From Roseisalinus antarcticus (GTDB lineage: Bacteria; Pseudomonadota; Alphaproteobacteria; Rhodobacterales; Rhodobacteraceae): DNA of 54,305 nucleotides. The translations under genes were made by a program, and so were the position numbers. Positions 1-54,305 of the stretch are shown in pieces. Location: positions 1 through 54,305 of the forward strand of contig NZ_FWFZ01000025.1 of NCBI RefSeq assembly GCF_900172355.1, written 5' to 3'. The first letter of the stretch is position 1, and each line of letters opens with the position of its first letter. Under the pieces are notes generated by a model. The model worked only from the letters and a program-made list of their open reading frames with translations. It had not been told where the DNA came from and did not search any database.

Positions 1-279
1 ATCGGCAAGCCCCACGAGCGGAGCTCGATCATCGCCACGACCAATCCCGCCTTTGGCGAATGGCCGACCGTCTTCGGAGACGCGACGATGACCGCTGCGC
101 TCCTCGACCGCCCGACGCATCGCTGCGAGACCGGCGGCGGCGGCAACGAAAGCTGGCGCTTAAAGAACCGAGCCCAACGCAAAAGCCACCCCCGCCGGCC
201 CGCCGCCGCTGCGTCACACGAGGACTGCGCAGCGCCGGACCAGCTCAGCTCCGGAGGGGTCAATGCCGGACGCCGATGA
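1..279 (+). CDS. istB: IS21-family helper ATPase IstB, C-terminal fragment
   Basis: The reading frame is open from base 1, so the gene starts outside the window. The translation contains [14 protein letters not shown], then [14 protein letters not shown], then NESWRLKNR, which is the characteristic end of IstB, the AAA+ ATPase that assists the IstA transposase of IS21-type elements. These segments correspond to the sensor and C-terminal helices; Walker A and B lie outside the window. After the conserved LKNR there is a low-complexity Arg/Ala/Pro tail to the TGA at 277-279, as in several IS21 relatives. Only the last 92 residues are visible, so whether the element is intact cannot be judged. 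Confidence 0.85.
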
Positions 280-310
280 GGGGGCACCACGATCAGATGC
301 TGATTGGCAG
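1..310 (+). mobile_element. Right end of an IS21-family insertion sequence (partial)
   Basis: The istB fragment is followed by GGGGTCAATGCCGGACGCCG and related GACGCCGAT / GCTGATTGGCA motifs at about 253-310. These resemble the short repeated sequences often seen next to the terminal inverted repeat of IS21 elements. The exact end is an estimate, because the left inverted repeat and the target duplication are outside the window. Confidence 0.45.
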
Positions 311-368
311 GTCCGGCCCCAGAAAGCTTCGGAGCCTTCGCGGGCGCTTCCGTTGCAGGCAAGCTTGC

Positions 369-1049
369 TCATGCGAAGGTCTCCTGTGCGAATGGCGTTT
401 GACGGTGGCGCAGAAGGACGATGCCGGCGACGATGAACCATAGGATGGCGCCAAGGCCGAAGACGGCGCCGGCGACCTCGCCAAGCGGCGGCAGGATTGT
501 CAACAGCCCGGCAAAGCCGCTGACCGCGCCGATCCCGGCAGGGATGCGGCCAAAGATGCCGCTCGCAAACGCGGCCAGGCTGACGGCCAGGATCCAGGCA
601 CCGCCGGCGATCTCGTTGCCGCCGCCCAGGCCAAGCTCGACCGCGTGGAGTGTCGACCACAGCTCGGCAGCGGCCTCTGGATCGGCTGCGAGGGCATGGA
701 CGTGCTCCACCGCGACATTGGCAAGCATCCCGGCGCCGAGAACGAGGGTGGCCCAGATCAGTCCGATGGCGCCGCCCAAGGCGGCGGCGTCGGGGCGCTC
801 TGCGGCGATCCGGCGGTGCAGTGCGACGACCAGAACCGTCAGCGCCAGCGCGTTGACCACGTATATGGTGGTGTTCCAGAGGATCATCATGCCAGGATTC
901 TCGGCGGTATAGGTGACGACGGCGGGGACATCGATCTCGCCCGAGCCGAAGCCGAGTGGAGCGAACACGGTGACGAGGAAGACGAAGCCGAAGATGTAGG
1001 TTGCGGCGCAGACGAGGGCGGCCAGGCCGCCAGCTTTGGTGAGAGTCAT
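369..1049 (-). CDS. Six-helix integral membrane protein, DUF4386-like
   Basis: A 226-aa protein with six hydrophobic segments evenly spaced along the chain: near residues 6-34, 50-75, 88-115, 145-165, 169-189 and 193-216. There are short loops and a basic end (LLRHRQ). The pattern and the internal GGNEIAGGAW stretch resemble DUF4386 membrane proteins, which have no known biochemical role. The start ATG at 1049 is chosen because AGGAG sits 7-8 bases upstream and its ATG overlaps the TGA of the SDR gene (ATGA, 1046-1049), a translational-coupling arrangement. It is the last gene of the minus-strand set starting at the lipoprotein. Family assignment is by pattern only. Confidence 0.7.
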   Translation of the reverse strand: MTLTKAGGLAALVCAATYIFGFVFLVTVFAPLGFGSGEIDVPAVVTYTAENPGMMILWNTTIYVVNALALTVLVVALHRRIAAERPDAAALGGAIGLIWATLVLGAGMLANVAVEHVHALAADPEAAAELWSTLHAVELGLGGGNEIAGGAWILAVSLAAFASGIFGRIPAGIGAVSGFAGLLTILPPLGEVAGAVFGLGAILWFIVAGIVLLRHRQTPFAQETFA

Positions 1050-1903
1050 TTCTGTTCTCCTGAAGGATTGTGGGCCGCCTCGGCGGCAAGGGTCGCAAAG
1101 TGATCGGAAAGGCACCGCGTGCCAAAGCGGGGGGCGACCATGTCGCGCCCCGAAGCGGTCAGGAAGAATCGCGCCGGGCCGCCGATGCGGCGCGGCAGGA
1201 TTGGCAGGACGGCAAGTGCCGTGCGGCGCAGGACGTCCGGCATGTGGGTGATGCGCGGCTCGGCCCCGAGGGCGGCAAAGGCGGCGCGGGCGATCTCGTC
1301 CTGCGTCATCGCATCGGGGCCACCGACCTCGGCCCAGCCCCGCCCTGTCTCCGTCGCGTCGGCGACGGCAACCGCCAGGTCGGCGCCATGAATGGGGTTG
1401 AGGCGCCGCGTTCCGTCTCCGAACAGCCAGACGCGGCCATTTCGCGCCATCACGAGGATCTCGCCCATGTCGGAGAAATACCCGGTGGGCGCGATCACCG
1501 TCGCCGGCATGTCGGAGGCGCGGAGGGCGTCGACGAAGGCGGCCTTGGCATCGACCAGCGGCACGCCCGCCATGGCCTCGGCATGCAGGACATGGACATA
1601 GGCAAAGCGCTTCACGCTCGCGGCTGCGGCCTCGCGCAGCAGGTTCAGGTTGGCCTGGACGTCGACCTGCCGGTAGCCAGGCCCGTCGGTCTGCCGGGTG
1701 ATGCCGAGCGACGAGACGACGAGGTCCTTGCCATCCATGATCCCCTCGGGCCGTGTAGCCTCGGCCTCGACCGTCAGATCGGCGAAAACATCGGCCCGCG
1801 CGGCGTCGCGCACCAAAGCGGTGACGTGGTGGCCCCGCGGCGCGTCTTCGGCGCACAGGAAGCGCCCGAGGTAGCCGGTCGCTCCGGCAACGAGAACGGT
1901 CAT
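1046..1903 (-). CDS. NAD(P)-binding SDR / NmrA-like oxidoreductase
   Basis: A 285-aa protein starting MTVLVAGATGYLGR, a GxxGxxG dinucleotide-binding motif of atypical SDR/NmrA-like proteins. Later come VSSLGITRQ, a region with APTGYFSDMGEI that resembles the NAD(P)H-dehydrogenase-like group, and a GPDAMTQDEIA segment typical of NmrA-like C-terminal halves. The classical YxxxK catalytic pair is not obvious, so this may be a redox-sensing or atypical reductase rather than a classical dehydrogenase. The start at 1903 places the Rossmann glycine motif at residues 7-13, as usual. It is followed by the membrane protein with a 4-bp ATGA overlap. The substrate is unknown. Confidence 0.85.
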   Translation of the reverse strand: MTVLVAGATGYLGRFLCAEDAPRGHHVTALVRDAARADVFADLTVEAEATRPEGIMDGKDLVVSSLGITRQTDGPGYRQVDVQANLNLLREAAAASVKRFAYVHVLHAEAMAGVPLVDAKAAFVDALRASDMPATVIAPTGYFSDMGEILVMARNGRVWLFGDGTRRLNPIHGADLAVAVADATETGRGWAEVGGPDAMTQDEIARAAFAALGAEPRITHMPDVLRRTALAVLPILPRRIGGPARFFLTASGRDMVAPRFGTRCLSDHFATLAAEAAHNPSGEQK

Positions 1904-1917
1904 GGATCGTCTCCGGG

Positions 1918-2286
1918 TCAGAGGAAACCGACGCCAAGCGCGGCGGCGGTCATCAAGACGAGGACCGGCGTCCAGAGCAGACGCTCCGGGCGCGAGGGGC
2001 TTGCCGCGTTGGCGGCGAGCGACAGCAGGGTGAGCGCAAGTGCCGGCCAGAAAAGCGGCGTCAGCGCTGCCGGGCCGATGCCGGCCCGGGCAAGCACCGC
2101 CCCGGCCATCAACGCGAGAAGCGCCGCCTGGATCAGCGCCAGCGCCCGCCACAGGGGCGGCAGACGGCCGGAAAACCGCCCGCCGACCGTCAACCGGCCC
2201 AGCGGCGCCCCGGCGGCGACCGCGAGGTGCATCAGCACCGGCAGCGCGGCCAGCCCGGCATAGGCGAAGGCAAGGACCTGGGTCAT
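1918..2286 (-). CDS. Small four-helix membrane protein of unknown function
   Basis: A 122-aa hydrophobic protein (MTQVLAFAYAGLAALPVLMH...) with about four membrane segments, near residues 3-22, 48-68, 71-92 and 102-121. I do not recognise the family; the size and layout are like small DoxX/DUF-type membrane proteins often found beside SDR genes. The start at 2286 is preceded by GAGGG; an extension to 2370 would add an Arg-rich, non-hydrophobic segment and is less likely. It lies 10 bp after the 58-aa ORF and 14 bp before the SDR gene, so it is probably in the same transcript. Confidence 0.65.
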   Translation of the reverse strand: MTQVLAFAYAGLAALPVLMHLAVAAGAPLGRLTVGGRFSGRLPPLWRALALIQAALLALMAGAVLARAGIGPAALTPLFWPALALTLLSLAANAASPSRPERLLWTPVLVLMTAAALGVGFL

Positions 2287-2296
2287 CGGTCGGCCC

Positions 2297-2473
2297 TCAC
2301 CACCACCGAAGGCGCACGGGAAGGCGCCGACGCGGCGCGGGCGCCCGTCCCTCCGCCAGGCCGTTATCACCCCAGAGGTGACGGGGCGGATAGACGGACC
2401 GCCATGCAGGCTGGCCCGGCCCCCCGGTCAGCAGTTGGTGCAGGCCGGTCATCCGGGTCTGGATGTCATGCAT
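2297..2473 (-). CDS. Small ORF, 58 aa, hypothetical
   Basis: Reads MHDIQTRMTGLHQLLTGG... and ends ...RLRWW. It is supported by a very strong Shine-Dalgarno sequence (GAGGGAGG, about 5 bases before the ATG) and by fitting exactly between the lipoprotein stop (2485) and the next start (2286) with gaps of 12 and 10 bp. It has no homologue I recognise, no signal peptide and no clear domain. The C-terminal third is Arg/Pro-rich, which in this GC range can be a shadow effect, so the evidence is context and the ribosome site rather than the sequence itself. Confidence 0.4.
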   Translation of the reverse strand: MHDIQTRMTGLHQLLTGGPGQPAWRSVYPPRHLWGDNGLAEGRAPAPRRRLPVRLRWW

Positions 2474-2484
2474 CGCCCCCTCCC

Positions 2485-2850
2485 TCAGTTGACGACAGCG
2501 TGGCCGCGGCCACGCAGGCAGTTCAGCACGATGGCCTCGCGCGTGTCGCTCGCCTCGGACGCCCCCATCGCGGCGCCCGCGAGCGCACCGGCAACGGCGC
2601 CGCCCAAGGCGTCACCGTCGTCATCGACCTCCCCCAGCACACCGCCGAGCCCGGCACCGAGGACGGCGGCGGCCATCGTCTCGTGATCCAGCTGCGACTG
2701 GTTGCGGGCGAGGCTGCGGCAGGCGGAAAGGTCACTGTGGAACTGCGCGGTTGGTTGGCCGTCCAGGATCGGGTCCACTTTCGTGCCCATGTCGGCGCAG
2801 GCCCCAAGCAGGGCGGTCATCGCAGCGGGGGCGATCAGGATTGGTTTCAT
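2485..2850 (-). CDS. Glycine-zipper lipoprotein
   Basis: A 121-aa protein with a lipoprotein signal: MKPILIAPAAMTALLGAC, with a lipobox LLGAC and the lipidated Cys at residue 18. Residues 60-98 (AAAVLGAGLGGVLGE...LGGAVAGALAGAAMGA) form two Gly/Ala-rich stretches spaced like a glycine-zipper, separated by an acidic EVDDDGD segment. Four Cys occur overall (18, 44 and one near the end in NCLRGRG). Such proteins are usually anchored in the outer membrane and help envelope integrity; a specific role cannot be read. The Shine-Dalgarno GGAG is inside a hairpin (2858-2887). It is the first gene after the AraC regulator, with a 78-bp gap. Confidence 0.75.
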   Translation of the reverse strand: MKPILIAPAAMTALLGACADMGTKVDPILDGQPTAQFHSDLSACRSLARNQSQLDHETMAAAVLGAGLGGVLGEVDDDGDALGGAVAGALAGAAMGASEASDTREAIVLNCLRGRGHAVVN

Positions 2851-2857
2851 CTCGTGT

Positions 2858-2887
2858 CTCCTTCGACAAACCTTGGTGTCGAAGGAG
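2858..2887 (-). promoter_or_regulatory. Perfect hairpin covering the lipoprotein ribosome binding site
   Basis: On the minus strand CTCCTTCGACA and TGTCGAAGGAG pair perfectly over 11 bp around an 8-base loop. The 3' arm contains GAAGGAG, the Shine-Dalgarno sequence, ending 7 bases before the ATG at 2850. No U-tract follows, so it does not look like a Rho-independent terminator. The structure itself is directly visible; control of translation is an inference. Confidence 0.6.
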
Positions 2888-2928
2888 GACCTATCCGTCC
2901 GTGCCGGGTGACGGCATGACCGCAGGGA

Positions 2929-3960
2929 TCAGCGGCTTGACCTTGGGTATCGATTGCCAAGCCACGCGGTCGGGCTCGCCCCGGTCCAGCGCCGAAAGGC
3001 CCGCACGAAGGCCGAGGCCTCCGAGAACCCCAGAAGATATGCTGTTTCCCCGACCGAGACCTTGCCCGCGCCCAGGTAATCCATCGCCATACGGTGGCGC
3101 AGGTCGTCATGGACCTGCGCGAAGGTGACGCCCTCGTCCTTCAGGCGGCGATAGAGCGTCTGGCGGCTCATCCCGAGGTCGCGCGCGATGCGATCCATCG
3201 ACAGCGTGCCCTCGTGCAGGTCCGCGAGCATCATTGCCTCGACCGCAGAGCGCACCGTGTCACGGGTCGCAAGCTCGTCCAGCAGCGTGTCGGCGTGGCG
3301 GGTGAAGACGCCGAAGACGTAATCCTTGCCACCGTCGAATGGAACGTCGAGCCAGATCGGATTGATCCGCAGCGCGTTGCGCGCTGCGCGAAACGTCACC
3401 GGCACCCGAAACAACTCGGGATAGCGATTGGCATGCGGTGGCGGCGCAAAGCTCACCTCCAGCGCAAGCTCGAACGGGTGCTCCGGCGCGGAGCGGCGGA
3501 ATTCCGAGATGAACCGGGCGAAGCCCGCCTCCGTGGCCATCCAACTGCCGTCCGGGGGCCGATGATCGACCAGCCAGACCGCCTCGCCGTCGCGGACCAG
3601 CTCGAAAGGATCGCGCCCGCCGGGGATCAGCACATCGGCCATGAGCCGCGCGTAGCGATTCAGTTGATCCAGGCTGTGCGGAAAGGAGATGGAGGCATGC
3701 ACGATCTGGCCGACGATCGACATCGTCTCCAGCCGGGTATCGAGGACGTGCCGCAACAGGAGCGACGTGTCCCCTGTCGCCTCGATCCCGGCGCCGATAA
3801 GGCCTTGGTAGGCGCTGACCGGGATGCGGTTGTCCTGATCCGCCAGGTCATCCTCCGTCAGCCCCGACGCCGCCAGAAGGCCGCCGCGAGGCGCCCCGTC
3901 GGCAACCGCGTAGTCAAGGAACGCTCGCGCGAAACCGGCGGCCATGGTCTGATCGGACAT
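2929..3960 (-). CDS. AraC-family transcriptional regulator
   Basis: A 343-aa protein. The N-terminal 200 residues resemble the arabinose-binding-like domain of OruR/ArgR-type AraC proteins (GDTSLLLRHVLDTRLETMSIVG, then SWMATEAGFARFISEFRR). The C-terminal hundred residues form the double helix-turn-helix: MDRIARDLGMSRQTLYRRLK, then VGETAYLLGFSEASAFVRAF and the closing RRWTGASPTAW. Start MSDQ at 3960 is preceded by GGGAG and gives the usual family length; the frame is open upstream, but the extension is Arg/Pro-rich. It is co-oriented with, and just upstream of, the lipoprotein-to-DUF4386 gene set, so it may regulate that set. The inducer is unknown. Confidence 0.9.
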   Translation of the reverse strand: MSDQTMAAGFARAFLDYAVADGAPRGGLLAASGLTEDDLADQDNRIPVSAYQGLIGAGIEATGDTSLLLRHVLDTRLETMSIVGQIVHASISFPHSLDQLNRYARLMADVLIPGGRDPFELVRDGEAVWLVDHRPPDGSWMATEAGFARFISEFRRSAPEHPFELALEVSFAPPPHANRYPELFRVPVTFRAARNALRINPIWLDVPFDGGKDYVFGVFTRHADTLLDELATRDTVRSAVEAMMLADLHEGTLSMDRIARDLGMSRQTLYRRLKDEGVTFAQVHDDLRHRMAMDYLGAGKVSVGETAYLLGFSEASAFVRAFRRWTGASPTAWLGNRYPRSSR

Positions 3961-4531
3961 GCGGCGGTGCTCCCGGGGGTCAAGGTCCTGGTCCGCCCGG
4001 TCATGCCGTTGCCGAACCGGCGTCGGCAGAATGCCCCATGACCTGACGTAGGGACACCCCCCATGCGGCGCGGCATGCTTGCGCTGATTGCAAGTCTCCA
4101 CATTCTTTCCGCGCGGGCCCACGCCGTCCTGCTGTGGGCGACGCGGGTTTCCCCCGCGGATTCCGGCAACGGGGACGGGCGATGCTGCCTCGCCTCGGCC
4201 CGAGGGGTCGGTGTCCTGCTGCATGGCCGCCTGGCAGGAGCCGAGGGCGCGCCGCGCCGTCGTCCAGCAGGACGGGGGCCGATCACCGCTCGCTGCCGGC
4301 GCTGGATGGACAGAGCGATCCTCACCGTGCCCGGTTCCACGATCAGCGCGGCGCCGGAGGGGCGGCGCGGGTGACGGAAGAGCGGCAGGGTCCGGCGAAG
4401 CGCCTCGCCGATCACGATGCGCCGAGCGCGGCGCAGGTCGCAGGCCCTGCCCTGCTGACCCGCCATTCCCGGGGCGCGATGCCGGCTGTCGCCTACCTCG
4501 GCCACCGACCCCGAGGCGCCCCCCGCGCCCT

Positions 4532-4555
4532 CCCGCCGTCCCGCCGTCCCGCCGT
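4532..4555. repeat. Short tandem repeat, CCCGCCGT x3
   Basis: Three perfect consecutive copies of CCCGCCGT lie in the non-coding stretch, followed by a partial fourth. Function unknown. Confidence 0.6.
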
Positions 4556-4882
4556 CCCGATCAAGCCGGGACCACTGGACAGGTGAGGCTTGCCGCCATC
4601 CAGGCCCCGCCTCGCCGCGCTGTTGCACAGCCCGCGGGTGGACTGGGGCCCGACTGCTGGCCGGGCCCCGGTCCGGGAAGGTTGCGGCCGATGCGGAGGC
4701 CGCCCCTGACGTCATCGCCGGCACCGTCGTGGACGCCTACGCCAACGATCCAGGGAATCCCGACCATTGCCGGGGGCAGGCCCTCGCCGCCCCCGCATGG
4801 CGCCTTGGCAACCACGCGCGCGACAGCTTCTGGAGCACCCCGGCGGCGGCGGCCGGCGTCATGGCGTCCGGTTTCGCCTACA

Positions 4883-4981
4883 CCTGCCCGGTCCCGGCCC
4901 CTGTCCCGAACCTGGCCCTAACCTGTCCCTAACCTGTCCCGGCCCCTGGCCCGAACCTGGCCCGATCCTGGCCCGAGCCTG
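4883..4981. repeat. 11-bp tandem repeat array, CCTGKCCCKAA-type
   Basis: Units at 4900-4910, 4911-4921, 4922-4932, 4933-4944 (12 bp), 4945-4955, 4956-4966 and 4967-4977 read CCTG(T/G)CCC(G/T)A(A/T/G), with degenerate flanking copies. The minus strand therefore carries regularly spaced GGG tracts separated by 8 bases (as in TTAGGGACAGG), which could allow G-quadruplex formation. It lies about 0.4 kb beyond the 3' end of the SecA-like gene. Confidence 0.8.
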
Positions 4982-5316
4982 CAACGACCGGACAGGCGCA
5001 TCGCTCCACGGCTGGCACGCAGCGATGGTCCCGGAGGCCCGGACGGAGATCGTTCCGAGGCGGGACACGATCCCATCCGGGACCGGCCCGAGGACCACTC
5101 GCCGCGATCAGGTCCTGTCTCGCCTCGCCGCCAGCCAGGGACCAGTGAAAGGAGGCCGCCCCATGCCGCGTTCGCCATTTCCCCCAAAAGCGGCATCGCC
5201 CCCCTTCGCGTTTCTGTGCGCTCGTCCTGAGGATGGCTTGGGAGACCGCGATCACGCTTGCCTCCGACATGGCTCTCCAGCAGGCACTGCTGGAACTGCT
5301 GACCCGGGCCGCTCGG

Positions 5317-5349
5317 GAAGATCGGCCGGCCTGACGTGCGCTGATCTTC
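5317..5349 (-). terminator. Weak inverted repeat after the SecA-like gene
   Basis: GAAGATC (5317-5323) and GATCTTC (5343-5349) form a 7-bp stem with a 19-base GC-rich loop, 16 bp past the stop of the SecA-like gene. No U-run follows on the minus strand, so this is only a candidate end of the giant-protein operon. Confidence 0.25.
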
Positions 5350-5364
5350 AGAAGGGCTGCGGAG

Positions 5365-7356
5365 TCAGACCGGATCGTTGCCCGCGATGGCGAGGGATTT
5401 GACGCGCTCCGTCTCGGCGCGAAGCTGGGCGCGGCGTTGGCTGGCCGAGACCGCCTCGGCGCGGCGTTGGGCGTGGCGGCGCAGCAGGCGCGCCGCCACG
5501 CCTCCGCGGCCCGTTCCGGCGAAGCGGCCGAGGGTGGCGCTCAGCCCCGCGGCGTGGCGGCGGAAGAGGTCGTCGTCGATCGCGACGATATCCTCGCAGC
5601 TGCCCGGCTCTCCCTGCCGGCCGGCGCGGCCGTAGAGCTGACGGTCGATCCGGCGGCTCTCGTGGAATTCGGTCAGGATGACATGCAGCCCGCCCCGCTC
5701 CGCCACGCCGGGGCCCAGCGGGATGTCCGTGCCGCGCCCGGCCATGTTCGTGGCCACCATGATCGCCCCGGCCGCCCCGGCCCCGGCGATGCGCCCGGCC
5801 TCGTCGGCCTCGTTCTGGGCGCTCAGCAATTCGTGCGGCAGACCGGCGGCCGCCAGATCCTGCGACAGGGCATCCCCCGCGCCCACCGACCTCACGCCGA
5901 CCAGCACCGGGCGGCCCGCCGCGTGCATCTGCCGGACACGGGCCAGGATGGCGGCACGTTTCTCGGCCGCGCTTGCCGTCAGCCGGGTCCCGAGGTGTTG
6001 CCGCGCCACGGGCCTGTGCGTGGGCACGGGGCTGGCGACCAGATCGTAGACGCTGCGCATCTCGCCCGCGACCTCGAGCCCGGTGCCGGTCATGCCCGAG
6101 ACCCGCAGGTATTGCCGGAAGAAACGCTGGTAGGTGATGCTGGCCACGGTCTCCTTCTGCGGCGAGGGGTCGAGCCCCTCCTTCAACTCCACCATCTGGT
6201 GCAGCCCCGCCCGCCAAGAGCGATCTGGCATCGCCCGGCCAGTGAATTCGTCGACGATCACCACGCCATCCTCCGGCGAGACGATGTAGTGGACCGACCG
6301 CTGCATCACGTGGATCGCTACGACGGCCTGTTCCAGCAGCTCTCGCCGGGCCTTGGGCACGCGCCAGACGCCGCCCGCCTGCCCCGCCGCGGCACGGCCC
6401 AGGGCCTCGCCCACCGGGCGCAGGCGGGCGCGGCGGCCGCTGTCCTCCAGCACGAAATGCTGGCCGGGCGACATCCCGCCGGCCAGGTCGAGCGCCAGGC
6501 GATAGAGGTCGGCATCGGCCCCCGCCTCGCCCTCGGCGGAAATGATCAGGGGCGTTCCCGCCTCGTCGATCAGGATCGAATCCGCCTCGTCGATGATCGC
6601 GAAATGCAGGCCCCGCAGCAGCAGCGGCGGCGCTGCGGGGTCGGAGGCCGTCCGCCAGGCGTGCCGGGCGAGGCTGCGGGCCTGGCCAAGCGCCAGCCGG
6701 TCCTTGAGATAGTCGAAGACCAGCTCCTTGTTGTCGACATAGACGATGGCCTTGCGGTATTCCGCCTGGCGCTCGGGCGGGGAGAGGCCGGCGGCGACCA
6801 GGCCGGTGTCGAGCCCGAGGCAGCCGAAAACGGGCGCGAAGGTCTCGGCGTCGCGGCCGGCGAGGTAGTCGTTCACCGTCACGACATGCACCGGCAGCCC
6901 GGCGAGCGCGGTGACGGCGGCGGCGAGGCAGGCGGTCGCGGACTTGCCCTCGCCGGTCGCCATCTCCAGCAGGCGCCCCTCCAGCAGGCGCAGCGCGCCG
7001 AGGATCTGCACGGGCCGGTGGGCAAAGCCGATCTCGGCCAGAAAGACCGCGCGGACGGTGGCCATCGCCTCGATCAGCGCCCTGCCCCGCAGCCCGTCGC
7101 GCAGCAGCCGGGGCCGCAGGGCGTCAAGCCGCGCGGCCAGCGGCTCGGGGCGGGTGTCGATCCTGTCGCTCAGCGCGAGGATCCGGGCGATCTGGCGACG
7201 GCGCGAGACCCTGCGCGGCGAGAGGGCCGCCGCGGCCCGGCCCTGCACCCGGCGCAGGGTGCGGTCGGTCCAGTTCATCGGCCGGTCGCGCCGGTGCGGA
7301 TAGGGCATCAGCCGCACCCGCACGCCCCGCCCCCAGAACCGCGCGGCCTCAGACAT
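5365..7356 (-). CDS. Shortened SecA paralogue (accessory preprotein translocase ATPase)
   Basis: A 663-aa SecA-type motor that would couple ATP hydrolysis to pushing unfolded protein through the SecYEG channel. Visible are Walker A MATGEGKS (132-139), Walker B DEAD (256-259) with ILIDEAGTPLIIS following, the TGR..AGLHQMVELKEG segment (372-394), the preprotein cross-linking end SGMTGTG (420-426), MAGRGTDI (538-545) and YGRAGRQGEPGS. Housekeeping SecA is about 850-900 aa. This copy ends about 100 residues after the GRAGRQG motif, so most of the helical scaffold/wing and the C-terminal zinc tail are missing. The usual Arg in DEARTPLIIS is Gly267. The start at 7356 overlaps the stop of the M50 gene by 8 bp; 7278 (MNWTDR) is an alternative. 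Last gene of the giant-protein operon. Confidence 0.85.
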   Translation of the reverse strand: MSEAARFWGRGVRVRLMPYPHRRDRPMNWTDRTLRRVQGRAAAALSPRRVSRRRQIARILALSDRIDTRPEPLAARLDALRPRLLRDGLRGRALIEAMATVRAVFLAEIGFAHRPVQILGALRLLEGRLLEMATGEGKSATACLAAAVTALAGLPVHVVTVNDYLAGRDAETFAPVFGCLGLDTGLVAAGLSPPERQAEYRKAIVYVDNKELVFDYLKDRLALGQARSLARHAWRTASDPAAPPLLLRGLHFAIIDEADSILIDEAGTPLIISAEGEAGADADLYRLALDLAGGMSPGQHFVLEDSGRRARLRPVGEALGRAAAGQAGGVWRVPKARRELLEQAVVAIHVMQRSVHYIVSPEDGVVIVDEFTGRAMPDRSWRAGLHQMVELKEGLDPSPQKETVASITYQRFFRQYLRVSGMTGTGLEVAGEMRSVYDLVASPVPTHRPVARQHLGTRLTASAAEKRAAILARVRQMHAAGRPVLVGVRSVGAGDALSQDLAAAGLPHELLSAQNEADEAGRIAGAGAAGAIMVATNMAGRGTDIPLGPGVAERGGLHVILTEFHESRRIDRQLYGRAGRQGEPGSCEDIVAIDDDLFRRHAAGLSATLGRFAGTGRGGVAARLLRRHAQRRAEAVSASQRRAQLRAETERVKSLAIAGNDPV

Positions 7357-9496
7357 CGAAGCCCCGCAGGAACAGCCGCCGCAGCGCGTCCGCAAGCTGA
7401 AGCCCCAACGGGCGGGTGCCGTGATCGAGCCGGACATGGACCCGCCCGCCGAACCGCGAGGGGATGCCCTCGGGCAGGTCGGTCTCGAACTGGAACACCC
7501 GGGCCAGGCTGCGCCGGCCGGTCTCGTCGCGCGGATCGACCGGGAACGGCCCGCCGAAGGCGGTGCCCAGCACCGGCGAGGGCAGCTCGAAGGCGGCCGC
7601 CGGGATCTCGCGCAGGGGGCCGGCGTTCATGCTCACCGCGGGCCGGGTCGGCAGCCGGATCTCGGCGGCCCGCAGGTGCTGGCGCACGGTGTCGATGGCG
7701 CTCTGGCCGACGACAAAGCGCAGCCGCGGCGGTGTCGTGGGCAGGACATGGCCGATCTCCTCGCCCCGCGCCACATGGGCGCCGACAAGATCGCCCGCCG
7801 GCTTCAGCGGCTCGAACCGGCCGGTGGCGCGGGCCCGGATCTCCAGGTCCGAGAGCCGGTCGAGGGCGCGGGCCAGGTCCTCTTCGGCGGCGCGCAGCTC
7901 GATCCGGGTGATGGCGGCGGTCCGGGGCGCGGCGACCGCGTCGGCGGCAAGCCGCAGGCGCAGTTCGGCGGCATGGGCCTCGGCCACCTCGGCCTGGGCG
8001 GCGGCCACGGCGCTGTCGAGCCGGGCGATCAGCTGGCCCTCGGTCACCAGCGCGCCGGGGGCGACCGCCATCTCGGCCAGAAAGCCGGTGCCGTCGCTGC
8101 GCACCGCGGCCGAGGGCGGCAGCCAGACCACCCCTTGCGTCCGCGTGGCCCAGGGCGCGGGCAGCGCGAAAAGCAGGGCCAGGACCACGGCCCCCAGCGC
8201 GGCCGTGGTCAGGACCGCCCGCCCGCGCACCCTCTGCAGGCGGGGGCCGGTGGTCAGTGTCCAGAACGCCTTGGCCACGGGCTTCAGCAAGGCGTTGAAC
8301 AGCGACCAGGCCGCGAAGACCACCCCGAGGATGAAGAAGCGCGACACCAGAAAGGCCGCGATCGTCAGCGAAATCGCGATCCGGTAGACGAAGGCCGCGG
8401 GCGCGTAGAGCGCGAAGACGGTGGCCTCATAGCCGCTTGCCGGTTTGGGCACCACGTCGGGTGCGCGATAGGCCGTGGCCTGCCAGTGATCCGCCCACCA
8501 ATCGTTGGCGCGCTTGGCCAGGTTCGGGATGCCCAGCAGGTCCGACAGGATGAAATACCCGTCGAACCGCAACAGCGGGTTGCCGTTGACCAGCACGGTC
8601 GACACCCCGCCGATCAGCATCACGTTGAACAGCGCGGCCCGCGCGAGCCCCGGCTCCATGTCGCGCCAGAACAGGAAGGCCCCGGCCGCCAGCGCCGTTT
8701 CCACCATGATCCCCGCGGCGCTGACAAAGATCCGCTGGCCGCGCCCCGGCAGGGCACCGGCGGCGGTGATGTCGACGTAGGGCACCGGCATGAACACCAG
8801 GAACATCAGCCCGAAATCATGCACATCGACGCCATAGCGCTTGGCCACCCAGCCGTGCGCCAATTCGTGCAGCAGTTTGATCGGCACATAGATCGCCGCG
8901 ATCAGCGCAAGGTTTCCGGCCGACAGCACCTGGTCCGTCACCGCCGCCCGGATCGTGTCGAACTCGCGGATCACCCCGCTGAGCGCCCAGACCACCAGCG
9001 CAAGCCACAGCGCAACCCCCAACGGCCCCACCAGCCAACGGACCAGCGGCAGCGTGCGCGACAGCAGCGGGTCGGGATCGAACAGCGGCAGCCGGAACGA
9101 CAGCGGCCCCATCAGGTTCTGCTTGAACACCTGCCGGTCCTGCTTGCCGCGCCGCTCTGCCTGCTCGGCCACGTCGGGCGGCCGGTCGGTCGCGATCAGG
9201 TCGGCGCCGTGAAGCTGGCCCACCAGCGACATGACCTCGGACTGACCCGGCGCCTCGGGCCCAAGCTCTTCGGCAAGGTCGCTCCAGGCGTCGCCCAGGG
9301 TCCGGCGGCCGTCGAAGCGGTGGATCAGCGCGTAGGCATGGGGCGTCAGGCGGTGCGACTTGCCGGTCAGCGGGTCGGTCAGGACATAGGCCGGCCGCCC
9401 GGCAAAGCGCCGCCGCGCGATCGTCACCCCCTGCCCCAGCCGGGGCCGCAGGGACGCCACGCGATACCAGTGTTCAGAGAAGAACGGCTCGCTCAT
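7349..9496 (-). CDS. PqqD-like / M50 site-2-protease-like / lipoyl-domain membrane protein
   Basis: A 715-aa fusion. Residues about 35-105 (LTDPLTGKSHRLTPHAYALI...) look like a PqqD/RRE-type winged helix that recognises peptide leaders. A multi-helix membrane region follows with HELAHGW (His210, Glu211, His214) and NPLLRFDGY (306-314), the two zinc-binding motifs of M50 intramembrane metallopeptidases. The C-terminal third, after a last membrane helix near 420-450, is a HlyD-like part with a lipoyl half-motif (SDGTGFLAEMAVAPGALVTEG), a helical hairpin rich in Ala/Glu, and a beta-barrel-like end. The start at 9496 gives an ATGA overlap with the upstream HlyD stop; a start 15 bp earlier is also possible. 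Its position suggests it acts on, or exports, the giant protein (inference). Confidence 0.85.
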   Translation of the reverse strand: MSEPFFSEHWYRVASLRPRLGQGVTIARRRFAGRPAYVLTDPLTGKSHRLTPHAYALIHRFDGRRTLGDAWSDLAEELGPEAPGQSEVMSLVGQLHGADLIATDRPPDVAEQAERRGKQDRQVFKQNLMGPLSFRLPLFDPDPLLSRTLPLVRWLVGPLGVALWLALVVWALSGVIREFDTIRAAVTDQVLSAGNLALIAAIYVPIKLLHELAHGWVAKRYGVDVHDFGLMFLVFMPVPYVDITAAGALPGRGQRIFVSAAGIMVETALAAGAFLFWRDMEPGLARAALFNVMLIGGVSTVLVNGNPLLRFDGYFILSDLLGIPNLAKRANDWWADHWQATAYRAPDVVPKPASGYEATVFALYAPAAFVYRIAISLTIAAFLVSRFFILGVVFAAWSLFNALLKPVAKAFWTLTTGPRLQRVRGRAVLTTAALGAVVLALLFALPAPWATRTQGVVWLPPSAAVRSDGTGFLAEMAVAPGALVTEGQLIARLDSAVAAAQAEVAEAHAAELRLRLAADAVAAPRTAAITRIELRAAEEDLARALDRLSDLEIRARATGRFEPLKPAGDLVGAHVARGEEIGHVLPTTPPRLRFVVGQSAIDTVRQHLRAAEIRLPTRPAVSMNAGPLREIPAAAFELPSPVLGTAFGGPFPVDPRDETGRRSLARVFQFETDLPEGIPSRFGGRVHVRLDHGTRPLGLQLADALRRLFLRGFDV

Positions 9497-11352
9497 GGCA
9501 TCCAGCGCCAAATCGCAAGCTGCACCCAGTCGCGCAGCCGCCGGGTCCAGATATCGGCGAGGCTGCGCTGGCCGGCGTCGATCCGTGCGACCCCCTCCAT
9601 CCCGGGGCGCAGGCTCTCGGCCGGAGCAAGCAGCTCCGCGTTCGCGCGGAACAGGCGGCGGCCCTCCTCGATCCGCGCGACCGAGGTGACCGAGGTGATC
9701 TCGAACGGCAGCGCGGCGTCGGTCCGGGCGGTCAGCCGCAGGCTGCCGGTCTCCCCGGGGCGGACCAGGTCGAGGTCGCGTTCGTCGATCTCCAGCACCA
9801 CGCGGTAGGACTCGAGCGGCGCGATGCCGAACACCTCCTCGCCCTCGCTGATGGGGGCGCCGATGCGCTGGCTGATGTCGCCGGAGATGACGATGCCGTC
9901 GATCGGGGCCCGCACCTCGGCGCGGGCCAGCCGCGCCTCGGCCAGCGCCAGTTGCGCCGCGCCCTGGCGCCGCTGCGCCTGCAACAGCACCGCCTCGCCG
10001 CGCTCGCCGTCAGAGACCGCGCGCCGCTCCTCCTGGGCCAGCTGGTCGAGGTCGCTGCGCCATTTCGCGGCCTCCAGCTCCAGCTCGCGGTCGTCGAGCT
10101 TGAACAACAGGTCGCCCTCGGCCACACGGGCGCCGGCCTGGGTGCCGGCCTCGGCGATGATCCCGTCGAACGGGGCCACGGCAGCGATCTGCCGGCTGCC
10201 CTCCAGCGTGGCGTCCGACACCAGGCGCAGCGGCTTGTGGATCGCGAAGGGCAGCGCGGCCAGCACGACAAGGCACAGCGCGGCCAACCGGTAGGACGGC
10301 CGGTGCCGCCCGAACAGCGCCACCAGCCCGCTTTGCGCCAAGTCCACCGCCCGCCCCGCGATCCAGCTTTGCTGGCGGCGCTTGAGCTCGATCACCGGAC
10401 CCAGGAGCGCGGCCAACGCGGCCAGGCGGCGGAGCGTGTCGGGCGGGATGCCATCGGCCGAGGCGCCCTCGGCGGTGATCGCGCCCACCGGCAGGTCGTC
10501 GTCGAACAGCACCACGGTCGCCACGGCGGCGGCCCCGGTCTCTTGCTGGTAGGCGCGATGGGCGACGGCGATGCGCTGGCTGTCCTCGCCCGCCGGCAGG
10601 GCGACGGTCGCGCCCTGGTCCAGCGCCTCCTCCATCGCCTCGCCCAGACGCCGGATCGTGGCGGAGCGGCGCCGGAACCATGCCTTGCCCGAGACCGCCT
10701 CGGCCCTGACCGGCGCGCCCCGGCGCGGCCGTCCGCGCACAAGGCCCAGCGACACGCGGGTCAGCGCCGGATCCTCGGCCAGCGCGTTCACCGCGACCTG
10801 CGCCGCGGCCGGGGCCCGCCGCTCTGCGCCGACACTGGCGAAGATGTCCATGGCGCGCAGGCTGGCGGCATGTTCCGAGGCGGTCTCCTCGGCGCGTTGC
10901 TCCATGAACCGCCGCTCCAGCCAGCCGAGCGCCCAGACGATACGCTGGCGCTGCCGCAGAGTGACACCGGCGCCGGGCGTGCCGAATTGCAGCGCGACGA
11001 AGGCCGGCATGCCGCCCGCCACCGTGACCGGCACCGCGATCAGCACGGCCCCGCCGTCATCCTGGCCCTGGGCGGGCGACCGGGTCTCCAGAACCTCGCG
11101 GGCCACGGGTTCCAGCGCGGTCAGGTCGCCGCGGCCGTCGGGGTGGACAGCGGCCGGGGCGAAGTCGCCGGCCTGCCGGTCCTCGACGAACACGGCGATC
11201 AGGCGGACATCGGCCAGGTCCTCGGCGAGCATGGCCAGCCACGCTGACAGGAACGCCGCCGCATCGGGCGATTCCAGGTCCGAGATGTCCTGCAACGGGT
11301 CGGACTGGCCGGTCCGCCGGCTCTCGGCACGGCTCACTGTCTCGTGCTGCAT
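9493..11352 (-). CDS. HlyD-type periplasmic adaptor with N-terminal GAF-like domains
   Basis: A 619-aa protein. Residues about 30-150 and 175-325 look like two GAF-like domains (FVALQFGTPGAGVTLRQRQR and VVLFDDDLPVGAITAEG are typical strand/helix patterns), predicted cytoplasmic. One membrane helix lies at about 354-371 (YRLAALCLVVLAALPFAI). The periplasmic part is membrane-fusion-protein-like: lipoyl half-motifs VAPFDGIIAEAGTQAGARVAEG and VRAPIDGIVISGDIS, a helical hairpin between them, and a beta-barrel domain. It starts 22 bp after the giant gene and its stop overlaps the M50 gene. No Shine-Dalgarno is obvious, so translation may depend on coupling. HlyD proteins with large GAF-containing cytoplasmic parts are unusual. 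Confidence 0.85.
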   Translation of the reverse strand: MQHETVSRAESRRTGQSDPLQDISDLESPDAAAFLSAWLAMLAEDLADVRLIAVFVEDRQAGDFAPAAVHPDGRGDLTALEPVAREVLETRSPAQGQDDGGAVLIAVPVTVAGGMPAFVALQFGTPGAGVTLRQRQRIVWALGWLERRFMEQRAEETASEHAASLRAMDIFASVGAERRAPAAAQVAVNALAEDPALTRVSLGLVRGRPRRGAPVRAEAVSGKAWFRRRSATIRRLGEAMEEALDQGATVALPAGEDSQRIAVAHRAYQQETGAAAVATVVLFDDDLPVGAITAEGASADGIPPDTLRRLAALAALLGPVIELKRRQQSWIAGRAVDLAQSGLVALFGRHRPSYRLAALCLVVLAALPFAIHKPLRLVSDATLEGSRQIAAVAPFDGIIAEAGTQAGARVAEGDLLFKLDDRELELEAAKWRSDLDQLAQEERRAVSDGERGEAVLLQAQRRQGAAQLALAEARLARAEVRAPIDGIVISGDISQRIGAPISEGEEVFGIAPLESYRVVLEIDERDLDLVRPGETGSLRLTARTDAALPFEITSVTSVARIEEGRRLFRANAELLAPAESLRPGMEGVARIDAGQRSLADIWTRRLRDWVQLAIWRWMP

Positions 11353-11374
11353 GATGCGTCAGTCTAGTCCAGCC

Positions 11375-14300
11375 CTAGCGACGGAACAAGCGCAGGCCGG
11401 GTGTGCCGCCCCCGCCCCGCGGCTTGCGGTCGGCGATGAAATCCTTGCGCCAGCTGCCCTTGCCGGCCGCGCCCCCGCCAAGGGCCAGCAGCGTCGGCGC
11501 GATCGTGTCCAGCACCAGCGAGGGCGCCTCGGCGGCGGACACGGGCGCTGTGACCGAGGCTGCCACGGGGGCTGTCCCCGGGCCGGCCGCCACGGGGCCG
11601 GGCCGGGCCGTGGCGACGATACGGCTGTCGCCCGCGGGCATCGCGTCGGCCCCCAGGCGCAGGCCGAGGCGGGCGATCTCGCCCGGCCCGTCGGGCAGCG
11701 GATAGGGGCTGTCGATCTTCAGTGTCAGGCCGTCGGGCGAGGGGCTGGCGGCAAGCGTCGCACCCGGCGGCAGGGCGGCCCCGGGCAGAACCTCGGCGGT
11801 CAGCCCCGTCGGCAGCCGTATCTCGACCTCGGCGCTGCGCAGACCGCCCAGGTTGCGGGCCATGACCGGCACCTCGCGCGGTGCGGCGGCGCGGGCCTCC
11901 TCGACCTGGATTTCGAAGCTGGTCCGGTAGTCGCCGCCGGCCACGCGGTCGCGGTCGCCGTCCAGGGCGCAGCCGAAGATGTCGGCGAAGGCCGCCTGCC
12001 CCGACCGCAGCGTCAGCCGGTAGCTGCCGAGGGCCAGCGGCGCCGCGTCCGGCACGAAGCGCAGGCGCCGGGCGTCGTCCGCAAAGGAGAACGTGCCGGG
12101 CACCGGCGCACCATCCGGGCCGATCAGCGCGGCATCGGCGAACCTGCCCGCGTCCAGCTCGACCCGCAAGGGGTCCACGGCGCGGCTGAACACCACCTCC
12201 AGCACGCGGCGGTCGGCCGAAAGGCTGCGGACAAAGACCGGATCGGTATCGCCCACCTGCACCACGAGCACCGTCGTATAGGTCCCGTCGGCCATCCGCA
12301 GCGTCACGCGGATGCGATAGAGGCCCGGGGCGTCGAACACCTTCTCCGGCAGGGCCGCCTCGGTTCCCTCGTCGCGTGTCCCGTCGCCCCAGTCGATGCG
12401 CCAGCCCAGAAGCTCGTCGAGCGCACCCGGCTCTGCGTCCGACAGGCGCAGGCGCAGCGGGTCGTCGGGCGCCGTCAGGGCGCGCAGCGAGATCACGGCA
12501 TCGCCCAGCCGACGCTCCAGCTCCGGGCTGCAGACCGGCGCACCGGGCAGACTCTCGCCGCTGGCCGCGCCGATGGCGAGGTTCGACGGCGCGTTCAGCG
12601 CAAAGGGGTCCGAGGGCAGCCCGCTGGCGATGGCGCCGCCCCTGGCCGCGGTCGTGCCGCCGCTGGCCGGGCCCGCGCCGGTGCCCGCCGGGGCGGATCC
12701 CGCGCCGGCCCGCATCGCCGCGCCCGATCCGGCTGCACCGCCCCGTCCGGCAGTCCTGCCCGGGTCGGCTGCTGTGCCCGGGCCGGCTGTCCCGCCCTGG
12801 CCGAGGTCTTGCGGTGCCTCGGCCGGGGTGGTCGGCGTGGTGACAGGCTCGTCGGGGCCGGGCTGTCCGCCACCGGGCGCGGCCGCGCCGTCGTCGGTGC
12901 GGGGGCTTTCGCCGCCCACCGGCACGTCGGTCCCGTCGGACGGCGAGAGCGTATCGCCCCCCGTGCCGCCGACCGCGCTGTCCGACCCGGCTCCGCCCTG
13001 CAGGGAGCTATCGGTGCCGCCGCCGGCGTCCCCGGTCTGCGTCCCGCCGGTGGTCGTGCCGCCGCCCCCGGTGTTGCCACCGGTGCTGCCGCCACCGGTG
13101 CTGCCGCCTCCGGTGCTGCCGCCGCCAGTGCTGCCGCCTCCGGTGCTGCCGCCGGTGCCACCTCCGGTGCTGCCGCCCGTTCCGCCCCCGATGCTGCCGC
13201 CCCCGGTGCTGCCGCCCGAACCTCCCCCGGTGCCACCCGTTCCGCCACCACCGGTCTGATCCGGCGTGACCTCGATTGTCGCGGTCGCGCTGGGGGAAAA
13301 GGCGATCCCGTCGCCCACCCGGTAGTCGAAGCTGGCCGTGCCGGACATGTCCTGCGCCGGGGTGAATGTGATCGTGCCATCCGCGTTCAGCACCGCCGCG
13401 CCCTGCGCCGGTTGCCGGGTGATCTCGATCACAAGGGGGTCGCCGTCGGGGTCGCTGTCATTGGCCAGCACATCGAGGATCACCGCGTTGCCCTCGTCGG
13501 TCCGCGCGGTGTCGTCCCGGGCGACCGGCGCACCGTTCGTCAGATCCAGCGCGATGTCATCGACCGTCACCCGGCTGCCACGGCTGCCGAAAGACAGAAG
13601 GTCGAACCCGATCTGCACCGCGGCCCCGCCGCCCAACGCCGCCAGCGACAGGCTGATCGTCACCGGCCCGGACATGTCCGCCAGCGTCCCGCCGCTGGCC
13701 GCGACCCCCGAGACGGTGACGCCGGGGCCGAAGTAGACCGTGCCATCCCGCTGGATCGAGACCAGCGCATCGGTGCCGCCAAGATCGTCCAGGCGGCGCA
13801 GCGCGGAGCCGGTCGCGGGATCGGTCAGGGCGATCTCGAACGCATCCGGGGCCCGGGCGGGATCGCCCTGCAACACGATGTCCGACAGGGTGAGAGTCAG
13901 CCGCGTCGCGCCCGCCGGCAGGGTGAAGGCCTGGGCCAGGCTGCTGATCGTGCCGTCCCCGACCTCGCGCAGCACGGCGCCGCCGCCCTCGGCCGCCACG
14001 TCGCCGGCGGTGGCCCAGCCGGTCAGCCCGCCGGAGAAGTCGCCGTTCGAGACGTCCACGCCCTGCGGTGCGACGCGCAGCGCATGGCGCGCCGCGGCAA
14101 GGGCGCCCGCCGGTCCCGGGATCGCCGCCACGGCCGCCGCATCCGGCGCGAGCCGCTCACCCGGCCGCAGCGTGCCCCGCATGATCGCCGGGCCGTCCTC
14201 GCCCGCCGCCAGGTCCGACAGGCCGAGCGCATGGCCCGCCTCGTGCATCAGCACCGACAGCGCGTCCATCCGGCCGAGCGCCGCACCGTTCAGCGCGACC

Positions 14301-17300
14301 CGGGCGCCGTCGATCCGGGCGCCGGCGAATTCCACGTCTTGGGCCGGGGTTTCGTCCACGAACCAGCCGTGGCCCGCGGCATCCCGGTCCAGCGTGATCC
14401 GGCCATTGTCGTAGAGCGCGACGAGCGAGCCCGCGAGATCGGCGACCTCGACCTCGAGCGCCGCAAGCGTCTCGATCCGGCCCCGGCCCTCGACCCCGGC
14501 GCCCGACCAGGCCGCGACGGCAGCCGCCAGCAGCCGCCGCGCGTCGCTGTCCGACAGCGACCCGGGCGCGGCCGGTGCCGCCGCGGGCATCGCCTGCGCC
14601 GGGCTGCCCGCGTCGGGTTTCTGCGCCGCCAGCTTGATCTCGTCGAGCAGATAGACCTGGCTGATCGTCTGGGTCTCGGGCGAGACCTCCTCGGCGCTTC
14701 GGGCGATGAAGGCGCGGGCATCGGCAAGATCCGGCGCGCTGCCATCGGGAGAGATCGCGAAATCCCAGCTGTCGTCGTCGAGCTTGTCGTTGGACAGGAT
14801 GATCTTGACCATCTGGCCCTTGATGCCCTGCGGGATCTCGACCGCGTGGACCTTGGACGCGAACACCCCCGTGGGCAGCGTCACCCGCGCGTGATGCAGC
14901 ACGCCCGCACTGTCGGGGCCGGTGACACTGGCCTCGTCCACCTCGGGGCTGACGAAATAGACATCGACGCCGGCGTCCTCGGTCAGACCGAGGGGCGAGG
15001 TGGTCTCGAAGGTCAGGTAGTTGGCGCCCGTCTCGGGCAGCCAGAACCGGTTGTGCGCGATCCGGTCGAACTGGGCCACCCGGTCGATCACCTTGTCGAG
15101 CAGGGTGTTGATCGGATCGCTGAGCCCCAGCAGGTCCAGCGCCGGGTTGTCCGGGCCGCGGGCCGCGCCGACCAGCAGTTTCAGCACCTCCTGCCCGCCC
15201 ATCAGCAGCGCGTAATCCGAGGTCAGGACGTCCTTGAAGGTCCGCTCGAACATCGCGGTCAGACCCTTCTGGACATAGGACTGGGCCGCCTGGATCCCGA
15301 CCGGGTTCACCGTGCCGCTGGAATCCACCTCCAACAGCTTGTCGAGGGTGATCGTCTTGGTCGGATCGACATAATCGGGCAGCGTGATGTTCTTGATGAT
15401 CTGGTCCTGGATCAGCGTGTCGCTGAGGAACGTATCGAGCTGCTTGATCAGTGCGGTGATCTGGCTCGCCCGCTTGGAGGTCGCGGTGTTCTCGTCGGAA
15501 AGCTCCAGCAGGAAGGACTTGTAGGCCGCCGAGGAGGTGTCGGACAGGTCCTGTTCCAGCTCGCTGGTCAGTTGCGAGATCATCAGCTTCTTGATCGCCG
15601 CGTCGACCAGCTTGCCGCCGAAATAGTCGAAGACCTTGCCCAGCACCTCCTTCACGATGTCGGCGGGGTTCGTCTCCATCACGAAGAGGCCGGCGAGGTC
15701 GGTGGTGAAGTCGTAGCCCTCCAGCTCCAGCCCGAAATCGAAACCGCCGCCGCCGTGGAAGGACCAGCCCGGAAGCTCGTAGGAATACGGGAACCGCCCG
15801 AAGGCACTGGCCGAGCGTTTCAGCACCTCGGAGGTCTTGGTGTATTCCGTCTCGGCGGATGCGAGATCTCTGGAGGCCTCGAGGAAGGCGTCGGTGTCCT
15901 TGTTGGCCGCGGCCAGCTCCTTGCGGGCCTTGGCCAGCTTGATCTTCTCGGTCTGCTTGGCGAGGAAATCCTCGATCTTGAGCTTGCTCAGCAGCATGTT
16001 GGCCAGCGATTGCCGGGTGCCATGCTCGAAATTGCCGTTGAAGACGGTCGGCACCGCGACCCCGGGGATCTTGGTCACCTCGGTGTTGTCGTGGCTGGCG
16101 GGATAGGTGCGCACGCTGTTGGGGGTCTTCGGCCGGTAGATGTCGCCACCGCCCGACCAGGAATAGAACCAGCCCTCGCCCACGCCTTCGCGGATGACGC
16201 CCGGCGGCGACGAGATCGTCGAGTCGTCCGCCGCCTTGCGCCCGGCGGTGATCTTCGCCGCGTCGCCCAGCCACTGCGGCCGCGCCACGTACCAGCCGCC
16301 CTGGTCGTAGGTCTCGGCATCCTCGAACACGGTGCCCAGCACCTCGACCGGCTGGCCAACCTGGCGGTGCGAGCGCCAGAGCGTGTAGCCGTTGAACGTG
16401 TCCGCTGTGGTATAGATCGTGCCGGCATACCAGGCCAGCGCCCGTTCGGAGGGACCGCCCACGCCGGTATCGAAGGTCAGCGACTGGCTGGACAGGAACG
16501 GCACGTCGATGGGCAGGCTCACCCCCTTGAGGAAGGCGAAATCGTCCTGGCCGAAGCCGGTCGCGTATTTGCTCAGATCGACATCCACGTTGGCCGTGTC
16601 CGCCAGCGAGCGCCCGTTGGCCGACAGGGTGAAGAGCCGCCCGGCAAGCCCCGTCTTGGCGGTCGCGGCGGTCTGGTAGTAATTGTCGGCAAAGCGCACG
16701 TTGTCCCAGCGCTTGACGTCGGGATCCTTGAAATCGTTCCAGTCGATCGTCGAGATCTTCACGCCGAGCGCGTCGGAGATCGTGATGATCTTCTCCAGCG
16801 CCTTCGACAATGCGCGCTGCTTGAACAACAGCGCGGCCCCGCCCGCGGCGCCCGCCGCGTTGCCGCTGGCGCCCGACAGGATCGTGCCCGCCGCCGTGAT
16901 GACCGAGATCAGGTCGTTGATGTCCTTGCCGGTGGTGACAATGGACTTGAGCGGGATCTTCAGGCTTTCCTGCGACTGATCGAACGGGTCGATCGTGGTC
17001 ATCTGGATGTCGGTCTTGCCCGGCAGATGCGTGGCCAGGCGCTGGATCATCTCGCTGTTGACCACGGCGCCGCGATTGTAGCCGATGAAGTGGAACGGCG
17101 CGTCGTCCAGCGCGCCCCCGGTCCCCTCGTTCAGGTTCATCAGCGCCGCGAACATCGCGTCGGCCGCGGCCTCGGCAAAGCCGGTGTCGGTGATGTCGGC
17201 CTCCTTGGCCCAATCCGCCAGCAGGACCAGCGGCTTGCCGGCGCCGATCGCGGCCAGGTTGGTCGCCCCGGTCTCTCGGTCGACGAACTTGCCGCTGGCC

Positions 17301-20300
17301 TTGTCGTAGTGCAGCACGATGCCGTCACCGCTGCTGCGCGCGACCATGGCGGCCAGCTCCTCGGCCTGGTCAGGCGTCTGGAAGGACGGGTTGCCGATGG
17401 CGCTGTCCAGCGAGGTGGGGAAGGTCTGGAACCCGTGCGAGATGAAGGTGACGGGGCCGTAGGTCGCGTCCGACGGCCGCGGCGCGGTCTTGAAGGTCTG
17501 GGTGCCGCGCTGGCCGTCCTCGCCGACCTGCACGCCCCAGAAGAACGTCTGCCCCGCCGTCAGCACCTCCAGGAAGGCCGGGTCGATCCGCAGCTCGGTG
17601 CGCTTGATGTCGTCCAGCTGCTCGACATAGGTCCTGAGCGACCCGTCCGCCGTGATCTCGTGCGCATACCCGCGCGCGAGGCCCAGATCGGAGGTGAAGA
17701 TCCGCCCGGGGTTGTAGTCGTCCTCGAAGAACTGAAGGTCGAACGTGTCATCCACAAGCGGATGGGACGGCGCGTTGTCCGGGAACAGGCCCAACCCGTC
17801 GAAGGCGGTCGAAATATAGACCTTCGAATAGGGCGCCAGCCCGCCGGGACCCTGCCCGTTGCCGACCTCGCCCGGCGCATCGAAGGTCCAGGACAGGGTC
17901 AGCCCGTCCTCGTTGTCGCCGTAGTTCTTCACCGGCTCGGGCACCGGGTCGAGGGTCAGCGACGAGATCGGCTGCAAGCCGATGTAGTTGCTGTCCGGAT
18001 GCACATCGAGCGGGTCAAGGTTCACCGGGTCGCGGCTCTGGAAACGTGTGGCATCGTCCAGCGGCAGCGTGCGGTTCTCCGCCCCGCCGTTCTGCGCCCG
18101 GTAGATCAGCTCGCGCACGTCGAAGATCAGGGTGTTGCCGGTGCGGTTGTATTGCGCATAAAGCCGGTCGCTGTCGGCGTTCAGCTCGGCATCCCAGATC
18201 GTGGCCCCCGGGATCGGAGTCGTGGCCCCCAGATAGGTCGGCTGGCCGCCCAGCACGCCCAGCGGGTCGCGGATCACGCCGATCTTGGCCCCCACCTGGG
18301 TGGCGTTCTCGACCGTCGCCTGAGCGCGGAAATCGATGAAACGCTTGCTCTGGTCGATCACGAACCCATAGCTCATGTCCGGCAGCAGCAGCAGCTTCTG
18401 CGCCCGCTGGATATCCAGGTCGAACTTCGGAGAGCCGAAGACGAAGCCGTTCTGGCGGCGGATGCTGTAGGCGCTGTTTTCCAGCAGGGCCAGCCCCGCC
18501 CCGGGCTGGTCCAGCGCCGCCCCCTCGGGCGAGGCCTGGATGTTCTGGAAATCGACCTGGAAATTGCGCGGGTCGGCGTCGAGGATGATGAGCTGCTTGA
18601 GGCCGTTGCGGTAGTCATGCCGCACATTCAGGATCATGCGGTCGGCCACCGGCGTCGGCTGCAGCTTCAGCGGGCCGCGGCCCACCACGATACCGCCGTC
18701 GCGCAGCCTGGCCCCGCCCTGGCCCGAGAACAGCTGCGGCCCGGCCTTGATCCGGATGCGGTCGCCCCAGGCGGTGCCGGGCGCGGGCTCTTCGCCGTCG
18801 GCGACGGTCTCGCCCGGGCGCGGCGCCTCGGGGTCGACGTTGAAGGCCAGGACCCTGCCCTCGCGCGTGCGCTGACCGTCGAGGTCGGTATAGCGGTCCG
18901 GCACCAGCGCGAACAGGCGCGTGCCGTCCGCGTTCACGGCGATGGATTCGATCTGGCGGTTGCGCAGCTGGCCCTCGAGGAAGGCGAATTGCTCGGTCGC
19001 GCCGGCGCTGACATCGAGGGTCGCCATCACCTGTGGCACCAGATGGTGCGGCGTGCCCGGGCGCAGATCCACCGTCCAGATCTTGTCGCGCGCCGCGAGG
19101 TAGAGATAGCGCCCGTTCGGGTCGAGCGTCATGGTCGACAACCCGCCGCCCGGGATCCTCAGGGGGTCGATCTTCGCGGACTGGGGATCGGTGTCGTACC
19201 AGCGCAGGGTCGTCGTATCCATGACGTAGACGCCCCGCACCGTCTGCACGAAGGCCATCGCCAGGTCGTCGGTCGGGATCACGTCGTAGACCAGCCCGAC
19301 ATCCTCATCGGGCAGCGCCAGCTGATAGACGGTCTGGTCGTCCCCGCCCTCGGCCCCGGTGCGGGTGTCGACCACGGTAATGACCTCAGGCCCCACTCCC
19401 GCCACGTCTTCGGGAATGAAGCCGTAGCCGCCGGTGTTGCGCACGTGGAAGGCGTTGGAGGTGATGTAGGGCGTGTCGTCGGGCCAGGGCCGCGGCAGGT
19501 TCTCGTCCGCGTTGAAGCCCGGCCGCTCGACGAAGATGGCGGCCTTGCCCAGCAGGACGCTGTCGGGCACGTCCACCGTCAGCGAGTTGGTGAACCGGTA
19601 GCCCGCGCTGCCGGCGGTGACCGAGACGTCCTTGTATTCCTCGCCGTAGATGAAGAATTCGGTGTCGCCATACTTGATCCGCAGGCGCGAGTCGCGGATG
19701 TCGGCGGCGGCCAGGCCGTCGGTCTCGTCGGCGAACATGAACCCGGTGAGGGTCAGCCGGGTGGCGCCGATCCGGTCGACGTCGATCGAGGCGCTGTCGA
19801 TCACCGGCACCGCCTGCGCGGCCGCATCGACCGGCGGCACGACGCCGTTGCTGCGGGTGTCGGGGGTGATGCCCGGGGCGGGCTGCACCGAGATCGTCTC
19901 GCGGTCGAGGCTCGCATCAAGCTCGAAATCCAGCGGGGTCGGCGGGTCGCCATTGGCCGGCCCGTCCTTGTTGTAGGCCAGAGAGCCATCCTTGTTGTAG
20001 TAAAGCTCGCCGACCTTGAAGTAATGGTCCCGCTTGGCCGCGCCGAGGATCTTCGGCGCCAGGATATGCGCATTCAGGGTGCCGATCGTGCCGACCGCGG
20101 CCAATGCGCCGACCGCCCCGAACAGGGGCGCCGTCATCAGCGTCACCATTGTGGCCGTCGCGAGCATCTGATCGGCCGCGGTGAACGTCACCTGCTTCAT
20201 CGGCACCGAGGCGCGCGCGGCCAGCACCACGCCCCGGTCCGAAAAGCCGGGGAACGGCGGCGAGGCGGTCCGCGCCATCCCGTCGGCATCCACCGTGCCG

Positions 20301-23300
20301 GTGTCGAAGATCGCCCAGTAATCCTCCAGCGCGTTGCCGGGGCCCGTGGGCAGGCTGATCTTGCGGAAGAAGGCGACCTGCTCGCCCGACTGGGCCTGCC
20401 CGCCTGCATCGACGCCGATCTGGATCGGCCCGTTCAGATCGCCGCCGGAATAGTCGAACTCGAACGCGCCCAGCGGATCGAACCAGTCGATCAGCGGCGT
20501 CACGCCGTCCTGGGCGCTGGCCAGATCGCGCCGGGCGACCTCGATCCGGCTGTCGCCGGAGAATTGCCCCGGCCCGACCGCCACCTCGATGCCATCGTCG
20601 GTGCGCAGGATGCCGCCCTCGGCGTTGATGTCGCGGGCGGCGCCGGTGACCGGGGCCTCGACCCGGACGGTGATCGTCTCTTCGCCGTAGGCATGGACCA
20701 CGGTCACCGTCGTCTCTCCGGGCGCGACGGCCTCGATCAGGCCATCCTCGGTCACCGTCACCACGCCGGTGTCGGCCACGGCATAGACGGTGCCGTCCGC
20801 CGCCGCCCCGACAAAGCGTTTCTGGTCGGTGCCCAGCGAGGTGACGATCTGGCGGCTGCCGCCCTCGGGCACGATCGTGACCGCGTCCGGGTAGGCGTCG
20901 ATATTGCCCAGCCAGGACAGCAGGTCGATCATCGACTGCTCGGAATAGACGCCCACGGCGGTCGCCGCCGACACGCCGTCGCGGCTGACCATCAGCGCTG
21001 TGTGGCCCTGCCCCGTCCCGCGCAGCAGGCCGGTCTGCGTCAGCTCGGCGATGCCGGCGGTGGTAAAGCGCCCGTTGGCCCAGTCGAACGGGACGGGCAC
21101 GTCCTCTTCGCCCTCGAAATCGGCGGTGATGCTGAACGGCACCGCGTCGCCCACGTCGTCGAACAGGATCCGCCGCTCGGAGAAGTCCAGCGCCAGAAGG
21201 TCGGCCGCCGAAACCTCGATATCCAGGCTCAGCGGGCCCGAGCTGAGGTAGCCGTCGGTGAGGGTCAACGTCACGCTGGCCGTGCCCGAGAACCCGTCGG
21301 TCGGGTCGAACACCAGCCTGCCGCTGTCCACCTGCGCCACGCCGCCGGTGGCGTCCAGCACCCGGGCAAACACCGGGTCGTTGTTGGCGTCAAGGAAGAT
21401 GTCGTCGACCGCGAAGCCCCGCGTGAGGTCCACATAGGTTTTCAGCCCGGCCGCACCGCTTGCCAGCTCCGGCGCCCTGTTCGGCACCAGGCCATAATTG
21501 GCGGCGAAAAGCGCAGCGTCGGCGCTGTCTGCCACCCCGTCGCCGGTCAGGTCGCGCCCGGCGCCCATCGCTGTCGCGTCGTCGGCATCGACGTCGCCGT
21601 CGGTGTCCAGGTCGCCGGCCACCGAGATCCGCAGGGTGAAATCGCCCGTGCCGGTCAGCGCCAGAAGCCCCTCGCCCGGCCTGTCCACCGCCACGACAAA
21701 GACCTTGCCCGCGCCCGTCCGAACCTCCGAGACCGGGTCCGCCCCGCGCCAGGTCACGCCGGCGACATCGCCCTCGGCCTCGAGCCGCAGAAAGATCCGG
21801 CCCGAGGCGCTGGAGCCAAGCTCGGCGGGCCGGAACCCGGCGGCCAGCAGCAGGGGCTCGGCGCCGAAGCTGCCCGAGACCGTCCCGCCGCTCAGCGTCG
21901 CGAGCCCGCCGAGGTCCTCGTCGATCGGCCGCGGGGCGGGTGCGCCGCCGGGGCCGTCGGGGAAGGCGGTGCCGCCGCCCGTGCCGACGCTATGGGTCAG
22001 CCGGCCCGCGTCATCGTATCCGAACCGGGTCGCCTGACCGTCGGCGTCCAGCACCAGGACAAGCCGCCCGTCCCCGTCGCGCCGATAGTGCAGGCTGCGC
22101 CCGTCGGGGGCGCGCACGGAGGACACCGCGCCGGTCTCGTCCCGCTCGAAGGCCAGGCGGCTGCCGTCCGCGCCGGTCAGCCCGGTCGAGGTCACCAGCA
22201 CGCTCGCGCCGTCCGGATCGGTGATCCCGGTCACGCCGCGAGCCGAGTCGATCGCCCAGACCCGCCCGCCCGGCGCGGTCAGCCGGTAATCCTCGGGGCC
22301 CTCGTTGGCGGCGGGGTTGTAGGGCTCGCCCGTGGCGGCGTCGAAATAGCGGCCGTTCGCCTCTTTGAGCAGGGTCGGGGCCGATTGCAGGGCCCAGCCG
22401 TTGCTGCCCTGCGCCTGCCAGGCGGGCGAGATCAGCCGCAGGCCGTCCACCGTCTCCACCTCGGGGGCGAAGGCGAAGGTCTCGGCGCTGCCGTCGGGCA
22501 GCGTGACGATCACCCGGGTGCCCTCGCGCAGGGGCGGGAAGGCGCCGAACCGGGTCGAGCTCACGCCGTCGAGCTCTGACCGCAGGTCTATGTCGAGGCC
22601 CCGGAACGACCAGCCCGTCCCGAGCGTGCCGCGGCTTCCGGTCCTGTCGGACAGGCTGTCGTAGCTGCGCACCAGGTCGAAATCGACGCCGCCCACGGTG
22701 ACCTGCAGGTCGGTCTGCGCCCGCGTGAGCCGCCCGTCCTTGGCCGGCTGGTCGATGGTGACCACGGCCTCGCGCAGGGTGCGGCGGCCGCCGATGTCGC
22801 GCGCCTCGACCCGCAGGGTGTAAAAGCCGTCCGCAAGCCGCGCGGGATCGATGGTGGTCAGCGCCCCGCTCGCGGGGGCGTCACCCTCGGCCAGCACCAC
22901 CGGCGCGCCGCGCCCGGCCCGCGGGATCAGCGTGATCCGCCAGCCGTCGAGGTTCGCGTCCGCGATCTGGCCCGAGATCGTGACCGGCGCCGTGACCCGC
23001 CCCCCGGCCGGCAGCGGATCGAGGGTCAGCACCGGCGCATCGCGGTCGGCCGGATCACGGACCCGGATCGTCTGGTCCGCCTCGAACAGGTCGCCGTCGG
23101 CGTCGCGCACGGTCAGCTTGACGTCGAACCGGCCCGGCCCGGGCGGCGTGAACCGCGCCACGCCGTTCCCGTCGAGCGTCACCGGATCGCCCTCGACCGT
23201 CAGCGCCGCGACCGCGCCGCCCACCACAACCGGGCGGATCACCACGGGCTGGCCCGGCAGGCCGGGGAAGGCCGGCGTAAGCTCCAGCCGCAGGCTCGGC

Positions 23301-26300
23301 TCCAGCGGCCGGGCGCTCACGTCGAGCACCACGGCCCGGCGCACGTCCGTCTCTCCGTCCGAGGCCACGAACACCGGGGAATAGCGCCCCGATTGCCCCG
23401 GCGCGGGGATCCAGGTGACAACGCCGGTGGCGGCATCGAGGCTCAGCCCCTCGGGGGCGTTCTCAACCGAATAGGTCAGCGCGTCGCCATCGGCATCCGT
23501 CGCCGCGAGCGCGAAGGTCGTGTCGCGGCCGACCTCGGTCAGGATATCGGAGGGCGCGAAGGAGGGTGCGCGGTTCACGTCGCTGACCCGCAGGGTCAGG
23601 GTCAGCCGCTGCTCGGCGCCGTATTCGTCGATCGCCCGCAGGACGATCCTGTGGGTGCCGGCATCCTCGAACCCGGTCTGCCAGCTGATGCGGTCGTCCT
23701 CGGGGACGTAGACCGCGCCCTCGGGCCCCTCCACGAGGTCGACACGGAACAGGTCGCCCTCGTCGTCGCGCACCCGGATGTTCAGGTCGAAAGAGCCGCC
23801 CTCGCGGACCGCATGGTCGGTCGCCACGGGCAGGAAGCGGGGCGCCCTGTTGGGAACCTCGACGGTGAAGGTGACGCTCTGCCGGTCCTCGGCCGCGCCG
23901 TCGCTGGCGATGAAGGTCACGGTCGTCTCGCCGGACTGGGTGCGCCGCGGGGTCCAGTCGAAGGCGCCGGTGAGCGGGTCGAGCGTGGCACCCGCGGGCA
24001 GGCCCTCGGCCGCGAAATGCAGCGGGTCGCCGTCAAGATCCACCGCCTCGAGCGTCAGCGCGAAACGCTGCCCCGGCGCACCGGTCCGGGCGCCGGGGTA
24101 AGTCAGCGCGGGGGCGGCGTTCTGGCTGCGCACGGTCAGCACGAAGGCCTCCGTCGCCTCGCGGGCGAGGCTCGGGTCGCCATTGCCGCCGTCGCTTGCC
24201 GTCAGGCTGATGTCATGCGGGCCGATATCGGCCGTGCCCGGCGTCCAGACCAGCACCGGCGCACCGTCCCCGGTCTCGATCGTGGCCCCCTGCGGCAGGC
24301 CGGTCGGCGTCAGGGTCAGATCCTCGCCGTCGAGATCCGACAGCTCGATCGGCAGGCGCAGCTCCTGCCCCGCGATCGCGACGGTGTCGAAGATCGGCGC
24401 GATCATCGGCGGCTCGTTCGCGCTGGTGATCGTCAGCGGGATCGACAGCGTGCCCTCGGCCACGTTCCCGCCGGTGGCATCGCCAGTATCTATCGCGCGC
24501 AGGCGCAGACCATAGGCGCCGCGGTCGCCGTCGCCGGGCGCAAGGCGCAAGGTGCCCGTGCCGTCGCCATTGTCGGTGAAGCTGGCAAAGCCCGGCAGGG
24601 CCGTCCCGCCCAGGTCGTTCTCGAGCGCCAGCGAGATGTCACCGCCTTCGGGATCGGTGGCGCGCAGGGTGATCTCGCGGGTCTCGCCCGAGGCGACGGC
24701 CAGTGCGCCGGGATCCTCGGGCACGGGGGCGGTGTTGCGCTCCAGCACCGTCAGGGTCAGCGTGTCGCGCACGGTCAGCGGCGTGCCGGTGGCCCCACCA
24801 TCATCGGTGGCCTCGATCTCGATCTCGTAGGTTCCGGCCTGGTCGAACCCGGGGGTCCAGGTCAGCGCCCAGGTCTCGGGGTCGAAAGACGCGCCATCGG
24901 GCAGGCCCGAGAGGATGCGCACCTCCACCGTGCGCTCGGCCCCGAGGACTCGGGGGATCAGTTCTCCGTCCGGGTCGGACTGGGTGGGCACGTCCCGCAT
25001 GGGCGGGCGGTAGGTGGGATTGTCCGGGTCGTAGGCAAAGATCGTGACCGCCAGCGGATCGCCCTCGTAGGCCTGCCAGCCGTCGAGGTTCAGCAGCCGC
25101 GGTGCGCCGTTGGTCTCGGTCACGGTGATCCGCGTTTCGCGCCGGACGGTCGTGGCGCCGTCGCTGACCGCGAAGACCACGTCGTAGACATCGGCCTGGT
25201 CATGGCCCGGCGTCCAGGCGAACACGCCCGTTTCGGCGTCGAGCGTCGCCCCCGTGGGCAGACCGTTGACCAGGGCGCTGAAGGTGAGGTCCGCGCCGCC
25301 CGCGCCGGCACCGTCGAGCCGGATCACCATGCGTTCGCCCTCGCGCACGCTGCGCACGCCGGGGGCCTCCAGCGTCGGCGGGGCGCGGCCCTCGGTCGCG
25401 CGGATGGGCACCAGGATATCGGTGCGGGCGCTGCCATCCCGCGCGATGAAGCGCAGGTCGGTATAGAGCCCGGCGTCGCCGTAGCCTGGCCGCCAGGAAA
25501 AGACGCCGGTGCCCGGATCGAAGGCCGCCCCCGGCGGCAGCGCGTCGGCGGCCAGCACCACCCGGTCGCCATCGGCGTCGTTGGCGGTCAAACGCAGCTC
25601 TATCAGCTCTCCCTCGCGGACGGTGGCATCGGTGGGCGGGGCGACGAAGGCGGGCGCCGTGTTGCCGGTCTCGACCGCGATGGTGTAGCGCTGCAGCGTG
25701 CCCGCGCCGAGGCTGTCGAAGACATGCAGCACCACCGGCACCTGCGCGGCGGCGGTCGCGCCGGGGGTCCATGTGATCGCGCCGGTGCGGCGGTCGATCT
25801 GCATCCCCTCGGGCGCCTCCTGCAGGTCGTAGAACAGCAGGTCGCCCTCGAAATCGGTGGCCTCGGGCGTGTAGCTATAGGCGGTGCCGATGGCGGCCTC
25901 GGTCACCGGATCGGAGGTGATGACAGGCGCGGTGTTGTCGCCGTAGCCGCCGACGGCGCCGACCCGGTAATCGCCGGTGCGATTGCCCTCGGTGTCGATC
26001 CGCACGGTCCGCGCCGTGGTGCTTTCGCCCGCGCCCAGCAGCCCGTCGCCGCCAAGCTCGCCCCCCAGATCCAACAGGTAGCGGCCATCGCCCGAGATCC
26101 CGTCGGGCGCCACCGGCAGCCGCCCGCTCTCGTCCGGGCCGCCGGCCAGAGCCAGCAGGAACGGCAGCCGCAGATTGCGGCCCGAGATGTTGGTCACCGT
26201 CACGTCATAGGACAGCGTCCCGGTTTCGCGATCCAGCCGGGTGTTGACCACCGACACCTCAAGCAGCGCCGAAAGCTCTGCCACCACCTCGAAATCGTGG

Positions 26301-29300
26301 GTGACTGCGCCGGCCAGCGGCACGCGGTAGGCCGAGAGCAGCGCGGCCGAGACCTCCAGCGACCAGTCGCCGGCCTCCAGCCCCTTGACCGCGAGGCGCG
26401 CGGTGTTGGTCTCGGCGTCCCACAGCACGAAATCGGGCGTGACCGGCGTGCCGTCGCCATCGGTCAGGGTAAACAGGTCGGGGTTCAGCACGCTGCCCGG
26501 CGCGTCGGTGGCGGCCTGCAGCATGGCCTGGTCGAAGGTCACGTCGACAAAGGCCACGGGCGCCACGGCGATGGCGTCGGCGGCGGGCACGAAGCCGGTG
26601 ACCTCGGGCACGGTGACCGGTTTGACCAGGTCCACCTGCCCGCTCTGGCTGACCAGGATCCGTCCGTCGCGGGTCAGGGTGACGTTGTCGCCGCGGGTGC
26701 CGTCCGCCGCGATCAGCGCCGTCTCGCCGCTGCCCGGTTCAAGCAGGTAAAGCTGCCCGCCGCCGCCATCGGGGCCGCTGTTGGTGCTGATGACCGCCAG
26801 GTTCTCGAAGACGCTGCCGGCCGGGCCGAAGCCGATGGAATCGATCGGCACGTCGAACCGCGCCAGCCGCGTGACCCGGCCGTCATCGGCCAGCCGCACC
26901 ACCTCGCGCCGGTCGGGCCAGCCGGTGCCCCAGACCGCGCCGTCCGGCCCGATCGCGATCGAGCCGAGCCGCAGGTCCAGGTCGCGGTTCACCGCCGTGA
27001 AGGCCTCGGTCGCGATATCGAACAGGAACAGCCCCTCGACCCCGGCGACATAGACCCCGCTGCCGTCCGGCGTGGGGGCGATCGACAGGCCCATCGCCTC
27101 GCCGTAGCGGCCGATGATCTCTGCGCTGTCGGGATCGAGCCGCAGCAGCGGCCCGCCGCCCGTCGCCGCCCAGAGCCGCCCCTCGGCGTCGAATTTCATG
27201 TCGTAGACGGGCGTGTCGAGGAACACGAGCGGGTCGCCCGCGACACCGCCATCCTCGGGCAGCCGCCAGATCGCGTTGCGCGTCTCGCCGCCCGAAATCA
27301 GGATCGTGCCGTCCGGCGCCTCGACGCTCGCCAGCGGGCCCAGCCCGGCGGACGACCCGGGGATGCCGGTCGCGAAGGCCTCGGCGACGAAGGGCGCGTT
27401 GACGCTGTCGTATTCCGCGGGCGTCAGCGGCGTCTGGTAGGGGGTGGGGCCGGCGCCCAGGGCCGCGCCGAACAGCGGGTTTTCCGGGATCGCGACATCG
27501 GGCTCTTGCACCGGCGTCTCGCGGGTCGTGCCCGCCACCGCGACCGGTGCGCCCAGATCGACGGGCGGGCCGTCGGAGGGCGTGGCGATGCCGCTGGTGG
27601 GCCGCTCGCGGTTGCCGGCCCGGTCGGTCGCCAGCGCCAGGAATTCATAGCTGGCCCCCGCCGCGCCCTCGAAGACATAGGTGCCCGAGACGTCGGGGCT
27701 GCGCCCCTGAAGCAAGGTGAAGCCGCCGCCGTCGACCGAGACGAACAGGCTGACATGGCCCAGCCCGAGGTCGTCGGTGGCGGACCAGCTCAGCTCATAT
27801 GTGGTATCGCTGCGGCGCTCGACCGTCAGTTGTGTGTTGGGTGCGCGCACATCCGCCGTGGCGCTCGCGCTGCGCACGTCCAGAGGCGGCCGGCCGTCCA
27901 GCAGGATCCGCGCGGCGCCCGCCACCGTCTCGCCGGAGAACAGCGCCGGCGCCAACCGCAGGGTATAGCCCACCTCGGCGGTCTCGCCGGGCTGCAACAA
28001 CCCGCTGTCGCCGCCGGTCAGGACCTCTCCAGTCGCGGGGTCGATCGCCTGCAGCAGCCAGGTGGCGGTGGCCGGATCCTCCAGCACGTTGACCCCGGCC
28101 GAGACCCGCAGCACAAACCCGCGGCTGGCGGTGAAATCGTAGTCGCGCTGAAAGCCCCAGCGCCCGTCCGGCACGTCGATGGCGATGTCGCCCAGCCGCA
28201 TGTCGCCCAGGGCGAAGCTGGTCGGATCGAGCGCGGGCGACAGGTCGCTGACGATCCGCATCTCGTAGACCGGCCGGTCGGGATCGTCGTTGGTGACGCC
28301 GATGGTGTAGGGCAGATCGCGCCCCAGCGGCACCCGATCCTCGGTCTCGGAGGTGACCGGCCCGGTCATCAGCGCCGAGCCGTCCGACAGCCCCTCGCTG
28401 CGCAGGAATTCCCGCAGCGAGAAGGCCGCGGGCCCGTCCCCGCCGAGCGCCGCCGGACCGAGCGCCCGCAGCAGCGCATTGTCGGCCCCCGCGCCCCCGT
28501 CCTCGACCCCGTTGAACTGCGGGAAGCGGACCAGGAAATCGCGCGCCAGGAAGGCGGTCTTGCCGCCGACCAGCGGCGTCGCCTCGTCCTGCTGGACCGT
28601 GAGGGCGCCATTCTCGGGCGCGGCCTCGGTCGGCAGGAACAGGGCGTCGCGCAGGCTGGCCGCGTCGCGGTAATAGACGATCAGCCGTTCGAAGAAATCG
28701 CGGGTCGTGGTGGCGCCCTCGCTTCTGCTGCCGATCGGGCCGAGCGACGCCGAGCCCGCGACCACCGCCAGCAGCGAGGCCACGCGCGGATCCTCGCGGG
28801 CCTCCGGCACGCCCTGCTCGGGGCGCAGGACGCCGGCCTCTTCCAGCCCGGCAAGATAGAGCTGGACCCAGGTCCCTTCGTCCGCCGCCAGCGCGAGCAG
28901 CGCGGGGGGGCTGTCGCTGTCGTCGATGATGACGCGGCGCAGGGCCTCGGCGATGCCGGTCTGGTGGCTGACAAATTCCGCCCGGCTGAGCGGCGTGGCC
29001 GAGACGCCGATCCAGCTGTTGAAGCCCAGGTCCGCCCGCGACGGCCTGCTGAAGGACCCGATGCCGCGGCCCGGATAGACATGCTGGGTGACCTGCGTGG
29101 TCCCGCTCAGCCCCGGCGCGAGGTCGAAGACATAGCCGGCCGTCAGGTGCCGCTTGCCGACCTGCACCTGGGGGTCGAGCTCGCCATAGAACCCCGCCCC
29201 GTCGCCAAAGGTCCCGCGCAGGCCGCTGGACGGGGTCATCCGGATCGCGGGATCGGTGTCGGACAAGAAGAACTGCGTCCCCAGTTCGGGCAAGAAGGTC

Positions 29301-32300
29301 TGGAAATAGACATAGGGCGCGTCGATATTGGCCTCGTTGCGGACCGAGACCACGAAGTCGGCCAATGTGTCGGTCTGCGACACCGAGCGTGGCCCGTTGA
29401 TCGAAACGCCGATATCGCCCGAGACCGCGCGTTCCACGTTGAGCCTGTAGGGCAGAACCGCCCGCGCACCCGACGGGTTGGTGACCGATACGTCGTAAAG
29501 CCCGCGCGGCGCGCCGGTCAGGTCGAACGTGGCCACGATCGTCGTGGCATCGACCACCTGCCAGGCGACGGGCTCGAACGCCGTCGCCCCCGGGCGCGAC
29601 AGGCGCGGGATCGCTTCGGGGCTGAACTGGCTGCCCCGGATCGTCGTGGTCACATAGGCCCCGGCCCCGAGCCGGTCGGCGGCCACATCGTCTATCGCCA
29701 GCGGAAGCAGCCGCGGCGTGACCGTCACGCTCTCTCCCGCGCCCGAGGAGCGGACCAGCAGGTAATAGCTGCCCGGCTCGGTGCCCGGGATCACCACGCG
29801 GCTGCCGGTGCCGCCCTGCCCCGCGTCGGAAGCGTCGAAATCGCCCCGACTCGCGGCGCGGTCATAGGCGATATAGAGATCGGCCGCCCCGTCGGCGCCT
29901 TCGGACAGGACCTGCAGCGTCTGCCCCGGCGGCGCGTCGATGCGAAAGAGCCGCTCTTCCCCCGCGGGCAGATCGAGGCTGACGGTCTCGCCCAGCGACA
30001 GGCGCGGCACGGTGACCGTCAACGGCGTGGCCGAGACGGCGACATTGTCGACCTCGCGGTCGGCCTCGTAGACATCGTTGAAGACGTCGGACCGGACGAT
30101 CACCCGCCAGCTGCCCTCGGCCACGCCGGGCAGGACCGTGTCGAGCGTCAGGCTGCGGCTTTCGCCCGCGGGCAGGTCGGCCTCGGTCGTGACCTTTCCG
30201 ATCAGGATGTCGCCGGTGTCGAGCGTCCCGTCCCGCGACAGGTAGACCGCATCGGTCCAGGGGCCGCGCACCGCGTTGCTGCCCGCGTTCACCGCCGACC
30301 ATGTGACCTGTATCGGATCGCCGCTGCGGGCGCTGGCGGGCGCGGTCAGGTTGTCGGGCCGCAGGTCCGCCGGCGCCGGCAGATCGACCGCGATCGCGCG
30401 CTCCAGCCGGTTGTTCGCCTCGCCCGCCGCGGTCTCGAACACCTGGCCGTTGGGCCAGTTGCGCCAGTAATCGGCCTGGAAATTCAGAACATAGGTGCCC
30501 TCGGTCGCGGTGAACGGGATCCGGAAGGTGATCTCGCCCTCCTCGGTCTCGCCGGGGGCCATGACCGGCACCGACCCGGCCTCTTGCGGCAGCGCGGCCG
30601 AGATCGTGCCGCTCGCGCCCGGAAGGCCGAAGCCAATCCGCGCGTAGATCCGCGCGAGATCCGCCGGAACCGCCGTGCCGTCGTTGCGCAGGCGGTAGGT
30701 GAGCGTGACCTCCTCGCCGGCCACGACGCGGTCGGGCACATCGAGGCTTTCGATCACGATGTCGGGCCGGTCGGCGGGCAGGACGGTGATGTCGCGCACC
30801 GAGAGGTTGTTGGATTCGCCCGCGCCCTCGCCCACCGTCTCGGAGGCCTGCAGATCCAACAGCCGCAGACCGCCCGCGCGGACGCCGGGCACCGGGTCGA
30901 TCCCGCGCAGCCCGCCGCCGTCAGCCATGGCCAGCAGCTTGAACGTGCCGTCGAGCGTGTAATGCACCCGCGCCTCGATCTCGGCCTCGTAGCTCTCGCC
31001 GGGGTCCAGCGCGATCTCGGCCAGGGTGCCGTTGTCCGCGCCGCCCTCGGGGTCGGCCGGGTCGGGCAAATGGTCGTCCTCGCTCAGCTGGCCGTCCGCG
31101 GACAGCACCAGCCGGTCGATCCAGGTCGGCGCGGCGATCGCGTTGCCCTGGTTCCGGACCTCGATGACGGCGGTGAAGGTCTCTCCGGCGACGACGGTGT
31201 CGGGCGCCTCGAACCGGGTGATCACCAGGTCGGGCGCAAGCGTGCCGATCCTGATGTCGGCGCCCAGCACGTTGCCGTCGTCGAAGACGTCGTAGGCCAG
31301 GTTCTGATACTGAAAGCCGCGGCCCTCGGTCCGGATGCTGCCGGTCCGGTCGAACCCGAGCTTGGTGGCGAAGGTCGATCCGCCCGGCGCGTTGGCGCGC
31401 ACGTGGATCCGGTAGTCGCCATCGCCGATGTCGACGGGAATGTCGACCTGCCGGGTGTTGCTGTAGCGCTCGCCCGGCGCCAGCGGCGCGTCGAAGGACG
31501 TGCCGACCGTCTCCAGCTTGACATAGGTGTCGTTCCCCGGCCCCAGCGACAGCCAGATCTGGTCGTAGAGCGTGTCCGTCCCCGGCCAGAGCGGCCCGCC
31601 CGAGACGTTGGTCACGGTATAGGTCACCTCGGTCCTTGTGCCGGCGATGGCCGAGGCTTCCAGCTGGATGTCGGTGACTTCGAGGTCGGTGACCTGCTGG
31701 CTGAACGACACGTCGCGATAGGCCAGGTCATTGTCCGGCCGGGCGTCGGAGGCAGAGCTGACGTCCAGCACCAGGAACCGGCCCTCGACCTGCGGGCCAA
31801 TGCGGAACCGCTTGGTGACGGTGACGGTCTCTCCCGGCGCGATCTCGACGTTCTCGCCGTCCATCGAATTGAAGATGCCGGCGTAGTAATCGAGGTTGTA
31901 GGCGTTGGTCGCCGCCGCCGGATGGTCCGAGATGTCGAGGTTCCAGCCCCAGTCGCCCGCGGCGATGGTCAGGTCGCCGCGGTTCTCGAACCGCATGGTG
32001 ACGTCCTGGTAGGTGCCGTCGGTGCCCGGCGCAGGGGCCATTTCCAGGCCCGCGACGGCCAGGTCGCTGCGCTGCACCGGCGCGGGCCGGCCGATCACGA
32101 TCACCTCGGCGTTGCGGCCGCCGCCGGCCTTGAAGTTGTTGCCGTCGGGCGTGTTCGGATCGTCCGGGTTCACGTTGTCCGAAAAGGTCTCCTCGGGCTC
32201 GGTGTCGAACGGGTCGATCCAGGGGGTCAGGTGCCAGCGGCCGGTCTCGAGCGTCTCGGGGATGGTGACGACCGCCGAGGTGTCGTAGCCCGCCAGCGGC

Positions 32301-35300
32301 CCCAGCACGCCGCTGTCGCGGGTGATCGTGCGCAGCAGGATGTCCCCCTCCGAGGAGGACGGGCGCGGCCGGTTGCGGTCGCGCGTCAGCCAGATCTGTT
32401 CGAGGAAGGCGCCCTGCCGGGTCTCCGCCTCGCCAAGGTTGGTGACGGTATAGCTGACCTCGGCCGTGGCGCCGGCGAGCACCTGGTCGGGGCCGCTGAC
32501 ATCGCTGACCGCGAGATCGGCGAAGGGGATGCCCGCGACCTCGATCGCGCGGGTCAGGCGGTTGTTGTCGGTGGCCCCGAATTCGTCCAGCCCGCGCAGG
32601 TTGGTCTCGACCACCAGGTAATACGTGCCCTCGGCCCGCTGCGGCACCGCAATCTCCACCGCGGCCGAACGATACTCCGCCCCGACCGCCAGGGCGGAGG
32701 CGTTCTCCACCTCGATGAAATCCGCGCCGTCGAGGGACGCGTCCGGGTCCGAGACCAGCGCCACCCGGTCGGTCCAGCGCCCGTCCGCGCCGGCCGCGCC
32801 GAGGTTCTGCACGATAAAGTCGAGGCTCAGCGTCTCGCCCGCGGTGATCGTGTCGGGGGCGTTGATGGCCGAGACCTGAAGATCCGGGCGCGGGGCCGGC
32901 ACCACGTCGATCTCGGCGGTGAGCCGGTTGTTGCCGCTGTCGCCGTCGCGCTGGGCACTGCCGCGAGGAAGCTCGACGGACACCTCGAACCAGCCGCCGC
33001 GGACAAAGCCGCCGATGGCGTCGGTGTCGATCCGGGCCGTCCGCTCCAGCCGGTCGCCGATCTGCAGCCCGCCTTGCGTGGTCAGCTCATAGACCTGCGT
33101 CGTCCCGCCCAGCCGTCCGTCCGCGTCGGCATTGGCGACGAAGTGGATTGTCTCGACGTAATCGCCTTCCAGATCGCTTGTCCCTGCGTTCTCGAGCACC
33201 CAGGAGAGCGTCACCACCTCGCCTTCATCGGCGGTGTCGGGGCTGCCGAAGGACACGATCCGCAGGTCGGGCCCGGGCCCCGGGGTCACCGCGAAGGCGG
33301 CGCTGCTGGCGGTGTTGTCGTCGCGGCGCAGCTCGTAGATGCGCGCGGTGTTGGTCTCGACCTCGATCCGGTAGTCGCCGTCGAGGTCCGTCGGCAGCAC
33401 CAGCTCGGCCTGCCCGGAATAGCACTCTCCGGGGCCGAGATAGCCGGGGCGGTCCACGATGGCGAACTCGCGGACCTGGCCGCTGTCGGCCTCCACCACC
33501 TTGACCAGGTCGCGGATCGAGGACGCGGTGCGGAACGCCAGCGCGGTCGACAGGGTGCCGACATTCTCGACGGTCCAGCTGACCTCGACCCGGTCGCCCC
33601 CCCGCAGCCCTCCGGTGCCCTGCGCGGCCACGTCGCGCACGGCGAGATCGACGCTGGGCCCGCGGGCGAGCACGATCTCCTGCCCGTCGATGTCGTTGCC
33701 GGCGGCACCCGCCTGCTGGACCACGGCGCCGGCGGGATCGGTGCGCAGCTCCACCCGGTAGACGCCGTCCGGCACGTCGAAGCCGATGGTCTCGGAACGG
33801 GAGTAGCTTTCGCCCGGCGCCAATGCACCGGCGCGGGTGAACTGGCCGATCCGCGTCTCGTCGCCGTCGCCGTCGACCAGCCACAGCTCGTCGATCCAGA
33901 CATCGGCGCGGGTGGCGGCCGCGCCCGCGTTGTCGACGGTCCAGTCGAAGGTGCCACGGAAGAACGTGCCGCGCAGCTCGCCGGGCGCCGAGAAGGCCGT
34001 GACCGCGAGGTCGGGATAGTCGGTGTCCGCGATCCTCAGCGCCTGTCCGGCGACATTGCCACGGGTGCCGCCCTCTTCGGGGATCGTGCTGCCGGAATTG
34101 GCCTGGACGAAGATCGTCAGGTTCCCGGCCACCGCCAGCGGCAGCCGGACCGTCGCCGAGAGGGATTCGGACGCGTCGGGGTCAAGCCCGTCGGGCCGCG
34201 TCAGATCCGCCAGCCGGATATCGGTCTCCGGGTCGAACTGGCCGTCGCGCGACAGCCAGACGGTGTCGGTGCGTGCGCCGATCGCGGCAAAGCCGGCATC
34301 GTTGCGCACCGTCCATTCGACCAGCAGATCCTCGCCCGCCCGCGCGGCGCCCGCGCCGGGGATGCTGACGGTCTCGACCGCCAGGTCCGCCTGGCCGATC
34401 ACGATCGGGGCGCTGTCGGCAAAGCTGTCCTCGAGCCCGCCCTCGAAGACCCGGTCTAGGGTGTCGGCGGTGACCCGGACCGCATAGCTGCCGGACAGAT
34501 CGTCGGGCAGGAAGACCCGCTGCGTGACCTCGTACTCCGCCCCCGGGGCCAGATCGAAGCCGCGCTCGACCGTGATCAACCCTTCCCTTGTGTCGCCGGT
34601 CACCGGATCGACCAGCGCGATGCTGTCCTGCCAGGGCCCGCGGGCGGCCTCGTCGCCGGTGTTGCGGATGCGGAAGGTGATGTCGATCGGGCTGCCGGCA
34701 TTGGCCCCGGAGGGGGCCGAGACGCTGTCGACCACCAGGTCGGGCGCCGAGCGGCCCTGCACCGCGAGCGCGGCCGCGCCGGTGTTGTCCGCCTCGTCGC
34801 TCTCGGCGATGGCGCCGGTGGCGTCGGTGACCACGATCAGCCGCAGATCGCCCGCGACGTCGCCGGGAATGGTCACGCGCTCTGTGCGCGCCTGCGACGC
34901 GCCGGACTCCAGCGCCGCGCCGCCCGTGACCTCGGCCAGCAGCCGGTCGCCCGCCGACAGCGTGTCGTCCGTCGAAAGATAGATCCGGTCCACGCGGCCC
35001 GCCGCCGCCCGCTCGGTCCCGGCGTTGGTGACCTGCCAGCCGACATCGGTGGTGGCCCCGGCGAACAATCGCGCCGGCGCGGCCGAGACCGCGCCCACGG
35101 CCAGGTTGACGTCCGGCACGGACACCGCGATCTCGTGCGCCGCCGAAAGGTTGTTGGCGCGGGTGCCCGGCTCTTGCAGGGCGCTGTCGGCATCGGCGAT
35201 CACGAAGATCGACCATGTCCCCGCCGCAAGCGACGGCAGGCGCAGCGTCAGGCTGCCCTCGTAGCTGTCGCCGCTGGCCAGCGCCGCGCTACGCGCCACC

Positions 35301-38300
35301 TCGCCCAGCACGATGTCGCCGGCCCCGCCCGGCGCGCTGGCCTGGGTCAGCACGACGCGGTCGGTCCAGTCCGAGACCGAGGTCGCCGTGCTGCCGTCGT
35401 TCGAGACGGTCCAGTCCACGGTGATTTCCGCCCCGGCCAGCGCCGCGCCGGGCGCGCGCGGGGGGCTGACCGACAGGTCCGCCAGCCGGGGCTCGGCGGC
35501 GACCAGGTCAATCCGGGCGTCGTTGTTGTAATACCCGCTGAAGACGTTGGCCGTCAGCTCGGTAAAACCGCGTGTGCCATCCGTGCGCTCGTTCAACTCG
35601 ATCTCGACCCGCAGCGGGCCGACGGCCTCGACCGGCAGGTCGATGACAAACTGCCGGGCAGCGCTTTCGCCCACGTCCAGCCCGGCAAAGCTCCGGGTCC
35701 TCGTCAGCAGCACATCGCCGGACGTGTCGTCGCGCACCACGACGGTATGATAAAGCGTGTCCGGCGTCGGCAAGGTCCCGATGTTGCTGTCGGTCCAGCC
35801 GATGGTCAGCGGGTCGCCCGCCCGCGGCTCGGCCGTGACGATCGCCACATCCTCCAGCGCGAGGTCGGGGGCCGCGACGATCTCGCCCGTGTCGATGTTG
35901 TCGGCCTCGGCGTCGATGCCCGGGGCGCTCTCGGCCACGTCGCCGCCGGTGTCCAGGCGCACCTCGAGGGTGAACATGTCGGTCGCGGCCTCGCCCGCGG
36001 GCACGATGAACTGCACGCTGCGCTCCGCGCTCGCGCCCGCCGCGAGGGCCGAGGCCACCGCCACCTCCAGCCGGTCGACAATGCCGGTGCGGGTGGAGAT
36101 CACCAGCGCCTCGGTCCAGCCGCCCGAGGCCGCGGCATTGCCGTCGTTGCGGGTGGTCCAGCGGATCGTCACCGCCTGCCCGGGGGCCCAGCCGGTCAGA
36201 TCCGGCGGGGTGATGTCCGCGATCACCAGGTTGGGGAATTGCGGCAGCTCGGACTCGGCCTCGAGCGTCGCGGTGTTGTTGCCCTCGGCATCGCCCCCCG
36301 GGTTGCGCTCTGCCAGCGCGTTGCCGCTGTCGGTGACGACCTGCACCGCGATCGGCCCGGCCCCGTCCGCACCCGCGGGCAGCGCAAGGTCAAGCGACCG
36401 GTCGACCCCACCCCCCGCGGCCAACGGCGATGTCAGGTCCAGCGTCAGCTGGGACGACGCGAGGATCGCCCCGGTGTCGCGGTTGCGCACGGTGATCCGC
36501 TCCTGCACCATGCCCGACGCCGGCTCCGAGCCCGCGTTGACGCTGCGCCAGGTCAGCGCGAGAGTTTCGCCCGCCACGGCCGATCCGACGATGGACAGGT
36601 CCGCGACCGTCAGGTCGGGGCCCGCGACGTCGTCGGTGGTGGGGATCTCCACCGGCGCGGGGTCGAGATTGTCGAACAGCGCCAACCGGTATTCCTGCGC
36701 GGGATCGCTGTCGGGCCGGCCGCCGGCGGCGACCAGCATGTAGGCGCCGTCCTCCGGCAGGATCAGGCGGCCGGAATCGGTCAGCCCGAAGCTGTCCACG
36801 ACCTGGCCGGACGGGCCGAAGAGCGTGGAGCGCCCGAACGCGCCGCCCGACACGACGTCGATGAAGATCGCCTCGCCCGCCGTGCCGTCGAAGCGGAACA
36901 TCTTCGCCCCGCTGGCCGGGTCGAGCCGCACGGTGACCGGGCTGCCCGGATCGAGCGCAGCACCCGCGCTTGCGGCAAGCAGGCGCAGCGCCGAGGGCCC
37001 CGCGCCCTCGACCCGCAGCCGGTAATCCCCGGCGGCAAGGCGGAAGAACGGAGACCCCGGACCGCCGTAATCCCCGGCGAAATCGCCGCTTCCGATCTCT
37101 CCATCCGGGCCGATCAGGCGCCACGCGGTGTTGGCGCTGCCGGCCAGCACGTCGACCCAGACATCCTCCGGCCCGGTGAGGGAAAAGGTCAGGTCGCGCC
37201 GCTCGGCCCCCGCCAGATCCAGATCGACCCGGTCGCCCAGGCTCACCGGGATCTGAGGGATCGCGTCGCCCGCGAAGGTGATCGAGACCGTTTCGGGATC
37301 GGCAAAGCGCCGCTGTTCCAGCACCAGGTAGACCAGGCCGTCAGCGGGCGCGGTGAAGCGGATGAGGTCGGCCGCATCGCGCATCCGGGTCTTGGTCAGG
37401 CGGCGGCCGTCCGGCCCCAGCAGCGACAGCACGCTGGAATCGTCCGGCAGGCTCGCCTCGATCCGGTAGTCCTCGCCACCGGTGACCGACAGGGCCAGGA
37501 TCCGGCCGGTCTGCCCGGCGGGCAGGTCGAAGCTGGCGCTGTCGCCAGGCGCGAGCGGCGCCGCGGCCCCCGCCGCGATCACGCTGAAGGCGGCGGTGCC
37601 GGTGCGGTCGTCCTCGTTGGAGATCGTCAGGCGATAGTCGCCCGGCCCCAGCACATAGGCGGCGGGGCCAATCACGCTGTTGGCGTTGGAAGACGGGAAC
37701 TCGCGGGCGCCGACCGTCCCCTCCGGACCCACAAGGCGCCATTGCGCCCGCAGGTCCTCGGCGGCCATGGCGTTGACAAACACCACCTCCGGTTCGGTCA
37801 GGGTGAAGGTATAGGCGCGGACACGGCCGGGCTGGTCGATATCGGCGGTGACCGTCTCGCCCAGGGTCAGCGCCTCGGACAATGTCGGCACCCGGCGCAT
37901 CTGGAAGGTGATGTCGTTGGGCGCGGTCTGCGACCAGACCCCCTCGACCAGCAGCGCGTAGCGTCCGGACCAGGGGAGCACCACCGGGGCCATGTCGCGC
38001 AGGTCGTCCCGGTCCACCTGGGAATCGCCATTGGTGACGCTGCGCAGCTCCTCGCCATGGGGGCCGATCAGCCGGATCGCAACATCCCCGAGGGTCTGTG
38101 CGATCACGTCGACCAGCACGATCTCGCCCGCGGCGGCGTCAAAGCCGAAGGCCCGCGTCTCGTTGCCGGGGTCCAGCGCGACATCGACCGGCGCGGTCTC
38201 GTCGGGCAGGTCCGGGACCGCGCCCAGATCCAGAAGGCGGAAGGCATAGCTGCCAGAGGCCCCGCTGAAGCGATCCGCCTGGACGCGGATCTCGTAGCGG

Positions 38301-41300
38301 CCGGGGCCCAACAGCATGGGCTTGTCGCTGTCGCGGTAACTGGCCCCGTCGGAATTGGCGAAGGTCGCCGCGCTGCGCACCCGCCCGTTCTGACCATAGA
38401 GCGACCATTCCAGCTGCGAGCCGCCGCCGAGCGCGTCGAAGGCGATCAGGGTCTCGCTGTCGAGCACCAGGTCATGGATCACGACCGGGTAATTGCCCGA
38501 GTCGCCCAGATCCTCGATCACGCCCTCGACCAGATCCCCGAGCGCGATCGGGCCGTCCGCCCCCGGCGCGGTGGTGATCGAGACGTTGTCGATGTCGTGG
38601 TTGGCCGTGCCCGCGCTGTTCTCGGTCGAGGCGCGCACGGCGAAGCGTCCCGCGCCCAGCCGCAGCCCCGAGGCGACGTAGACCGCGTCCGCGAGGATCG
38701 TCTCGCTCTCGCCGGGCGGGGTCAGGCCCGCGGTGATCTCGACGCCGCCCCGCGCCTCTTCAAGGGTGACGCGCAGGCGCTGGAACGCGTCGCGGGCGAG
38801 GTCGGCGGTGACGGGGATCTCGGCGATCTCGGTGCGGTCGCGGCGCAGAACGATCCGGTGGTCGGTGGTCCCGTCGCTGGCGCGGGTGATCTCCAGCGCC
38901 ACGTAGATCGTGCGCTCGTGCCGGTCGTCGCCGAAGGCGCTCGGCCCGAAATCGGTGACGCCGGTGACGCCCAGCTCGCGGGCGGGCAGCCAGGCGATCT
39001 CGAACCCGCGGCCCTGGGCGCCGATCCCGCCGAGTGTCGCGGCCCGCATGTCGAAGGCGATCTCGGCCTTGCCGAGCAGCCCCGCGCGGGTCTGGTCAAA
39101 GAACACCGTGTTGGTGGTGGACGTATCGGTCACCCCCGTGAGGCGCAGCAAGCTGTTGCCCGTCCCGTCGTCGATCACCCGCGCCGCCTCGCCGCGCGCG
39201 TTGCCAAGGTCGAATCCGAGGCCCGCGGTCTCGAAATCGGCGGTGCTCTGGCCCAGCGTCGGTTCGCTCTCGCCGCCGTCGAAGATGAAGCGGTGGCGGT
39301 CGCTGGTGTTGGCCACGGTCTCGTCCGCGAAGTCGAACCCCTGCAGCAGCAGATACCAGCGCCCGGCGTCGGGCAGGATCACCCGCCGCTCCGGAAGCGA
39401 CCACTCGTCCATGACCACGTTGCCCGCCGCCGACACGATCTGCGAGCGGCCGGAAAACCGGACGCCGTCCACCGTTTCGATGTCGAAATCCGCAGGCCCG
39501 TCGATGTCCAGCGCATAGAGCCGCACCCCGCGCTGGCTGACCCGCAGACGGTTCGTGACCTCCTGGTTGAACCCGATGGTCTCGGCGATGTCTGCCGCAT
39601 CGTAGAGCGTGAAGACGAACGGCAGGTCGCGGGCGCCGTTGCGGGTGCCGGAGACGCGGAAGACATAATCGCCGGGGCCGAGATCGACCAGCGGGCCGCC
39701 GCCGGACACGACCCGGCCCTCGCCGTCGCGCAGCTCCCACCGCAGGCTGGGCGCCCGCATGTCCGGCAGAAGCGTGGTCGCCGCATCGAGGGTGAAGGCG
39801 AAATCGCGCTGGTCGCCATCGCGCGGCAGCACGCCCTGCACCGTCTCGCCAAGGGTCAGCGGCTGGGCCGGGACGGTCCGGTCGTCCAGGGTGAAGGCGC
39901 CGAAGAGCGGCTCCTGGTTGCCGCTGATATAGGCGAACATGCGCCCGTCGCGCCAGGCCACGGGCCATGACGCCGCGCCGCGCCGGGTATCCGCGAGGTA
40001 GCGGGCCTCGAAGAAATCCACCTCGGCGGCGCTGTCCGGTTCGGTCAGCATCCGGTAGCGGTGGCCGGCCTCGGCATCGAAGGTCACGAGCGTGCCCGCC
40101 AGGCCCGAAGGCGTGTCGACGTTCACCGTGTCGCCCGGCGCGATCAACGTCGCGTCCGCGGCGTCGAGCAGCCGGAACGCGAAGGCGCCCAGGTCTTCGG
40201 GGGTGGGCGGCGTCAGCCGCAGGCGATACTCTCCGGCGCCCAGCGGCAGGATGCTTTCGGGGATGTCGTGATAGTCGAGATCCCCCGAGAACAGCAGGCC
40301 CGCAGGCCCGTAGAGCTCATAGAAGGCACGCGGGCCGCTCAGCCCCTCCAGCAGCAGGTGGCCCGGCGCGGCGCGGGTGAAGGTGTATTCGACCACATCG
40401 TCATGGGCGCGGAACCGGCCCGTCACAGCGTCGTCCGTGACCGGCGCGATCAGGGCGCTGCCCCCCGCCGTGGTCCGATTGAAGAGCGCGTCGCCGGCCC
40501 CCTCCTCGAAGGTCAGGGCGAGGCGCAGGGCCGGATCGTCCGGATCCCAGCTTCCGGCATGTCCGGCGGCCAGCACATCCGGGGCGGCTGCATCGGCGCG
40601 CAGGCGCAGGGCCGAGATCCGTCCCGAGAAACGCGGCTCGAACCGGTCGGCGATCCCGCCCAGGACCAGCGTGCCGGGCGCGTCGAACCAGCTTGTGTCG
40701 ATCAACCTGCTGCCGCGCTTCTGCCCGTCCACGTAAAGGGTCAGCGTGCCGGCGTCGCGGTCGATCACGGCATCCACATCGGCCGGGCGGAAAAGCTCGA
40801 TCGCGTCGTCGGCGCGGACGCTGACGGTCCGCGTCCAGGTCGGAAAATCGAGCGTGCGCACGACGATCTCGGACCCGTCCGCAACAAGCGCGAGCACCTC
40901 GCGCCCGTCCGCAACGAGCGTCGCGATCGTCTGGTCGCCGAAGGAATCGGTTCGGATCCGGGCGCTGAGCGTCAGCGTGCGGCCGATGTCGCCGATCATC
41001 GCCTCGGGGAAGGTCACGGTCTGGCTGCCGGTCATGTCCAGCTCGGTCCGGCCGGTCGGGTCGGTGTTCCAGATCGCTTCGATGGCGGGCGCGGTGTCGA
41101 GTGGCTGCACATCGGCCTCGGGCGCATCGAGCCGCAGCCGCAGCCGGGCGAGAACCGGTTCGGTCCCGAGCCTGTCGCTGCCCTGTCCTTCGATGGCGAC
41201 GATATAGCGGCCGTCCGCCGGCAACCGCATCCGGCCCATGGAATAGACATTGGCGCTGCGTTTCAGCAACGTTCCGTCCGGCGCGAAGACCGCCAGCCTG

Positions 41301-44300
41301 ATCGCGTCGTCGTTCTGCATCGGCAGAGCCCAGCCGATGTCGAGCCTCTGGTCCTTGCGGGCCTCCAGCGCGAGGATCGACGTCGTCGATGCCCCCGGCA
41401 GATCCAGCTGGGTCACCTGCCCCAGCGGCGCGGGGGCGGCCCCGTCGCCCGCGTCCAGCAGGCGGAAGGCGGTCAGCCCCTGGTCTTCGGTCGACAGGGT
41501 ATAACGCCCCGGCCCGAGGGTCAGCAGATTGAACGTCAACCCGTCGTCGATCCGCTCCAGCAGGTCCCCGGTCGCATCGCGCAGATCGACCCGCCCGCCA
41601 AAGACGTGGTCGGCATAGAACCGGCGGGTCTCGGTCAGGGTCATCTCCCAGCGCTGGCGGTCCCCGCCCAGCATGACGGTCGAGACCATCCCGGCGTCGT
41701 CCGGCAGGCCTGCCAGGCGCCCGACCGCCCCCGATCCGCTGCGCTCGGCGGCCAGATCGGCGGGATCCTCCATCCCGAAGGCGGCAACCAGCCCCTCGGC
41801 ATCTGCGACCGCGGCGCTCTGGTAGCTGGCGGCGATCTCGGCCGCGGTGCGGGCGTCGGACCAGATCCGCAGCTCGTCCATGTCGCCCCGGAACGGCGCA
41901 TCGGAGGTGTCGCGACTGGCGCCGAAGTAGAACGGCCGGGTGGTGGCAAGCCCAAGCCCGCCCTCGTCCAGCGCCCCCACTTCGACCCCGTTCAGATAGA
42001 TCGCCATCCGCCCCGCGGCGCGGTCGAGGACCAGCGCGAGATGGCTCCACTCCCCGGATTTGACGGCGGCATCCCCGGAATTGACAAAATAGGCCCGCCC
42101 GTAAGAGCCCGGGCCGAAATGCGCCCGGCCGAAGATCTGGCCGTCGCCGCCGACCCGCAGGTACAGGGCGTCGGCCTCCTCGCCAAGCTCGAACAGGGTG
42201 CGCGCCGTACGGTCGGGGCCGAGCAGATCCGGGCGGAACCAGCCCTCGACCGTCAGGCTGCCGGTGACGTCCAGCGTCTCGGGCGGCGCGACCTCCAACG
42301 CCAGCCCCCCGGCGACCCGCAGCCCGCCGCTGCCGATGACACCTTCGGTGGCCTGCTCGGCCAACGCCCCGGCATCGGGGTCGAGCGGCACGGGCGCGGG
42401 CTCCGTCCGCAGGGCGATCACGGCCTCCCGCGGGTCGGTGATGTCGTAGGCGAACTCGACCCCCACATAGAGAGGGCCGGTAAGCCCTTCCAGATCGAAG
42501 CTGCCGCCGAAACCGGAGACCGGCAGCTCGGCACCGTTGGCGTCGAACAGCTGGGCGGCGAACGGCTCTGCCGCATCCACCGTCAGCCGGGTGGCGCTGC
42601 CACGGTCCAGCCGCACGAACCGCGCCTGCCGCCCCTCGGGCAGGGACAGCGTCAGGCGCCCCGGTCCCGACAGCGTCGGCGCATCGGAGAAATCCACCAG
42701 CTCCAGCGCCACGTCGCGGGCCGAAGACTCCTCGTTTGTGAAGGTCAGGTAATAAGTTTCGCCGACCGCCGCATCCAGGATGGCCTCCCATCTGCTGGAG
42801 ATGCTGTAGCGGTCGAACGGCTGATCGCTGGCGATCACGCCCTCGGGGCCGCGCAGGTCGTAGCTGTGGGAGGCCGTCCGAAGGTCGCCATCCACCAGCA
42901 CCGGCGCCCCCTTGCCGACGAAGCTCCAGGTCTTGCTCTCGCCCGGCTCCAGCGTCGCGGTCAGGATCTCTCCGATGTCGACAGCCTCGGGCGGGTCCAG
43001 GCTCTCGGCCGCAAGCGACCAGGTGGCGGTGGCCGGGCGGGCGTAGCCCTCCAGCGCGATCAGGTAGGTTCCGGCCTCGAAAACGTTGAAGCCGCTGCCG
43101 TCCGTCCCGAACCTCGTGTCCACCAGGATGCCGCCGCCGGGGTCGATGACGCGGAACTGGCGGTTTTCCCCGGAATGCGAGACCACGTAGCGCGTGTTCG
43201 CCGCCGCATCGAGCCGGTAGAGCCCCGCCCGGTTGGTGTCGTCGAAGGTGGTCGTCACCGTCTCGCCGGCGGTGATCGCGGGTGCCGATGCCGCGCCGCG
43301 CAGCGACACGGTATAGTCCATCTCGAATTCGCCGCTCAGATGCAGCCGCCATGTGCCCGGCGTCAGCAGCAGCGGGACGGGATCCTCGCCCGAGAGGTTC
43401 TCGGTGACCAGAACCGTCCCGTCGGGCCCGTCCAGCGAGACCCGCAACGGCCGGAAGCTGCTGGACGTCGTGTCAATGCTGTCGAGCACCGCGAGGATGT
43501 CTTCGGTGATCTCGAATTCATGAACGTCGAGGCCGCCGCCCGGCGTGCCGAGCGTGCCACTGATGGTGTCGTCCAGCGCCGCGGCAAAGACGTTTTCGGG
43601 CGTCTTGCCAAGGGTAAAGGCGATGTCGCGCGGCGAGCTGCCGGTATAGCCGCCCTCGATCAGCAGGCTGTACTGACCCGACCGCTCCAGCGGGGCGAAG
43701 CGGATCAGGTTCAGGCTTTCGGGTGTGCCCACGACCTCGCCATCGGGATCCAGCAGCTTGACCGTGACGCCGAAGTCCGAGGCGTCGGGCGCAAAGGTCA
43801 GCCGGTCGCCGGCCTCGGCATCGAAGGTCCAGGCGGCGGTTTCCGTGGCCCGCTCCTGGTTCAGCGTGATCTCGTCGCCCAGGGTCAGCGCCCCGCCGGC
43901 GGCGATGTCCAGCAGCCGGAACCGATAGGCGCCGGTCTCGTCGCCCGGCGCGTCGACGATGATCTCGTAGGTGCCCGGGGCCAGCGTCAGCACCGGATCG
44001 TCCTGGTTGTCCGCGTCCGAGGCCGCGAAATCCCGCGTCCGGACGATCTCGCCCTCGGGGCCGGTCAGGTTCCAGCGTAGCCGGTCGGGCCCCTCCTGCG
44101 CGTCGAAGACCAGCTTGCGTTCGGCATCAAGCGTGAAGGTGTAGCGGTCGCGCTCGCCCGGCACGTCGATCTGGGCGGCGACAGGCAGCAGGTCGGCGGA
44201 CAGCAGCAGCCGGGGTTCCAGGGTCTCGAACTGGAAGGCACTGTCGACGGGGCAATGCGATCCGTCAGATCCCGCGTGGCGATCCGATGGATCGCGGGAC

Positions 44301-44341
44301 TTGTTGATCTTGGCTTCGGCCTCGTTGGCGCGTCGCTTCAA
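11375..44341 (-). CDS. Giant LEPR-XLL multidomain surface/secreted protein (~10,988 aa)
   Basis: A single uninterrupted frame of about 33 kb. Residue order, counted from the TTG at 44341: basic N-terminus; LEPRLLLSAD 41-50; pre-peptidase-C-like beta units 55-680; laminin-G-like domains about 681-861 and 1099-1284; more beta units and a lectin-like block about 1700-1925; about 17 CARDB-like repeats 2570-4778; IPT/TIG-like 4881-4968; FN3-like; propeller-like 5650-5910; nine cadherin/He_PIG-like repeats 6131-7018; RHS-like start about 7200-7450; dockerin-like about 7575-7617; a hydrophobic stretch about 8054-8103; propeller-like 8318-8770; lipase-like 8960-9230; coiled coil about 9444-9514; metzincin HEAGHALGLSD 10033-10043; cadherin-like 10266-10360; Gly/Ser/Thr linker; PKD 10604-10698; cohesin-like about 10825-10915; basic tail LRLFRR. 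TTG is preferred (AGGAAG 11 bases upstream); ATG at 44395 is the alternative and would add 18 residues including four Cys. Function is probably adhesion or matrix; this is inference. Confidence 0.93.
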   Translation of the reverse strand: MKRRANEAEAKINKSRDPSDRHAGSDGSHCPVDSAFQFETLEPRLLLSADLLPVAAQIDVPGERDRYTFTLDAERKLVFDAQEGPDRLRWNLTGPEGEIVRTRDFAASDADNQDDPVLTLAPGTYEIIVDAPGDETGAYRFRLLDIAAGGALTLGDEITLNQERATETAAWTFDAEAGDRLTFAPDASDFGVTVKLLDPDGEVVGTPESLNLIRFAPLERSGQYSLLIEGGYTGSSPRDIAFTLGKTPENVFAAALDDTISGTLGTPGGGLDVHEFEITEDILAVLDSIDTTSSSFRPLRVSLDGPDGTVLVTENLSGEDPVPLLLTPGTWRLHLSGEFEMDYTVSLRGAASAPAITAGETVTTTFDDTNRAGLYRLDAAANTRYVVSHSGENRQFRVIDPGGGILVDTRFGTDGSGFNVFEAGTYLIALEGYARPATATWSLAAESLDPPEAVDIGEILTATLEPGESKTWSFVGKGAPVLVDGDLRTASHSYDLRGPEGVIASDQPFDRYSISSRWEAILDAAVGETYYLTFTNEESSARDVALELVDFSDAPTLSGPGRLTLSLPEGRQARFVRLDRGSATRLTVDAAEPFAAQLFDANGAELPVSGFGGSFDLEGLTGPLYVGVEFAYDITDPREAVIALRTEPAPVPLDPDAGALAEQATEGVIGSGGLRVAGGLALEVAPPETLDVTGSLTVEGWFRPDLLGPDRTARTLFELGEEADALYLRVGGDGQIFGRAHFGPGSYGRAYFVNSGDAAVKSGEWSHLALVLDRAAGRMAIYLNGVEVGALDEGGLGLATTRPFYFGASRDTSDAPFRGDMDELRIWSDARTAAEIAASYQSAAVADAEGLVAAFGMEDPADLAAERSGSGAVGRLAGLPDDAGMVSTVMLGGDRQRWEMTLTETRRFYADHVFGGRVDLRDATGDLLERIDDGLTFNLLTLGPGRYTLSTEDQGLTAFRLLDAGDGAAPAPLGQVTQLDLPGASTTSILALEARKDQRLDIGWALPMQNDDAIRLAVFAPDGTLLKRSANVYSMGRMRLPADGRYIVAIEGQGSDRLGTEPVLARLRLRLDAPEADVQPLDTAPAIEAIWNTDPTGRTELDMTGSQTVTFPEAMIGDIGRTLTLSARIRTDSFGDQTIATLVADGREVLALVADGSEIVVRTLDFPTWTRTVSVRADDAIELFRPADVDAVIDRDAGTLTLYVDGQKRGSRLIDTSWFDAPGTLVLGGIADRFEPRFSGRISALRLRADAAAPDVLAAGHAGSWDPDDPALRLALTFEEGAGDALFNRTTAGGSALIAPVTDDAVTGRFRAHDDVVEYTFTRAAPGHLLLEGLSGPRAFYELYGPAGLLFSGDLDYHDIPESILPLGAGEYRLRLTPPTPEDLGAFAFRLLDAADATLIAPGDTVNVDTPSGLAGTLVTFDAEAGHRYRMLTEPDSAAEVDFFEARYLADTRRGAASWPVAWRDGRMFAYISGNQEPLFGAFTLDDRTVPAQPLTLGETVQGVLPRDGDQRDFAFTLDAATTLLPDMRAPSLRWELRDGEGRVVSGGGPLVDLGPGDYVFRVSGTRNGARDLPFVFTLYDAADIAETIGFNQEVTNRLRVSQRGVRLYALDIDGPADFDIETVDGVRFSGRSQIVSAAGNVVMDEWSLPERRVILPDAGRWYLLLQGFDFADETVANTSDRHRFIFDGGESEPTLGQSTADFETAGLGFDLGNARGEAARVIDDGTGNSLLRLTGVTDTSTTNTVFFDQTRAGLLGKAEIAFDMRAATLGGIGAQGRGFEIAWLPARELGVTGVTDFGPSAFGDDRHERTIYVALEITRASDGTTDHRIVLRRDRTEIAEIPVTADLARDAFQRLRVTLEEARGGVEITAGLTPPGESETILADAVYVASGLRLGAGRFAVRASTENSAGTANHDIDNVSITTAPGADGPIALGDLVEGVIEDLGDSGNYPVVIHDLVLDSETLIAFDALGGGSQLEWSLYGQNGRVRSAATFANSDGASYRDSDKPMLLGPGRYEIRVQADRFSGASGSYAFRLLDLGAVPDLPDETAPVDVALDPGNETRAFGFDAAAGEIVLVDVIAQTLGDVAIRLIGPHGEELRSVTNGDSQVDRDDLRDMAPVVLPWSGRYALLVEGVWSQTAPNDITFQMRRVPTLSEALTLGETVTADIDQPGRVRAYTFTLTEPEVVFVNAMAAEDLRAQWRLVGPEGTVGAREFPSSNANSVIGPAAYVLGPGDYRLTISNEDDRTGTAAFSVIAAGAAAPLAPGDSASFDLPAGQTGRILALSVTGGEDYRIEASLPDDSSVLSLLGPDGRRLTKTRMRDAADLIRFTAPADGLVYLVLEQRRFADPETVSITFAGDAIPQIPVSLGDRVDLDLAGAERRDLTFSLTGPEDVWVDVLAGSANTAWRLIGPDGEIGSGDFAGDYGGPGSPFFRLAAGDYRLRVEGAGPSALRLLAASAGAALDPGSPVTVRLDPASGAKMFRFDGTAGEAIFIDVVSGGAFGRSTLFGPSGQVVDSFGLTDSGRLILPEDGAYMLVAAGGRPDSDPAQEYRLALFDNLDPAPVEIPTTDDVAGPDLTVADLSIVGSAVAGETLALTWRSVNAGSEPASGMVQERITVRNRDTGAILASSQLTLDLTSPLAAGGGVDRSLDLALPAGADGAGPIAVQVVTDSGNALAERNPGGDAEGNNTATLEAESELPQFPNLVIADITPPDLTGWAPGQAVTIRWTTRNDGNAAASGGWTEALVISTRTGIVDRLEVAVASALAAGASAERSVQFIVPAGEAATDMFTLEVRLDTGGDVAESAPGIDAEADNIDTGEIVAAPDLALEDVAIVTAEPRAGDPLTIGWTDSNIGTLPTPDTLYHTVVVRDDTSGDVLLTRTRSFAGLDVGESAARQFVIDLPVEAVGPLRVEIELNERTDGTRGFTELTANVFSGYYNNDARIDLVAAEPRLADLSVSPPRAPGAALAGAEITVDWTVSNDGSTATSVSDWTDRVVLTQASAPGGAGDIVLGEVARSAALASGDSYEGSLTLRLPSLAAGTWSIFVIADADSALQEPGTRANNLSAAHEIAVSVPDVNLAVGAVSAAPARLFAGATTDVGWQVTNAGTERAAAGRVDRIYLSTDDTLSAGDRLLAEVTGGAALESGASQARTERVTIPGDVAGDLRLIVVTDATGAIAESDEADNTGAAALAVQGRSAPDLVVDSVSAPSGANAGSPIDITFRIRNTGDEAARGPWQDSIALVDPVTGDTREGLITVERGFDLAPGAEYEVTQRVFLPDDLSGSYAVRVTADTLDRVFEGGLEDSFADSAPIVIGQADLAVETVSIPGAGAARAGEDLLVEWTVRNDAGFAAIGARTDTVWLSRDGQFDPETDIRLADLTRPDGLDPDASESLSATVRLPLAVAGNLTIFVQANSGSTIPEEGGTRGNVAGQALRIADTDYPDLAVTAFSAPGELRGTFFRGTFDWTVDNAGAAATRADVWIDELWLVDGDGDETRIGQFTRAGALAPGESYSRSETIGFDVPDGVYRVELRTDPAGAVVQQAGAAGNDIDGQEIVLARGPSVDLAVRDVAAQGTGGLRGGDRVEVSWTVENVGTLSTALAFRTASSIRDLVKVVEADSGQVREFAIVDRPGYLGPGECYSGQAELVLPTDLDGDYRIEVETNTARIYELRRDDNTASSAAFAVTPGPGPDLRIVSFGSPDTADEGEVVTLSWVLENAGTSDLEGDYVETIHFVANADADGRLGGTTQVYELTTQGGLQIGDRLERTARIDTDAIGGFVRGGWFEVSVELPRGSAQRDGDSGNNRLTAEIDVVPAPRPDLQVSAINAPDTITAGETLSLDFIVQNLGAAGADGRWTDRVALVSDPDASLDGADFIEVENASALAVGAEYRSAAVEIAVPQRAEGTYYLVVETNLRGLDEFGATDNNRLTRAIEVAGIPFADLAVSDVSGPDQVLAGATAEVSYTVTNLGEAETRQGAFLEQIWLTRDRNRPRPSSSEGDILLRTITRDSGVLGPLAGYDTSAVVTIPETLETGRWHLTPWIDPFDTEPEETFSDNVNPDDPNTPDGNNFKAGGGRNAEVIVIGRPAPVQRSDLAVAGLEMAPAPGTDGTYQDVTMRFENRGDLTIAAGDWGWNLDISDHPAAATNAYNLDYYAGIFNSMDGENVEIAPGETVTVTKRFRIGPQVEGRFLVLDVSSASDARPDNDLAYRDVSFSQQVTDLEVTDIQLEASAIAGTRTEVTYTVTNVSGGPLWPGTDTLYDQIWLSLGPGNDTYVKLETVGTSFDAPLAPGERYSNTRQVDIPVDIGDGDYRIHVRANAPGGSTFATKLGFDRTGSIRTEGRGFQYQNLAYDVFDDGNVLGADIRIGTLAPDLVITRFEAPDTVVAGETFTAVIEVRNQGNAIAAPTWIDRLVLSADGQLSEDDHLPDPADPEGGADNGTLAEIALDPGESYEAEIEARVHYTLDGTFKLLAMADGGGLRGIDPVPGVRAGGLRLLDLQASETVGEGAGESNNLSVRDITVLPADRPDIVIESLDVPDRVVAGEEVTLTYRLRNDGTAVPADLARIYARIGFGLPGASGTISAALPQEAGSVPVMAPGETEEGEITFRIPFTATEGTYVLNFQADYWRNWPNGQVFETAAGEANNRLERAIAVDLPAPADLRPDNLTAPASARSGDPIQVTWSAVNAGSNAVRGPWTDAVYLSRDGTLDTGDILIGKVTTEADLPAGESRSLTLDTVLPGVAEGSWRVIVRSDVFNDVYEADREVDNVAVSATPLTVTVPRLSLGETVSLDLPAGEERLFRIDAPPGQTLQVLSEGADGAADLYIAYDRAASRGDFDASDAGQGGTGSRVVIPGTEPGSYYLLVRSSGAGESVTVTPRLLPLAIDDVAADRLGAGAYVTTTIRGSQFSPEAIPRLSRPGATAFEPVAWQVVDATTIVATFDLTGAPRGLYDVSVTNPSGARAVLPYRLNVERAVSGDIGVSINGPRSVSQTDTLADFVVSVRNEANIDAPYVYFQTFLPELGTQFFLSDTDPAIRMTPSSGLRGTFGDGAGFYGELDPQVQVGKRHLTAGYVFDLAPGLSGTTQVTQHVYPGRGIGSFSRPSRADLGFNSWIGVSATPLSRAEFVSHQTGIAEALRRVIIDDSDSPPALLALAADEGTWVQLYLAGLEEAGVLRPEQGVPEAREDPRVASLLAVVAGSASLGPIGSRSEGATTTRDFFERLIVYYRDAASLRDALFLPTEAAPENGALTVQQDEATPLVGGKTAFLARDFLVRFPQFNGVEDGGAGADNALLRALGPAALGGDGPAAFSLREFLRSEGLSDGSALMTGPVTSETEDRVPLGRDLPYTIGVTNDDPDRPVYEMRIVSDLSPALDPTSFALGDMRLGDIAIDVPDGRWGFQRDYDFTASRGFVLRVSAGVNVLEDPATATWLLQAIDPATGEVLTGGDSGLLQPGETAEVGYTLRLAPALFSGETVAGAARILLDGRPPLDVRSASATADVRAPNTQLTVERRSDTTYELSWSATDDLGLGHVSLFVSVDGGGFTLLQGRSPDVSGTYVFEGAAGASYEFLALATDRAGNRERPTSGIATPSDGPPVDLGAPVAVAGTTRETPVQEPDVAIPENPLFGAALGAGPTPYQTPLTPAEYDSVNAPFVAEAFATGIPGSSAGLGPLASVEAPDGTILISGGETRNAIWRLPEDGGVAGDPLVFLDTPVYDMKFDAEGRLWAATGGGPLLRLDPDSAEIIGRYGEAMGLSIAPTPDGSGVYVAGVEGLFLFDIATEAFTAVNRDLDLRLGSIAIGPDGAVWGTGWPDRREVVRLADDGRVTRLARFDVPIDSIGFGPAGSVFENLAVISTNSGPDGGGGQLYLLEPGSGETALIAADGTRGDNVTLTRDGRILVSQSGQVDLVKPVTVPEVTGFVPAADAIAVAPVAFVDVTFDQAMLQAATDAPGSVLNPDLFTLTDGDGTPVTPDFVLWDAETNTARLAVKGLEAGDWSLEVSAALLSAYRVPLAGAVTHDFEVVAELSALLEVSVVNTRLDRETGTLSYDVTVTNISGRNLRLPFLLALAGGPDESGRLPVAPDGISGDGRYLLDLGGELGGDGLLGAGESTTARTVRIDTEGNRTGDYRVGAVGGYGDNTAPVITSDPVTEAAIGTAYSYTPEATDFEGDLLFYDLQEAPEGMQIDRRTGAITWTPGATAAAQVPVVLHVFDSLGAGTLQRYTIAVETGNTAPAFVAPPTDATVREGELIELRLTANDADGDRVVLAADALPPGAAFDPGTGVFSWRPGYGDAGLYTDLRFIARDGSARTDILVPIRATEGRAPPTLEAPGVRSVREGERMVIRLDGAGAGGADLTFSALVNGLPTGATLDAETGVFAWTPGHDQADVYDVVFAVSDGATTVRRETRITVTETNGAPRLLNLDGWQAYEGDPLAVTIFAYDPDNPTYRPPMRDVPTQSDPDGELIPRVLGAERTVEVRILSGLPDGASFDPETWALTWTPGFDQAGTYEIEIEATDDGGATGTPLTVRDTLTLTVLERNTAPVPEDPGALAVASGETREITLRATDPEGGDISLALENDLGGTALPGFASFTDNGDGTGTLRLAPGDGDRGAYGLRLRAIDTGDATGGNVAEGTLSIPLTITSANEPPMIAPIFDTVAIAGQELRLPIELSDLDGEDLTLTPTGLPQGATIETGDGAPVLVWTPGTADIGPHDISLTASDGGNGDPSLAREATEAFVLTVRSQNAAPALTYPGARTGAPGQRFALTLEAVDLDGDPLHFAAEGLPAGATLDPLTGAFDWTPRRTQSGETTVTFIASDGAAEDRQSVTFTVEVPNRAPRFLPVATDHAVREGGSFDLNIRVRDDEGDLFRVDLVEGPEGAVYVPEDDRISWQTGFEDAGTHRIVLRAIDEYGAEQRLTLTLRVSDVNRAPSFAPSDILTEVGRDTTFALAATDADGDALTYSVENAPEGLSLDAATGVVTWIPAPGQSGRYSPVFVASDGETDVRRAVVLDVSARPLEPSLRLELTPAFPGLPGQPVVIRPVVVGGAVAALTVEGDPVTLDGNGVARFTPPGPGRFDVKLTVRDADGDLFEADQTIRVRDPADRDAPVLTLDPLPAGGRVTAPVTISGQIADANLDGWRITLIPRAGRGAPVVLAEGDAPASGALTTIDPARLADGFYTLRVEARDIGGRRTLREAVVTIDQPAKDGRLTRAQTDLQVTVGGVDFDLVRSYDSLSDRTGSRGTLGTGWSFRGLDIDLRSELDGVSSTRFGAFPPLREGTRVIVTLPDGSAETFAFAPEVETVDGLRLISPAWQAQGSNGWALQSAPTLLKEANGRYFDAATGEPYNPAANEGPEDYRLTAPGGRVWAIDSARGVTGITDPDGASVLVTSTGLTGADGSRLAFERDETGAVSSVRAPDGRSLHYRRDGDGRLVLVLDADGQATRFGYDDAGRLTHSVGTGGGTAFPDGPGGAPAPRPIDEDLGGLATLSGGTVSGSFGAEPLLLAAGFRPAELGSSASGRIFLRLEAEGDVAGVTWRGADPVSEVRTGAGKVFVVAVDRPGEGLLALTGTGDFTLRISVAGDLDTDGDVDADDATAMGAGRDLTGDGVADSADAALFAANYGLVPNRAPELASGAAGLKTYVDLTRGFAVDDIFLDANNDPVFARVLDATGGVAQVDSGRLVFDPTDGFSGTASVTLTLTDGYLSSGPLSLDIEVSAADLLALDFSERRILFDDVGDAVPFSITADFEGEEDVPVPFDWANGRFTTAGIAELTQTGLLRGTGQGHTALMVSRDGVSAATAVGVYSEQSMIDLLSWLGNIDAYPDAVTIVPEGGSRQIVTSLGTDQKRFVGAAADGTVYAVADTGVVTVTEDGLIEAVAPGETTVTVVHAYGEETITVRVEAPVTGAARDINAEGGILRTDDGIEVAVGPGQFSGDSRIEVARRDLASAQDGVTPLIDWFDPLGAFEFDYSGGDLNGPIQIGVDAGGQAQSGEQVAFFRKISLPTGPGNALEDYWAIFDTGTVDADGMARTASPPFPGFSDRGVVLAARASVPMKQVTFTAADQMLATATMVTLMTAPLFGAVGALAAVGTIGTLNAHILAPKILGAAKRDHYFKVGELYYNKDGSLAYNKDGPANGDPPTPLDFELDASLDRETISVQPAPGITPDTRSNGVVPPVDAAAQAVPVIDSASIDVDRIGATRLTLTGFMFADETDGLAAADIRDSRLRIKYGDTEFFIYGEEYKDVSVTAGSAGYRFTNSLTVDVPDSVLLGKAAIFVERPGFNADENLPRPWPDDTPYITSNAFHVRNTGGYGFIPEDVAGVGPEVITVVDTRTGAEGGDDQTVYQLALPDEDVGLVYDVIPTDDLAMAFVQTVRGVYVMDTTTLRWYDTDPQSAKIDPLRIPGGGLSTMTLDPNGRYLYLAARDKIWTVDLRPGTPHHLVPQVMATLDVSAGATEQFAFLEGQLRNRQIESIAVNADGTRLFALVPDRYTDLDGQRTREGRVLAFNVDPEAPRPGETVADGEEPAPGTAWGDRIRIKAGPQLFSGQGGARLRDGGIVVGRGPLKLQPTPVADRMILNVRHDYRNGLKQLIILDADPRNFQVDFQNIQASPEGAALDQPGAGLALLENSAYSIRRQNGFVFGSPKFDLDIQRAQKLLLLPDMSYGFVIDQSKRFIDFRAQATVENATQVGAKIGVIRDPLGVLGGQPTYLGATTPIPGATIWDAELNADSDRLYAQYNRTGNTLIFDVRELIYRAQNGGAENRTLPLDDATRFQSRDPVNLDPLDVHPDSNYIGLQPISSLTLDPVPEPVKNYGDNEDGLTLSWTFDAPGEVGNGQGPGGLAPYSKVYISTAFDGLGLFPDNAPSHPLVDDTFDLQFFEDDYNPGRIFTSDLGLARGYAHEITADGSLRTYVEQLDDIKRTELRIDPAFLEVLTAGQTFFWGVQVGEDGQRGTQTFKTAPRPSDATYGPVTFISHGFQTFPTSLDSAIGNPSFQTPDQAEELAAMVARSSGDGIVLHYDKASGKFVDRETGATNLAAIGAGKPLVLLADWAKEADITDTGFAEAAADAMFAALMNLNEGTGGALDDAPFHFIGYNRGAVVNSEMIQRLATHLPGKTDIQMTTIDPFDQSQESLKIPLKSIVTTGKDINDLISVITAAGTILSGASGNAAGAAGGAALLFKQRALSKALEKIITISDALGVKISTIDWNDFKDPDVKRWDNVRFADNYYQTAATAKTGLAGRLFTLSANGRSLADTANVDVDLSKYATGFGQDDFAFLKGVSLPIDVPFLSSQSLTFDTGVGGPSERALAWYAGTIYTTADTFNGYTLWRSHRQVGQPVEVLGTVFEDAETYDQGGWYVARPQWLGDAAKITAGRKAADDSTISSPPGVIREGVGEGWFYSWSGGGDIYRPKTPNSVRTYPASHDNTEVTKIPGVAVPTVFNGNFEHGTRQSLANMLLSKLKIEDFLAKQTEKIKLAKARKELAAANKDTDAFLEASRDLASAETEYTKTSEVLKRSASAFGRFPYSYELPGWSFHGGGGFDFGLELEGYDFTTDLAGLFVMETNPADIVKEVLGKVFDYFGGKLVDAAIKKLMISQLTSELEQDLSDTSSAAYKSFLLELSDENTATSKRASQITALIKQLDTFLSDTLIQDQIIKNITLPDYVDPTKTITLDKLLEVDSSGTVNPVGIQAAQSYVQKGLTAMFERTFKDVLTSDYALLMGGQEVLKLLVGAARGPDNPALDLLGLSDPINTLLDKVIDRVAQFDRIAHNRFWLPETGANYLTFETTSPLGLTEDAGVDVYFVSPEVDEASVTGPDSAGVLHHARVTLPTGVFASKVHAVEIPQGIKGQMVKIILSNDKLDDDSWDFAISPDGSAPDLADARAFIARSAEEVSPETQTISQVYLLDEIKLAAQKPDAGSPAQAMPAAAPAAPGSLSDSDARRLLAAAVAAWSGAGVEGRGRIETLAALEVEVADLAGSLVALYDNGRITLDRDAAGHGWFVDETPAQDVEFAGARIDGARVALNGAALGRMDALSVLMHEAGHALGLSDLAAGEDGPAIMRGTLRPGERLAPDAAAVAAIPGPAGALAAARHALRVAPQGVDVSNGDFSGGLTGWATAGDVAAEGGGAVLREVGDGTISSLAQAFTLPAGATRLTLTLSDIVLQGDPARAPDAFEIALTDPATGSALRRLDDLGGTDALVSIQRDGTVYFGPGVTVSGVAASGGTLADMSGPVTISLSLAALGGGAAVQIGFDLLSFGSRGSRVTVDDIALDLTNGAPVARDDTARTDEGNAVILDVLANDSDPDGDPLVIEITRQPAQGAAVLNADGTITFTPAQDMSGTASFDYRVGDGIAFSPSATATIEVTPDQTGGGGTGGTGGGSGGSTGGGSIGGGTGGSTGGGTGGSTGGGSTGGGSTGGGSTGGGSTGGNTGGGGTTTGGTQTGDAGGGTDSSLQGGAGSDSAVGGTGGDTLSPSDGTDVPVGGESPRTDDGAAAPGGGQPGPDEPVTTPTTPAEAPQDLGQGGTAGPGTAADPGRTAGRGGAAGSGAAMRAGAGSAPAGTGAGPASGGTTAARGGAIASGLPSDPFALNAPSNLAIGAASGESLPGAPVCSPELERRLGDAVISLRALTAPDDPLRLRLSDAEPGALDELLGWRIDWGDGTRDEGTEAALPEKVFDAPGLYRIRVTLRMADGTYTTVLVVQVGDTDPVFVRSLSADRRVLEVVFSRAVDPLRVELDAGRFADAALIGPDGAPVPGTFSFADDARRLRFVPDAAPLALGSYRLTLRSGQAAFADIFGCALDGDRDRVAGGDYRTSFEIQVEEARAAAPREVPVMARNLGGLRSAEVEIRLPTGLTAEVLPGAALPPGATLAASPSPDGLTLKIDSPYPLPDGPGEIARLGLRLGADAMPAGDSRIVATARPGPVAAGPGTAPVAASVTAPVSAAEAPSLVLDTIAPTLLALGGGAAGKGSWRKDFIADRKPRGGGGTPGLRLFRR
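12944..12997 (-). other. Two degenerate RTX-like nonapeptides
   Basis: Encodes GGAGSDSAV followed directly by GGTGGDTLS, fitting the GGxGxDxUx calcium-binding consensus of type-I-secreted proteins. Only two copies are seen, within a low-complexity linker, so chance cannot be excluded. Confidence 0.4.
13068..13220 (-). repeat. 15-bp coding tandem repeat (Gly-Gly-Ser/Thr linker)
   Basis: Imperfect copies of GGTGCTGCCGCCWCC on the plus strand encode GGGSTGGGST-like linker on the minus strand, between the cadherin-like unit and the Ala/Pro-rich segment of the giant protein. Such arrays are prone to length change. Confidence 0.8.
14213..14245 (-). other. Matrixin-like zinc site HEAGHALGLSD in the giant protein
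   Basis: LMHEAGHALGLSD matches the metzincin HExxHxxGxxH/D pattern with Asp as third ligand. About 10 residues later AIMRGTLRPGERL supplies a possible Met-turn. Residues 10033-10043 of the chain. Confidence 0.7.
17069..17083 (-). other. Degenerate lipase-type nucleophile elbow GYNRG
   Basis: The giant protein has VTFISHGFQ (about 120 residues upstream) and FHFIGYNRGAVVNSEM, the layout of an alpha/beta-hydrolase oxyanion strand and nucleophile elbow. The expected Ser is Asn (AAT codon, residue 9089), so the domain is probably catalytically dead. Confidence 0.5.
21491..21619 (-). other. Dockerin-type calcium-binding pair
   Basis: Encodes DTDGDVDADDATAMG and DLTGDGVADSADAALFAANYG, two EF-hand-like loops spaced as in type-I dockerin domains, followed by an N-x-APEL Ig-like unit. 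Confidence 0.7.
22000..22740 (-). other. RHS/DUF6531-like segment
   Basis: Contains DFDLVRSYDSLS, GTLGTGWSF, a GRVWAIDSARGVTGITDPDG segment and YD-like units (LHYRRDGDGRLVLVLDADGQ, FGYDDAGRLTHSVG). This is the start of an RHS-type shell, but only two or three YD units are present and no core RHS motif follows, so it is a short or relict version. Confidence 0.6.
23300..25950 (-). other. Nine cadherin / He_PIG-like Ig repeats
   Basis: Each unit of about 90-110 residues starts N-x-AP and contains D-x-DGD, a GLPxGAxxDxxTGxFxWTPG segment and a closing SDG...V motif. The DGD and DxD groups are likely calcium ligands that would stiffen the rod outside the cell. Confidence 0.75.
30010..36630 (-). 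other. About 17 tandem CARDB-like repeats
   Basis: Repeats of 120-150 residues begin with patterns such as PDLTVADLSI, ADLAVETVSI or PDLQVSAINAP. They continue with a W/F-T-V-x-N-x-G core, a WTDRVxLS turn, a LxxGxSY segment and end in DxxNNxxxxxIxV. This is the CARDB cell-adhesion-related beta-sandwich pattern. Copies are divergent at the protein level, so the array is ancient rather than recently expanded. Confidence 0.75.
44192..44221 (-). other. LEPR-XLL sorting motif in the giant protein
   Basis: Encodes LEPRLLLSAD preceded by FET, 41 residues from the TTG start. This is the N-terminal signature of very long secreted bacterial proteins (LEPR-XLL domain). It precedes a short Leu/Ala-rich stretch (LLPVAA) but no normal signal peptide, so it may itself be the export signal. 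Confidence 0.85.
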
Positions 44342-44457
44342 ACCGTCGTCGCACTTCCTGCACTGTATACTACACCGCCCCGGGGCGGGGCACATCCGGT
44401 CCGCTTCGGGGGGCAAGTGGTTGTGATTTAGATGATTGTGTGTCGAAACTGGCCCCC
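44342..44457. promoter_or_regulatory. Divergent promoter region between giant gene and HlyD gene
   Basis: The short gap holds a 14-bp perfect palindrome (CCGCCCCGGGGCGG, 44375-44388), a GTATAC core (44365-44370) and a TGTGATTTAGAT stretch (44422-44433) that could act as an extended -10 for the plus-strand gene. AGGAAG at 44352-44357 (minus strand) is the likely ribosome site of the giant gene. No clear -35 elements are seen. Confidence 0.35.
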
Positions 44458-45315
44458 ATGCAACCCCGGTGCCACCACAAAAACATCTTGACGCCGCGCA
44501 TGGCCCTTGCCGCGCTGGCAACACTGGGGACGCTCCTCGCGCCGCTCAGATCCGAAACGCAGGTGATCGAGCAGGGCTGCGTGATTCGCCCCTCCGAGGT
44601 GGTGGCGCTCAGCGCGTCGGTCGCCGGGCGCCTGTCGCACTTCAACGTGGGCCGGGGCGATGAGGTCGTCCGCGGCGATATCCTGGCCGAGCTGGAGGCC
44701 GGCCCCGAGCGGGCCGATCTGCGCATCGCCGAGGCGCGGGCCGCCGACCGCAGCCAGCTGGAGATCACGGCCCAGCGGCGCGACCTCTTCGACGAGCAGG
44801 TGGAGCGGAACCGGTCGCTCAGCGAGGCGGAGCTCTTGACCCGCAACCGCTTCGACACCCTGCTGGCCGATCAACTGGAGGCGCAGGCGGCATCCGAGCA
44901 GGCCCGCGTCCAGTTCGAGCTGGCCCAGCTGGAGGTCGCGCGCGCCCGCAGCATCGTCGAGGAACATGTCGTGCGCGCCCCCATCGACGGCGTGGTTGTG
45001 GAGCGGACCAAGGCGGCGGGCGAATTCACCGGCGAGCGAGAGCCGGTGCTGACGGTCGCGGCCCTCGATCCGCTGCATGTGGAGGTCTTCGCCCCGATCG
45101 CCATCAGCCGGACGGTCGCGGTCGGGGACCGCGCCCGGGTCACCCCCGAGCCGCCCTACGACACCCCGCGCGAGGCGGTGGTCGATGTGGTCGATTCGGT
45201 CTTCGACGCCTCGAGCGCGACCTTCGGCGTCCGCCTGACACTTCGGAACCCGGACCGGGACTTGCCCGCGGGCCTGCGCTGCGCGATAGATTTCTCGGAC
45301 CCCGCGCCGGACTGA
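44458..45315 (+). CDS. Small HlyD-type periplasmic adaptor
   Basis: A 285-aa membrane-fusion-type protein. The N-terminal hydrophobic segment MALAALATLGTLLAPL is a signal anchor or signal peptide. It is followed by a lipoyl half (VVALSASVAGRLSHFNVGRGDEVVRG), a helical hairpin rich in Glu/Arg/Ala (about residues 85-155), the second lipoyl half VRAPIDGVVVERTKAAGEF and a short beta-barrel (DPLHVEVFAPIAISR). It ends soon after, so it lacks the membrane-proximal domain of RND adaptors. The start is uncertain: ATG 44458 is used, GTG 44440 and ATG 44500 are possible, and none has a good Shine-Dalgarno. It is transcribed away from the giant gene and probably belongs to the same export route. Confidence 0.8.
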   Translation: MQPRCHHKNILTPRMALAALATLGTLLAPLRSETQVIEQGCVIRPSEVVALSASVAGRLSHFNVGRGDEVVRGDILAELEAGPERADLRIAEARAADRSQLEITAQRRDLFDEQVERNRSLSEAELLTRNRFDTLLADQLEAQAASEQARVQFELAQLEVARARSIVEEHVVRAPIDGVVVERTKAAGEFTGEREPVLTVAALDPLHVEVFAPIAISRTVAVGDRARVTPEPPYDTPREAVVDVVDSVFDASSATFGVRLTLRNPDRDLPAGLRCAIDFSDPAPD

Positions 45316-45373
45316 GCGGTCGCGGCCGGAGCGGTCGCGGCCCGATCGGTGGCGGCCCGATCGATCGCGGGAC
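45314..45373. repeat. Four 15-bp tandem repeats between convergent genes
   Basis: GAGCGGTCGCGGCC(G/C) twice, then GATCGGTGGCGGCCC and GATCGATCGCGGGAC, beginning at the stop codon of the HlyD-type gene. The gap lies between two converging transcripts and could fold, but no U-tract is present. Confidence 0.7.
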
Positions 45374-45415
45374 CGGCACGCCTTGCCCCGACCCGGCCAG
45401 ACGCGCACCCTCGGC

Positions 45416-46366
45416 CTAGGGGCCGAGGCCCGCCTGGCTGTAGATCTCCACGATGGTGTCCATCGTGTGCTCCATCGCGTCGAGATCTGGGGGCGCGCTG
45501 CCGCCGGGGCCGCCTTCCACCAGGTCGCGAAAGCTGCGCCATTGTTCCATGAAGGCGTCGTCGGGCCGGTCGTTGCGGCCCTCGTTGACACCCTTCTCCG
45601 TCTCGATCCGCCAGAAATCCAGCCCGACCCGGGCGATGCCCTTGCGGCCGATGATGCACAGTTCCGGCGGCGCGGTGTCGAACGGCGCCCACAGAAGCGA
45701 CATCCGCACCGGCGTATCGGCGACCCGCAGCCGGATCTCGGCGTGGTCCTCGACCTCGTGCCCCTCGATCAGCGGCACCAGCCCCGCCGCGTCCACAAGC
45801 TCCGGCCGGCCGTCCAGCAGCCATCCGGCCCGGTCGATCAGGTGCACGCCATTGGTGGTCACGACCCCGCCGCCGGCGGTCGCGCGGCTGAAATACCACT
45901 CCGACAGCATCCCCGGATCGAGCCGGAAGTGATAGCTGTCGGAATAGCTCAGCACCTCGCCGAGCGCATTGGCCTCGAGCAGCGCCTTCAGGTTACGCAG
46001 CCCGGGATGGAACCGGGTGGTCAGCCCGACGCGATACTGCGCGCCGCCGCGCACCAGCGCCGTGCGCAGGGCATCCGCGTTCTGGTAGGGCAGACGGTGG
46101 GGCTTTTCGACCAGCAGGTTCAGGCCCATCCCGGCGATCTCGGTCGCCTGCTCCAGATGCGCGGCGCTGGGCGTGGCGAGGACCACCGCGTCACAGCCTT
46201 CGGCCGCGGCAAGATCAGGCGCCGCGCGGGCGCCGAACCGCTCCGCGAGCCACGCCGCGCGCGCCGCATCCGCGTCGATGACCACGGCGACGGTATCGCC
46301 CGCCGCGGCGATGGCGGCGGCGTGGACACCGCCCATCCAGCCCGCCCCGACAACCGCGGCCTTCAT
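45416..46366 (-). CDS. Gfo/Idh/MocA-family NAD(P)-dependent oxidoreductase
   Basis: A 316-aa protein with the Rossmann motif GAGWMG (7-12), VVLATPSAAHLEQA and VEKPH (86-90), whose Lys is the conserved catalytic/cofactor residue of the family. The C-terminal half has the alpha/beta substrate domain with GGGVVTTNGVHLIDRAGWLL, where GVHLID holds the usual catalytic His. Members oxidise or reduce sugars, inositols and similar polyols, or act on amino-acid derivatives; the substrate cannot be named from sequence. The ATG at 46366 overlaps the aminotransferase stop (ATGA), so translation is likely coupled. Last gene of the minus-strand catabolic operon. Confidence 0.9.
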   Translation of the reverse strand: MKAAVVGAGWMGGVHAAAIAAAGDTVAVVIDADAARAAWLAERFGARAAPDLAAAEGCDAVVLATPSAAHLEQATEIAGMGLNLLVEKPHRLPYQNADALRTALVRGGAQYRVGLTTRFHPGLRNLKALLEANALGEVLSYSDSYHFRLDPGMLSEWYFSRATAGGGVVTTNGVHLIDRAGWLLDGRPELVDAAGLVPLIEGHEVEDHAEIRLRVADTPVRMSLLWAPFDTAPPELCIIGRKGIARVGLDFWRIETEKGVNEGRNDRPDDAFMEQWRSFRDLVEGGPGGSAPPDLDAMEHTMDTIVEIYSQAGLGP

Positions 46367-47688
46367 GCCCCGACGAGACCTTCGTGGGCCATCTCGGTCA
46401 GCACGACGCGGGCGGCATCAATAGTCTGGTCCACGTCCTCGGCGGTATGGGCGCCGGTGATGTGATTGCGCTTCAGCGACATCGGCAGCATCAGGATGTC
46501 GTGGTCGTACATCCGGCGGTGGAACTCGGCATAGGCCTTGTCGTCATGGTGCTCCAGCAGGTCGCGATAGCCCTTGGGCCGCATCGGCATGAAATAGCAG
46601 ATCACGACCGAACCATAGCCCGTGACGCAGGCCTCGATCCCCAGATCTTCGGTGATCGCCGCAAGACCCGCGCGCAGCCGGTCGCCAAGGGCGAAGACCC
46701 GCTGGTGGAAATCGGTGGTGCGCAGGTGGGTCAGGGTGGCGATGGCCGCCGCGGTCGACGCGGGCCCGCCGTTGAACGTTCCCGCCAGCAGGACACTGCC
46801 CCCCGCCGAGCTGAACTGATCCATCAGGTCGGCCCGGCCCGACATGCCCGCCACCGGAAAGCCGTTGCCCATCGCCTTGCCGTAGGTCGTCAGGTCCGGC
46901 ATCACGCCACAGATCTCCTGGTAGCCGCCGGGCGCGTGGCGGAACCCGGTGATGACCTCGTCGAAGATCAGAAGGGCGCCCTCCTCCTCGGTCAGCGCCC
47001 GCAGCCCTTCCAGAAAGGCCTGGTCGGGCAGCAGGGCGCCGATGTTGTGCGGAATGGGCTCCAGGATGACCGCGGCGATCCGGTCCTTGTGCCGCGCGAA
47101 AAGCTCCTGCACCGAGGCGAGGTCGTTGAACTCGGCGATCAGCGTCGCCTCGAGGTTGGGCGCGAGGATGCCCGACGAGGTCGGGTCCATCCCGTAGGCC
47201 TTCTCGGGGGTCGAGATCACGTTGCGCGACACCGCGTCGTGCCAGCCGTGGAAACAGCCCTGGAACTTGACGATCAGGTCGCGCCCGGTGACGCCGCGGG
47301 CCAGCCGGATCGCCTGGAAGGTCGATTCGGTGCCGCTCATGGTCAGGATCGTCTTGTCGGCCGAGGGGATCATCGCGTTGACCAGCTCGGCGCATTCGAT
47401 CTCCAGCCGCGAGACGCCCATCCCGACAAGGTCCTGGTCGACCAGCGTCCTGGCCACGGCCTCTCCGACCACGGGGTCGGCATGGCCCAGCAGCGTCGCG
47501 CCGAAGGCCGCGTGGTAGTCGATGAAGCGCCGCCCGTCCGCGTCCCAGACATGGGCCCCCCGCGCCCGCTCGATCACCAGCGGGCGGCCGATCCGGCGGG
47601 TGGCGGAATTGACCCCGCCGGGAATCGCCCGCTCGGCCCGGGCCCAGAGGTCGGCGGTGGTGGCTGATGCTTGATCCAGCATGGTCAT
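46363..47688 (-). CDS. Class-III PLP aminotransferase, glutamate-1-semialdehyde-aminomutase-like
   Basis: A 441-aa PLP enzyme. It opens with AIPGGVNSATR, a mark of the GSA-aminomutase-like group, then shows MSGTESTFQAIRLAR (phosphate/cofactor region), FQGCFHGWHD, IFDEVITGFR (Asp243 contacts the PLP ring nitrogen) and TYGKAMGNGFPVAG with the Schiff-base Lys271. Context is not tetrapyrrole synthesis: it sits between an amidohydrolase and a Gfo/Idh/MocA oxidoreductase beside an ABC importer, so it probably transaminates an imported amino compound. The start at 47688 has AAAGGA 3-8 bases upstream; ATG 47682 is a minor alternative. It is 15 bp after the amidohydrolase gene. Confidence 0.88.
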   Translation of the reverse strand: MTMLDQASATTADLWARAERAIPGGVNSATRRIGRPLVIERARGAHVWDADGRRFIDYHAAFGATLLGHADPVVGEAVARTLVDQDLVGMGVSRLEIECAELVNAMIPSADKTILTMSGTESTFQAIRLARGVTGRDLIVKFQGCFHGWHDAVSRNVISTPEKAYGMDPTSSGILAPNLEATLIAEFNDLASVQELFARHKDRIAAVILEPIPHNIGALLPDQAFLEGLRALTEEEGALLIFDEVITGFRHAPGGYQEICGVMPDLTTYGKAMGNGFPVAGMSGRADLMDQFSSAGGSVLLAGTFNGGPASTAAAIATLTHLRTTDFHQRVFALGDRLRAGLAAITEDLGIEACVTGYGSVVICYFMPMRPKGYRDLLEHHDDKAYAEFHRRMYDHDILMLPMSLKRNHITGAHTAEDVDQTIDAARVVLTEMAHEGLVGA

Positions 47689-47703
47689 ATCCTTTCAGAC
47701 GCC

Positions 47704-48534
47704 TCAGAGGTCCAGCAGCGGACGCGGATCCTTCGACAGGATCGTCTCGATCGTTTCGGGCAGCACCCGGGGAAAGCCCTCGCTGCCCATCCGGGTCAGC
47801 CCGCGGAGCCCGTCGACGGTCACCTGCGGGGTCCAGAGCGGATAGTCCGAGCCGAACAGCAGCTTGTCCACGACCCCCCATTCCTGCGCGTTGACCAGCG
47901 CCAGGTAGCCGTCCATCGAACGCGTCCACATGCCCGAGACATCGGCATAGACATTGGGGTTCTTGCGCAGCACCTGCACCGTGTCGCGCTGCCACGGGTG
48001 GCCCATGTGGGCGATGATCTGGCGCAGGCCGGGAAACCGGCGGGCGACCTTGTCGATCACCAGCGGATGGCTGACCGACAGATCGCCCTCGGCCGAGGGC
48101 GTGGCCCCCATGTGCCACAGGATCGGCAGGCCGTGGCTGTCGGCGGCGGCGTAGAAAGGATCGAAAGCCGGGTCGGACGGGTCGAAATGCGCCATCACGG
48201 GATAAAGCTTGATGCCCTTCGCCCCGGCAGCAAGTCCTTCGTCGAAGGCGCGGCGCCAGTCCGGGTCGGCGGGGTCCAGCGCCATGAAACAAACGTTGGG
48301 CGTCTTGAGGCGGGCGCAGAACGCGGCAACCTCCTCGGTCGGCGAATGGACGCCGGCGGCCTTGGCCGTGATGCCGAAGACGACGGCGAAGGTGACGCCG
48401 GCCTCGGTCATCACCGCGTCGAATTCCTCGACGCTGGGCTCCTGCCAGGGCTTGCCGTAGGGGCCGCGCCAGTTTCGGTCGTATTCCGCGCCCCAGTATG
48501 ATGGCTTGAGCATGTGGGTATGAATGTCGATCAT
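47704..48534 (-). CDS. Amidohydrolase-family metal-dependent hydrolase
   Basis: A 276-aa TIM-barrel hydrolase of the amidohydrolase_2 (decarboxylase/lactonase-like) group. It starts MIDIHTHMLKPSYWG, with the HxH metal pair at residues 5 and 7. Further along are GIKLYPV, PILWHMG and IIAHMGHPW with metal-binding His residues, and LLFGSDYPLW with the final Asp. Hydrolysis, hydration or decarboxylation of a carboxylated substrate are all possible. The start at 48534 is chosen because it places MIDIHTH at the N-terminus as in the family; an upstream GTG at 48591 would run through an operator. AGGAGG lies about 15 bases before this ATG, rather far. First gene of the catabolic operon. Confidence 0.85.
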   Translation of the reverse strand: MIDIHTHMLKPSYWGAEYDRNWRGPYGKPWQEPSVEEFDAVMTEAGVTFAVVFGITAKAAGVHSPTEEVAAFCARLKTPNVCFMALDPADPDWRRAFDEGLAAGAKGIKLYPVMAHFDPSDPAFDPFYAAADSHGLPILWHMGATPSAEGDLSVSHPLVIDKVARRFPGLRQIIAHMGHPWQRDTVQVLRKNPNVYADVSGMWTRSMDGYLALVNAQEWGVVDKLLFGSDYPLWTPQVTVDGLRGLTRMGSEGFPRVLPETIETILSKDPRPLLDL

Positions 48535-48559
48535 CGGGACAGCCAGTCGCCTCCTCGCA

Positions 48560-48580
48560 ATGTGGAACGCTGTTTCATAT
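48560..48580. promoter_or_regulatory. IclR/KdgR-like operator 1
   Basis: GGAAC-GCT-GTTTC core in an imperfect 21-bp palindrome, 26 bp before the amidohydrolase ATG. It shares the ATGTGGAACG half-site with operator 2. The GAAAC-NNN-GTTTC shape is that of IclR-family (KdgR-type) operators; its location suggests repression of the minus-strand operon. Confidence 0.6.
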
Positions 48581-48651
48581 TTTTCTAGCACCCTGCCTTC
48601 AGATCCGTCAATCGGTCAAGAAGCCGGGCCTTTACTGTTCTGAATCGACGC

Positions 48652-48679
48652 TTGACGAAACTCGATCGAGCTTTCTAAG
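48652..48679 (+). promoter_or_regulatory. Candidate promoter of the ABC-importer operon
   Basis: TTGACG (48652-48657), a 16-bp spacer and TCTAAG (48674-48679) make a moderate sigma-70-type promoter. The predicted start falls at about 48686, inside operator 2. Confidence 0.4.
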
Positions 48680-48683
48680 CTGA

Positions 48684-48704
48684 ATGTGGAACGGCGTTTT
48701 ACAT
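48684..48704. promoter_or_regulatory. IclR/KdgR-like operator 2
   Basis: ATGTGGAAC-GGC-GTTTTACAT, a 21-bp near-palindrome, lies directly downstream of the candidate promoter and 72 bp before the binding-protein start. The half-site matches operator 1 exactly over ATGTGGAACG. The overlap with the expected transcription start suggests repression. Confidence 0.65.
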
Positions 48705-48776
48705 CGCTCGTGACGCTCACGGGTCTCCTGCGCGGGGTGCGCCGGGTCCGGAGCTCCAACAGAGGAGAGACCAAGG

Positions 48777-50258
48777 ATGACCAAGATCAGCTTCCACCGT
48801 CTGGCCACGTCGACAGCGGTCGCACTGGCGCTCGCCGCCGGCCCCGCCATGGCGCAGGACGGCACCCTGTCCGTCGCGCTCGCCGGGGACATCGACAATT
48901 TCGATCCGGCCACGAACCAGCTCATCGCGTTCCAGGCCGCCATCGGCAACACGGTCTTCGACCCGCTGATCGGCTATGACGCCGACCTCAACCTGGTCCC
49001 GCGCCTCGCCGCCTCCTGGGAGGTGAACGAGGACGCCACCGAATTCACCCTCACCCTGCAGGACGGCGCGACGTTCCATGACGGCACCCCGGTGACCGCC
49101 GAGGCAGTGATCGCCTCGCTTCAGCGCAGCGCCGAGTTGGGCGGCGTGATCGGCACGCCGCTGCAACGGGTCACCGCGTTCGAGGCGGTGGACGACAGCA
49201 CCCTCAAGATGACGCTCGAGGACAGCTATGCCCCGTTCCTGACGGCGCTGACCGTGGTCTTCATCCTGGCGCCCGACAGCTTTGACGACGCGACCAGCGC
49301 GCCGATCGGCTCCGGCCCCTTCGTGTTCGAAAGCTGGACGCCGAACGACGCGATCGTGCTCAGCCGCAACGACGCCTACTGGGGCGAGAAGCCGGCCTTT
49401 GAGACGCTGCAATTCCGGCCCGTGCCCGACAGCCAGGTCGCGCTGACCAACCTCTATGCCGGCGATATCGACATCGTGGCCGAGCCGTCGAACGCGGTGC
49501 TGGCACAGGTCGACACCTCGGCGGCGAGCGTCGTGCGGCCCTCCGCCTCCAACAGCGTCGCCTATGTCGAGATGATGGGCACCACCGGCACGCTGTCGGA
49601 TCCCGCGGTGCGCCGGGCGCTGGCCCATGCCTTCGACCGCGAGGCGGTGCAGCTTGTCGCCTATTCCGGCGGCGGCGAGAGCAACGCGAGCCCGCTTCCG
49701 ACCAGCTCCTGGGCCTACGAGGACCTGGCGGGCTACGGCTACGACCTTGACGCCGCGGCGGCGGCCCTCGAAGAGGCCGGCGTCTCGGACCTGACCGTCG
49801 GGCTCGAGATCCCCGCGGGCTTTCCCGAGGGCGAGCAGATGGCCCGCGTCTGGCAATCCAGCCTGGCCGAGATCGGCGTCGATCTTGAAATCAACGTCTC
49901 CGAGATATCGGTCTGGCTGGATGCCTACGTGTCGCGCAACTACGACATGACGTGGAACTTCTTCGGCGTCTCGCCCGACCCGCATTCGTTCTTCGACGTG
50001 ATCCTGCGTCCGCATTTCGAGGGCGACGTCTATGACAACCCGCGCGTGGCCGAGCTTGTCGCCGCCGGCATCGCCACCGGCGACCGGGCCGAGCGCGAGG
50101 AGATCTATTCCGAGCTGCAGCAGATCGTCGTCGACGAGGTGCCGGTGATGACGGTCCAGTCGCGCCCTGTTGGCGCAGTCGCCTCGAACGGTGTCGAGGG
50201 CTTTGCGATGAACCCGCTTGGCTGGGGCCTCTACACCGGCGTGACGCTGACCGAATAG
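48777..50258 (+). CDS. ABC transporter substrate-binding protein, family 5
   Basis: A 493-aa periplasmic protein of the DppA/OppA type. A signal peptide ends near AAGPAMA-QDG (cleavage about residue 25). Family 5 marks follow: NTVFDPLIGYDADLNLVPRLAASWEV, then FTLTLQDGATFHDGTPVTAEAV, and PIGSGPFVFESW. These proteins bind peptides, opines, nickel chelates or other amino compounds and hand them to the membrane complex. The start has AGAGGAGAG upstream. It is separated by 51 bp from the first permease, common for a highly expressed binding protein. The neighbouring aminotransferase and amidohydrolase suggest a nitrogen-containing ligand rather than plain peptides. Confidence 0.92.
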   Translation: MTKISFHRLATSTAVALALAAGPAMAQDGTLSVALAGDIDNFDPATNQLIAFQAAIGNTVFDPLIGYDADLNLVPRLAASWEVNEDATEFTLTLQDGATFHDGTPVTAEAVIASLQRSAELGGVIGTPLQRVTAFEAVDDSTLKMTLEDSYAPFLTALTVVFILAPDSFDDATSAPIGSGPFVFESWTPNDAIVLSRNDAYWGEKPAFETLQFRPVPDSQVALTNLYAGDIDIVAEPSNAVLAQVDTSAASVVRPSASNSVAYVEMMGTTGTLSDPAVRRALAHAFDREAVQLVAYSGGGESNASPLPTSSWAYEDLAGYGYDLDAAAAALEEAGVSDLTVGLEIPAGFPEGEQMARVWQSSLAEIGVDLEINVSEISVWLDAYVSRNYDMTWNFFGVSPDPHSFFDVILRPHFEGDVYDNPRVAELVAAGIATGDRAEREEIYSELQQIVVDEVPVMTVQSRPVGAVASNGVEGFAMNPLGWGLYTGVTLTE

Positions 50259-50309
50259 TGACCCGCTCCCGATGACCCGCTGCGACGACCCGAAGGATCA
50301 CGGCCCATC

Positions 50310-51257
50310 ATGACACGGCTTTATGGCGCTGTCCGCGTGCTCCTGATCCTCTGGGTCGTCGTCACGGTCGTCTTCGTGACCCTGCGCCTGACGCCCGGCG
50401 ACCCGGCCGAGCTGTTGCTCGGCCCCACCGCCGGGCGTCAGGACAATGCCGAACGGCTGGCCGAGATCCGCGCCGCCTACGGCCTCGACAAGTCCATCCC
50501 CGTTCAATACGGCATCTTCCTCGGCAATCTGGCGACCGGCGATCTGGGCGTGTCGAACCGCAGCCAGCGCCCGGTGATAGAGATGATCGGCACCGCCGCC
50601 CCGGTCACGATCTGGCTGATCGTGCTGTCCGTGACCGCGGCCGTGCCCGCCTCGATCCTGCTGGGCACGCTGGCAGCCGAGCGGCGCGGATCGGGGCGCG
50701 ACGCGACGATCCGCACGGTGGCGACGGTCTTCATCGCGATCCCCTCTTTCTGGCTTGGCCTTCTGCTGCTGAACTGGTTCGCCAGCGGCCTGCGCTGGTT
50801 CCCCTCGCGCGGGTTCGAGCCGTTGCTGGCCGACCCGCTGGCCTTCGCCGCGCATATGACCCTGCCGGTGCTGACGCTGGCGATCTTCCTGATCGGGTCC
50901 TTCACCCGCTTCGTCTATACCGAGACCGCCGACACGCTGGAGCGCGACTACATCACCGTGGGCCGCGCCATGGGTCTCTCGCGCCGCAGCATCCTCTTTC
51001 GGTTCTCGGCCAAGAACTCGCTGACGCCGCTGATCATCGTGGTCGGGGTCGAGATCGGCACCCTGATCGGCGGCGCCGTCATCGTGGAGGAGGTCTTCGG
51101 CCTGCCCGGCCTCGGCCGGCTGCTGCTGGCCGGGGTGATGTCGCGGGATTACCCGGTGGTCCAGGGCACGGTGCTGATCATCACCCTCGCCGTCATCCTG
51201 ATCAACATCCTGTCGGAATGGCTGTATCGGCTGATCACGCCGCAGGCCCGCGCCTGA
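50310..51257 (+). CDS. ABC transporter permease, DppB/OppB type
   Basis: A 315-aa inner-membrane protein with a first helix at the N-terminus (VRVLLILWVVVTVVFVTLRL), the TPGDPAELLLG segment typical of DppB, and about six helices in all. The EAA loop that contacts the ATPases reads GRAMGLSRRSILFRF. VIVEEVFGLPGLGRLLL near the end is also typical of this family. Its stop overlaps the next start (TGATG), so the two permeases are made together. Confidence 0.92.
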   Translation: MTRLYGAVRVLLILWVVVTVVFVTLRLTPGDPAELLLGPTAGRQDNAERLAEIRAAYGLDKSIPVQYGIFLGNLATGDLGVSNRSQRPVIEMIGTAAPVTIWLIVLSVTAAVPASILLGTLAAERRGSGRDATIRTVATVFIAIPSFWLGLLLLNWFASGLRWFPSRGFEPLLADPLAFAAHMTLPVLTLAIFLIGSFTRFVYTETADTLERDYITVGRAMGLSRRSILFRFSAKNSLTPLIIVVGVEIGTLIGGAVIVEEVFGLPGLGRLLLAGVMSRDYPVVQGTVLIITLAVILINILSEWLYRLITPQARA

Positions 51258-52126
51258 TGGCGGGCGCCGACCGCCTCGGGGCCCCGGCGGGGGCCGGCCG
51301 CCTGAAGGCCCTGCTGCCGCGCAGACCGGGCAGCATCCTGCTGTGCCTGCTCGGCCTGCTGGCCCTGGCCGCGGCCGTGGCCCCAAGCTGGCTGACACCG
51401 TATCATCCGACGCAGATCGACGCCCGGTCGCTGCTGCAACCGCCCTCGTGGAAGCACTGGCTGGGCACCGACGAGCTGGGCAGCGATGTGCTGGCCCGGA
51501 TCCTCTACGGCACCCGGCTGGAGGTGGCGATCGCCATGGGCAGCGTCGCGCTCGCGGCCCTCGTGGCGGTGCCTGCGGGGCTGCTCGCGGGGTATCGCGG
51601 CGGTCGCGCCGATTATGCGCTGACCATTGTCGCCGACGCGATCCTGAGCTTTCCAATCGTGCTGTTCGCGGTGATGGTCGTGGCCAGCCTCGGCGCCTCG
51701 CTCGGCACGCTGATCGGGGTGCTGGGCATCGTCTTCGTGCCGCGGATCTTCCGGCTGGTGCGGGGCCAGACCCAGGTGCTGACCGAACAGGGGTTCGTGC
51801 GCAGCGCGAGATCCATGGGCGCGGGCACCGGCGACATCCTGCTGCGGCACATCCTGCCCAATATCCTCGGGCCGATCATGGTCATCGTGCCCCAGCTCAT
51901 GGCGGTCGCGATCCTGATCGAGGCCGGGCTCAGCTTTATCGGGCTGGGGGTGCAGCCGCCGCAGATCTCGTGGGGGTCGCTGATGCTGGTTTCCAAGAAC
52001 TACTACGTCTCGGCGATCTGGTATCCGCTGTCGGTGGGCGCCGTGACCACCATCGCGTCCGCCGCGCTGGTCTTTGCCGGCGACATGGCGGGCAACGCGA
52101 TCAACCCGGACCGGAGGACGTCATGA
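51257..52126 (+). CDS. ABC transporter permease, DppC/OppC type
   Basis: A 289-aa inner-membrane protein. The N-terminal helix (ILLCLLGLLALAAAVAP) is followed by HWLGTDELGSDVLARILYGTR, a DppC hallmark, and the EAA loop ARSMGAGTGDILLRHILPN. The end SFIGLGVQPPQISWGSLM is also characteristic. The start MAGADRL at 51257 is chosen from the TGATG overlap with the upstream permease; an earlier start would add 13 residues inside that gene. Its stop overlaps the next ATPase start (ATGA). Confidence 0.92.
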   Translation: MAGADRLGAPAGAGRLKALLPRRPGSILLCLLGLLALAAAVAPSWLTPYHPTQIDARSLLQPPSWKHWLGTDELGSDVLARILYGTRLEVAIAMGSVALAALVAVPAGLLAGYRGGRADYALTIVADAILSFPIVLFAVMVVASLGASLGTLIGVLGIVFVPRIFRLVRGQTQVLTEQGFVRSARSMGAGTGDILLRHILPNILGPIMVIVPQLMAVAILIEAGLSFIGLGVQPPQISWGSLMLVSKNYYVSAIWYPLSVGAVTTIASAALVFAGDMAGNAINPDRRTS

Positions 52127-53109
52127 CCGCATTGATCGACGTGGCCGCGGCGGACGTGGTCTTTGCCGCCCGGCGCGGTGGCAAGCTGCGCCGCCTGCAG
52201 GCGGTCACCGGCGCCGACCTCACCCTGCGGCAGGGCGAGGTGCTGGGCCTCGTGGGCGAATCGGGCTCGGGCAAATCGACGCTGGGCCTCGCCGCGATCG
52301 GTCTGCAGCGGCTCAGCGGCGGCGAAGTGCGGATCGACGGCGCCCCGATGCCGCCCCAGGGCGCGCCCGACTGGCGCCGGTTGCGGCGGCGCGTCCAGAT
52401 CATCTACCAGGACCCGTTCTCGGCGCTGAACCCGCGCTGGACCATCGGCCAGTGCCTGGCCGAGCCGCTGCGCCTGCACGGCGTGCTGCCCCGCGCCCGC
52501 TGGCCCGCCCGGGTGCGCGAACTGCTGTCCGAGGTCGGCCTGCCGCCCGAGGTCGCCGACCAGTATCCCGGTGCGCTCTCCGGCGGGCAGCGGCAGCGGG
52601 TCTGCATCGCCCGCGCCCTCACGGTGGAGCCCGAGGTGATCGTCTGCGACGAGATCACCTCGGCGCTCGATGTCTCGACCCAGGCGCAGATCATGACCCT
52701 GCTGCGCGGGCTCCAGCGCAAGACCGGCATGGGGCTGCTGTTCATCTCGCACGACCTGGGGCTGGTGCGCACCATCGCCGACCGGGTCGCGGTCATGTAT
52801 CTCGGCCGGATCGTCGAGACCGGACCGGTGGGCGAGATCTTCGAGACCCCGCGCCATCCCTATACCCGGGCCCTGCTCTCGGCCGCGCCGGTGCCGGACC
52901 CCGCGATCGAACGGGCGCGGGTGCGCCGCCCGCTGGAGGGAGAGATCCCGGACCCGACCGATCCGCCCTCGGGCTGCCGGTTCCGCACCCGCTGCCGTCA
53001 CGCCGCGGACCGCTGCGCCCGCGACCAGCCCGCGCTCGACCCCGCGGGCGAGGCCCGGATCGCCTGTCATTTCTGGCAGGAGATCGCCTCAAGGGAAGCT
53101 GCGCCATGA
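52123..53109 (+). CDS. ABC transporter ATPase, OppF/DppF-like
   Basis: A 328-aa ATPase with Walker A GESGSGKST, Q-loop IYQDPFSALNPRW, signature LSGGQRQRV and Walker B VIVCDEITSALD, followed by FISHDLGLV. The C-terminal oligopeptide-specific part has RHPYTRALLSAAP and a four-Cys cluster (GCRFRTRC, ADRC, IACHF), typical of the iron-sulphur-binding or structural tail of this group. The usual DEPTSALD has Ile in place of Pro, which is tolerated. The start overlaps the permease stop by ATGA and its stop overlaps the next start by ATGA, so the whole cassette is coupled. Confidence 0.93.
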   Translation: MTALIDVAAADVVFAARRGGKLRRLQAVTGADLTLRQGEVLGLVGESGSGKSTLGLAAIGLQRLSGGEVRIDGAPMPPQGAPDWRRLRRRVQIIYQDPFSALNPRWTIGQCLAEPLRLHGVLPRARWPARVRELLSEVGLPPEVADQYPGALSGGQRQRVCIARALTVEPEVIVCDEITSALDVSTQAQIMTLLRGLQRKTGMGLLFISHDLGLVRTIADRVAVMYLGRIVETGPVGEIFETPRHPYTRALLSAAPVPDPAIERARVRRPLEGEIPDPTDPPSGCRFRTRCRHAADRCARDQPALDPAGEARIACHFWQEIASREAAP

Positions 53110-54095
53110 CGGCCCTGCTGCAGATCGACGACCTGAGCGTGTCGTTCCGCGTCGGCGGGGCCGAGCTGCACGCGGTCATCGACGTCTCTCTGGCTGTCCG
53201 GGCCGGCGAGCGGGTGGGCGTTATCGGCGAATCCGGGTCGGGCAAGTCGGTCATGGCCCGCAGCATCCTGCGGCTCGACGATCCGCGCCGCACCCGCTAC
53301 GGCGCCGGCAGCGCGATCTCGCTGGACGGCCAGCAGGTGCTGACCCTGCCCGACGCCGGGCTGCGCCGGCTGCGCGGGCAGACCGCGTCGATGATCTTCC
53401 AGAACCCGATGCACTCGCTCAACCCCGCCTTCACCATCGGCAACCAGCTCGACGCGGTGCTGCGGGCCCACCGCCCAGACAGCCGGGCAGAGCGGCACCG
53501 GCGGATTCTGGCGATGCTGACCGATGTCGACCTGCCCGGCCCCGAGGATCTGGTAAACCGCTACCCGCACGAGCTTTCGGGCGGTCAGCGGCAGCGGGTG
53601 ATGGTGGCGCAGGCCGTGCTCTGCGAGCCCGCCCTCGTGATCGCGGACGAGCCGACATCGGCGCTGGACGTCACCGCGCAGGATTCGGTGCTGGAGGTGC
53701 TGGGCCGCCTCAATCGGGACCGCGGCATCGCGGTGCTGATGATCACCCACGACATGGGCGTCGTGGCCCGGTTCTGCGAGAAGGTGAACGTGATGTACGG
53801 CGGCCGGCTGGTGGAAAGCGGCAGCGTCGACCGGATCTTCGCCGCGCCCGAACACCCGTATACGGTGGGCCTGCTCGATGCGACGCCCAACCCGGCGGCA
53901 CCGCTCAAGGACCTGGTCGCGGTGCAGGGCACCCAGGCCACCCGCCGCGGCACCGTCTCGAGCGCCTGCGCCTTCATCGACCGCTGCCCGCTGGCGACCG
54001 AGGTCTGCGGCACCGCCCCGCCCCTGCGGCGGCTGCCAGACGGCCACCACGTCGCCTGCCATCACGCCGGGCCGGACAGCCCGGGCCGGGCCTAG
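53106..54095 (+). CDS. ABC transporter ATPase, OppD/DppD-like
   Basis: A 329-aa ATPase with Walker A GESGSGKSV, Q-loop IFQNPMHSLNPAF, signature HELSGGQRQRV, Walker B LVIADEPTSALD and switch MITHDMGVV. The C-terminal oligopeptide domain has EHPYTVGLLDATP and the Cys cluster (CAFIDRC, EVC, VACHH). It is the last gene of the importer. The stop TAG (54093-54095) lies within the last codons of an opposing transposase fragment, so an insertion sequence abuts the end of the operon; the protein still has the normal family C-terminus. Confidence 0.92.
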   Translation: MTALLQIDDLSVSFRVGGAELHAVIDVSLAVRAGERVGVIGESGSGKSVMARSILRLDDPRRTRYGAGSAISLDGQQVLTLPDAGLRRLRGQTASMIFQNPMHSLNPAFTIGNQLDAVLRAHRPDSRAERHRRILAMLTDVDLPGPEDLVNRYPHELSGGQRQRVMVAQAVLCEPALVIADEPTSALDVTAQDSVLEVLGRLNRDRGIAVLMITHDMGVVARFCEKVNVMYGGRLVESGSVDRIFAAPEHPYTVGLLDATPNPAAPLKDLVAVQGTQATRRGTVSSACAFIDRCPLATEVCGTAPPLRRLPDGHHVACHHAGPDSPGRA

Positions 54096-54305
54096 GTATT
54101 CAGTCCCGGCATCTGGTGGATCGGGTCGAGGATGAATCGATCTGGCTCTGACGTCCAGATTTTGCAGATGTATTCGTAAGGCGTGAGGCCGTTCAGGGTC
54201 TTCAGCCTTCGCGCGAAGTTGTACGCTGCGAGGAAGTCGGCGAGGTGCGTCCGCAACTGGCCGTGGCTGTCGTAGTGGTAGCGTTTGACCGTGGCGTCCT
54301 TGATC
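54092..54305 (-). CDS. IS481-family transposase, C-terminal fragment
   Basis: On the minus strand the frame reads VKRYHYDSHGQLRTHLADFL, then AYNFARRLKTLNGLTPYEYI, CKIWTSEPDRFILDP and IHQMPGLNT before a stop at 54092-54094. This is the conserved end of the DDE integrase-type transposase of IS481-like elements. The start and the catalytic triad lie beyond the window end. The stop overlaps the ABC ATPase stop on the other strand. No terminal inverted repeat can be placed, so it may be a cut-down element. Confidence 0.85.
   Translation of the reverse strand, partial: IKDATVKRYHYDSHGQLRTHLADFLAAYNFARRLKTLNGLTPYEYICKIWTSEPDRFILDPIHQMPGLNT

Follow-up and report, generated by a model that had tools for sequence, protein, structure and literature searches.

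The window analysed is the entire contig C106 of the source genome (54,305 bp), and gene context was judged within its ends. Four genes form one unit on the minus strand, and all of the elements that the initial annotation had placed there were found. They encode a giant LEPR-XLL protein (11375..44395; 11,006 aa from ATG 44395), a GAF-HlyD protein (9493..11352) with an N-terminal GAF region and a periplasmic HlyD/MFP region that matches HlyD families in Pfam, a PqqD/M50/HlyD-lipoyl fusion (7349..9496; ATG 9496, with TTG 9511 as an alternative start), and a SecA-like ATPase (5365..7356; 663 aa from ATG 7356, in an open frame that reaches 7437). The open frame of the giant (11375-44524, minus strand) extends to GTG 44524, which would give 11,049 aa; ATG 44395 is the likelier start because the GTG start would overlap HlyD2.

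Given the starts ATG 9496 and ATG 7356, the spacings reported earlier are correct: a gap of 22 bp separates the giant from GAF-HlyD, GAF-HlyD and the M50 protein overlap by 4 bp, and the M50 protein and the SecA-like ATPase by 8 bp. The second adaptor, said to diverge from the 5' end of the giant gene, was likewise confirmed. This short protein, HlyD2 (44440..45315, plus strand), has a hydrophobic N-terminal segment and brings the HlyD-bearing proteins at the locus to three. Pfam identified no outer-membrane channel and no HlyB-type ABC ATPase/permease in the 19 window frames scanned besides the giant, and neither the conserved neighbours nor the annotated loci viewed on plasmids showed an HlyB-type ABC. 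The sole ABC ATPase match in these 19 frames (52074-54095; ABC_tran with oligo_HPY) is grouped with SBP_bac_5 and two BPD_transp_1 genes, a set of the peptide-uptake type. An Rfam search returned no match.

The giant, described earlier as an 11,000-residue LEPR-XLL protein, is a clear member of that family. Its leader motif FETLEPRLLLSADLLP (44168..44236, minus strand) matches NF012209, a model that spans only a 24-position N-terminal motif, at 42.6 bits (E 3.2e-10; cut-off 17). The stretch ahead of the motif is polar/basic and has no hydrophobic core of the Sec type. In the seven leaders tested, the best 15-residue Kyte-Doolittle means of this stretch range from -0.54 to 0.93, compared with 1.89 and 2.03 for two HlyD2 N-termini. 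The giant contains laminin-G, CARDB, PPC, He_PIG, cadherin-like, RHS and Big domains, and a metzincin-like HEAGHALG motif (14222..14245, minus strand) lies about 950 residues before its C-terminus; HExGHxLG occurs in 15 of 61 giant C-terminal segments and in none of 20 shuffles of the set. Several unrelated endings occur among the giants (e.g., ...LIAAE, ...LLSRLxSLFG and W..DF).

The M50 protein of the window scores just under the Pfam cut-offs (M50, 26.6 against 27.2 bits; PqqD, 21.7 against 23.4 bits). Of 38 members searched at E 0.01, 36 match M50, 31 HlyD_3 and 27 PqqD. The family profile matches the PqqD structure 3g2b (E 2e-4) and AcrA/MexA-type adaptors, and a fold search with the M50 model returned adaptor-type proteins for all of the 50 matches listed. 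The protein is of the site-2-protease type, with multi-pass helices in the model. Both zinc motifs are intact and a PqqD-like domain is present, in keeping with its first description as a PqqD/M50/lipoyl protein: HELAH lies at 8855..8869 and NPLLRFDG at 8558..8581 (both minus strand; residues 215-219 and 311-318 from TTG 9511). H215, E216 and H219 are invariant in 21/21 proteins of alignment A1 and in 38/38 of alignment A3 (the window plus 37 of the 80 named loci introduced below, chosen for clean starts and spread), and N311, P312 and D317 are invariant in both alignments. In a separate check of M50 proteins, NPxxxxD was missing from that of the SecA-less relative G101, and one or both zinc motifs were missing from the fragments G049 and G112.

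The GAF match is weak in the window copy of GAF-HlyD (E 0.0025). All 25 members match GAF at E 0.01 or better (best 1.2e-15); these are the window and 24 of 77 loci, again chosen for clean starts and spread (alignment A4). GAF-HlyD would span the membrane with one helix.

Linkage of giants and modules across genomes

The four LEPR-XLL genes of the source genome are paired 1:1 with its four modules, on the same four contigs. The initial annotation had proposed an export set for this one protein: a dedicated set conserved with LEPR-XLL giants stands, but there are four giant/module pairs in this genome. The search for co-occurrence that it suggested gave LEPR-XLL in 32 of 37 Pseudomonadota genomes with a high-scoring M50 protein vs 9 of 361 others (398 genomes). 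Here a strong M50 means at least 585 bits, a threshold chosen after a score gap was seen, which puts G310 (499 bits) and G182 (466 bits) on the weak side; the best two candidates per genome were scored, and the co-occurrence P values count related genomes as independent. Among the five strong-M50 genomes without LEPR-XLL, one has a near-miss LEPR leader and four have their loci on contigs of 6.8-28.2 kb. At the family level, where strong means an E value below 1e-70, LEPR-XLL is present in 16/16 genomes with a strong M50 vs 3/133 others.

We confirmed at least 567 encoded relatives of the M50 protein. The best 80 of these, here called the named loci, belong to genomes of alpha-, beta-, gamma- and delta-type proteobacteria and to single Nitrospira and Rokubacteria bins. 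The neighbourhood, on whose conservation elsewhere the earlier proposal had been staked, recurs in them: adaptor, M50 and SecA are all present in 75 of the 80, and follow that order on one strand in 75/75. The first possible starts of SecA and M50 overlap or lie at most 60 bp apart in 66 of these 75 loci, and the pairwise divergences of the module proteins are correlated (r 0.87-0.90 over 69 loci; at most 0.21 in shuffles). GAF-HlyD is encoded at 77 named loci, the remaining three being cut at contig ends, and an HlyD2-type match was found at 53. By a stricter count, a frame of at least 1,000 aa adjoins 42 of 55 eligible named loci, with 13 lacking one by that rule. SapC did not emerge as a general module part; it is absent from the source genome and occurs at 15 of the 80 loci. 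The linkage of giant and module is not due to chance, given the 4/4 pairing in the source genome and the counts across genomes. The gene system is solid, and from it we infer the export mechanism.

The SecA-like motor and a proposed export route

The SecA-like protein of the window has SecA_DEAD, SecA_PP_bind and P-loop_SecA and lacks SecA_SW (Wing/Scaffold) and SEC-C; its ATPase core is intact, and its designation as a shortened SecA is upheld. The truncation is general. Among 39 proteins (alignment A2: the window plus 38 of 78 SecA-like loci, chosen for clean starts and spread), the three retained regions are kept in 39/39 and SecA_SW was found in 0/39 at E 0.001, the SEC-C tail being likewise absent; the source genome's own SecA, as a control, carries both. 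The Walker A core TGEGK (6943..6957, minus strand; residues 134-138 from ATG 7356) is invariant in 39/39. The structure model (pLDDT 88.5) aligns with SecY-engaged SecA, 6itc, at a query-normalised TM of 0.81. The initial annotation invoked SecA2-type motors; we reject SecA2 membership for the protein. It scores below the cut-offs of all SecA2 models (TIGR03714, 399/930 bits; TIGR04397, 420/1085; TIGR04221, 372/725) and no better there than against the SecA equivalog TIGR00963 (469 bits; cut-off 800). In the three plasmids viewed, the motor appears in RefSeq as 'translocase', 'DEAD/DEAH box helicase' or 'prepilin peptidase', and such varied naming hides it in annotation.

With moderate confidence, and judging from sequence, we propose that these genes form an export module dedicated to very long proteins whose N-termini carry a LEPR-XLL leader. 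In the cytoplasm, this leader would be bound by the PqqD-like domain of the M50 protein, and the fused site-2-type protease would probably cut or release it at the inner membrane. Housekeeping SecA operates SecY through its Wing/Scaffold region. The SecA-derived ATPase, which lacks this region and keeps the motor core and preprotein clamp, may dock on the M50 and GAF-HlyD proteins instead and thread the giant chain with its N-terminus leading. A periplasmic conduit, made up of the HlyD parts of the M50 protein, GAF-HlyD and HlyD2, would meet a TolC-family outer-membrane channel, unlinked here and beside the module in some relatives, and the giant would end on or outside the cell. Several observations argue against export in this manner. 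A motor without the SecA scaffold has no evident way to push a chain. Loci without SecA serve LEPR-type leaders, four query proteins revealed no TolC relative at this locus or beside 76 of the 80 named loci in the stretches covered, HlyD2 was found in only 53, and the window PqqD and M50 scores are just below cut-off.

The same motor could instead take part in a two-step route, which we consider unlikely. The giant would cross via SecYEG, with the SecA-like protein as a SecA2-like accessory targeting or pulling factor beside housekeeping SecA. The M50 protein would trim the leader, and any help from the HlyD proteins would be confined to the periplasm or the outer membrane. Such a role would suit a true SecA relative with a preprotein cross-linking domain in a genome with only one SecY gene, and SecA2 proteins of other systems can work through a single SecY. 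Against it stand the seven leaders without a Sec-type hydrophobic core before the motif, the loss of SecA_SW throughout the alignment, and the travelling of the SecA-like gene with tripartite-type adaptors.

SecA-less relatives and substrate length

A related class of loci encodes a giant, HlyD2, GAF-HlyD and a weaker-scoring M50 protein, and no SecA-like gene was found in the 18/18 loci of this class examined. Its leaders include LEPRIMLDAA, LEPRMMFDGAA and LERRIAFDAAA. Besides this class, SecA-less loci of Thalassospira marina (4,033-aa substrate) and G330 (2,843-aa substrate) serve LEPR-type leaders; the core function therefore does not require SecA. TolC relatives adjoin 9 of the 18 loci examined (6 of 9 in another count) and 4 of the 80 named SecA-type loci, where four query proteins were used; with so few queries these counts are lower bounds. 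TolC is found in the operons of Methylosinus C49 and Thalassospira marina, and the source genome has TolC-family genes elsewhere, with none at the window locus. The initial annotation had set the system apart from type I and Lap systems by its lack of a channel and of a type I ABC ATPase. Neither is in the window, but the missing channel is specific to the locus, and the TolC genes beside relatives and unlinked in this genome make the module look more like a tripartite exporter than was held.

On a tree of M50 proteins (every third named locus, midpoint root, fragments G112 and G049 dropped), SecA adjacency changes once (97/92), with L158 labelled SecA-type although it has no SecA match. Three of the 18 SecA-less rows (G101, G091 and G086) fall on the SecA side of the root, so that the SecA-less class may fall into more than one clade. 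LEPR-XLL frames longer than 5,000 aa occur in 26/45 genomes of the SecA-bearing M50 class vs 0/12 others, a comparison of genomes rather than loci, in fragmented assemblies classed by M50 score and not by SecA presence.

A bolder proposal, which we hold tentatively and with some doubt, is that the module represents a separate secretion class. A SecY-independent SecA motor would move proteins of ~10,000 residues, leader first, in one step through an M50-protease/HlyD/TolC conduit, with the PqqD-M50-HlyD fusion reading the leader, cutting it and forming part of the channel. Gain of the SecA motor would have allowed substrates beyond ~5,000 residues.

The SecA-less loci also bear on a conduit without a motor role for SecA, in which M50, GAF-HlyD, HlyD2 and TolC export on another energy source and the SecA-like protein only keeps very long chains unfolded or ordered in the cytoplasm. 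A SecA needed just for such chains would explain why systems with shorter substrates do without it; relatives of this kind, with TolC and shorter LEPR proteins, exist, and genomes of the SecA-bearing M50 class were the only ones to show frames above 5,000 aa. The non-exhaustive domain view of the conserved neighbours revealed no other energy source, however, and the tight co-divergence of SecA and M50, together with the spacing of their starts, points to a physical complex. We regard this arrangement as improbable.

Comparison with known systems

The proposed export module resembles type I secretion, including the Lap/RTX adhesin exporters, in its HlyD-type adaptors, in the TolC-family channel of some relatives and in a very large substrate of the surface type that bears no Sec signal. 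It differs in that no ABC ATPase was seen in it, and in that it has a SecA-family motor and an M50 protein instead and shares an N-terminal signal among its substrates. In a review covering tripartite and type I systems, the transporters named for the inner membrane are ABC, RND and MFS (PMC8277102). A reading of the module itself as a type I system of the ABC type was rejected, as the window Pfam scan contains no exporter-type ABC. Ordinary type I secretion through an unlinked ABC transporter, with the neighbouring genes processing or modifying the giant rather than exporting it, seems very improbable. RTX/serralysin-type C-terminal domains are described for one giant elsewhere in a report on Vibrio VB16 (PMC10868602), and another repeat-rich gene of the source genome lies together with one for an outer-membrane efflux protein at 33.5-38 kb of contig C70. 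Three or more copies of a loose RTX-like nonapeptide pattern were counted in 41 of 61 giant segments, and four in the window giant, matches that Gly-rich giants may produce by composition alone. No RTX family in Pfam matches the window giant, GAF-HlyD accompanies 77 of the 80 named loci, and inspection of the listed giant ends by eye showed no shared C-terminal motif, whereas the N-terminal motif is common. That the giant merely neighbours unrelated transport genes has nothing in its favour beyond the single window and is refuted by the 4/4 pairing and cross-genome counts, leaving it a negligible chance.

Accessory Sec systems (SecA2 and SecA2/SecY2) also place an extra SecA-family ATPase beside special, often very large substrates. 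Unlike them, the module has HlyD adaptors alongside a motor that lacks SecA_SW, in a genome with one SecY only. RiPP leader-processing M50 proteins (daptide HExxH, NF041824; YydH/LiaK, NF058609) share the pairing of a PqqD-like domain with an M50 metalloprotease, and NF041824 matches the M50 protein at 137.7 bits (cut-off 300); in the module, however, the M50 is fused to an HlyD region, and a giant protein takes the place of the small peptide substrate. The SecA-less class has the same M50/adaptor core. Giant proteins tied to divergent SecA motors have a parallel in the Omnitrophota, whose giants reportedly contain divergent SecA helicase domains (a 2023 preprint by West-Roberts et al.). There, the SecA-like domain is reportedly contained in the giant itself, whereas here it is a separate gene with adaptors. 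We found no description of the system in the open-licence PMC literature; bioRxiv and most subscription journals lie outside that search, and a prior description is possible.

How bacteria export single chains of at least 10,000 residues is an open question, for which the module is a concrete, widespread and testable candidate. If the proposal is true, a SecA motor can work without its wing/scaffold region, and a fusion of leader-binder, protease and adaptor would serve as part of an inner-membrane exporter.

Gene set of the window and its copies in one genome

The window spans contig C106 entire, from a 5.0-Mb draft genome. Its minus strand encodes the giant (11375-44395; 11,006 aa counted from the ATG), a GAF-HlyD adaptor (9493-11352), a PqqD/M50/HlyD protein (M50 protein; 7349-9496 or 7349-9511) and a SecA-like protein (5365-7356); a second adaptor, HlyD2 (44440-45315), diverges from the 5' end of the giant gene. 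The intergenic spacings in the initial annotation agree with these coordinates. The giant carries the N-terminal LEPR-XLL leader motif (42.6 bits) and laminin-G, CARDB, PPC, He_PIG, cadherin-like, RHS and Big domains. A metzincin-like HExGHxLG motif lies toward its C-terminus (14222-14245) and occurs in 15 of 61 giant C-terminal segments. Genes for an amidohydrolase and for an ABC set of the kind used in peptide uptake, made up of SBP_bac_5, two permeases and an ATPase, adjoin the unit (47704-54095), and a class III aminotransferase is encoded at 46363-47688, as it is close to loci L064, L068 and L198, probably by chance.

LEPR-XLL and the M50 protein each occur four times in R. antarcticus, confined to the same four contigs, which also carry the genome's four non-canonical SecA genes; one full SecA gene is present in addition. 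Each set has its own GAF-HlyD, its own HlyD2 and a giant, the other three giants being 12,874 aa (C70), 9,336 aa (C110) and ~11,400 codons (C39) long. The C39 giant (C39:36275-70693) converges on its module and is broken into three frames that overlap, through either frameshifts or errors in the assembly. The M50 copies of C39, C70 and C110 share 39-44% identity with that of the window, and a tree of M50 proteins places the window's copy with that of C70 in one six-row group, with those of C39 and C110 elsewhere; thus, these copies are not recent duplicates. Two other genomes of the family share identical M50 proteins with Puniceibacterium sediminis and Rhabdonatronobacter sediminivivens, which makes membership of the Rhodobacteraceae/Paracoccaceae probable for the genome of the window. 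C70 also carries another repeat-rich gene followed by an outer-membrane efflux protein (C70:33500-38000; L187), at a distance of about 90 kb from its module.

Locus order and co-occurrence with LEPR-XLL

A contig scan confirmed at least 567 M50 relatives, and the best 80 were retained as named loci. Among these 80, the M50 gene is present in 80, the SecA-like gene in 78, GAF-HlyD in 77, an HlyD2-type match in 53, DUF3467 in 29 and SapC in 15. Four loci (L119, L102, L140 and L153) each miss one gene at a contig end, and L158 has no SecA within 19.8 kb of locus sequence. Adaptor, M50 and SecA-like genes share identical order and strand in 75/75 of these best loci having all three, and across 69 loci the pairwise divergence of each of these proteins tracks that of the other two (matrix correlations 0.87-0.90). 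Under a strict rule, a giant frame adjoins 42 of the 55 named loci with sufficient flank; at L100, L139, L143 and L151 the leader is seen in a large neighbouring frame whose start lies inside the locus sequence. The RefSeq locus of Pontibrevibacter nitratireducens encodes a LEPR-XLL protein, DUF3467, an adaptor, a PqqD protein, a 'DEAD/DEAH box helicase' and an adaptor; that of Pseudosulfitobacter DSM 107133 encodes a giant (leader FEPRVLLSAD), DUF3467, an adaptor, a PqqD protein and a 'translocase', plus a divergent adaptor. The DUF3467 protein (~110 aa) is encoded near the giant and GAF-HlyD, including a copy in the C110 module (L045:965-1438), and a SapC-family protein lies within or beside some modules (e.g. 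L057:12694-13542).

The pairing of LEPR-XLL with the module is real. The predicted co-occurrence was borne out in the family set (149 genomes, 16 with a full-length strong M50, E below 1e-70), where LEPR-XLL is found in 16/16 genomes with strong M50 versus 3/133 others, and in the Pseudomonadota set (398 genomes; at least 585 bits), where the counts are 32/37 versus 9/361. Of the five strong-M50 genomes without a LEPR-XLL match, one (G330) carries the near-miss leader LEPRLLFSATLD, and the loci of the remaining four are on contigs 6.8 to 28.2 kb long. A weaker M50 was found in 8 of the 9 Pseudomonadota genomes having LEPR-XLL without strong M50.

LEPR-XLL frames exceed 5,000 aa in 26/45 cases for strong-M50 genomes (maximum 19,427) versus 0/12 for genomes without strong M50 (maximum 4,504), with p 0.005 by Mann-Whitney test and a per-genome p of 0.014. 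This is suggestive of longer giants with strong M50, in a comparison where draft assemblies cut frames and classes are set by genome. The two SecA-less loci with strong M50 and a readable giant gave 4,033 and 2,843 aa. LEPR-XLL frames of 17,824 and 19,427 codons occur in genomes G071 (C4:103221) and G209 (C115:112865).

SecA-like motor, M50 protein and adaptors

All 39 SecA-like proteins scanned retain SecA_DEAD, SecA_PP_bind and P-loop_SecA, and the wing/scaffold domain SecA_SW was detected in none of the 39 at E 0.001; as a control, the full-length SecA of R. antarcticus (903 aa) has SecA_SW (E 2.9e-65) and SEC-C. The wing/scaffold region of SecA contains the two-helix finger used at SecY, of which this genome has one gene. 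An approximately common C-terminal end point is shared by 20 of 21 own and family-level SecA-like proteins, the G009 frame ending earlier. In the alignment of 39 sequences, no variation is seen at Walker A (TGEGK), D256/E257 or R541/G542/D544. The structure model (pLDDT 88.5) ends in a single long helix (618-657), and its best structural match is SecA, with a query-normalised TM of 0.81 to the SecY-engaged state. A SecA2-type label for the motor is not supported, as the window protein scores below both the SecA and SecA2 model cut-offs.

The M50 zinc ligands are invariant in alignments of 21 and 38 sequences. The M50-protein profile matches a PqqD structure (3g2b, E 2e-4) over residues 19-103 and also AcrA/MexA-type adaptors; the top NCBIfam match, under its cut-off, is the daptide leader protease NF041824 (137.7 bits). 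PqqD-like domains are leader-binding elements of peptide-natural-product pathways. The GAF domain was detected in 25/25 GAF-HlyD proteins (E 0.01). Among the matches listed, plasmids of Escherichia and Citrobacter encode proteins that are annotated as HlyD adaptors and weakly related to the membrane part of M50.

SecA-less loci, candidate outer-membrane partners and predicted function

No SecA-like gene was found in any of the 18 weaker-M50 loci examined, and a TolC-like gene was found in 9 of them (3/9 in the family set, 6/9 in the second set). Leaders in this class include LEPRMMFDGAA, LEERILFDAAA, LEPRIMLDAA and LERRIAFDAAA. Loci L188-L196 and L068-L076 are of the SecA-less class, with a giant, HlyD2, GAF-HlyD, weaker M50, often a TolC-like gene, and LExR-x-x-FDA-type leaders; no energy source was noticed in these loci. 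In the 66-row M50 tree, where L158 was scored as SecA-type despite its missing SecA, one change explains SecA adjacency (97/92); the SecA-bearing rows form one side of a branch, and the SecA-less rows are not necessarily one clade.

The claim that an outer-membrane channel is missing stands for the window locus, where no TolC gene was found, but fails for some relatives. A TolC relative adjoins 4 of the best 80 of at least 567 loci (Sphingobium indicum, on the opposite strand, Dyella, Rhodanobacter and Pinirhizobacter), a SecA-type locus in Methylosinus C49 and a SecA-less locus in Thalassospira marina with a 4,033-aa LEPR-XLL protein. R. antarcticus has two outer-membrane-factor genes elsewhere in its genome. 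Omp85-type barrels by the modules of four family loci (L065:4736-5926, L066:4066-5229, L073:307-1410 and L067:14525-15808), one of them SecA-less, are a possible other outer-membrane route for some modules.

The stretch preceding the leader motif is polar and without a Sec-type core in 7/7 cases tested, and no common C-terminal signal was seen in the giants; thus, leader-first export fits. The PqqD domain of the M50 protein would bind the leader, M50 would cut it, the SecA-like protein could thread the chain, and HlyD/TolC proteins may serve as the conduit.

The module differs from type I secretion, whose defining ABC ATPase was not seen in it, and from accessory Sec in having neither a SecA2 model match above cut-off nor a second SecY. 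No description of the gene set was found in the open-licence literature, and other literature may hold one. On these grounds we rate the module as a new candidate system of predicted function, every part of which comes from a known family.
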